27,346 bases of DNA from Sphingobium sp. Lineage in GTDB: Bacteria > Pseudomonadota > Alphaproteobacteria > Sphingomonadales > Sphingomonadaceae. Position 1 is the stretch's first letter, and each line of letters starts with the position of its first letter. The position numbers were made by a program, and so were the translations under genes. The stretch is from NCBI GenBank assembly GCA_017745115.1, contig JAGIAA010000039.1, forward strand, positions 1-27,346, written 5' to 3'. Of the stretch, positions 1 through 27,346 are shown piece by piece. The notes below the pieces were generated by a model. The model ran no database searches and had not been told where the DNA came from. It was given only the letters and a program-made list of their open reading frames with translations.

Positions 1-1559
1 TCGAGACCGGCAACCAGTTCGTCCACAATCTCGGCATCCTCACCAAATGCCACCCGGACGGCAAGCCTTGCGTGCCGACGAATCTGGGGCCCGCCGGATC
101 GGCAGAAACGTCGCAACCGGGCGTATCCGGTCAGAATGCCAAGGATGTCCTGATCCCATCGGACAACACCGCGTCGATGTTCTGGATCACCAACCCGGAC
201 AATATCTACCGCGATAATGTGGCCGCCGGATCCGAGGAAGTGGGCTTCTGGTTCGCCCTGCCCGAGAAACCGACTGGCGCGCACGAAGGCAAAAACCCCA
301 ACGTCTTTCCGCGCCGCACGGCAGTGCGGGAGTTCAGCGGCAACACCGCCCATTCAAACTTCGACGGATTCATGTTCGATCGCGGGCCCAAGGCGGACGG
401 CACGTTCAGTGTCGGTGGCAGCAACTACCACCTTGCCTTTGCCAATCCGGCCGATCCGAACAGTCCGATGAAGGGGTCGGTCTTCGCCAATTTCACCAGC
501 TACAAGAACCGTCATGGCGGCGTTTGGGGCCGCGGCGAACTGCATCTGTTCCCGAACCTGCATGTGGCCGACAATGCCGTGGGCTTCACCCATGCGGCGT
601 CCGCAGTGGGCCGCACGGACTATACGTCGCGGATCACGGACGGGATCTTCGTGGGCGAGAGCGCCAATATCGGCACGCCCACGACGAAGGCGGAAATCGC
701 CTATGGCCGCAGCATGCCGAACGACATCGCGGACTTCCCGATCCGCGGCTATGAATATTACGACATGCGCCACGACGTGGTGAACACCACCTTCGTGAAT
801 TTCCAGCCGAACGCCACGCGCAACGCCGCAGCGATCTCGTACCTCATGTATACCAGCTTCGGCATGAGCAGCGAGAACGCCATCGAGGGCGCGAAGTTCG
901 TCAATTCCAAGCCGGTCGATTTCCCGCAGGTGGTGCGGAAATGGTCCTCCGATTTCGGGCGCGGCAACGCCTGGAGGGGCGCGGCGATCCACGACAAGGA
1001 CGGCTCGGTCGGCGGTGTACCCAACAGCTATATCGTCATCGACAATGGTATCGCCAACGATGATCAGGCCTGCCAGCTGAAGCCCGACTGGCATGCCGCG
1101 GTGTGCAAGGGCGACTATGGCCACTTCAACATCGCCGGCAATTTCGGTTTCGGCGGCGAAGCCATTGCCGACCCCGTCATGCTCAGCCGCAACGGCAGGC
1201 GATATGAATATACCGGCCAGACCACGATCCGCAGCGGCGCGGAGGTCAGGGTCGAGACCGGCAAGAAGGACCTGGCGCTCTCCCTGAACGAAATGGACAA
1301 CGGCTCCTGGGTCATCTTCGAGCTCCCAGGTTTCACCGCCGCGGGCGGGGGCGTGCAGCAAGCCAGCCTGGCCGCGCTGCGGGAGGCCAAGGCGACGTCC
1401 TATTTCCCCGACAAGGGCAAACTATGGGTCAAGCTCGTCGTCGATAACTCCGCCGGCCAGACCGTCATGATCGGACGGCCCGGCGCGGGCGTGAGCACTG
1501 TTGGCCCGGGTCCCGGCGGCGCCTTTGCCGCTGGTGCCGGTCTGACCGTCACCCGGTAA
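1..1559 (+). CDS. G8/CEMIP-like beta-helix protein, C-terminal part (5' end outside window)
   Basis: The frame is open from base 3 to the TAA at 1557-1559, about 518 residues, so the gene starts upstream of the window and this is its C-terminal part. It contains the stretch FWITNPDNIYRDNVAAGS, followed by GFWF and PTGAH. This resembles the right-handed beta-helix part of the TMEM2/CEMIP/fibrocystin-L group (G8-domain proteins, some of which bind or cut hyaluronan). The sequence is rich in Asn, Gly and aromatic residues, as expected for stacked beta-helix coils with short turns. No G8 domain can be seen because it would lie upstream. The protein is probably secreted or surface-exposed, but the signal peptide is not in view. 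It ends in a Gly/Ala/Pro-rich tail. Family assignment is from motif memory; enzymatic activity is not shown. Confidence 0.65.
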   Translation, partial: ETGNQFVHNLGILTKCHPDGKPCVPTNLGPAGSAETSQPGVSGQNAKDVLIPSDNTASMFWITNPDNIYRDNVAAGSEEVGFWFALPEKPTGAHEGKNPNVFPRRTAVREFSGNTAHSNFDGFMFDRGPKADGTFSVGGSNYHLAFANPADPNSPMKGSVFANFTSYKNRHGGVWGRGELHLFPNLHVADNAVGFTHAASAVGRTDYTSRITDGIFVGESANIGTPTTKAEIAYGRSMPNDIADFPIRGYEYYDMRHDVVNTTFVNFQPNATRNAAAISYLMYTSFGMSSENAIEGAKFVNSKPVDFPQVVRKWSSDFGRGNAWRGAAIHDKDGSVGGVPNSYIVIDNGIANDDQACQLKPDWHAAVCKGDYGHFNIAGNFGFGGEAIADPVMLSRNGRRYEYTGQTTIRSGAEVRVETGKKDLALSLNEMDNGSWVIFELPGFTAAGGGVQQASLAALREAKATSYFPDKGKLWVKLVVDNSAGQTVMIGRPGAGVSTVGPGPGGAFAAGAGLTVTR

Positions 1560-1586
1560 GTTCGATCGCGCTGAATTGACGAGCCT

Positions 1587-1609
1587 CCCGGCGCACGTGA
1601 TGCGCCGGG
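1587..1609 (+). terminator. Candidate terminator hairpin after the G8-like gene
   Basis: A perfect 9-bp stem, CCCGGCGCA / TGCGCCGGG, with the loop CGTGA begins 28 bases after the stop codon at 1559. No T-run follows, so it may be a weak terminator or an mRNA-end stabiliser rather than a classical intrinsic terminator. Confidence 0.5.
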
Positions 1610-1778
1610 GGATGGATGGCTGCCAGCTTGGCCGTGGGGCTCGGTTACCTGACCAGTACCCGACTGCCTGCTCACCGCTCCTCTCCCAGCAACTCATCGC
1701 ATAGAGGAGGAGCGATCCCACTATAAGGGAACAGAGCGTCACGCGCCGCATTCCGGTCTCATCAACGGGAGAGCCGGA

Positions 1779-2375
1779 ATGACATCGGACAGCCAGACCA
1801 CCGAGCGGCCAGACGACGCTCCGCTGACCACCTCCAAGGACAGCGATCACGCAGAACGGGCCGGTGAAGAACTGGTCGAGCCCAAGGGCGACAGCCTCTC
1901 GGGCGTGACATTGACCATCAACAGGCCACGCGCGGAGCTGTTCGCCTTCTGGCGCAACTTTGCCAATCTCGCCGTCTTCATGGAGAATATCGTCGGCATC
2001 GAAGTGCTCAACGGCCGGGAATCGCGCTGGGACGTGAAAGCGCCGGCGGGCAGGACGGTGCAGTGGACCTCGACGATCACCGGTGAGAGCGAGCCTGAGT
2101 TCATCGCCTGGGCGTCCGAGGAGGGCGGCGACGTGCCGAACAGCGGCCGCGTCGACTTTCGCGATGCGCCTGGTGGACGGGGCACCTGGGTCACCGCGAC
2201 GATCCTTTACGATCCGCCGGCAGGCTTCATCGGCAAGGTGATCGCCAAGATGTTCCAGCGCGAACCGGCCGTGCAGGCGCGGCGCGACCTGCGACGCTTC
2301 AAGCAACTCATGGAAACCGGCGAGATCGCCACCGGCGCCCGCAACAGCCGCTTGCTCGAAGAAGGGAAGAACTGA
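1779..2375 (+). CDS. SRPBCC-family (cyclase/dehydrase-like) protein
   Basis: A 198-residue protein. Residues 1-45 are charged and probably disordered. Residues 46-180 look like an SRPBCC/START-fold domain of the cyclase/dehydrase type: [19 protein letters not shown], then the FMENI region and a long C-terminal helix (residues about 158-185). Such domains bind hydrophobic ligands in a deep cavity; the ligand here is unknown. There is no signal peptide or membrane segment, so it is cytosolic. A GGGAGAG stretch precedes the ATG. Its TGA overlaps the ATG of the following alcohol dehydrogenase (ATGA), indicating translational coupling. Small SRPBCC proteins beside zinc alcohol dehydrogenases recur in proteobacteria, but their shared role is not established. 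Confidence 0.8.
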
Positions 2376-3568
2376 TGCGCGCCCTGGCTTGGCACGGAAA
2401 GCATGACGTGCGCATCGACACGGTCGACGACCCCGAGATCATCAACCCGCGCGACGCGATCATCAAGGTCACCTCGACAGCCATCTGTGGATCGGATCTG
2501 CATCTCTACGACGGCTATATCCCGACGATGATGGCCGGCGACATTCTCGGCCACGAGTTTATGGGCGAAGTCGTCGAGGTTGGCCCGCGTTCCACGCTTG
2601 AGATTGGGCAAAGGGTGGTGGTGCCCTTCACCATCGCCTGCGGCAGCTGCTTCCACTGTGGCAAGCACCAATATTCCGCCTGCGAGAATGGGCTGCCGGC
2701 CGACAACCAGGACATTGCCCGCGAGATGTACGGCCACCCCATGTCCGGGCTGTTCGGCTACAGCCATATGACAGGCGGCTATTCCGGCGGGCAGGCGGAG
2801 TATGTGCGCGTGCCATTCTCGGATGTCGGCCCCATCGTCATCCCCGACGGCATCGAGGACGACAAGGTGCTGTTCCTCTCCGACATCCTGCCCACCGGCT
2901 GGCAGGCTGCCGAATATGCGATGATCGAGCCGGGCGACACGGTCGCGGTCTGGGGCTGCGGACCAGTCGGACTGTTTTCGGTGCAATCTGCATTTCTGAT
3001 GGGGGCCGAGCGCGTCATCGCCATCGACCATTTCCCCCATCGACTGGAGCTTGCGCGGGGCTTCGGCGCCGAGACGATCAATTTCGAGGAAACGAAGACT
3101 TATGAGGCGTTGATGGAAATGACCGGCGGCATCGGCCCCGACGCGGTCATCGACGCCGTGGGCCTGGAGGCGCACGGCTTCTTCGTCGACAATGTGATAG
3201 ACCAGATCAAGGCCTCGACCTTCCTGGCCACGGATCGCATCCATTCTATCCGCCAGGCGATCCATGCCTGCCGCAAGGGCGGGCGGGTTTCCATGCCTGC
3301 CGTCTATGGCGGCTTCGTCGACAAGTTTCCGCTCGGGGCTTTTATGGAGAAGGGGCTGACGCTCAAGACAGGACAGACCCATGTGCAGCATTACATGCCC
3401 GGCCTGCTCAACGCGATCCTGGAAGACAAGATCGACACGACCTTTCTGATCAGCCATCGCCTGCCGCTGGAGGAGGGGCCGAAGGGCTATAAGCTTTTCC
3501 ACGACAAGCAGAACGAGACGACGAAGATCGTCCTCAAGCCCGGCCTCGAACTGGCCGCTGCGGCATAA
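2375..3568 (+). CDS. Zinc-dependent alcohol dehydrogenase (formaldehyde-dehydrogenase-like MDR)
   Basis: A 397-residue medium-chain dehydrogenase, full length for the family. Catalytic zinc ligands are visible as Cys38 (ICGSD) and His60-Glu61 (GHE). A structural zinc site is formed by Cys89, Cys92, Cys95 and Cys103. The Rossmann motif GCGPVG lies at 194-199, and Asp218 at the end of the next strand points to NAD rather than NADP. The long form with an insertion around residues 105-135 ([20 protein letters not shown]) is typical of the glutathione-independent formaldehyde dehydrogenase-like branch. The expected reaction is NAD-dependent oxidation of an alcohol or reduction of an aldehyde in the cytosol; the substrate cannot be named. 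It is the middle gene of the SRPBCC-ADH-SDR operon and its start codon overlaps the previous stop. Confidence 0.9.
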
Positions 3569-3581
3569 GGAGTTCTAGGAC

Positions 3582-4364
3582 ATGGCAAACAAGCTTGCGA
3601 TCGTGACTGGCGCTTCGACCGGCATCGGTTTCGAACTGGCGCATGTGGCTGCGCAGGAGGGCTATGATTTGATCGTGGCTGCCGACGAGCCGCTGATCGA
3701 GGCATCTGCGCACGCTTTCGACCGGCACGGCACCAATGTGCAGGCTGTACAAGTCGATCTCTCTACGGTGGAGGGCGTCGACCATTTATTGGCTGCCGCG
3801 CAGGGCCGACCGATAGAAGTGCTTTGCGCGAACGCAGGCGTGGGGACGGGAGGGGCGTTCCTGGAGGAGGACGTGGGAACGTGGCGGCACTCGATCGACA
3901 CCAACATTACGGGCACCGTCTATCTGATCCAGAAAGTGCTCCAGCAGATGGTGAACCGCAACGACGGTAAGGTGCTGGTGACGGGCTCGATCGCCGGCTA
4001 CATTCCCGGCAGCTTCAACGCCGTTTATAATGGGACGAAGGCATTCGTGGACAATTTCACGGAAGCGCTTCGAAACGAGATCAAGGACATCGAGGGCGTT
4101 ACGTTGACGACGCTGATGCCCGGCCCGACCGACACGGAATTTTTCGCTCGGGCTGACATGCTGGACACCAAGGTGGGTCAGCAGAAAAAGGCCGACCCGA
4201 AGAAAGTGGCGCGTGACGGGTGGGACGCGCTTCTTGCCGGCAAGGGGCATATAGTTTCAGGTCTGTCGAACAAGCTTCAGGTCGCAGGGGCTGGCATCGT
4301 GCCGCAATCGATACTTGCCGAGCAGCACCGGAAATTGGCCGAACCGGGATCCGCGGAAGACTAG
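3582..4364 (+). CDS. Short-chain dehydrogenase/reductase (classical SDR)
   Basis: A 260-residue classical SDR. The cofactor motif TGASTGIG is at 9-16, the NAG motif at 84-86 and the catalytic triad is Ser136, Tyr149 and Lys153 (YNGTK). There is no Arg directly after the first glycine motif to give clear NADP preference. A good ribosome site (AAGGAG) precedes the ATG, 13 bases after the dehydrogenase stop, so it is the third gene of the operon. It is cytosolic, and the substrate is unknown. The last 40 residues (GHIVSGLSNKLQVAGAG) match the tail of the DltE/YqjQ-like SDRs that act on carbonyl compounds, but this is only a resemblance. About 318 bases without a gene follow. Confidence 0.9.
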   Translation: MANKLAIVTGASTGIGFELAHVAAQEGYDLIVAADEPLIEASAHAFDRHGTNVQAVQVDLSTVEGVDHLLAAAQGRPIEVLCANAGVGTGGAFLEEDVGTWRHSIDTNITGTVYLIQKVLQQMVNRNDGKVLVTGSIAGYIPGSFNAVYNGTKAFVDNFTEALRNEIKDIEGVTLTTLMPGPTDTEFFARADMLDTKVGQQKKADPKKVARDGWDALLAGKGHIVSGLSNKLQVAGAGIVPQSILAEQHRKLAEPGSAED

Positions 4365-4682
4365 GGCGCGGTCCAGCGGCTGTAGAAGGCGGTGCAAGTG
4401 GGCAGCCGGACGACCCAAGGCTTTGCTGCCGGTCTTTTCCTCAAATATCAATTCGCTGCTTCTGCGGCGCACCCGGCCAACTTGCCTAAAACGCGTTCAA
4501 ATTCGCGCAGGCGGACACGCGAGCGAAATACGTAAAAGGACGTATTAGTAGATCGCCTGCCCAGCCCGATAAGCGGCCCTGCGGACAAAACCTCTACTCA
4601 ATCATTGACCGGCAATCGTCCTTCGACCGGAAGCGCCGTCCAAGCTGAGCGAGGCCGCACATCGTGAAAAACGGGGTGGGGC
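4365..4682 (+). other. Intergenic region upstream of the first amine oxidase operon
   Basis: A 318-base stretch with no credible gene. It is locally more AT-rich than the genes around it, and its clearest signal is the palindrome at 4527-4546 (listed separately). No convincing terminator for the upstream SDR operon and no unambiguous -35/-10 pair were found. The run GGGGTGGGG just before the ATG at 4683 is the best ribosome-site candidate. Confidence 0.6.
4527..4546. promoter_or_regulatory. Palindromic operator candidate ATACG-N8-CGTAT (site A)
   Basis: A perfect inverted repeat, AATACG (4527-4532) and CGTATT (4541-4546) with 8 bases between, about 136 bases upstream of the first amine oxidase. 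The same 5-base arms with the same spacing occur between the TonB receptor and RidA genes at 17409-17428, and with one mismatch at 9373-9392. Two-fold symmetry suits a dimeric LuxR-type response regulator such as the one encoded at 18140-19069. The assignment to that regulator is inferred. Confidence 0.6.
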
Positions 4683-6275
4683 ATGGATGAAGATAATCGC
4701 TCGACGATGAGCAAGCGCGATCTGCTGGCCATGATCGGCCGAACGGCTGGCGCGACAGCAATGTACATGGCCATGAACAGCCTCGGCCAGGCGCAGGCTT
4801 CGACGTTCAAAGGGCCGATCAAGCTTGAAGGCGCTCCCAAGGGACAATCCGTGCTCATCCTCGGCGCCGGCGTCGCCGGTATGACGGCCGCGCTCGAACT
4901 CAGCCGCGCCGGCTACAACGTCCAGGTGCTGGAATATAATGATCGCGTCGGAGGCCGCTCCTGGACGCTACGCGGCGGCGACACCTATACCGAACTGGGC
5001 GGCGCGACGCAGCGCTGCGAGTTCGCTCCCGGAAATTACATCAATCCGGGGCCGTGGCGCATTCCATGGCACCATCATGGCCTCATTCACTATTGCCACG
5101 AGCTCGGCGTCGGCCTCGAGCCGTTCATGCAGGTGAACTACAACGCCTACATCCATGACACCAAGAAATTTGGCGGAAAACCCCAGCGATTCCGGCACAT
5201 TCAGGCCGACTATTATGGCTATGTCGGTGAGCTGCTGTCCAAATCGGTCAAGAAGGGCGCGCTCGACGATGCGGTCTCCAAGGAAGACGGCGAACTCCTG
5301 CTCGAATCCCTGCGCAGCTGGGGCGGGCTCGACAAGAACTTCCGCTATGTGAAGGGGCGCGAGTCCAGCAACCGCCGGGGCTGGGACAAGGAGCCGGGCG
5401 GCGGCCTGTCGGCCGAACCCATTCCCTCCGACCCCATGTCGGTCGAAACAGTGCTTCGCTCGGGCATGTGGCGTCAACTCGGCGGTAATCTGAGTTGGGA
5501 TCACGAGTTCACGATCTTCCAGCCCGTGGGCGGCATGGGCATGGTCGCGAAGGGGTTCGAGAAGGCCGTCGGTCACCTGGTGCGCCTCAACAGCAAGGTG
5601 ACCAACATCAAGCAGGGCGACGCCGGCGTCACCGTAAACTATGTCGACACGAAGACGGGCGCGAAGGGGAGCGCGAGCGCAAACTATTGCATTTGCACGA
5701 TCCCTCTGCCGATCCTGGCCCAAATCGAAATGAATGTCGGAGCGGACCTCGCCGCCGCCATTCGGGCCATACCCTATTCCACCAGCGTGAAGGTCGGCCT
5801 CGAATTCAAGCGCCGGTTCTGGGAGCAGGACGACAAGATCTATGGCGGTATCAGCTATACGGATCTGCCGAACAGCCAGATCAGCTACCCCAGCAGCAAT
5901 TACGGCGCGACCGGCCCCGGCGTTCTGCTCGGCGCCTATACGGGCGGCGCGGCGGGTTTCGAGCTGACGGCCATGTCGCCGGAAGACCGTATCGCGCGTG
6001 TACTCGATTGGGGCTCGCAGATGCATCCGCAATACAAGGCCGAGTTCATGAACGGCATTTCCGTGGGATGGCACCGCGTGCCCTGGGTGCTGGGTTGCTT
6101 CGGACAATGGAGCGAGGAGGCCCGTGCGAGCCACTACAAGAACCTCTGCGCCATGGACGGACGTATCCTCCTCGCCGGCGAGCATGCTTCTTACTACGGC
6201 GGCTGGCAGGAGGGCGGTATCACCTCCGCGATCGACGCGATCACGAGGCTCCATCAACATGTTCTGGCGAGTTAA
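4683..6275 (+). CDS. Flavin amine oxidase, LAAO-like, Tat-type N-terminus (copy 1)
   Basis: A 530-residue flavin amine oxidase. The N-terminus MSKRDLLAMIGRTAG (from residue 9) looks like a Tat signal with Lys-Arg instead of Arg-Arg. The FAD dinucleotide motif GAGVAG is at 61-66, the ribose-binding Glu is Glu84, GGRSW follows at 90-94, and the C-terminal FAD motif LAGEHASYYGGWQEG starts at 498. NPGPWRIP (Arg126) and the SYP motif (Tyr402) align by eye with the carboxylate-binding Arg and Tyr of snake-venom L-amino acid oxidase. The likely reaction is FAD-dependent oxidation of a C-N bond to an imine. A cytochrome c gene starts 4 bases downstream, suggesting that the electron acceptor is cytochrome c, as for NicA2 with CycN. 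It is more divergent than the two minus-strand copies. An in-frame ATG at 4707 is an alternative start without a clear ribosome site. Confidence 0.88.
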   Translation: MDEDNRSTMSKRDLLAMIGRTAGATAMYMAMNSLGQAQASTFKGPIKLEGAPKGQSVLILGAGVAGMTAALELSRAGYNVQVLEYNDRVGGRSWTLRGGDTYTELGGATQRCEFAPGNYINPGPWRIPWHHHGLIHYCHELGVGLEPFMQVNYNAYIHDTKKFGGKPQRFRHIQADYYGYVGELLSKSVKKGALDDAVSKEDGELLLESLRSWGGLDKNFRYVKGRESSNRRGWDKEPGGGLSAEPIPSDPMSVETVLRSGMWRQLGGNLSWDHEFTIFQPVGGMGMVAKGFEKAVGHLVRLNSKVTNIKQGDAGVTVNYVDTKTGAKGSASANYCICTIPLPILAQIEMNVGADLAAAIRAIPYSTSVKVGLEFKRRFWEQDDKIYGGISYTDLPNSQISYPSSNYGATGPGVLLGAYTGGAAGFELTAMSPEDRIARVLDWGSQMHPQYKAEFMNGISVGWHRVPWVLGCFGQWSEEARASHYKNLCAMDGRILLAGEHASYYGGWQEGGITSAIDAITRLHQHVLAS

Positions 6276-6279
6276 GATC

Positions 6280-6708
6280 ATGAAGATACACGCATTCGCT
6301 CTCGCCATGGCAGGCATGAGCCTGGGTTGCATTCCGGCTTCGACGAGCGCGCAGACCAAGGCCGCCGCAAGTTCCGATGACGCGGCGGACGGCGCTTTCG
6401 TCGGGCGATCGACGTTCGGCGAGCCGACGGGAGAAGCGTTCTTTCGGCGGGTTTGCGCAGCATGCCACATGCCGGACGCAAAAGGGGCAGAGGGGGCCGG
6501 CCACTATCCGGCACTTGCCAGCAACCCGAAGCTGAAGGCCCCCACCTATCCGGTCTATGTCATCCTGCATGGGCTGAACGGGATGCCCGCCATCGGCGAC
6601 ATGATGACCGACAAGCAGGTCGCGGACGTCACCAACTATCTCCGCACGAATTTCGGCAACAAGTACAAGGACAAGGTGAGCGAGGCCGACGTAAAGGCGG
6701 TGCGCTGA
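6280..6708 (+). CDS. Exported monohaem cytochrome c, partner of amine oxidase 1
   Basis: A 142-residue class I c-type cytochrome. The start at 6280 is chosen because it follows the oxidase TAA by 4 bases and opens directly into a signal peptide (MKIHAFALAMAGMSLGC, cleavage probably near Ala24). The haem motif is CAACH (Cys59, Cys62, His63), and the GMP motif supplies Met102 as the probable sixth ligand. A helical C-terminal segment (DKQVADVTNYLRTNF) completes the fold. It should be a periplasmic one-electron carrier. The tight coupling to the amine oxidase argues that it takes electrons from that FAD and passes them to the respiratory chain. A terminator hairpin lies 43 bases downstream. Confidence 0.9.
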   Translation: MKIHAFALAMAGMSLGCIPASTSAQTKAAASSDDAADGAFVGRSTFGEPTGEAFFRRVCAACHMPDAKGAEGAGHYPALASNPKLKAPTYPVYVILHGLNGMPAIGDMMTDKQVADVTNYLRTNFGNKYKDKVSEADVKAVR

Positions 6709-6751
6709 CCGGAAACGGTCCCCAGCATGAGGCTGGCCCAGAATGAACATT

Positions 6752-6787
6752 CGACATCTCCGCGCAGCGCCTGCGCCGGGGATGTCG
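6752..6787 (+). terminator. Terminator hairpin after the amine oxidase 1-cytochrome c operon
   Basis: Arms CGACATCTCC-GCGCAG and CTGCGC-CGGGGATGTCG pair over about 16 positions, with one bulge and one G-U pair, followed by AGTTTC. It starts 43 bases after the cytochrome stop codon and fits an intrinsic terminator with a weak U-tract. Confidence 0.6.
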
Positions 6788-6901
6788 AGTTTCACGCTGC
6801 TGTGTCAGACCGTGTCCGCCCCCGTCGCGAGACCGGTCGTAGACTCGAGCTTGTTGCATGAGCAGCAGCCGAGCGCTTTTCGGCTTCCGGCAGATCTGAA
6901 T

Positions 6902-6995
6902 CGTCATTGCGAGCGGCGAGGTCGCGCGGCGATCCAAGCCTGTCTTGAACTCACCTGGATTGCTTCGCCCGGCATGCGCCGGGCTCGCAATGACG
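6902..6995. repeat. Dispersed palindromic repeat unit (CGTCATTGCGAG...CTCGCAATGACG)
   Basis: The terminal inverted arms CGTCATTGCGAG (6902-6913) and CTCGCAATGACG (6984-6995) are perfect complements. Inside them, GATCCA (6931-6936) and TGGAT (6956-6960) also pair. A nested hairpin GCCCGGC-ATGC-GCCGGGC fills 6967-6984. Units ending in ATTGCGAG/CTCGCAATGACG are widespread noncoding repeats in bacterial genomes. The unit lies between two convergent genes, the usual place for such elements. Copy number in this genome is not visible from the window. Confidence 0.7.
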
Positions 6996-7022
6996 AACGG
7001 TTCAATATCAGTGGATCAGCCT

Positions 7023-8672
7023 CTAGATCTCGTTGGCCTTCGCGAACCTGGCGATGAAATCGCCGGCGCGGAATGCCAGCGCCTCGATCGTCTGCGTCGG
7101 CTGGCCGCGGCCGGACGTCACCATGCTCGATCCGTCGCAGAGAAAGAGGTTCTTCACGTCGTGCGTGCGGTGATATTTGTCGATCACCGACGTCTTCGGG
7201 TCGTTGCCCATGCGGCATGTGCCGAGCAGATGCACCCCACCGCTGGCCGCATCGACATCGCCAGGGACGATCTCCTTGGCGCCCGCTGCGTCCATGATCT
7301 CGACCGCACGCTGCACCTGCCAGGCGGCATGCTTCATGTCGTCCGGATGGTCCTTGTAGGTGACGCGCATCGCCGGAATGCCCCAGTCGTCCTTCAGCTC
7401 GGGATCGATGTCGACGCGGTTATTCTCCTGCGCCAGCGACGTGCCGTGGCCCGAGCAGTTCATCCAGTAGGTGTAGGATTCGAGATAGTCCTTGAATCCC
7501 GGGCCCCAGGTCGGCGTCCCCTCAGGCACATTCTGCCCCCAGGTCAGCGGTCCGCCGGAGCGGGCATCGAAGCCGCCGCCGCCATAGAAGCCGCGCTTCG
7601 GGTCGCTGTCGTAATAATCGTGGATGACGCGCGTGACGTTGGCGCCCTTATATTCGTTGAGCGGATGCTCAAACCGCGCCGCCGCACCGCCACCCTTATT
7701 GAACATGAGGTAGCGCCCGACCACGCCGCTGCTGTTCGCCAGGCCTTGTTCAAAGCCGTTGGTGGCGGAGTTCAGCAGTAGTTTCGGCGTCTCCGATCCG
7801 TTGGCGCAGACCACCACGGCGCGCGCCTTCTGGAACTGTTCCTTCTTGTCGCGGTCGAAATAATGGACGCCGGTCGCGCGCCCCTGTTTGCTCATGCCGA
7901 TGCGGAACACATAGCTCTCGGAGCGCACCTCGCAGCGCCCGGTCGCTTCGGCTTCGGGGATGACGGTCCATACCGACGAGGACTTGGCCATGATCTCGCA
8001 GCCGAAGCCGCCGCAGAGGCCGCATTGCGCGCAAGCCGGGCGGTTCTTGTAGAAGATCGAGTTGATTGCCATCGGCGCCGGATAGGGGTGCAGGCCGAGC
8101 TTGCGGCCGCCGCGCTCGAACAGCACGCCCGACGCCTTCACCGGCAAGGGCGGCATCGGATAGGGCTTGCTGCGCCACGGATCGAACGGACTGGCGCCCG
8201 CGAGACCTGAGACGCCGACCTCCCATTCCACCTTGGTATAATAGGGCTCGAGTTCGGCATAGGTGATCGGCCAGTCGACCAGGCTGGCGCCCGGGATGCC
8301 GCCATATTTGCTGCCCTCGATGAAGTCGACTTCGTGCAGGCGCCAGAAATTGGCGTTGAAGTGTGCGCTGCTGCCGCCGACGATGCGCGCATAGGTGAGC
8401 GGATTGCGGCCGGCCACGCGCTCGGCCTTCTGGCTGGGGTCGCGGCGGAAGCTCTGCGGATTGGTCGCCGGATTGTTGGTGATCCCCGAGAGCTGGCGGT
8501 ATTTCAGCTCGTCATGCTCGAAGTCGCCCGGCTCCATGCGCGGGCCCTGTTCCATGACGACGACGCTGTTGCCGGCCCGCGCCAACTCCCGCGCCATGAT
8601 GCCGCCGGAGGCGCCGGAGCCGACGACGATGAAGTCCACTGTCTCGCTGGTCTTGTATTTCTTGCTGGGCAT
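7023..8672 (-). CDS. GMC-family FAD oxidoreductase (gluconate/glucose dehydrogenase-type large subunit)
   Basis: A 549-residue GMC oxidoreductase. The FAD motif GSGASGG is at 18-24 and the VGGSSAHFN flavin region at 98-106. A cysteine group CAQCGLCGGFGC (Cys214, 217, 220, 225) lies where membrane-type sugar dehydrogenases carry an iron-sulphur cluster. The catalytic His481 sits in HLLGTCRMG. The second active-site residue, normally Asn or His about 43 residues later, is Gln524 (GRGQPTQTIEALA), which is unusual. There is no signal peptide of its own. The small subunit encoded 12 bases upstream has a Tat signal, so export as a complex (as known for FAD-glucose dehydrogenase) is likely. It would oxidise a sugar, polyol or other alcohol in the periplasm. 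No cytochrome subunit is encoded in this operon. A ribosome site GGAG precedes the ATG. Confidence 0.9.
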   Translation of the reverse strand: MPSKKYKTSETVDFIVVGSGASGGIMARELARAGNSVVVMEQGPRMEPGDFEHDELKYRQLSGITNNPATNPQSFRRDPSQKAERVAGRNPLTYARIVGGSSAHFNANFWRLHEVDFIEGSKYGGIPGASLVDWPITYAELEPYYTKVEWEVGVSGLAGASPFDPWRSKPYPMPPLPVKASGVLFERGGRKLGLHPYPAPMAINSIFYKNRPACAQCGLCGGFGCEIMAKSSSVWTVIPEAEATGRCEVRSESYVFRIGMSKQGRATGVHYFDRDKKEQFQKARAVVVCANGSETPKLLLNSATNGFEQGLANSSGVVGRYLMFNKGGGAAARFEHPLNEYKGANVTRVIHDYYDSDPKRGFYGGGGFDARSGGPLTWGQNVPEGTPTWGPGFKDYLESYTYWMNCSGHGTSLAQENNRVDIDPELKDDWGIPAMRVTYKDHPDDMKHAAWQVQRAVEIMDAAGAKEIVPGDVDAASGGVHLLGTCRMGNDPKTSVIDKYHRTHDVKNLFLCDGSSMVTSGRGQPTQTIEALAFRAGDFIARFAKANEI

Positions 8673-8684
8673 GGGGGCTCTCCG

Positions 8685-9314
8685 TCAGGCCATGTAGGGC
8701 TTGGTGCCGGGATAGGGTTCGAACCCCGCATAATCCTGGTCGTAATAGCCAAAGGGCGGCGCCCAGACGTGGTTGTCCTCCACACCGAGCAGCTTCCAGC
8801 CCAGATTCTCGTGATTGCCGCCATATTTGGGCAGGGCGATGAGGCCGACGATGGTCAGCCGGCGCACGGCGAGGAAGAACGGCGTCTCCTCGACCTCGCG
8901 CAGCCAGGCGATTTGCACAGGCTCGCTCGCCGCGGAGAAGGGCTTTCCGCTGCCCAGCCGCTTGGCATAAGCCGCCTGGAAATCGGCCAGTCCCTTGCGG
9001 AAGGCCGGCAACTGCGCCGCGAAGAAACTGCCGAGCGCATTGTCGATGAAATAGATGACCTTCGCGTCCCGCGCGCCGGGCGTCTCGCCCCCAGGCACGA
9101 TCAGATTCGAAATGGCGTCGACCTCGGCGGCCTCGGCGGCGGTCAGCGTCTTGATCGTCGTCGGACCGGCCGACATGTCCATATTATGACCGGCGTGATC
9201 CGCTTGTTCGGCCGCCGCCGCGATCTGCGGCCAGTTCAACGTGATCCAGGCCACGCTGGCAAGGTTGCCGACGGCGGTCAGGAACTGGCGACGCGAAGGA
9301 ATTTGTTCTGCCAT
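8685..9314 (-). CDS. Gluconate 2-dehydrogenase subunit 3-like protein (Tat-exported small subunit)
   Basis: 209 residues from the ATG at 9314, chosen because GGAG stands upstream and the N-terminus then begins MAEQIPSRRQFLTAVG, a classical twin-arginine Tat signal (Arg8-Arg9) with a hydrophobic segment to about residue 35. A His/Met-rich stretch (HAGHNMDMSAG, 40-50) follows. The family signature TPGARDAKVIYFID is at 78-91, and the C-terminal PFGYYDQDYAGFEPYPG segment is aromatic. In related dehydrogenases this subunit carries the FAD subunit across the membrane by the hitch-hiker route. It is first in a two-gene operon with the GMC subunit. Candidate operator site B lies 59-78 bases upstream of the start. 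Confidence 0.9.
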   Translation of the reverse strand: MAEQIPSRRQFLTAVGNLASVAWITLNWPQIAAAAEQADHAGHNMDMSAGPTTIKTLTAAEAAEVDAISNLIVPGGETPGARDAKVIYFIDNALGSFFAAQLPAFRKGLADFQAAYAKRLGSGKPFSAASEPVQIAWLREVEETPFFLAVRRLTIVGLIALPKYGGNHENLGWKLLGVEDNHVWAPPFGYYDQDYAGFEPYPGTKPYMA

Positions 9315-9856
9315 AGCTACTCCGAATCCGGCCCGAATACGGGCGATTTCAGCGTCGCAAGACACGGCGAGGAATACGGCAAACTGCGCATTGACGGGGA
9401 GGGTTAGGCGCGAAGAAAGGGCCGGTAGCCCCCAGCGGCAACGGTAGGCATTTCTTAAATATTGGCCGGCCGGGATTTCGCCGGAACATACCGCAAGGCG
9501 CCCAGCTTTCTTTAGGATCCATGCGATTCAGCGGCGCCGGCGGTCCGGCGGAAAGAAATTCAGAGAAGATATATTATTTCAATCGGTTGGGAGCGTTGAA
9601 GGCGCTCACAGCGAGCCTTTGATGAGCGTCGGTCTAGGGCCGGATGCAAATTGTCACGCTGTGTTGCAGCATCGAAAAATGGCTGTTTTCTGCGGTGCAG
9701 CGACGATTGTCACTTGTAGATACCCTTGGCCGCGCCTAAGTGCGCCGCCAAGCGCGGATGAGAACGCTGACAGGTCTGGCTCGAGCGATCGGGATGCAAA
9801 CCTGATGTCAGGACCAGAACCACTCAGATCCGAAATCAAGTTCCAGGAGAAGCCCT
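9315..9856. other. Intergenic region between divergent GMC operon and UrcA gene
   Basis: About 540 bases with no credible gene. It must hold the promoters of the minus-strand GMC operon and the plus-strand UrcA gene. It contains operator candidate site B (9373-9392), an AT-rich patch around 9565-9580, and a direct repeat ATTGTCAC at 9650-9657 and 9706-9713 of unknown meaning. No clear sigma-70 promoter could be fixed. Confidence 0.6.
9373..9392. promoter_or_regulatory. Palindromic operator candidate AATACG-N8-CGCATT (site B)
   Basis: This has the same layout as the perfect sites at 4527-4546 and 17409-17428: 6-base arms separated by 8 bases, with a single mismatch (CGCATT instead of CGTATT). 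It sits 59 bases upstream of the GMC small-subunit start, a suitable place for an activator site. It is weaker evidence than the two perfect copies. Confidence 0.45.
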
Positions 9857-10168
9857 ATGAAGATTGTCAGCACCGCAATCATCGCCGTTGCCCTGGTCGC
9901 CGGTTCGACCGGTGCCTTTGCGAAAGACCGTGAAAATGTTGCCGTTCGCGTTTCGACCGCCGGCGTCGATTTCAGCGATCCGGCCAGCGTCGCGAAGTTC
10001 CGCGCGCGTGTCGCCAAGGCGGCCGAAGCGACCTGCAATCCCGGCGACCGCATCGGCGCCGACATGTCGCCCGATTTCGCGTGCCGCAAGTCGATGGCCA
10101 AGGTCACCGAAGTGCGCATCGCGCAGCTCAGCGGCAAGTCGGATTCGCGGATGGCGAACGTCGACTGA
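9857..10168 (+). CDS. UrcA-family exported protein
   Basis: A 103-residue protein with a clear Sec signal peptide (MKIVSTAIIAVALVAGSTGAFA, cleavage after Ala22). The mature part has the UrcA-family pattern: V-R-V-STAGVDFSDPASVAKFRARVAKAAEATC, then a second Cys in FACRKS, consistent with one disulphide (Cys56 and Cys75). The family is common in sphingomonads and has no known biochemical role. AGGAG precedes the ATG at a good distance. It is a single-gene unit closed by a strong terminator, and it separates the GMC operon from the long receptor/oxidase operon. Confidence 0.85.
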   Translation: MKIVSTAIIAVALVAGSTGAFAKDRENVAVRVSTAGVDFSDPASVAKFRARVAKAAEATCNPGDRIGADMSPDFACRKSMAKVTEVRIAQLSGKSDSRMANVD

Positions 10169-10185
10169 TCTGACCGTTTCCGGTT

Positions 10186-10230
10186 AAAAGGCGCGTCCTC
10201 CCGAAGCGGGAGGGCGCGCCTTTTCTTTTT
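10186..10230. terminator. Strong bidirectional intrinsic terminator
   Basis: A near-perfect 18-bp stem (AAAAGGCGCGTCCTCCCG with its complement, one G-T pair) and loop AAG, followed by TTTTCTTTTT. The A-run at the left foot gives a U-run on the other strand as well. It therefore probably terminates both the UrcA gene and the convergent minus-strand operon ending at 10241. Confidence 0.9.
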
Positions 10231-10240
10231 AAACGGCCGT

Positions 10241-11830
10241 TCAGGCCGCCAATGCCCTTTGATGCAGCCGCTGTATGGCATCGAGGGAAGAGAGCAGGGC
10301 GCCTTCCATCCAGCAGCCATAATAAGAGGCATGCTCGCCCGCGAGGACGATGCGGCCATCCATGGCGACCAGATTTTGGTAGTGCTGGGCGCGGCTCGCC
10401 TCGGTCCAGCTGCCGCAGCAGCCGAGGATCCAGGGCGCCCGGCTCCATGCCCACGAGACTCCGTTCATGAACTCCTTGCGGTATGAATCGGGGTGGAAGA
10501 CCGATCCCTGCGCCAATGCCGCTTCGATGCGCTGCGCGGGAGTCATGCCGCCAAGCTTGAGGCCGCCCGCACCGCTCGCGAAGGCGCCGAGGAGCACCGC
10601 CGGCTTATCCTTGAAGAAGTCGAAATTCGGGTAGGACACCAGCGAGATGTCCTGATCGGTGAAGCTGTGCCCGCCATAGATGGAGGAATCTTCCTCCCAG
10701 AAACGGCGCTTCATTTCGAGGCCGATCTTGACCTGTCCGCTATAGGGAACGGCCTTTATGGCGGCTTTCATCGGCGCGCTCACTTGGGGGTCGATCTGCG
10801 AGAGGATCGAGAGAGGTATGGTGCAGACGCAATAGTCGGCCTTGTCCTCGGTCACCTTGCCGGTCTTGATGTCTTCCCAGGTGACGGTGACGCCGGCGCC
10901 ATCCTGCGCAATTTTCGAAACCTTGGCGTTCAATGTGATCAGGCCGGCCAATTGCTTGGCGAAGCCCTTGCCGATCATGTCCATGCCGCCTTTGGGCTGG
11001 AACATCGTGGTCTGCATCACATAGTTGAAATAGAAGCCCATCTGCGACCAGACCTTGGAGTCCAGCACGTCGCTGAGGCTATTGATCTTTGACGGCGTCG
11101 GCGCACCGCCGACGCCGCCTCCGGGCGCACGGTCATAGCCCCGCGCGCCCGAAGCTGTGAGCCCACTGGTATATTTAAGGTCGCCGTCGAGCAGTCCCCA
11201 CTCGCGCAGGGCGGCGATGAGGCGCTCCTTGTCCTCCTTGCTCACTTGCGCATCGAGCGCCCCTGCGTTCAGCGACTTGGATAGGAGTTCGGAGACGTGG
11301 CCCTTATAGTCGACGGCCAGTTCCTTGTAGCGTTGCGGCTTGCCGCTGAAGGCCTTGGTCTGATGGACGAAGGCGTTGTGGTTCATCTGGATGAACGGCT
11401 CGAGCTCGACGCCGAACGCCTTGCAATAATGCAGGAGCGTGCGGTGGTGATGCGGGATGCGCCATGGCCCGGGATTGAGGTAATTGCCGGGCTGGAACTG
11501 GCAGGTCTGCGTCGCGCCGCCGACTTCCGTGAAGGTGTCGCCGCCGCGGATCGAGTAATTGCGGCCGCCAGGGCGGTTCTGATATTCGAGGACCTTGACC
11601 GTATAGCCCGCCTTGCGCAGTTCATAGGCCGCCAGCATGCCGGCCAGGCCGGCGCCAAGGATCAGCACCTTCGCGCCCTTGCGCGCGCCGGAGAGGACCG
11701 GCGGCCCGCTGAACTGGGTTTCGGCGGCATGGCCGAGCGCGGTCATCGCCTGGTACATGGCGAGCGCGCCGCCCGCCTTGCCGATCATCGTCAGGATCTG
11801 GCGGCGCGAAGGGCCATTTTCCTCGAACAT
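10241..11830 (-). CDS. Flavin amine oxidase, LAAO-like, Tat-exported (copy 3)
   Basis: 529 residues from the ATG at 11830, preferred over an upstream in-frame start because GGGGGA lies just before it and the protein then opens with a Tat motif (SRRQILTMIGKAGG, Arg9-Arg10). FAD motifs are GAGLAG (59-64), Glu82, PGGRNYS and the C-terminal LAGEHASYYGCWMEG, which has Cys where copies 1 and 2 have Gly. Arg124 in GPWRIP and Tyr in VSYPN match the LAAO substrate-carboxylate residues by eye. The sequence is very close to copy 2 (12316-13908) along its whole length, including long identical DNA runs, so the two are tandem duplicates separated by a cytochrome c gene. It is the last gene of the operon, just before the terminator at 10186-10230. 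The role is periplasmic amine or amino-acid oxidation to an imine; the substrate is unknown. Confidence 0.88.
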   Translation of the reverse strand: MFEENGPSRRQILTMIGKAGGALAMYQAMTALGHAAETQFSGPPVLSGARKGAKVLILGAGLAGMLAAYELRKAGYTVKVLEYQNRPGGRNYSIRGGDTFTEVGGATQTCQFQPGNYLNPGPWRIPHHHRTLLHYCKAFGVELEPFIQMNHNAFVHQTKAFSGKPQRYKELAVDYKGHVSELLSKSLNAGALDAQVSKEDKERLIAALREWGLLDGDLKYTSGLTASGARGYDRAPGGGVGGAPTPSKINSLSDVLDSKVWSQMGFYFNYVMQTTMFQPKGGMDMIGKGFAKQLAGLITLNAKVSKIAQDGAGVTVTWEDIKTGKVTEDKADYCVCTIPLSILSQIDPQVSAPMKAAIKAVPYSGQVKIGLEMKRRFWEEDSSIYGGHSFTDQDISLVSYPNFDFFKDKPAVLLGAFASGAGGLKLGGMTPAQRIEAALAQGSVFHPDSYRKEFMNGVSWAWSRAPWILGCCGSWTEASRAQHYQNLVAMDGRIVLAGEHASYYGCWMEGALLSSLDAIQRLHQRALAA

Positions 11831-11853
11831 GTCTCGTCCCCCAAAAGTTAGGC

Positions 11854-11875
11854 GCCGCGCAACTCCCTGCGCGGC
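11854..11875 (-). other. Intra-operon hairpin between cytochrome c and amine oxidase 3
   Basis: A perfect 8-bp stem GCCGCGCA / TGCGCGGC with a 6-base loop in the 49-base gap before amine oxidase 3. No T-run follows. It may stabilise or process the mRNA, or weakly attenuate transcription. Confidence 0.5.
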
Positions 11876-11879
11876 AGGA

Positions 11880-12314
11880 TCAACAGGTGGCGCAATCGCG
11901 CGGTGAAGATTGAATGGTCTTGGCGAGCCGCTGGATGTCCGCTTCGGTGACCGGGTCGGCATAGGCATTGAAGTGGCCGCGCACGTAGGTCGCCACGGCA
12001 GCCATCTGCTTGGGCGTCAATATGTCCGTGAACCAGGGCATCCCACCGCGGCCCTTCAGCAGGATCGTCGGCAGGAAATCCTTGTCTGCTAGATTGGCAT
12101 TGCCGGCGAGAGCCGGAATGTTGGCGCCGGCGCCGCTGGCGCCCTTAGCGTCCGCCATGTGGCAGGCCTGGCAGATGGATTCGTAGACATCCTTGCCTTC
12201 GCTCGACACTTGGGCGCCACCGCCTCCTCCGGAGGTGTCCTGGGCCCGCGAGGCAACGGAACCGACGAGCATGACCGCGGCCAGCATCAGAGGCGCAATT
12301 GGTTTCACGGTCAT
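11880..12314 (-). CDS. Exported monohaem cytochrome c between amine oxidases 2 and 3
   Basis: 144 residues. The start at 12314 is chosen because the ATG follows the amine oxidase 2 TGA by one base and begins a signal peptide (MTVKPIAPLMLAAVMLVGSVASRAQ). The haem motif is CQACH (Cys48, Cys51, His52), the probable Met ligand is Met92 in GMP, and the C-terminal helix is TPKQMAAVATYVRGHF. It is clearly related to the cytochrome at 6280-6708. A Gly-rich linker lies at 29-33. The C-terminus ends CATC (Cys141, Cys144), a pair absent from the other cytochrome that could form a disulphide. Its position between two oxidase genes suggests it is the shared periplasmic electron acceptor. Confidence 0.9.
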   Translation of the reverse strand: MTVKPIAPLMLAAVMLVGSVASRAQDTSGGGGGAQVSSEGKDVYESICQACHMADAKGASGAGANIPALAGNANLADKDFLPTILLKGRGGMPWFTDILTPKQMAAVATYVRGHFNAYADPVTEADIQRLAKTIQSSPRDCATC

Positions 12315-12315
12315 A

Positions 12316-13908
12316 TCAGGCCGCCACGGCGCGCTGATGGAGGCGCGCGATGGCGTCGAGCGAGGAGAGCAGGGCGCCCTCCATCCAGCCGCCATAATAA
12401 GAGGCATGCTCGCCGGCGAGGACGATCCGGCCATCCATTGCTACGAGATTCTGGTAGTGCCTGCTGCGGCTGTCGTCCGTCCAGCGCGACGAACAGCCCA
12501 GGATCCAGGGCAGCCGGCTCCAGGCGACTGCTGTGCCGTTCATGAACTCCCGGCGATATTCCTCGGGGTGGAACACCGCGCCCTGCGTGAGCGCCGCCTC
12601 GACACGCTGTGCCGGTGTCATGCCGCTCAGCTGCAGCGGGCCGGCGCCGCCATTGGCAAATGCGCCGAGGATCACGGCCGGGCCGTCCTTGTGCATATTG
12701 TGGTTGGGATAGGAGATCAGGCCGATCGGCTGGTCGGTGAAACTGTGGCCGCCATAGATCGAGTATTTCTCCTCCCAGAAGCGACTGCGCATCTCGAGGC
12801 CGATCTTGACCGAGGGGCCGTAGGGCACCGCCTTCATCGCCGCCTGGAGCGCAGGGCCGACTTGCACTTCGAGCTGGCTGAGGACAGGAAGGGGAATGGT
12901 GCAGAGGCAATAATCGGCCTGGCTCTGCCCTGCCTTACCGCTCGGAATGTCCTCCCAATAGGCCGTCACCCCGCTGGCGCTCTGCGTGAGCCTCGTCACT
13001 TTGGTGTTGAGACGAACGACATTGCCGACTTGCTTGAAGAAGGCCTTGCCGATCATGTCCATGCCGCCCTTGGGCTGGAACATGGTAGTCTGCATCAGAT
13101 AATTGAAAAAGAACCCCATCTGCGTCCACACGCCTGAGTCCAGAACGTCGGACAGGCCATTGATCTTCGACGGGGTGGGAGCGCCGTTGACGCCGCCGCC
13201 GGGCGCGCGGTCGTAACCGCGCTGGCCAGACACAGGCAGGCCGCTCACATAGCTCAGGTCCTTGTCGAGAACGCCCCAGTCGCGCAACGCGTCGATAAGG
13301 CGCTCCTTGTCCTCCTTGGAGATGGCCTGGTCGAGCTGACCGGCATTGAGCGACTTGCCGAGCAACTCGCTGACATGGCCTCTGAAATCAACGGCCAGCT
13401 CCTTGTAGCGCTGCGGCTTTCCGCCAAAGGCCTTGCTGTTGTGAACGAAGGCATTGTGGTTGAGCTGAATGAATGGCTCCAGCTCGACGCCGAAGAGCTT
13501 GCAATAGTGCAGCAGTGACCGGTGATGGTGCGGGATGCGCCACGGGCCGGGATTGAGATAGTTGCCAGGAGCAAAGCCGCAGGTCTGCGTTGCGCCGCCG
13601 ACCTCGACGATCTTGTCGCCGCCGCGCACCGAATAGTTTCGGCCGCCTGGGCGGTCCTGATATTCCAGCAGCTGGACATTGTAACCGGCCTTCTGCAGCT
13701 CATAGGCGGCAACCAGCCCGGCTAGTCCCGCGCCGAGGATCAGGACGCGCTTGCCCTTCGGTGCGCCAGTCAGCCTCGGCGGCGCTGTGAACTGTGACTC
13801 GGCGGCATGGCCAAGCGCCGTCATGGCCTGATACATCGCGACGGCGCCGCCGGCCTTGCCGATCATGGCCAGCAAGTCACGTCGTGTCGGCGGATTTTCC
13901 AGCGTCAT
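12316..13908 (-). CDS. Flavin amine oxidase, LAAO-like, Tat-exported (copy 2)
   Basis: A 530-residue flavin amine oxidase with a Tat signal (TRRDLLAMIGKAGG, Arg9-Arg10). FAD motifs are GAGLAG (59-64), Glu82, PGGRNYS and LAGEHASYYGGWMEG from 497. The segment NPGPWRIPHHHRSLLHYC (Arg124) and the later FWEEKYSIYGGHSFTD...ISYPNHN stretch (Tyr400) closely resemble L-amino acid oxidase, suggesting a substrate with a carboxylate next to the amine. Cys472 in the ILGC motif lies near the flavin by alignment. The stop is one base before the cytochrome c start, so the two should be co-translated. The upstream neighbour is an exported RidA, fitting removal of the imine product. The product should act as a folded FAD enzyme in the periplasm. 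Confidence 0.9.
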   Translation of the reverse strand: MTLENPPTRRDLLAMIGKAGGAVAMYQAMTALGHAAESQFTAPPRLTGAPKGKRVLILGAGLAGLVAAYELQKAGYNVQLLEYQDRPGGRNYSVRGGDKIVEVGGATQTCGFAPGNYLNPGPWRIPHHHRSLLHYCKLFGVELEPFIQLNHNAFVHNSKAFGGKPQRYKELAVDFRGHVSELLGKSLNAGQLDQAISKEDKERLIDALRDWGVLDKDLSYVSGLPVSGQRGYDRAPGGGVNGAPTPSKINGLSDVLDSGVWTQMGFFFNYLMQTTMFQPKGGMDMIGKAFFKQVGNVVRLNTKVTRLTQSASGVTAYWEDIPSGKAGQSQADYCLCTIPLPVLSQLEVQVGPALQAAMKAVPYGPSVKIGLEMRSRFWEEKYSIYGGHSFTDQPIGLISYPNHNMHKDGPAVILGAFANGGAGPLQLSGMTPAQRVEAALTQGAVFHPEEYRREFMNGTAVAWSRLPWILGCSSRWTDDSRSRHYQNLVAMDGRIVLAGEHASYYGGWMEGALLSSLDAIARLHQRAVAA

Positions 13909-13944
13909 GAACGCACCATTTCCATCGCTCGATTCAAGGGGTCC

Positions 13945-13968
13945 GGGGCGCCACGCAATTGGCGCCCC
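13945..13968 (-). other. Intra-operon hairpin between RidA 1 and amine oxidase 2
   Basis: A perfect 8-bp GC-only stem GGGGCGCC / GGCGCCCC with an 8-base loop inside the 68-base gap between the RidA stop and the oxidase start. No U-tract follows. It could act as an mRNA stabiliser, processing site or partial attenuator. Confidence 0.55.
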
Positions 13969-13976
13969 AGGTCCGT

Positions 13977-14477
13977 TCAGGGCGCCTTGGCAACCATCGC
14001 CTCGATCTCGACGAAGGTCGTGGGCCGGCCGAGCGCGGCGACCTGGACGGTGGACCGGGCCGGGCGGTTGGGTTGCTCGGGCGTGCCGAAGAAGGTTTTG
14101 AACACGTCGTTCATGCCGGCCGAGTCCATGCGACCGCCGGGCGTTGGCGCGACGAGAAAGACATTCATCTTGACGATGTCACCCATGCCCAAGCCCATGC
14201 CCTCGAGCGTGGCCTTAATCTTGGTAAGGATGCTTTTGGTCTGGGTCGCCGTGTCCCCGAACTCATCCGGCTTGGCTGGGTCGACGGGCGAGGCCGTGCT
14301 GCCGGAAAGCATGACGATGCGGCTGCCCGCTGGGATGTCGACGGAGCTGGAGATGACGGCGGTCGGGCTTGCGACGACGCGCGTGATGGCTGGCTTGGGT
14401 TTTGCTGGCGTGGCGGCCTGACTGGCAATAGCCATCATGGCGGTGGCCACAACGGCGGTGATCGGCTTCAAGGTCAT
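13977..14477 (-). CDS. Exported RidA-family (imine/enamine deaminase) protein 1
   Basis: 166 residues from the ATG at 14477, chosen for the GAGGAG upstream and because it opens with a signal peptide (MTLKPITAVVATAMMAIASQAA). The RidA/YjgF fold follows from about residue 33. VMLSGSTASPVDP is the first conserved strand, and PARSTVQVAAL supplies Arg141, the equivalent of the carboxylate-binding Arg105 of E. coli RidA. FVEIEA supplies the acidic residue Glu157. RidA proteins form trimers and hydrolyse imines and enamines to carbonyl plus ammonia. Most are cytosolic; an exported form next to Tat-exported oxidases suggests it acts on their imine product in the periplasm. It lies between the TonB receptor and amine oxidase 2 in the same operon. 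Confidence 0.88.
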   Translation of the reverse strand: MTLKPITAVVATAMMAIASQAATPAKPKPAITRVVASPTAVISSSVDIPAGSRIVMLSGSTASPVDPAKPDEFGDTATQTKSILTKIKATLEGMGLGMGDIVKMNVFLVAPTPGGRMDSAGMNDVFKTFFGTPEQPNRPARSTVQVAALGRPTTFVEIEAMVAKAP

Positions 14478-14509
14478 GGATCCTGCTCCTCGCTGGACTG
14501 GTTTCGCGG

Positions 14510-14537
14510 CGAAGCGGCCGGCGAACCGGCCGCTTCG
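14510..14537 (-). other. Intra-operon hairpin between TonB receptor and RidA 1
   Basis: A perfect 12-bp stem CGAAGCGGCCGG / CCGGCCGCTTCG, which on the transcribed (minus-sense) RNA has a UUCG tetraloop. It begins 4 bases after the receptor stop codon and no U-run follows. It could protect the receptor mRNA 3' end or reduce transcription into the downstream genes. Confidence 0.65.
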
Positions 14538-14541
14538 GAGT

Positions 14542-17259
14542 TCAGAATTTGAGGGCGATGCGAGCGTAATAATAGCCGCCCTTGGTGCCATAGGGGCCGA
14601 ACGTGTAGGGCGCGCCGAGGCTGCCCTGGCCGTTGATGTAGGGCGAGCGCCCGGCCTGCCATCCGGCCGCGGGGCTGGAGACGTTATAGTCGGCGACCAG
14701 CGGCGGAACCTCCGGGATCTTGTTCAGGAGGTTGTTGGCGCCAACCGAGAGGTTGAGCCACTTGGTGATGTCGTAGCCAAGCTCGAGATCGAAGATCACA
14801 GCTGGGTCCACGACGGCCTGGTAATAGCCATTCGTCGCACTGCCGATCGGCCGTGGCGTCGTCGAGAAGGCATTGGGCTGAACGAGCGAGGTGGTCTTGC
14901 TGTAATAGGTCGCGCGCAAGTTCGCGTTGAACGGACCGTTGGTGAAGTTGATGCCGGCCACGCTCTTGAACGTGGGGCTGGCTTTCTCGATGATCGCCTG
15001 GGCCTGGATGTTGAACAGTGTGCCGAGGCGGTTATCCGTCACCTTGGTCTTATTGTAATTGGCGTTGAAGGTGAGGTCGAGCTTACCGAAGCTCGTGGTG
15101 ATCGGGTAACGCGCCGAGAATTCGAGACCCCAGGTCTCGGTATCGATGCCATTGGTGAAGGTCTGGATTGCGAGGCTGCCTGATGACAGCACCGTGGGAT
15201 CAAGCTGCTTGCCGCTCGCGGCGATCGCGTTGAGGACGAGTTGATAAGGGGTCAGACCGTTGATGAGCGGCGTCGTAACCGGCGTGCCCGGCAACGGAAC
15301 AGGCTGCGAGTTCTGGCCCGTGATGCTGCCCGACGACACAATGCGGTCCTTGATCTTGATATAGTAGCCGTCCAACGTGACGATCATTCGCGGAATGGGC
15401 CGCACGACGACACCCGCCGAGAAGTTGGTCGACTTTTCCGGCTTGAGAGCGCCGAAGCCGGCACTCGTCGCGCCGGGCGAACTGGGGGCGAGCTGGATGG
15501 TTGCGCTGGTCGGGCCAACGTTAGTTGCCGAGTAGCCCGATTCCGGTAGCGACGGCGCACGGAAGCCGGTGCTGACCGTGCCGCGGACCGCGATGGTATC
15601 CGTGATGTCATAGCGGCTGGTCAACTTGCCGATAAAGGTGTCGCCGAAGTCGCTGTATTTTTCATAACGACCGGCCAGGTCGACGCTCCAGTCGGCGACC
15701 GGCTTGACGATCACATCCGCGTAAACGGCTTTTGCGTTGCGGCCCAGCGTGCCCGCGTCGCTCTTTGCGTAACCAGGGAAGGATTGTCCGCCCTCGATAT
15801 AGGTCGAGCCAGCGTCGCCCGCGCCGATCTGATAGGTTTCCTTGCGATATTCGCCACCAAAGGCGAGGGTCAGCGGATCGGACAGACCGACTTCGATTTC
15901 CTTGCGCAGGTCGAGTGTGGTCGTGAACTGGGTAAAGAGGAACTGGCCGTCATAGAAGTCGGTTGGCGAGAAAGCGCCAGCCTGTCCCGCCGCGGCAGCC
16001 GCAGTCTGAGTGGCGCCTGCTCTGCGAGCGGCGCTATAGGCGTTGAAGAAGCTGTTCGACCACATCGAGGCGTTTAACGACTTTGTCGTAAAGACCTTTG
16101 CGAGGTCTTCCGAATAGCTGACGGCGAGATCCCAGTTGAAGCCGCCAAGGTCGCCCTTTACGCCGTTGGTGACCTGGAATTCCTGCTGCTTCACTTCGAT
16201 GTGGGGGATCATGCCGAAAGCGAGGGCCGGCCCGTAGCAATAGGCCGGATCGGTCGGCAGGTTGGCGTTCGTAATCGGGTCCTTATAGCTCGACCCCGAG
16301 GTGCAGACGCGGCTTGGAACGCGGTAGCCCTGCAGCGCATCGCCATGACGGTATGAGACGTCGCCAAAGGAGTAGAGCTCTACGCCTCCGAAATCATAGC
16401 CGAAATTGTAGAAGCCGATGTTCAGCATCGACTTGGGCTGGCCGCCGTTGATGTGGGACGTGCCATTATTAGCGACCAGCGCGTTGTAGATGGGTTGGAA
16501 TCCGGTAGGCGTGCCGGAATTGATCGTGCCATTGTAGTTCTTTACCGTGATCTGACCCTCGCCGAGCGTCGTCCACTCGTTGCGGCGGTGGAAGAGGCTG
16601 ATGTCTAGGTAGCCCGAGTCACCGATCGCGAAGCCGAGGTTGGTGCTGGCGCTGTAGGTCGTGCCTTCGCCGTCATAATATTGGCCGACGCTGCCGGTGA
16701 CCTTGCCGCCCGAGGTGTCGCTCTTAAGAATGATGTTGATGACGCCGGCGATCGCGTCCGAGCCATATTGGGCGGCGGCGCCGTCCTGAAGGATTTCGAT
16801 ACGCGAAACGATGTCCGGGGGGATGAGATCGATGCTTGGCGAGGCAGAGCCGCCGAACGCGCCGTTGATCACCTGAAGGATCGAGTTGCCGTGCCGACGC
16901 TTGCCATTGACCATGACCAGCGTGTGGTTGGGGCTGATGCCGCGCAGGCGGGCGGACAGCGAGAAGCTCGCCATGTCCGTGCCCTGGTTCTGGGCCTGGA
17001 AGGACGGGACGAGCTGCGTCAATGCCTGATTGAGATTGGGCTGTCCCACTTTCGAGATTGCATCCGCGCCGATAAGCTGGATCGGCGCTGCGCTGTCGGC
17101 GGCCTGCATGCCGGTCGCGCGCGTGCCGGTCACGATGATTTCGCCGGGCTCCGCGGCGGGCTCGGCCTGGGGCGCTGTCTCGGTCTGGGAAAGGGCCATG
17201 CTTGGCAGCGCGACCGTGGCGAAGAGCAGGGCATGGATCAGCCTGCGGCTGGTAATCAT
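14542..17259 (-). CDS. TonB-dependent outer membrane receptor
   Basis: 905 residues. The signal peptide spans about 1-24 (MITSRRLIHALLFATVALPSMALS). A TonB-box-like EIIVTGTRA lies at 40-48, and the plug domain follows to about residue 180, with the typical LxRLRGISPNHTLVMVNGKRR and RIEILQDGAAAQYGSDAIAGVINI segments. The 22-strand barrel ends in the canonical terminal Phe (YYARIALKF). There is no N-terminal STN domain, so no sigma/anti-sigma signalling is expected. It imports a substrate across the outer membrane using TonB energy. As first gene of the operon with RidA, amine oxidases and cytochrome c, it probably brings in the compound they oxidise. AGGGGGA precedes the ATG. Operator site C lies 150-169 bases upstream. 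Confidence 0.93.
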   Translation of the reverse strand: MITSRRLIHALLFATVALPSMALSQTETAPQAEPAAEPGEIIVTGTRATGMQAADSAAPIQLIGADAISKVGQPNLNQALTQLVPSFQAQNQGTDMASFSLSARLRGISPNHTLVMVNGKRRHGNSILQVINGAFGGSASPSIDLIPPDIVSRIEILQDGAAAQYGSDAIAGVINIILKSDTSGGKVTGSVGQYYDGEGTTYSASTNLGFAIGDSGYLDISLFHRRNEWTTLGEGQITVKNYNGTINSGTPTGFQPIYNALVANNGTSHINGGQPKSMLNIGFYNFGYDFGGVELYSFGDVSYRHGDALQGYRVPSRVCTSGSSYKDPITNANLPTDPAYCYGPALAFGMIPHIEVKQQEFQVTNGVKGDLGGFNWDLAVSYSEDLAKVFTTKSLNASMWSNSFFNAYSAARRAGATQTAAAAAGQAGAFSPTDFYDGQFLFTQFTTTLDLRKEIEVGLSDPLTLAFGGEYRKETYQIGAGDAGSTYIEGGQSFPGYAKSDAGTLGRNAKAVYADVIVKPVADWSVDLAGRYEKYSDFGDTFIGKLTSRYDITDTIAVRGTVSTGFRAPSLPESGYSATNVGPTSATIQLAPSSPGATSAGFGALKPEKSTNFSAGVVVRPIPRMIVTLDGYYIKIKDRIVSSGSITGQNSQPVPLPGTPVTTPLINGLTPYQLVLNAIAASGKQLDPTVLSSGSLAIQTFTNGIDTETWGLEFSARYPITTSFGKLDLTFNANYNKTKVTDNRLGTLFNIQAQAIIEKASPTFKSVAGINFTNGPFNANLRATYYSKTTSLVQPNAFSTTPRPIGSATNGYYQAVVDPAVIFDLELGYDITKWLNLSVGANNLLNKIPEVPPLVADYNVSSPAAGWQAGRSPYINGQGSLGAPYTFGPYGTKGGYYYARIALKF

Positions 17260-17408
17260 AGTCAGAGTCCCCCTTATTCTGGTTTAGGCACTCTCCATCT
17301 CGGGGTTGTTTTGTGGCGCTGCGCGGATCGGTTGTTTGATGCCGGCTGACCCGTTTGCCGGCTTCGTCACAGAGCCATGCCAGTCGATCAAAGGACTCCG
17401 GATTCGCA

Positions 17409-17428
17409 CATACGCATTTTGTCGTATG
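17409..17428. promoter_or_regulatory. Palindromic operator candidate ATACG-N8-CGTAT (site C) in divergent promoter
   Basis: A perfect inverted repeat, CATACG (17409-17414) and CGTATG (17423-17428) with 8 bases between, in the 205-base region between the divergent TonB receptor and RidA 2 genes. It shares arms and spacing with site A at 4527-4546. One symmetric site could control both directions. It is 36 bases upstream of the RidA 2 start. Confidence 0.6.
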
Positions 17429-17464
17429 GCGCGGGAAACGGCCTCTCCGTAGCCAGATTGGGCT

Positions 17465-18181
17465 ATGAAAAGTCTCATTTTTGCACAGGGTCCAGGGGAT
17501 CGTTTCCGCATCAGCCGTTCGATTTTGGCGGCATCGCTCGCAGCCCTATGGGCGGCTGCACCCGCCCAGGCAGATGTGGCTCGCATCAAGGGAAATCCCA
17601 ACGCTCTGATCCTCGACGGCGTCCGGGTCAGCGACGACATGGAAACCTTCTATCTCTCCGGGCAACTGGCCTCGCCGGTCGATCCCAAGAAGCCCATGGC
17701 CGAGGTCAAGAGCGTCGAGGAGATGGGCGACAGCAAGGCCCAGACGATCAGCGTGCTGGGCAAGATCAAGACTCTGCTCGAAGCGCAGGGTTACAAGATG
17801 TCGGACCTCATCAAGCTGACCCTGTTCGTCGCGGCTGACCCAAAGACCGGCAAGATGGACTTCGCGGGTGTCAACGATGGGTTCAAGCAGTTCTTCGGCA
17901 CAGCCGAGAACCCCAACACCGTCGCGCGCTCGACCTTCCAGGTCGCGGCCTTGGTGGGCCCCTATTATCTGATCGAGATCGAGGCGATCGCGGCGAAGAA
18001 GAAGACCAATGCGCTGAGCGACGCCATCATCGAGCGGTTCAAGATGCCGCTCGAACGGCAGGGCGAAACCGAGAGTATCGAGCCGGCAAAAGACGAAACG
18101 ACGCCCGGCTTCCGCCCTGCCGAACGCCGCAAGCGGCCCTCACTGGTCGATAATGCGAATGGCGACCGCCGCCGCGGCTGA
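17465..18181 (+). CDS. Exported RidA-family protein 2 with C-terminal extension
   Basis: 238 residues. The N-terminus has a signal peptide after a long basic n-region (RSILAASLAALWAAAPAQA, cleavage near Ala36). The RidA core (about 45-177) is closely related to RidA 1: LSGQLASPVDP, then VARSTFQVAAL with Arg155, and LIEIEA with Glu171. Unlike RidA 1 it continues for about 60 more residues, charged and probably disordered, ending RRKRPSLVDNANGDRRRG. No strong ribosome site was seen before the ATG. It is divergent from the TonB receptor operon and likely under the same operator. Its last 42 bases overlap the 3' end of the response regulator on the other strand. The expected role is hydrolysis of periplasmic imines. 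Confidence 0.85.
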   Translation: MKSLIFAQGPGDRFRISRSILAASLAALWAAAPAQADVARIKGNPNALILDGVRVSDDMETFYLSGQLASPVDPKKPMAEVKSVEEMGDSKAQTISVLGKIKTLLEAQGYKMSDLIKLTLFVAADPKTGKMDFAGVNDGFKQFFGTAENPNTVARSTFQVAALVGPYYLIEIEAIAAKKKTNALSDAIIERFKMPLERQGETESIEPAKDETTPGFRPAERRKRPSLVDNANGDRRRG

Positions 18182-19069
18182 GCGGGTTTCGACGCCGATC
18201 TTGTCGAAGATGCGCTCGAGATGTTTCGTAACCGTGCGCGGGCTGATCTGCAGGACGTCGCTGATCACCCGGTTGGGTTTGCCATAGCTCACCCATAGCA
18301 ACACCTGCGCTTCGCGGTTCGTCAGTGGCAGCCGATCCTGCAGCCGCGCGAGATCCTCATTCGGATTGAGCTCGTTGATGCGGATGAGCACTTCGTCCTC
18401 GCGATAATGAGCGACGACCATCAGCTCCAGTTCGCCGTCTCCACCATTTTGTTTCACGCGCACCGCGGCGCCTGCCGCTGCGCTCATCGCCAGGAGACGT
18501 TCGATCTGGCTGCGCATGTCGAGGGGCAGCTGAGGATCCTCGCGGCGCCAGTTGGGGGCGATGCGGCTGATGGCCTGTTCCGCCCGTGGCGTGCACCAGA
18601 GCAGATTGCCGCGCGCATCGGTTGCGAGGATCAGGCGGTCGGTGGCGTCGAGGCTGGTGATGCTGGCCTGGACCGCGCGGCCCTGCGCCATGTGGACGCG
18701 CACGCGCGCGAGCAGTTCGTTGAGATCGACGGGTTTGCGCACATAGTCGACGCCGCCGACCTCGAAGGCTTCGACGACATGCTCGCTCTGGGTGAGGCCG
18801 GTCATGAAGATGACAGGTATATTCGCGGTCGCGGGCCGCGCCTTGATCTTCTGTGTCGTCTCGAAGCCATCCATCCCCGGCATGACCGCATCCATGAGGA
18901 TGAGATCGGGCACGATGTTGCCGAGCAGTTCGAGCGCGGCCTCGCCGGAGGTCGCCACCAGCACGGACATCTCGGCGCGTTCCAGAACGCTCGTCAACAT
19001 GCGCAGCGCATCGGGCTCGTCGTCGACGACAAGGATCGTGTCGGAATGGGCGGGTAGCTGCGGGATCAT
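18140..19069 (-). CDS. LuxR-type response regulator (REC, PAS-like middle, HTH)
   Basis: 309 residues. A receiver domain spans 10-128 with acidic pocket Asp16-Asp17, phosphoacceptor Asp60, Thr90 and Lys112. A middle segment (about 135-240; ATDARGNLLWCTPRAEQAI) looks PAS-like. A LuxR/NarL-type helix-turn-helix lies at about 248-302 (LPLTNREAQVLLWVSYGKPNR, then ISPRTVTKHLERIFDKIGV). Its start overlaps the stop of the kinase gene (ATGA), so the two form a coupled operon and almost certainly a cognate pair. It is the best candidate to bind the ATACG-N8-CGTAT sites near the receptor, oxidase and GMC genes; this is inferred from proximity and symmetry. Confidence 0.9.
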   Translation of the reverse strand: MIPQLPAHSDTILVVDDEPDALRMLTSVLERAEMSVLVATSGEAALELLGNIVPDLILMDAVMPGMDGFETTQKIKARPATANIPVIFMTGLTQSEHVVEAFEVGGVDYVRKPVDLNELLARVRVHMAQGRAVQASITSLDATDRLILATDARGNLLWCTPRAEQAISRIAPNWRREDPQLPLDMRSQIERLLAMSAAAGAAVRVKQNGGDGELELMVVAHYREDEVLIRINELNPNEDLARLQDRLPLTNREAQVLLWVSYGKPNRVISDVLQISPRTVTKHLERIFDKIGVETRSAAAAVAIRIIDQ

Positions 19070-20772
19070 CGGTCAGGTCTTTCAGTCAGCAGTTTCGCCA
19101 TGCCGGCGAGGTCGTAGCGGTCGAGGCAATTATAGAGGCGGCGGATCAGCGCGTCCGATCCGGGATCGGCCTGTTCGAGAGCCTTGATCTCGCTCTCGAT
19201 GCCGCGCGCATATCCGATCCGGAGATACTCCTGCAGGCGCGTCACATGGGGCAGGGCATCATCGCAGAACATCGGTGGGCTCTGGCGGGCTGGGGCGATC
19301 TCGGCCGCCGGCTCATCCCACTCCCAGACGAGGCCGAGCAATTCGCCGATCGTATCGGCAAGCGTCTCGAACTCGACCGGTTTTACCAGGAAGCGGTCAT
19401 GGGCAGGCGTTTCGAAATCCGGGCGATGCAGTTCCTCGCTATTGGCGGAGAGCATCAGGATTTGCACGTCCTCGCCAAAGCGCCTGCGCAGTTCCGCGCC
19501 CACTTCCCATCCTGACATGCCGGGCAGGCTGATGTCGAGGATGGCGAGATCGGGCGTCGTGTCGCCCAGCGCTTCGATCGCCCTTTCACCGGACGGGAGC
19601 GCGCTGACCGCGAGACCGAGAGATGTGAGAAGCTGCGCCATGAAGAAGCGCTGATCCGAGTTGTCCTCGACAAGGAGGACGCTGCGCTGCCGTCCTTTGT
19701 AGCCGAGCAGCTTTCGCGTCGCCGCGGGCACGGTCACGCGGCCTGTCACTTCGCTGAGCAGCATAGTGATCCGGAAGCAGCTTCCGTGTCCGACTTCGCT
19801 TTCCAGCTCGAGCCGGCCGCCGAGAATCTCGACGATCGTGCGCGCAATGGCCAGACCCAGCCCAGCGCCGGACTTGGCGCGCGTGCCGGAGGCCTCATGC
19901 CGGGCTGCCGCGCCTTGTTCGAAGCGTTCGAAGATGCGCTCATGATCCTCCGCCCGAATGCCAGGCCCCGTATCGCGCACCTCGAAAGTCGCGATCTGCG
20001 CCGCGTAGCTGACCTTCAGCGTCACCGAGCCGTGCTCGGTAAACTTGATGGCATTGGAGAGCAGGTTGATGAGCACTTGCCGGAAACGGCTGGGATCGAG
20101 CCTCACGACATCCGGCATGCGCGCCGGCGGCTCATAGTGGAAGGCGAGGCCCTTCGAGATCGCCGACGGCCGCATCATCGAGACGATCTGGTCCATGAAC
20201 GGTCCGAAACGCACTTCCTCTGTCCGCACCCGAAGGACACCGGATTCGAGCTGCGATATGTCGAGCAGACCCTCGACCAGATTGGCGAGATGCTCCGAGC
20301 AACGCAGGATCACGCGGGCCGCCTCCTGGGCGTTGACGCCGTCGCCGCGCTCGAAGAGTTGGGCATAGCCATAGATGGCGTTGAGCGGCGAGCGGATCTC
20401 GTGGCTGACATTGGCGAGATAGCGGCTCTTGGCGATGCTGGCGTTTTCCGCTGCCTGCTTGGCGCGCATTAGCTCGGTCCGCTCTTCCTGGCCCGTCGCT
20501 TCGGTCGCTGGTTGGCTTTGCGCGCGACGCAGGCCGAACGAGGCTGCGAGCACGAGCCCCAGCAGATCGGCGCTGGTCAGGAGCTCGAGCAGTTCATCGT
20601 CGCCCTCCGTAGCGACGTCCAGGGCGAGAAGGATGCCTGCGCCTATGCTCGCCACCAGCATGAAAGCCAGAACGAGCCGAAGAGTGACCGCTTTGGAGAA
20701 CGGGTGCGCGGTCTTTTGCGTCTCCGAGATTTGACCGTCGCTGCGGCCTTGCGAAGACGCCGGCATCATCAT
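19066..20772 (-). CDS. Hybrid sensor histidine kinase
   Basis: 568 residues. Two hydrophobic segments (about 29-51 and 61-80) are separated by only about ten acidic residues, so there is no periplasmic sensing domain. A short coil leads to the dimerisation/phosphoacceptor domain (NVSHEIRSPLNAI, His124). The HATPase domain follows with Asn240 (NLLSNAIKF), DTGPGI at 267-272 and GLGLAI at 304-309. A receiver domain lies at 363-480 with Asp413 and Lys464. A C-terminal helical tail (490-568) has no recognised phosphotransfer His motif. It starts with three consecutive ATG codons, so the exact start is uncertain by two residues. It is transcribed ahead of the response regulator with a 4-base overlap. 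Confidence 0.92.
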   Translation of the reverse strand: MMMPASSQGRSDGQISETQKTAHPFSKAVTLRLVLAFMLVASIGAGILLALDVATEGDDELLELLTSADLLGLVLAASFGLRRAQSQPATEATGQEERTELMRAKQAAENASIAKSRYLANVSHEIRSPLNAIYGYAQLFERGDGVNAQEAARVILRCSEHLANLVEGLLDISQLESGVLRVRTEEVRFGPFMDQIVSMMRPSAISKGLAFHYEPPARMPDVVRLDPSRFRQVLINLLSNAIKFTEHGSVTLKVSYAAQIATFEVRDTGPGIRAEDHERIFERFEQGAAARHEASGTRAKSGAGLGLAIARTIVEILGGRLELESEVGHGSCFRITMLLSEVTGRVTVPAATRKLLGYKGRQRSVLLVEDNSDQRFFMAQLLTSLGLAVSALPSGERAIEALGDTTPDLAILDISLPGMSGWEVGAELRRRFGEDVQILMLSANSEELHRPDFETPAHDRFLVKPVEFETLADTIGELLGLVWEWDEPAAEIAPARQSPPMFCDDALPHVTRLQEYLRIGYARGIESEIKALEQADPGSDALIRRLYNCLDRYDLAGMAKLLTERPDR

Positions 20773-21238
20773 GTACGGATTTGGCCGTGGGTACAGCGCA
20801 GGGCCTTCGCCGACGCGACTGTTCTTTTCTCGTATCGCGACATTGTCATGGCGTCCCCGATTGCTGATGCATAGAATTGTTGCATTGCGGCGAAAAACGC
20901 AAGGCCAAGCTCATCTGGTTATCATCTCGGCAGAAAATCGTGGGATTTTATTCGGATAGCAACCTGTTGCGCTGCGACATCACATACGGTTTTGCGCGCT
21001 CTCTATTCGGTCGTCCGGCTTTGAGCCGGCGAGTGCGGGACCGCGAGACCTCGATCGATGTGGACGTCAGCGGCAATTTCGGACCGGTGTCGGCCGCGTC
21101 ATCATTTGCTTTCCATCACCCCATTGACTTGATCCGCGGCAATCCTCATCAGCGCGCGTAAGGGGGCAAGGCGATCCCCCCATCAGGCACGGGCAGACCG
21201 CGCCCAAGCATCGCGTCCAATTTTCAGAAGGACGCCGC
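20773..21238. other. Divergent intergenic region between kinase and porin genes
   Basis: 466 bases without a credible gene, holding the promoters of the kinase-regulator operon and the porin. A half-site CATACG at 20983-20988 has no good second arm. A hairpin CCGGCT-TTG-AGCCGG is at 21015-21029, and GGGGG (21162-21166) can pair with CCCCC (21176-21180) about 60 bases before the porin ATG. None of these can be assigned a function. Confidence 0.55.
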
Positions 21239-22573
21239 ATGTCTCCTGTACTTCGTTCGATCGCTCTGATGACCCTCTCGCTCTGCGCCATTCCCGCGAA
21301 GGCCGATGATCTGAAGATCTCAGGCAGCGTGCGCTTGCGTTATGAGGCAATCGACGGACAGGCCCGCACCGGGTTCGACAGTCAGGATGCGCTCGTCAAT
21401 CTGCGGACGCAGATCCTGGCCGACTATGGCTCAGGGCCCCTCCACGTGGTCGCCGAGATTTTCGACAGCCGCGCGTGGGGCGCTGACCGGGGCACACCGC
21501 TGACGACGGGCGAAGTAAACACCTTCGAGCCCGTCCAGGCCTATCTCGCCGCCGATCTCGGGCCGGTCCTGGGCAAGCGAACGAAGGCAAGCATCATGGT
21601 CGGTCGCATGACGCTCAACCTCGGCTCGCGCCGCTTGGTGGCGGCGGACGATTATCGCAACACAACCAACGGTTATACGGGCATCCGTGCCGATCTGGCC
21701 GCGCCCGGCGCGGTCAAGGCGACCTTCATCTACATGCTGCCGCAACTGAGACTGCCGGACGATCCCGCGTCGCTGCGCAGTCATAAGGTCGAACTGGACA
21801 AGGAAAGCTTTGACACCGTGCTGTGGGGCGGCGTGGCGAGCAAGGGCGGCGCTATCGGCCCTGCGACGGTCGAGCTGTCGTTCTTCCATCTGGGCGAACG
21901 CGACGCTCCCGGTCGCCCTAGCCGCGACCGTTCGCTCAATACCTTCGGCGGACGAATTTTCGCCGATCCCAAAGCCGGTAAGATCGATTATGAGATCGAG
22001 GGCTATTATCAGACCGGCCAGATCAGCGTATCCACCGCCGCAACTGCTGCCCGACAGAATGTGAGCGCCAGCTTCGCGCGCGCCAAAATCGGCTACACCT
22101 TTGCGGCTCCTTGGCAGCCGCATCTCTCGCTCGAATATGACCGCGCGAGTGGTGACAAACCGGGTGGCAGCTATGGGCGTTTTGATACGCTTTACGGCAT
22201 GCGCCGCGCTGACCTTGCCCCGGCCGGTCTCTATAACGCCATCGGCCGCGCCAATATTTCCACACTCGCTACCCGTATCGAGGTTGTGCCGGGCAAGCGG
22301 CTCGACGCCTTTGCCGCCTACCGTGCCATGTGGCTTGCCTCCGCAACTGATGCCTTTTCCACCACCGGCGTCCGCGATGCGAGCGGCGCGTCAGGCGATT
22401 TTGCCGGACATCAGATCGAAGGTCGGCTGCGCTATTGGCTCATTCCCAACCGCCTCCGTTACGAGATCGATGGTCTGCTGCTCGCAAAGGGGCGCTTCCT
22501 CCGCGAGGCGCCCAACGCTCCCGCCGGCAAATGGACGCGCTATGTTTCGATGAACCTGACGGCGGCTTTCTAG
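21239..22573 (+). CDS. Alginate-export-type outer membrane porin
   Basis: 444 residues with a signal peptide (MSPVLRSIALMTLSLCAIPAKA, cleavage after Ala22). The mature protein starts DDLKISGSVRLRYEAIDGQ, the first strand of the AlgE-type/alginate-export beta-barrel family. It has alternating beta-strand sequence throughout, the family-typical VGRMTLNLGSRRLVAADDYRN segment, and a terminal Phe (SMNLTAAF). AGAAGGA precedes the ATG. It probably forms an outer-membrane channel for small, perhaps anionic, solutes; alginate itself is not implied. It is divergent from the sensor kinase and stands alone, so a link to the amine-oxidase system is possible but unproven. Confidence 0.85.
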   Translation: MSPVLRSIALMTLSLCAIPAKADDLKISGSVRLRYEAIDGQARTGFDSQDALVNLRTQILADYGSGPLHVVAEIFDSRAWGADRGTPLTTGEVNTFEPVQAYLAADLGPVLGKRTKASIMVGRMTLNLGSRRLVAADDYRNTTNGYTGIRADLAAPGAVKATFIYMLPQLRLPDDPASLRSHKVELDKESFDTVLWGGVASKGGAIGPATVELSFFHLGERDAPGRPSRDRSLNTFGGRIFADPKAGKIDYEIEGYYQTGQISVSTAATAARQNVSASFARAKIGYTFAAPWQPHLSLEYDRASGDKPGGSYGRFDTLYGMRRADLAPAGLYNAIGRANISTLATRIEVVPGKRLDAFAAYRAMWLASATDAFSTTGVRDASGASGDFAGHQIEGRLRYWLIPNRLRYEIDGLLLAKGRFLREAPNAPAGKWTRYVSMNLTAAF

Positions 22574-22679
22574 CGGTTCAACGCAACGGGCCTCTCGCCT
22601 TCATTCCGGCCGTCTGCGCCGGTTTGCGGCCGCCCAAAAGCGGCATTTCCGGCTTCGACCTCAATGGTGTCCCGGCGGT

Positions 22680-23690
22680 TCAATCCAGTACCGGCAGGGG
22701 AGCGGCGGGGTCGACGAGTCCGGCATCGCGCAGTTCCTGCCAGAAGGTCCCAGGCACAGCTTCCTCCAGCGCCGCGCGGTCCTCCTCGATCCGGCCGGGG
22801 CGGCTGGCGCCCGGGATCACGGCGGCGACAGCCGGATTGGAGAGCGCGAAATGCAGTCCCGCAGCCTTCATGCTGATCCCGTGGCGGTCGGCGATCGCCT
22901 TGATTGACGCGACCTTGGCGAGGATGTTCGAGCTGGCGGGCGCATATTCGAAATTGGGCCCGCCGACGAGCGCCCCCGAGCTATAGGGGCCGCCGACGAC
23001 GATCCCGAGATCACGCTCCGTAATCTTGGGCATCAGGCGCTGCAATGCACGACTGTGATCGAGCAGGGTGTAGCGCCCAGCAAGCAACGAGCCATCCGGG
23101 TGCGGCTCGTCGAGATCCAACAAGATCTCGATCGGTTCGACGCGATTGACCCCCAGACCCCAGGCCTTGATCACGCCTTCGTGCTTCAACCGGTCGAGTG
23201 TCCTGAACGCGCCGGTGCGCGCAATCTCAAACTGCTCCAGCCAGGCGTCACCATAGAAGTCCTGAGCGACGTCATGGACCCAGACGATCTCGATGCGATC
23301 AGTCTGAAGACGTTTCAGGCTGCCTTCGATCGAGCGTAGCGTGGCGTCGGCTGAATAGTCGTTGATCACCTTGTTTGGACGACCATGGGCAAATACGTCA
23401 CCCTTCTCGCCATTGTCGCGGGCGCCCTGCTCGATCTCATCGAGAACGATACGGCCGACCTTCGTGCTGATCACATAGTCGTCGCGGGGCTTGTCCTTGA
23501 GCGCTTGTCCCATGCGGATTTCGGCGAGACCGGCGCCGTAGAAGGGCGCGGTATCGAAATAGCGTATGCCATCGTCCCAGGCCGCTTCCACGGTAGCCAG
23601 CGCTTCCTCCTCGGGGATTGCGCGAAACATGTTGCCCAGCGGCGCGGTCCCAAAGCCGAGCTTGCCAGGAATGATGTCTTTCAAAGCCAT
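22680..23690 (-). CDS. Aldo/keto reductase (D-threo-aldose 1-dehydrogenase-like)
   Basis: 336 residues, an aldo/keto reductase TIM barrel. The catalytic tetrad is visible: Asp46, Tyr51 (YFDTAPFYG), Lys77 (STKVG) and His139 (VWVHD). The sequence style (LGFGTAPLGNMF at the start, VIPGASRPGRIEED near the end) fits the branch with D-threo-aldose 1-dehydrogenase and pyridoxal 4-dehydrogenase, which use NAD(P) to oxidise sugars or aldehydes. The exact substrate is unknown. GAGGAG precedes the ATG. It is second in an operon, 18 bases after the stop of the ABM-family gene. Confidence 0.9.
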   Translation of the reverse strand: MALKDIIPGKLGFGTAPLGNMFRAIPEEEALATVEAAWDDGIRYFDTAPFYGAGLAEIRMGQALKDKPRDDYVISTKVGRIVLDEIEQGARDNGEKGDVFAHGRPNKVINDYSADATLRSIEGSLKRLQTDRIEIVWVHDVAQDFYGDAWLEQFEIARTGAFRTLDRLKHEGVIKAWGLGVNRVEPIEILLDLDEPHPDGSLLAGRYTLLDHSRALQRLMPKITERDLGIVVGGPYSSGALVGGPNFEYAPASSNILAKVASIKAIADRHGISMKAAGLHFALSNPAVAAVIPGASRPGRIEEDRAALEEAVPGTFWQELRDAGLVDPAAPLPVLD

Positions 23691-23708
23691 GATCGAACTC
23701 CTCTAGAC

Positions 23709-24005
23709 TTAGCCGACCACGAGCGAGTCGAGGCTGAAAGCCAAACGTTCCGCCAGATGGTTGACCTGACCAAGGTAGTTTTGGAAATGCGCAGAAGCGC
23801 GATGCTCGGCAAGCGCCTTCGCGTCGACATAAAGCTCATCGAGCACGAACTTCTCAGGATCGGCGCGATCAACCCACAGATCATAACGCAGATTACCTGG
23901 TTCCGCGCGGCTTGGCGCGATCATTCCATCGAGCAAGGTACGCAAATCCTGCGCTTTTCCGGGACGGGCGGTCAGCATGGCGATGGTTTTCACTAGTCTG
24001 CTCAT
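23709..24005 (-). CDS. Antibiotic biosynthesis monooxygenase (ABM) family small protein
   Basis: 98 residues from the ATG at 24005, chosen for GAGGA upstream and the standard ABM opening (MSRLVKTIAMLTARPGKAQDL). The ferredoxin-like dimeric alpha/beta barrel pattern is complete: EPGNLRYDLWVDRADPEKFVLDELYVDAKALAEHRASAHFQNYL. It resembles YgiN-type quinol monooxygenases. Members act on quinols or small aromatics without a cofactor, or serve as stress-related proteins. It is first in an operon with the aldo/keto reductase and divergent from a winged-helix regulator gene, so local regulation through the palindrome at 24172-24187 is plausible. Confidence 0.85.
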   Translation of the reverse strand: MSRLVKTIAMLTARPGKAQDLRTLLDGMIAPSRAEPGNLRYDLWVDRADPEKFVLDELYVDAKALAEHRASAHFQNYLGQVNHLAERLAFSLDSLVVG

Positions 24006-24329
24006 GACTATTCCTCGGTATGGGCAAAGAGCTGTGACCCGATGGTTCGTTCCCGCCGTAGCGTTCGATGGGGCACAGGGAGAGTAAAGCGCGGTCAATT
24101 TCGGCAAGGACCGAGATGGCGCAATACTCCAGGGCAAAATTCTGCAGCTATGTCCATTCCGGCGAGCCCCGTTACCCGATCGGGTAATCGCATTCGCCCA
24201 GGTGAGCGATGCGCGGACAGATTTCTGACGCTACGTTTTGCTAAGAAAAAGGATCTCCGATCGCGCCGATGGAGAGCGATTGAATGGAGTCTGCGACACG
24301 TCCGAGTAACGAGAAAGGCGCATTTGGAT
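24006..24329. other. Divergent intergenic region, ABM-AKR operon / winged-helix gene
   Basis: 324 bases between the two preferred start codons. The plus-strand frame of the winged-helix gene is open back to 24042, but that stretch reads as low-complexity basic sequence and is treated as noncoding. The main element is the 16-base palindrome at 24172-24187. Confidence 0.55.
24172..24187. promoter_or_regulatory. Perfect 16-base palindrome, operator candidate
   Basis: TTACCCGATCGGGTAA is fully self-complementary with no spacer. It lies 167 bases upstream of the ABM start and about 142 bases upstream of the preferred winged-helix start. A dimeric repressor or activator is the natural reader; which protein binds it cannot be told from the window. 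Confidence 0.6.
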
Positions 24330-24749
24330 ATGCCTGACATCATGACAGCTGCCGGACAGTCGCCTCATGGCGTGTCGAACTTGTTCACCGATGGATCGGA
24401 AGTTCCAACGCCGCAGCCCCGGTCGTACGCCTTTGGCGCATTCCTATTGCAACCCGAGCGCCAATTTCTGGCGCGGGATGGCCGACCAGTTCGGATCGGG
24501 GGGAGGGCGCTCGACATTCTGGCAGTCCTTGTCGCCCGTCCCGGACAGGTGGTCAGCAAGCGCGAGCTGATCGAACGGGTTTGGCCGTCCCTTTTTGTCG
24601 ATGAAAGCAATCTCAAAACAAACATGGCAGTCTTGCGCCGCACGCTCGGCGAGCGCCATGCCGAGGCGCATTTCATCGCGACTGTCGTTGGCCGAGGCTA
24701 TCGCTTTATTTGCCCCGTCCGGACGTTCGGCGAGGGATATTCCGGCTAG
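24330..24749 (+). CDS. Stand-alone winged-helix (OmpR/CadC-type) DNA-binding protein
   Basis: 139 residues from the ATG at 24330. The open frame extends upstream to 24042, but those residues look like translated noncoding DNA. Residues about 30-130 form a Trans_reg_C winged-helix domain: YAFGAFLLQPERQFLARDG, then RALDILAVLVARPGQVVSKRELIERVWPSLFVDESNLKTNMAVLRR in pieces, and IATVVGRGYRFICPV. There is no receiver domain before it and no membrane, ATPase or TPR part after it, although related proteins usually carry one. It may be a small complete regulator or the remaining N-terminal part of a longer one. Its TAG stop shares the CTAG sequence with the stop of the convergent response regulator. 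GAGAAAGG stands upstream at slightly long spacing. Confidence 0.75.
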   Translation: MPDIMTAAGQSPHGVSNLFTDGSEVPTPQPRSYAFGAFLLQPERQFLARDGRPVRIGGRALDILAVLVARPGQVVSKRELIERVWPSLFVDESNLKTNMAVLRRTLGERHAEAHFIATVVGRGYRFICPVRTFGEGYSG

Positions 24750-25381
24750 CGACTGAGAAAGCCGCGTCGTGTCGCGACCGTGACGGCATGGGTGCGGTCA
24801 TCGACGCCCAACTTTGCAAAGATCGTTTTGAGATGCGCCTTGATCGTGTCGGTTGACACATCGAGCTGCCAGCCGATCTGCTTGTTGGGATGCCCCTCCG
24901 CCACGAGACGCAAGACAGCCACTTCGCGATCGGTCAGGGGTTCGTCCAGGGCGTGGGCAGCGAGGTCGTGGGCGATTTCGGGGCTGAGCGCGTGACGGCC
25001 GACATGCACTGAGCGAATGGCATCGACCAATTCGCGGCGAATGCAGTTTTTCAGCAGATATCCGGCGGCACCTGCCCGCATGGCACGCACGGCCTGGGCG
25101 TCACCTGGATAAGTCGTAAGAACCAGAATTCGGGCTGCTGGTGCCACGCTGCGAATGGCCACGATGGCTTCAACTCCACCCATGTCGTGCATCTGCAGGT
25201 CCATCAAGGTCACGTCAGGTAACAGCTCGTGAAACCGAGCGATCGCCTCGCGACCGTCGGACGCCTCGCCAACGGCGACCATGCCGTCCTGCCGGTCAAG
25301 CAATGCCACGATCCCGTCTCGGACCATTGGATGGTCGTCGACGACGAGGACGCGGATGGGCGGGGCAGGGCTAAGCATCAT
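24746..25381 (-). CDS. NarL/FixJ-type response regulator, no adjacent kinase
   Basis: 211 residues from the ATG at 25381 (GGAG upstream); an in-frame ATG at 25450 would add 23 residues but lacks a ribosome site. The receiver domain has Asp15-Asp16, phosphoacceptor Asp61 (LMDLQM), Thr89-Thr90 and Lys111 (LLKN). A LuxR-type helix-turn-helix lies at about 144-200 (PLTDREVAVLRLVAEGHPNKQI, KAHLKTIFAKLGVDDRT in pieces). It is a cytosolic transcription factor. No histidine kinase gene is next to it, so its partner is elsewhere or is the hybrid kinase at 19066-20772. It is convergent with, and its stop overlaps, the winged-helix gene. Confidence 0.9.
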   Translation of the reverse strand: MMLSPAPPIRVLVVDDHPMVRDGIVALLDRQDGMVAVGEASDGREAIARFHELLPDVTLMDLQMHDMGGVEAIVAIRSVAPAARILVLTTYPGDAQAVRAMRAGAAGYLLKNCIRRELVDAIRSVHVGRHALSPEIAHDLAAHALDEPLTDREVAVLRLVAEGHPNKQIGWQLDVSTDTIKAHLKTIFAKLGVDDRTHAVTVATRRGFLSR

Positions 25382-25642
25382 GCTGTGCTCCGGCGGCGGG
25401 TAAAGAGCCGAATTTGCATCATTGTAAGCGATGCTCCGGAGAATTGTCATCTAGAGTTCGAGGCCATCGTCGGCGCCTGGGCGATCTGGTCGAATTGATT
25501 TCCAAGGATGGCCGGCGGGGCCGGCTGCCTCCGGGTGCGATCGATGTTCACCGGGCTTTACTCAAACTTACCACAGCTGACGACCGGCCAGATAGCTCTG
25601 GGAGTAAGAAGGCTTCCGTAACGTCAGCCGATGGAGGGCGAC

Positions 25643-26437
25643 ATGAGCAAAGGCAGGGTGCTGGTTTTGGGCTCCAATGCAACGCGCATCGAAACTCGAG
25701 GCGGATATTGGGGAGATACCGGCCAATATCTCAACGAAACCGTCGTGCCTGTGATGGCGCTCATCGAGGGTGGCTATGAGGTCGTTCTCGCCACGCCTAC
25801 GGGGGCGCCCCCGACGATCGATAAGGCTTCGGACGCGCCGGCGCATTTTGGCGGCGACGTTAAGGCGTATGAGCAGGCCAAGGTCTTCTACGCAAACGAT
25901 CCCTCGATGAAGGGGCGAACCTTGCAATCCGTGCTCGACGAAGGGCTCGACAACTATGCCGGCGTCTTCATCCCTGGCGGCCAAGCGCCGATCGTCGATC
26001 TCATGCAGGACCAGCAGGTCGGCGAAATATTGCGCCATTTCCATCAGCGGCAGAAGCCGACCGCGATGCTGTGCCATGGCCCCATCTCCTCGGTTGCAGC
26101 CATGCCTTATGCTCGTGAGTTTCGAGCTGCCCTCATCGCCGGCGATCCGGAGAAGGCCCAAGAATGGGCCAAGGACTGGCAATATGCCGGTTACAGGATG
26201 ACGGTGTTCCAGAAGGCCGAGGAGAAGGTGATCGAGGACACCATTCTTCACGCGAAAATCTATTTCGACATGCCATTCGCGCTCGGCTTGGCAGGCGCCA
26301 TCATCGATACCGGGCCGGACTTCGAGCCGTATGTGATCGAAGATCGCGAACTCATAACGGGGCAGAATCCGCGTTCGGATCATCCGATCGCCAAGGCTCT
26401 CGTCGCCGCCTTGGATCGCCAGCTCGTCGCGGCCTGA
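25643..26437 (+). CDS. DJ-1/PfpI-like class I glutamine amidotransferase-domain protein
   Basis: 264 residues from the ATG at 25643, preferred over an ATG 12 bases earlier because GGAGGG stands before it at good spacing. It has the class I glutamine amidotransferase-like fold of the DJ-1/PfpI group. The nucleophile elbow is LCHGP (Cys144-His145) and GGQAP lies at 112-116; an early YEVVLATPTG strand is typical of the Hsp31/PfpI branch. Such proteins act as glyoxalases, deglycases, chaperones or hydratases; which one cannot be decided. It is cytosolic, with no signal peptide. A hairpin and then an exported hydrolase gene follow. Confidence 0.85.
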   Translation: MSKGRVLVLGSNATRIETRGGYWGDTGQYLNETVVPVMALIEGGYEVVLATPTGAPPTIDKASDAPAHFGGDVKAYEQAKVFYANDPSMKGRTLQSVLDEGLDNYAGVFIPGGQAPIVDLMQDQQVGEILRHFHQRQKPTAMLCHGPISSVAAMPYAREFRAALIAGDPEKAQEWAKDWQYAGYRMTVFQKAEEKVIEDTILHAKIYFDMPFALGLAGAIIDTGPDFEPYVIEDRELITGQNPRSDHPIAKALVAALDRQLVAA

Positions 26438-26496
26438 CCCTCCGCCTGCGCGCCATCCAACCCGTACGAGCGACGCGCGCGCCCTTCGCCTCAATT

Positions 26497-26518
26497 CCCC
26501 CGTTTCCCGAGACGGGGG
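26497..26518 (+). terminator. Candidate hairpin between DJ-1-like and hydrolase genes
   Basis: A perfect 7-bp stem CCCCCGT / ACGGGGG with an 8-base loop, 59 bases after the DJ-1-like stop. No T-run follows, so it is a weak terminator candidate or a 5' UTR structure of the following gene. Confidence 0.45.
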
Positions 26519-26549
26519 GCGCGCAACCCACAGTCCTGGAGATACCAAA

Positions 26550-27311
26550 ATGAAACGCACTTTCTTTGGAGTTTTACTCGCCATGGCCACTTTAACAACC
26601 GCGTCGGCCGATGCCCGCGCCGCCGATAAGCCGGTCTCTATCGTCCTGGTGCATGGCGCCTTCGTGGACGCTTCCGGCTGGAAATCTGTCTACGACATCC
26701 TGACACACGACGGCTACGAGGTGCTGGTCGTCCAGAACCCGACCGTCACCCTCGAGGGTGATGTCGAGGCGGCGCGACAGGTGATCGCCAAGGCGACCAA
26801 GCCGGTCCTACTGGTCGGCCACAGCTATGGCGGCGCCGTGATCACCGAGGCCGGGGCCGATCCCAAGGTGAAGAGTCTGGCCTATATCGCCGCGCTTGCG
26901 CCCGATGTCGGGGAATCGGTGTTCGAGCTCGCCACCCGGCCGGTGCCGGGTGAGTCCGGTCCGCCGTTGCTGCCGCCGGCCGACGGGTTCATCATCGTCG
27001 ATCCCGCCAAGTTCCCGACCGCCTTTGCCGCGGATGTCGATATCTCGGTCACCGGCTTCATGGCGGTGGCGCAGGTTCCCTGGGGCCTTGGCGCGGTGCA
27101 GACCAAGCTCACCAAGGCGGCGTGGCGGGACAAACCTGCCCGCTGGATGCTGCCGACGCAGGATCACATGGTCTCGCCGACCACCCAGCGCTTCATGGCG
27201 ACCCGCGCCAAGGCCAAGCTCACCGAGATCAACAGCAGCCACGCCGTGATGCTTTCCCACCCCAAGGAGGTTGCCGCCTTCATCGAGGCTGCGGCCGCCG
27301 ACGCAAAATAA
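26550..27311 (+). CDS. Exported alpha/beta hydrolase
   Basis: 253 residues with a Sec signal peptide (MKRTFFGVLLAMATLTTASADARA, cleavage near Ala24-Ala25). An alpha/beta-hydrolase fold follows: oxyanion motif VHGAF at 34-38, nucleophile elbow GHSYGG with Ser92, acid Asp205 (PTQDH) and His231 (SSHAV). The size and the VHGAFVDASGW opening fit the group of small esterase-like hydrolases related to EstC/salicylate-esterase-type proteins. It should act in the periplasm on an ester or similar bond; the substrate is unknown. A ribosome site (CTGGAG) precedes the ATG. The gene is complete, ending 35 bases before the window edge. Confidence 0.88.
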   Translation: MKRTFFGVLLAMATLTTASADARAADKPVSIVLVHGAFVDASGWKSVYDILTHDGYEVLVVQNPTVTLEGDVEAARQVIAKATKPVLLVGHSYGGAVITEAGADPKVKSLAYIAALAPDVGESVFELATRPVPGESGPPLLPPADGFIIVDPAKFPTAFAADVDISVTGFMAVAQVPWGLGAVQTKLTKAAWRDKPARWMLPTQDHMVSPTTQRFMATRAKAKLTEINSSHAVMLSHPKEVAAFIEAAAADAK

Positions 27312-27346
27312 CCGCAACGTCCCGGGCGGGCGGCGTGCGCCCCGAC

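Follow-up and report, generated by a model that had tools for sequence, protein, structure and literature searches.

A candidate periplasmic L-amino-acid oxidation locus with predicted exported Rid proteins in Sphingobium

The closest described relative of the locus presented here is the lao-cccA-ridA operon (GDI2456-2454) of the sugarcane bacterium Gluconacetobacter diazotrophicus, for which mutant evidence exists (Rodrigues et al. 2016, PMC5053998). According to the text of that paper available to us, lao mutants no longer turn tryptophan into indole-3-pyruvate, the lao, cccA and ridA transcripts are all lowered in the lao mutant, and cytochrome c maturation mutants, as cited there, have 5% of the auxin. 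That flavin amine dehydrogenases can use cytochrome c is established (Akram 2025, PMC12224317) and, among the enzymes measured in that study as we have it, a Tat signal together with an adjacent cytochrome c (CytC) gene predicted dehydrogenase function. In the accessible parts of the bacterial Rid literature that we compared, Rid proteins are treated as enzymes of the cytosol that protect against damage by imines. The Rid3 proteins PFL_1385 and PSPTO_3006 are described as acting on imines made by L-amino-acid oxidases and on iminoarginine (PMC5619798).

Here we describe a locus of Sphingobium sp. within a stretch of 27,346 nucleotides (assembly GCA_017745115.1, contig JAGIAA010000039.1), called the window below. 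Judged from its genes, it looks like an enlarged form of the published three-gene cluster. We give odds of about two in three to the reading that the conserved set runs a respiration-coupled periplasmic oxidation of L-amino acids, fed by a TonB-dependent receptor and coupled to cytochrome c, the resulting imine being hydrolysed by an exported Rid protein.

Genes of the locus and their products

The features are as follows; export signals throughout were assigned by visual inspection or with a simple rule.

4683..6275, + strand: AO1, flavin amine oxidase resembling LAAOs; Tat-type signal with KR; has the carboxylate Arg and, at the 417-equivalent position, Tyr
6280..6708, + strand: CYT_A, monohaem cytochrome c with one CAACH; signal-like N-terminus; 4 bases behind the AO1 stop
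7023..8672, - strand: FAD oxidoreductase of the GMC family, possibly an accessory dehydrogenase of the periplasm
8685..9365, - strand: protein resembling subunit 3 of gluconate 2-dehydrogenase; Tat-type signal with RR; partner of the preceding GMC protein
10186..10224, no strand: terminator-like hairpin with an 18-bp stem and T-runs, behind the main operon
10241..11830, - strand: AO3, flavin amine oxidase resembling LAAOs; Tat-type signal with RR
11880..12314, - strand: CYT_B, monohaem cytochrome c with one CQACH; signal-like N-terminus; 1 base behind the AO2 stop
12316..13908, - strand: AO2, flavin amine oxidase resembling LAAOs; Tat-type signal with RR; RoLAAO (2jae) is the best solved relative
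13977..14477, - strand: RidA_A, Rid3-like imine deaminase family protein; predicted signal peptide; Arg141 at the catalytic Arg position
14542..17259, - strand: TonB-dependent receptor, first gene of the main operon
17465..18181, + strand: RidA_B, second Rid protein; predicted signal peptide, C-terminal extension; divergent from the receptor
18140..19069, - strand: response regulator; REC and LuxR-type DNA-binding domain
19066..20772, - strand: hybrid histidine kinase; HisKA, HATPase and REC, with N-terminal membrane segments by eye

The main operon runs receptor-Rid-AO2-cytochrome-AO3 with gaps of 64, 68, 1 and 49 bases, the first two flanking RidA_A, which places a ridA gene inside the same operon. 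Each cytochrome gene has the direction of its oxidase (gaps of 4 bases for AO1-CYT_A and 1 base for AO2-CYT_B), and AO3 shares CYT_B with AO2. AO3 is taken to start at an internal ATG, the longest open reading frame beginning at 11968. What a first-pass annotation had read here was confirmed: two cytochromes with export signals, each with a single CxxCH motif, tightly coupled to oxidases, two Rid proteins with predicted signal peptides (both PF01042, with a hydrophobic N-terminus and an AxA-like site), the receptor at the head of the operon, and the neighbouring two-component system of a kinase and a REC-LuxR regulator. Its three Tat-type flavin amine oxidases are indeed three enzymes, with RR in AO2 (TRRDLL) and AO3 (SRRQIL), but AO1 (SKRDLL) carries Lys in place of the first Arg; these N-termini are Tat-like by eye. 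A scan of the whole window gave 9 terminator-like sites where shuffled sequence gave 8.8; the case for the hairpin behind the operon is therefore its long stem alone. The GMC oxidoreductase and its Tat-signal partner (7023-9365, - strand) lie within the range of the first-pass annotation and are absent from its listing; GMC homologues stand close by in two of the 79 loci compared (L017, L026).

AO1, AO2 and AO3 all match PF01593 (E 4e-63 to 1e-53), and with RoLAAO-like sequence, a length of about 530 aa and a Tat-type signal (RR in AO2 and AO3, KR in AO1) they belong with the LAAO family of the lao-cccA-ridA type. With AO2 as query (122 matches, of which 60 were listed), the closest solved relatives are L-amino-acid oxidases, Rhodococcus RoLAAO being the best (E 1.2e-83, 285 bits) and snake LAAOs standing likewise among the nearest; no chain in these 60 is named a nicotine oxidoreductase, and several are named only 'amine oxidase'. 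Arg124 of the GPWRIP motif is present in 132/132 aligned oxidases, the window's three included, and aligns with the RoLAAO Arg that we take to hold the substrate carboxylate. Equally kept in all 132, again with the window's three, is the equivalent of Lys368, near flavin N5 and presumably at the position of NicA2 Lys340. In AncLAAO-N4, as described in the available text, the carboxylate-holding Arg R88 is essential and Y446F lowers kcat/Km about 50-fold (PMC9814856). At the carboxylate-contact position, in a register set by alignment only, AO1 has Tyr and AO2 and AO3 have Phe; by the same register, 97 close relatives show 67 F, 27 Y, 2 N and 1 L. Distant relatives have Tyr in 35 of 35, the pairwise alignment with RoLAAO being ambiguous there by one residue. 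Since LAAOs are the closest solved relatives and the carboxylate Arg is invariant, alpha-amino acids are likelier substrates of AO1-AO3 than simple amines, as far as sequence can tell.

In the PDB, RidA_A, the sole Rid query, is closest to two Rid3 members, PFL_1385 and PSPTO_3006 (9bkc, 9bka). The catalytic Arg (Arg105-equivalent) is conserved in 99/99 PF01042 Rid proteins of the comparison, and 94 of the 99 have signal peptides by the simple rule; signal-less Rid proteins occur in four Caulobacter loci (L065, L066, L068, L072), 2-4 kb from the oxidase on the opposite strand. The RidA_B extension is found in 3 close relatives as well. A cytosolic location had been named beforehand as the finding that would speak against a periplasmic route, and both Rid proteins of the window are predicted from sequence not to be cytosolic.

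Recurrence in other genomes

The arrangement is not chance, for it recurs in other genomes. Among 147 Sphingomonadales genomes, 24 of the 25 with the oxidase also hold this Rid type, 20 of these 24 within 5 kb. At the preset cutoff of E 1e-20 this compares with 14/122 of the others (p 9e-17), and at E 1e-25, a cutoff picked afterwards, with 1/122 (p 3e-25). In 289 Alphaproteobacteria, Rid is present in 9/16 oxidase genomes, all 9 within 5 kb, against 1/273 (p 3e-12; 9e-10 without G001 and G015). All these are Fisher values that ignore the relatedness of genomes. The close oxidase type is confined to 6 of the 147 order genomes, two of which (G001 and G002) were the known starting points of the sample. 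A lack of conservation in related genomes had been named beforehand as a second finding against the route, and the neighbourhood is conserved.

The surroundings vary. Of the 57 loci longer than 20 kb, 15 have the full set with receptor, Rid, kinase and regulator; the order AO-CYT-RID is found in L102, L113, L115, L126-L129 and L132, and a TonB receptor adjoins Rid in other lineages (L081, L092, L102, L104, L106, L114, L117). Seven plasmid regions were examined from 47 Rid-bearing records, and five of them (Comamonas, Microvirga, Ketogulonicigenium, Sulfitobacter and Paracoccus) have the order oxidase-cytochrome-RidA, each RidA with a signal; in the ~10-kb stretches around these five, no receptor is annotated.

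It could be argued that the genes are neighbours only and serve separate redox or housekeeping tasks in the periplasm. Indeed, the parts are separable, since several relatives have Rid without an adjacent cytochrome (L080, L097, L098, L116) and 6/14 fetched class-level oxidases have neither; moreover, some parts occur without the others in G102, G115 and G300, and 7/16 class-level oxidase genomes lack Rid. However, the co-occurrence described above, the co-localisation of oxidase and Rid across differing gene orders, the 1-base and 4-base gaps and the joint fall of the three transcripts in the G. diazotrophicus lao mutant, as reported in the available text (PMC5053998), make this explanation hardly credible.

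Electron acceptor, substrate and proposed route

The enzymes might instead be ordinary periplasmic L-amino-acid oxidases that react with O2 and make H2O2, for instance in an antimicrobial or nitrogen-scavenging role, the cytochrome merely dissipating electrons or handling peroxide. RoLAAO and the snake LAAOs, the nearest solved relatives in the listed matches, are by name oxidases. In the published series, as far as its text is available, most of the FAOs tested that have a Tat signal and no CytC beside them are fast with O2, and the O2-reactivity Lys, here in 132/132, is kept by dehydrogenases too (PMC12224317). However, the cytochrome gene adjoins the oxidase in 76/79 loci, two of the other three being cut contigs and the third, L028, having one by eye. 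Furthermore, the window joins Tat signals (by eye and by rule; KR in AO1) to adjacent cytochromes with predicted Sec export, the combination that marked cytochrome users in that same series, and no catalase or peroxidase domain was found in the 20 window proteins scanned. We therefore regard peroxide-forming oxidases as quite unlikely.

Another view is that the receptor imports a specific larger molecule, such as a siderophore, peptide or alkaloid, that is tailored or catabolised here, rather than free amino acids. PtaA and PvdN, which act in pyoverdine maturation, are Tat-exported PLP enzymes working in the periplasm without an LAAO. Such enzymes are not in the window, but Sphingobium-type versions of the locus carry Tat-signal aminotransferases, one of them PtaA-related (NF051461; its 326.9 bits fall short of the cutoff, 500). 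The TonB receptor at the head of the operon and beside Rid in other lineages, the Phe of AO2 and AO3 in place of the carboxylate-contacting Tyr, and a published nicotine cluster that has genes for a Rid, a TonB receptor, a cytochrome c and a flavin oxidase (PMC7688666, available text) also favor a larger molecule. The window's receptor has its best PDB match at E 6e-14 and no close characterised relative. Against this view stand the invariant Arg124, the five plasmid units with no annotated receptor in their ~10-kb stretches, the scan of 20 window proteins, which gave no peptide synthetase or siderophore gene, and the action of lao-cccA-ridA on tryptophan, as described (PMC5053998). We judge it unlikely, though to be weighed seriously; as it overlaps our preferred explanation, the odds of the two do not sum to one.

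In the respiration-coupled oxidation that we prefer, the receptor would carry an amino acid, free or as part of a peptide or small molecule, over the outer membrane. The flavoenzyme would move a hydride from the alpha-carbon to FAD, giving a 2-imino acid; the reduced FAD would pass its electrons singly to the partner cytochrome c in place of O2, and the exported Rid would hydrolyse the imine to a 2-oxo acid and ammonium before it reacts or escapes. The two-component system probably induces the operon, and the difference between AO1 (Tyr) and AO2/AO3 (Phe) at the carboxylate-contact position probably reflects a division of substrate range. Several observations count against this reading: the KR of AO1, the Phe of AO2 and AO3, the signal-less Caulobacter Rid proteins, the separable parts, the scarcity of the close oxidase type and of loci with the full set, and a receptor that has no close characterised relative. 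The first-pass annotation had sketched such a route for amines and amino acids; its receptor, oxidase, cytochrome c and exported Rid fit the comparative evidence, but alpha-amino acids are to be put before simple amines.

If this is true, a conserved exported Rid lineage tied to flavin dehydrogenases would extend Rid proteins to the periplasm, and an enzyme family whose members are annotated as 'oxidases' of L-amino acids or monoamines would be recast as peroxide-free respiratory dehydrogenases. The cytochrome c requirement of G. diazotrophicus auxin synthesis would be explained, and a group of orphan TonB receptors would gain a substrate hypothesis. More tentatively, and with somewhat less than even odds, various Alphaproteobacteria, along with one betaproteobacterium or more, may run a complete extracytoplasmic amino-acid catabolic module, in which TonB-gated supply, cytochrome-c-respiring LAAO-type dehydrogenases and exported Rid are joined, in sister loci, by PLP aminotransferases exported through Tat and by a DAAO-like FAD enzyme that is circularly permuted and has a cytochrome of its own. 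Rid chemistry would then be a regular periplasmic step.

Comparison with described systems

The first-pass annotation knew of no described system with the whole set. This was too strong: the three core genes, with mutant evidence, are in lao-cccA-ridA (PMC5053998), and Rid and TonB receptor genes stand together in two other published clusters (PMC7688666, PMC9537276). The comparisons below hold for the text of each source available to us. The G. diazotrophicus operon, compared by the published properties of GDI2456, likewise joins a cytochrome c and a RidA to an LAAO that has a Tat signal, is about 530 aa long and is related to RoLAAO, and joint action on an L-amino acid is proposed there as here. 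It differs in having a single oxidase and a single RidA; its text has no TonB, and its description does not state RidA export, whereas signal peptides are predicted in the window. Its function is given as tryptophan to indole-3-pyruvate and auxin only, and the insertion also lowers the cccA and ridA transcripts (PMC5053998).

NicA2, Pnao and kin share with the window a Tat-signal flavin amine oxidoreductase and an adjacent gene for a Sec-exported cytochrome c. However, the survey of Akram et al. began from NicA2 BLAST hits, whereas the window enzymes are nearest to LAAOs, and its text has neither the RidA nor the TonB receptor found here (PMC12224317). PFL_1385 and PSPTO_3006 share the conserved Arg with RidA_A, but periplasm and signal do not appear in the text of that paper (PMC5619798), whereas the window's versions carry predicted signal peptides. 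The clustering of RidA/Rid3 with FAD amine oxidase genes on bacterial chromosomes was noted by Niehaus et al. 2015 (PMC4433059), in whose text cytochrome, periplasm, signal peptide and TonB are absent.

The nicotine hybrid-pathway cluster of Agrobacterium tumefaciens S33 and its relatives has, like the window, a Rid, a TonB-dependent receptor, a cytochrome c and a flavoenzyme (6-hydroxynicotine oxidase). In contrast, its one Tat-exported enzyme is a molybdenum hydroxylase using pseudoazurin, the remaining pathway enzymes are described as cytoplasmic, the substrate is nicotine, and the Rid is a Rid6 assigned to the Pno step (PMC7688666). The ong cluster for chitin oxidation in Pseudoalteromonas prydzensis includes two TonB receptors and, in OngD, a protein of the RidA family that is essential, and it serves the catabolism of an amino compound, but the deaminase OngC and the deacetylase OngB are cytoplasmic, OngD has 127 aa, and the cluster as described is without flavin oxidase or cytochrome (PMC9537276). 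Chlamydomonas LAO1 with LAO2/RIDA pairs an extracellular LAAO and a periplasmic RidA partner; unlike the window, this system is eukaryotic and H2O2-forming, with no cytochrome in its description (PMC10805672).

In conclusion, the core gene set is not new, being present in the G. diazotrophicus lao-cccA-ridA operon. What is apparently new is the export of Rid as a conserved trait, the linkage to a receptor and the expansion of paralogues, and apparently also the sister loci with Tat-type aminotransferases or the permuted DAAO-like enzyme.

Gene layout of the candidate oxidation locus

The first-pass annotation had put forward a candidate periplasmic system for the oxidation of amines or amino acids, made of oxidases, cytochromes, exported RidA and a TonB receptor. 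Its gene set was confirmed from gene content, with the correction that the Tat-type signal of AO1, among the three LAAO-like flavin amine oxidases (AO1, AO2, AO3), has Lys-Arg instead of Arg-Arg. CYT_A and CYT_B are the monohaem cytochromes c, and RidA_A and RidA_B the Rid proteins (PF01042) with predicted signal peptides.

Features of the candidate oxidation locus
4683-6275, plus strand: AO1; CYT_A starts 4 bases behind it
7023-9365: GMC oxidoreductase and Tat-signal gluconate-dehydrogenase-subunit-3 pair, between the two oxidase units, next to AO1-CYT_A
10186-10224: long-stem hairpin behind AO3, after the main minus-strand run
10241-11830, minus strand: AO3, after CYT_B (gap 49 bases)
11880-12314, minus strand: CYT_B, after AO2 (gap 1 base)
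12316-13908, minus strand: AO2, after RidA_A (gap 68 bases)
13977-14477, minus strand: RidA_A, after the TonB receptor (gap 64 bases)
14542-17259, minus strand: TonB receptor, first gene of the main run
17465-18181, plus strand: RidA_B, divergent from the TonB receptor

Beyond RidA_B sit a REC-LuxR regulator and a hybrid histidine kinase. A promoter scan of the window gave 3 sites against a mean of 2.7 in shuffles, and since this is no excess we claim no promoter. A pair similar to the GMC/subunit-3 pair lies near the locus in two relatives (L017 and L026), and a palindromic intergenic repeat (6901-6996; 40-base arms, 70% complementary) separates CYT_A from the GMC gene. A UrcA-family protein (9857-10168; TIGR04433, 42.4 bits against a cutoff of 25) adjoins the operon hairpin, and 9 of 79 other loci have homologues of it close to the oxidase. 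At 72-1559 there is a CEMIP beta-helix domain protein (PF24606), its start possibly incomplete.

Conservation across genomes and gene orders

Could such a neighbourhood have arisen by chance? Whole-genome searches, which scored only the best 10, 5 or 12 candidates per genome and therefore do not prove absences, found the oxidase in 25 of 147 Sphingomonadales (the close type in 6/147, G001 and G002 included) and Rid, at the preset cutoff of 1e-20, in 38/147. At that cutoff Rid is present in 24/25 oxidase genomes versus 14/122 others (p 9.4e-17), and at 1e-25, a cutoff picked after the list was seen, in 24/25 versus 1/122 (p 2.7e-25, or 8.9e-24 minus the two centre genomes), all these p values ignoring the kinship of the genomes. 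Oxidase and Rid are at most 5 kb apart in 20 of the 24 genomes, and on separate contigs in G076, G125, G131 and G142. Among 289 Alphaproteobacteria, 16 have the oxidase, 10 the Rid and 9 both, within 5 kb in all nine (p 3.3e-12, or 9.1e-10 minus G001 and G015, kinship again ignored). When the 14 class-level oxidase loci other than those of G001 and G015 were fetched, seven contained a cytochrome, six of these with a Rid, and one of the seven without a cytochrome had a Rid (p 0.03 for the association, kinship ignored). On the order and class samples a chance neighbourhood was rejected, and the conservation in related genomes to which the first-pass annotation had tied its proposal is borne out.

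From the best 80 of at least 575 confirmed hits 79 loci were fetched, a choice that biases them to close relatives; 76 of the 79 have a haem motif next to the oxidase, cytochrome adjacency being judged by haem-motif positions. Of the other three, two (L027 and L073) are truncated contigs, and in L028 a cytochrome can be recognised by eye. Among loci longer than 20 kb, the 44 not titled Caulobacterales include 35 with a strong Rid, 15 with two Rids, 28 with a receptor and 19 with kinase and regulator, and none of these features reaches the same limits of score in the 13 titled Caulobacterales; the full combination of receptor, Rid, cytochrome, kinase and regulator occurs in 15/57.

The gene order varies between lineages. 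The window shares receptor-Rid-oxidase-cytochrome-oxidase with some of its close relatives; others of these have receptor-Rid-cytochrome-oxidase. A distant clade has oxidase-cytochrome-Rid(-Rid) (L083, L085, L087-L089, L091, L093-L096), a Caulobacter locus (L102) receptor-oxidase-cytochrome-Rid, and L114 and L117 Rid-receptor-oxidase-cytochrome. On plasmids, 7 of 47 Rid-bearing records were opened, and five of the seven regions (Comamonas, Microvirga, Ketogulonicigenium, Sulfitobacter, Paracoccus) hold oxidase-cytochrome-RidA, with a RidA signal in all five; the Sphingomonas parapaucimobilis region has oxidase-receptor-RidA, no cytochrome being annotated, and in Komagataeibacter the cytochrome and Rid lie behind transposition genes. 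Independent gene orders are stronger evidence of joint function than a single conserved string would be. In Komagataeibacter xylinus pGX5 (L130, 2236-5396), an integrase and IstB are immediately upstream of cytochrome c and Rid, at the place of the relatives' oxidase.

Close relatives also carry genes absent from the window. A Tat-signal DAO-family FAD protein occurs in nine loci (cluster 8; L001:1002-2282 and eight more), mostly adjoining a cytochrome c (8 loci), and the two mostly lie just upstream of the kinase. In this protein the DAAO C-terminal motif (HNYGHGGSGWSLSWG) comes before the N-terminal FAD-binding motif, and it is apparently a circularly permuted DAAO-like enzyme; its AlphaFold model (mean pLDDT 55.2) is too poor to confirm the permutation. 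Directly behind the oxidase-cytochrome genes, Sphingobium-type loci have two Tat-signal aminotransferases, each present in 7 loci: one is PtaA-related and of class I/II (326.9 bits for L016 against a cutoff of 500), the other of class V. In 8 loci there is a third Rid, which carries a signal peptide; the loci concerned are L016:11991-13733, L019:11978-14824, L030, L033, L037, L038, L040 and L041, of which, by our own gene calls, L016 is without the class V and L038 without the class I/II enzyme.

Catalytic residues and export signals

The best solved match of AO2 is the Rhodococcus L-amino-acid oxidase RoLAAO (PDB 2jae; 285 bits, E 1.2e-83), followed by animal LAAOs. Among the AO2 matches listed (60/122) no chain is named as a nicotine oxidoreductase, several being named just 'amine oxidase', and NicA2-like membership was set aside, as the best solved relatives are LAAOs. 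We aligned 132 oxidases, AO1-AO3 included (97 close, 35 distant); one region, a 230,353-base contig, is behind both L014 and L110 and is thus counted twice, which concerns about 2/132 oxidases and 2/99 Rid proteins. The Arg of the GPWRIP motif is kept in 132/132 and aligns with a RoLAAO Arg which we take to have the substrate-carboxylate role. The Lys near flavin N5 is likewise kept in 132/132. At position 417, which our alignment pairs with the LAAO Tyr, AO1 and 35/35 distant relatives carry Tyr, and 67/97 close sequences, AO2 and AO3 among them, carry Phe. AncLAAO-N4 requires its carboxylate Arg88, and the exchange Tyr446Phe lowers its kcat/Km about 50-fold (PMC9814856). Taken together, these residues favour alpha-amino-acid over simple-amine substrates, and a split in substrate range among the oxidases is possible. 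The AlphaFold model of AO2 (mean pLDDT 62.7) is too weak to use.

In the Tat motif, 96/97 close and 34/35 distant oxidases have Arg at position 10. At position 9, 89 of the 97 close sequences have Arg and 7 have Lys; among the 35 distant ones, 27 have Lys and 7 have Arg. Some distant relatives have tandem arrays of 4-6 LAAO-like genes (G061:C55 54784-65198, L090; G042:C14 66937-75293, L086; G058:C74; G102:C161, L109), and in L086, L090 and L109 no cytochrome or Rid was found.

The best solved relatives of RidA_A are the Rid3 members PFL1385 and PSPTO3006, which act on imines made by L-amino-acid oxidase and on iminoarginine (PMC5619798). A simple rule of our own for signal peptides (Met start, net positive n-region, hydrophobic core, AxA) was passed by 94/99 Rid proteins above 85 bits and 9/9 of lower score. 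One of the five misses, from L092, has an evident signal whose start the rule missed; the remaining four are signal-less Caulobacter proteins (L065, L066, L068, L072), encoded on the opposite strand 2-4 kb from the oxidase-cytochrome pair, and the L065 genome also has the L102 unit, with a signal-bearing Rid. By eye, the Rid proteins of L114, L115, L117 and, after start correction, L126 have lipoprotein-type signals, and that of L112 an N-terminal membrane segment. For the window's two Rid proteins, the predicted N-terminal signals speak against a cytosolic location, in agreement with the export first proposed. In L100 (224-6410), L104 (6497-9922) and L106 (911-4242) a TonB receptor adjoins a signal-peptide Rid, with no oxidase in the fetched stretch, which suggests a receptor-Rid unit of its own.

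Proposed mechanism and known systems

The gene set of the window is a real, conserved system, and its parts probably co-operate. Besides the observed gene content, signal-like N-termini, conserved catalytic residues and co-occurrence, a mechanism can be proposed from sequence and published analogues, and its core is likely. The substrate would enter via the TonB receptor and pass a hydride to the FAD of the oxidase, which would hand the electrons on singly to the neighbouring cytochrome c; the exported Rid would hydrolyse the imine, releasing 2-oxo acid and ammonium, and the two-component pair may induce the genes. We propose the cytochrome as acceptor because Akram et al. describe a Tat signal plus a neighbouring CytC gene as the mark of cytochrome-using dehydrogenases (PMC12224317), and the core because of the lao mutant data of Rodrigues et al. 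on the lao-cccA-ridA operon of Gluconacetobacter diazotrophicus (PMC5053998). Tn5 insertion in lao abolished auxin and left tryptophan unused. It also lowered cccA and ridA transcripts, so this mutant cannot separate the three genes. Cytochrome c maturation mutants made 5% auxin (Lee 2004, as cited in PMC5053998).

The first-pass annotation knew of no described system with the whole set. This holds only in part: the three-gene core, and the proposal that its proteins work jointly, are already published, and in the available portions of the open-licence literature we found no account that links a TonB receptor with the combination of LAAO, cytochrome and Rid, nor a description of exported bacterial Rid proteins. 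Niehaus et al. report that Rid genes cluster with amine oxidase genes (PMC4433059). Rid and TonB receptor genes occur together in a chitin oxidation cluster (PMC9537276) and in the nicotine hybrid pathway cluster, where cytochrome c and flavin oxidase are also listed (PMC7688666); the available parts of these papers state no export for either Rid. Pyoverdine PtaA has related Tat-signal aminotransferases in the Sphingobium-type sister loci and none in the window, and the sister-locus enzymes, though outside the window, extend the grounds for proposing an amino-acid pathway in the periplasm. In Chlamydomonas, the periplasmic LAO1 is partnered by a RidA (PMC10805672).
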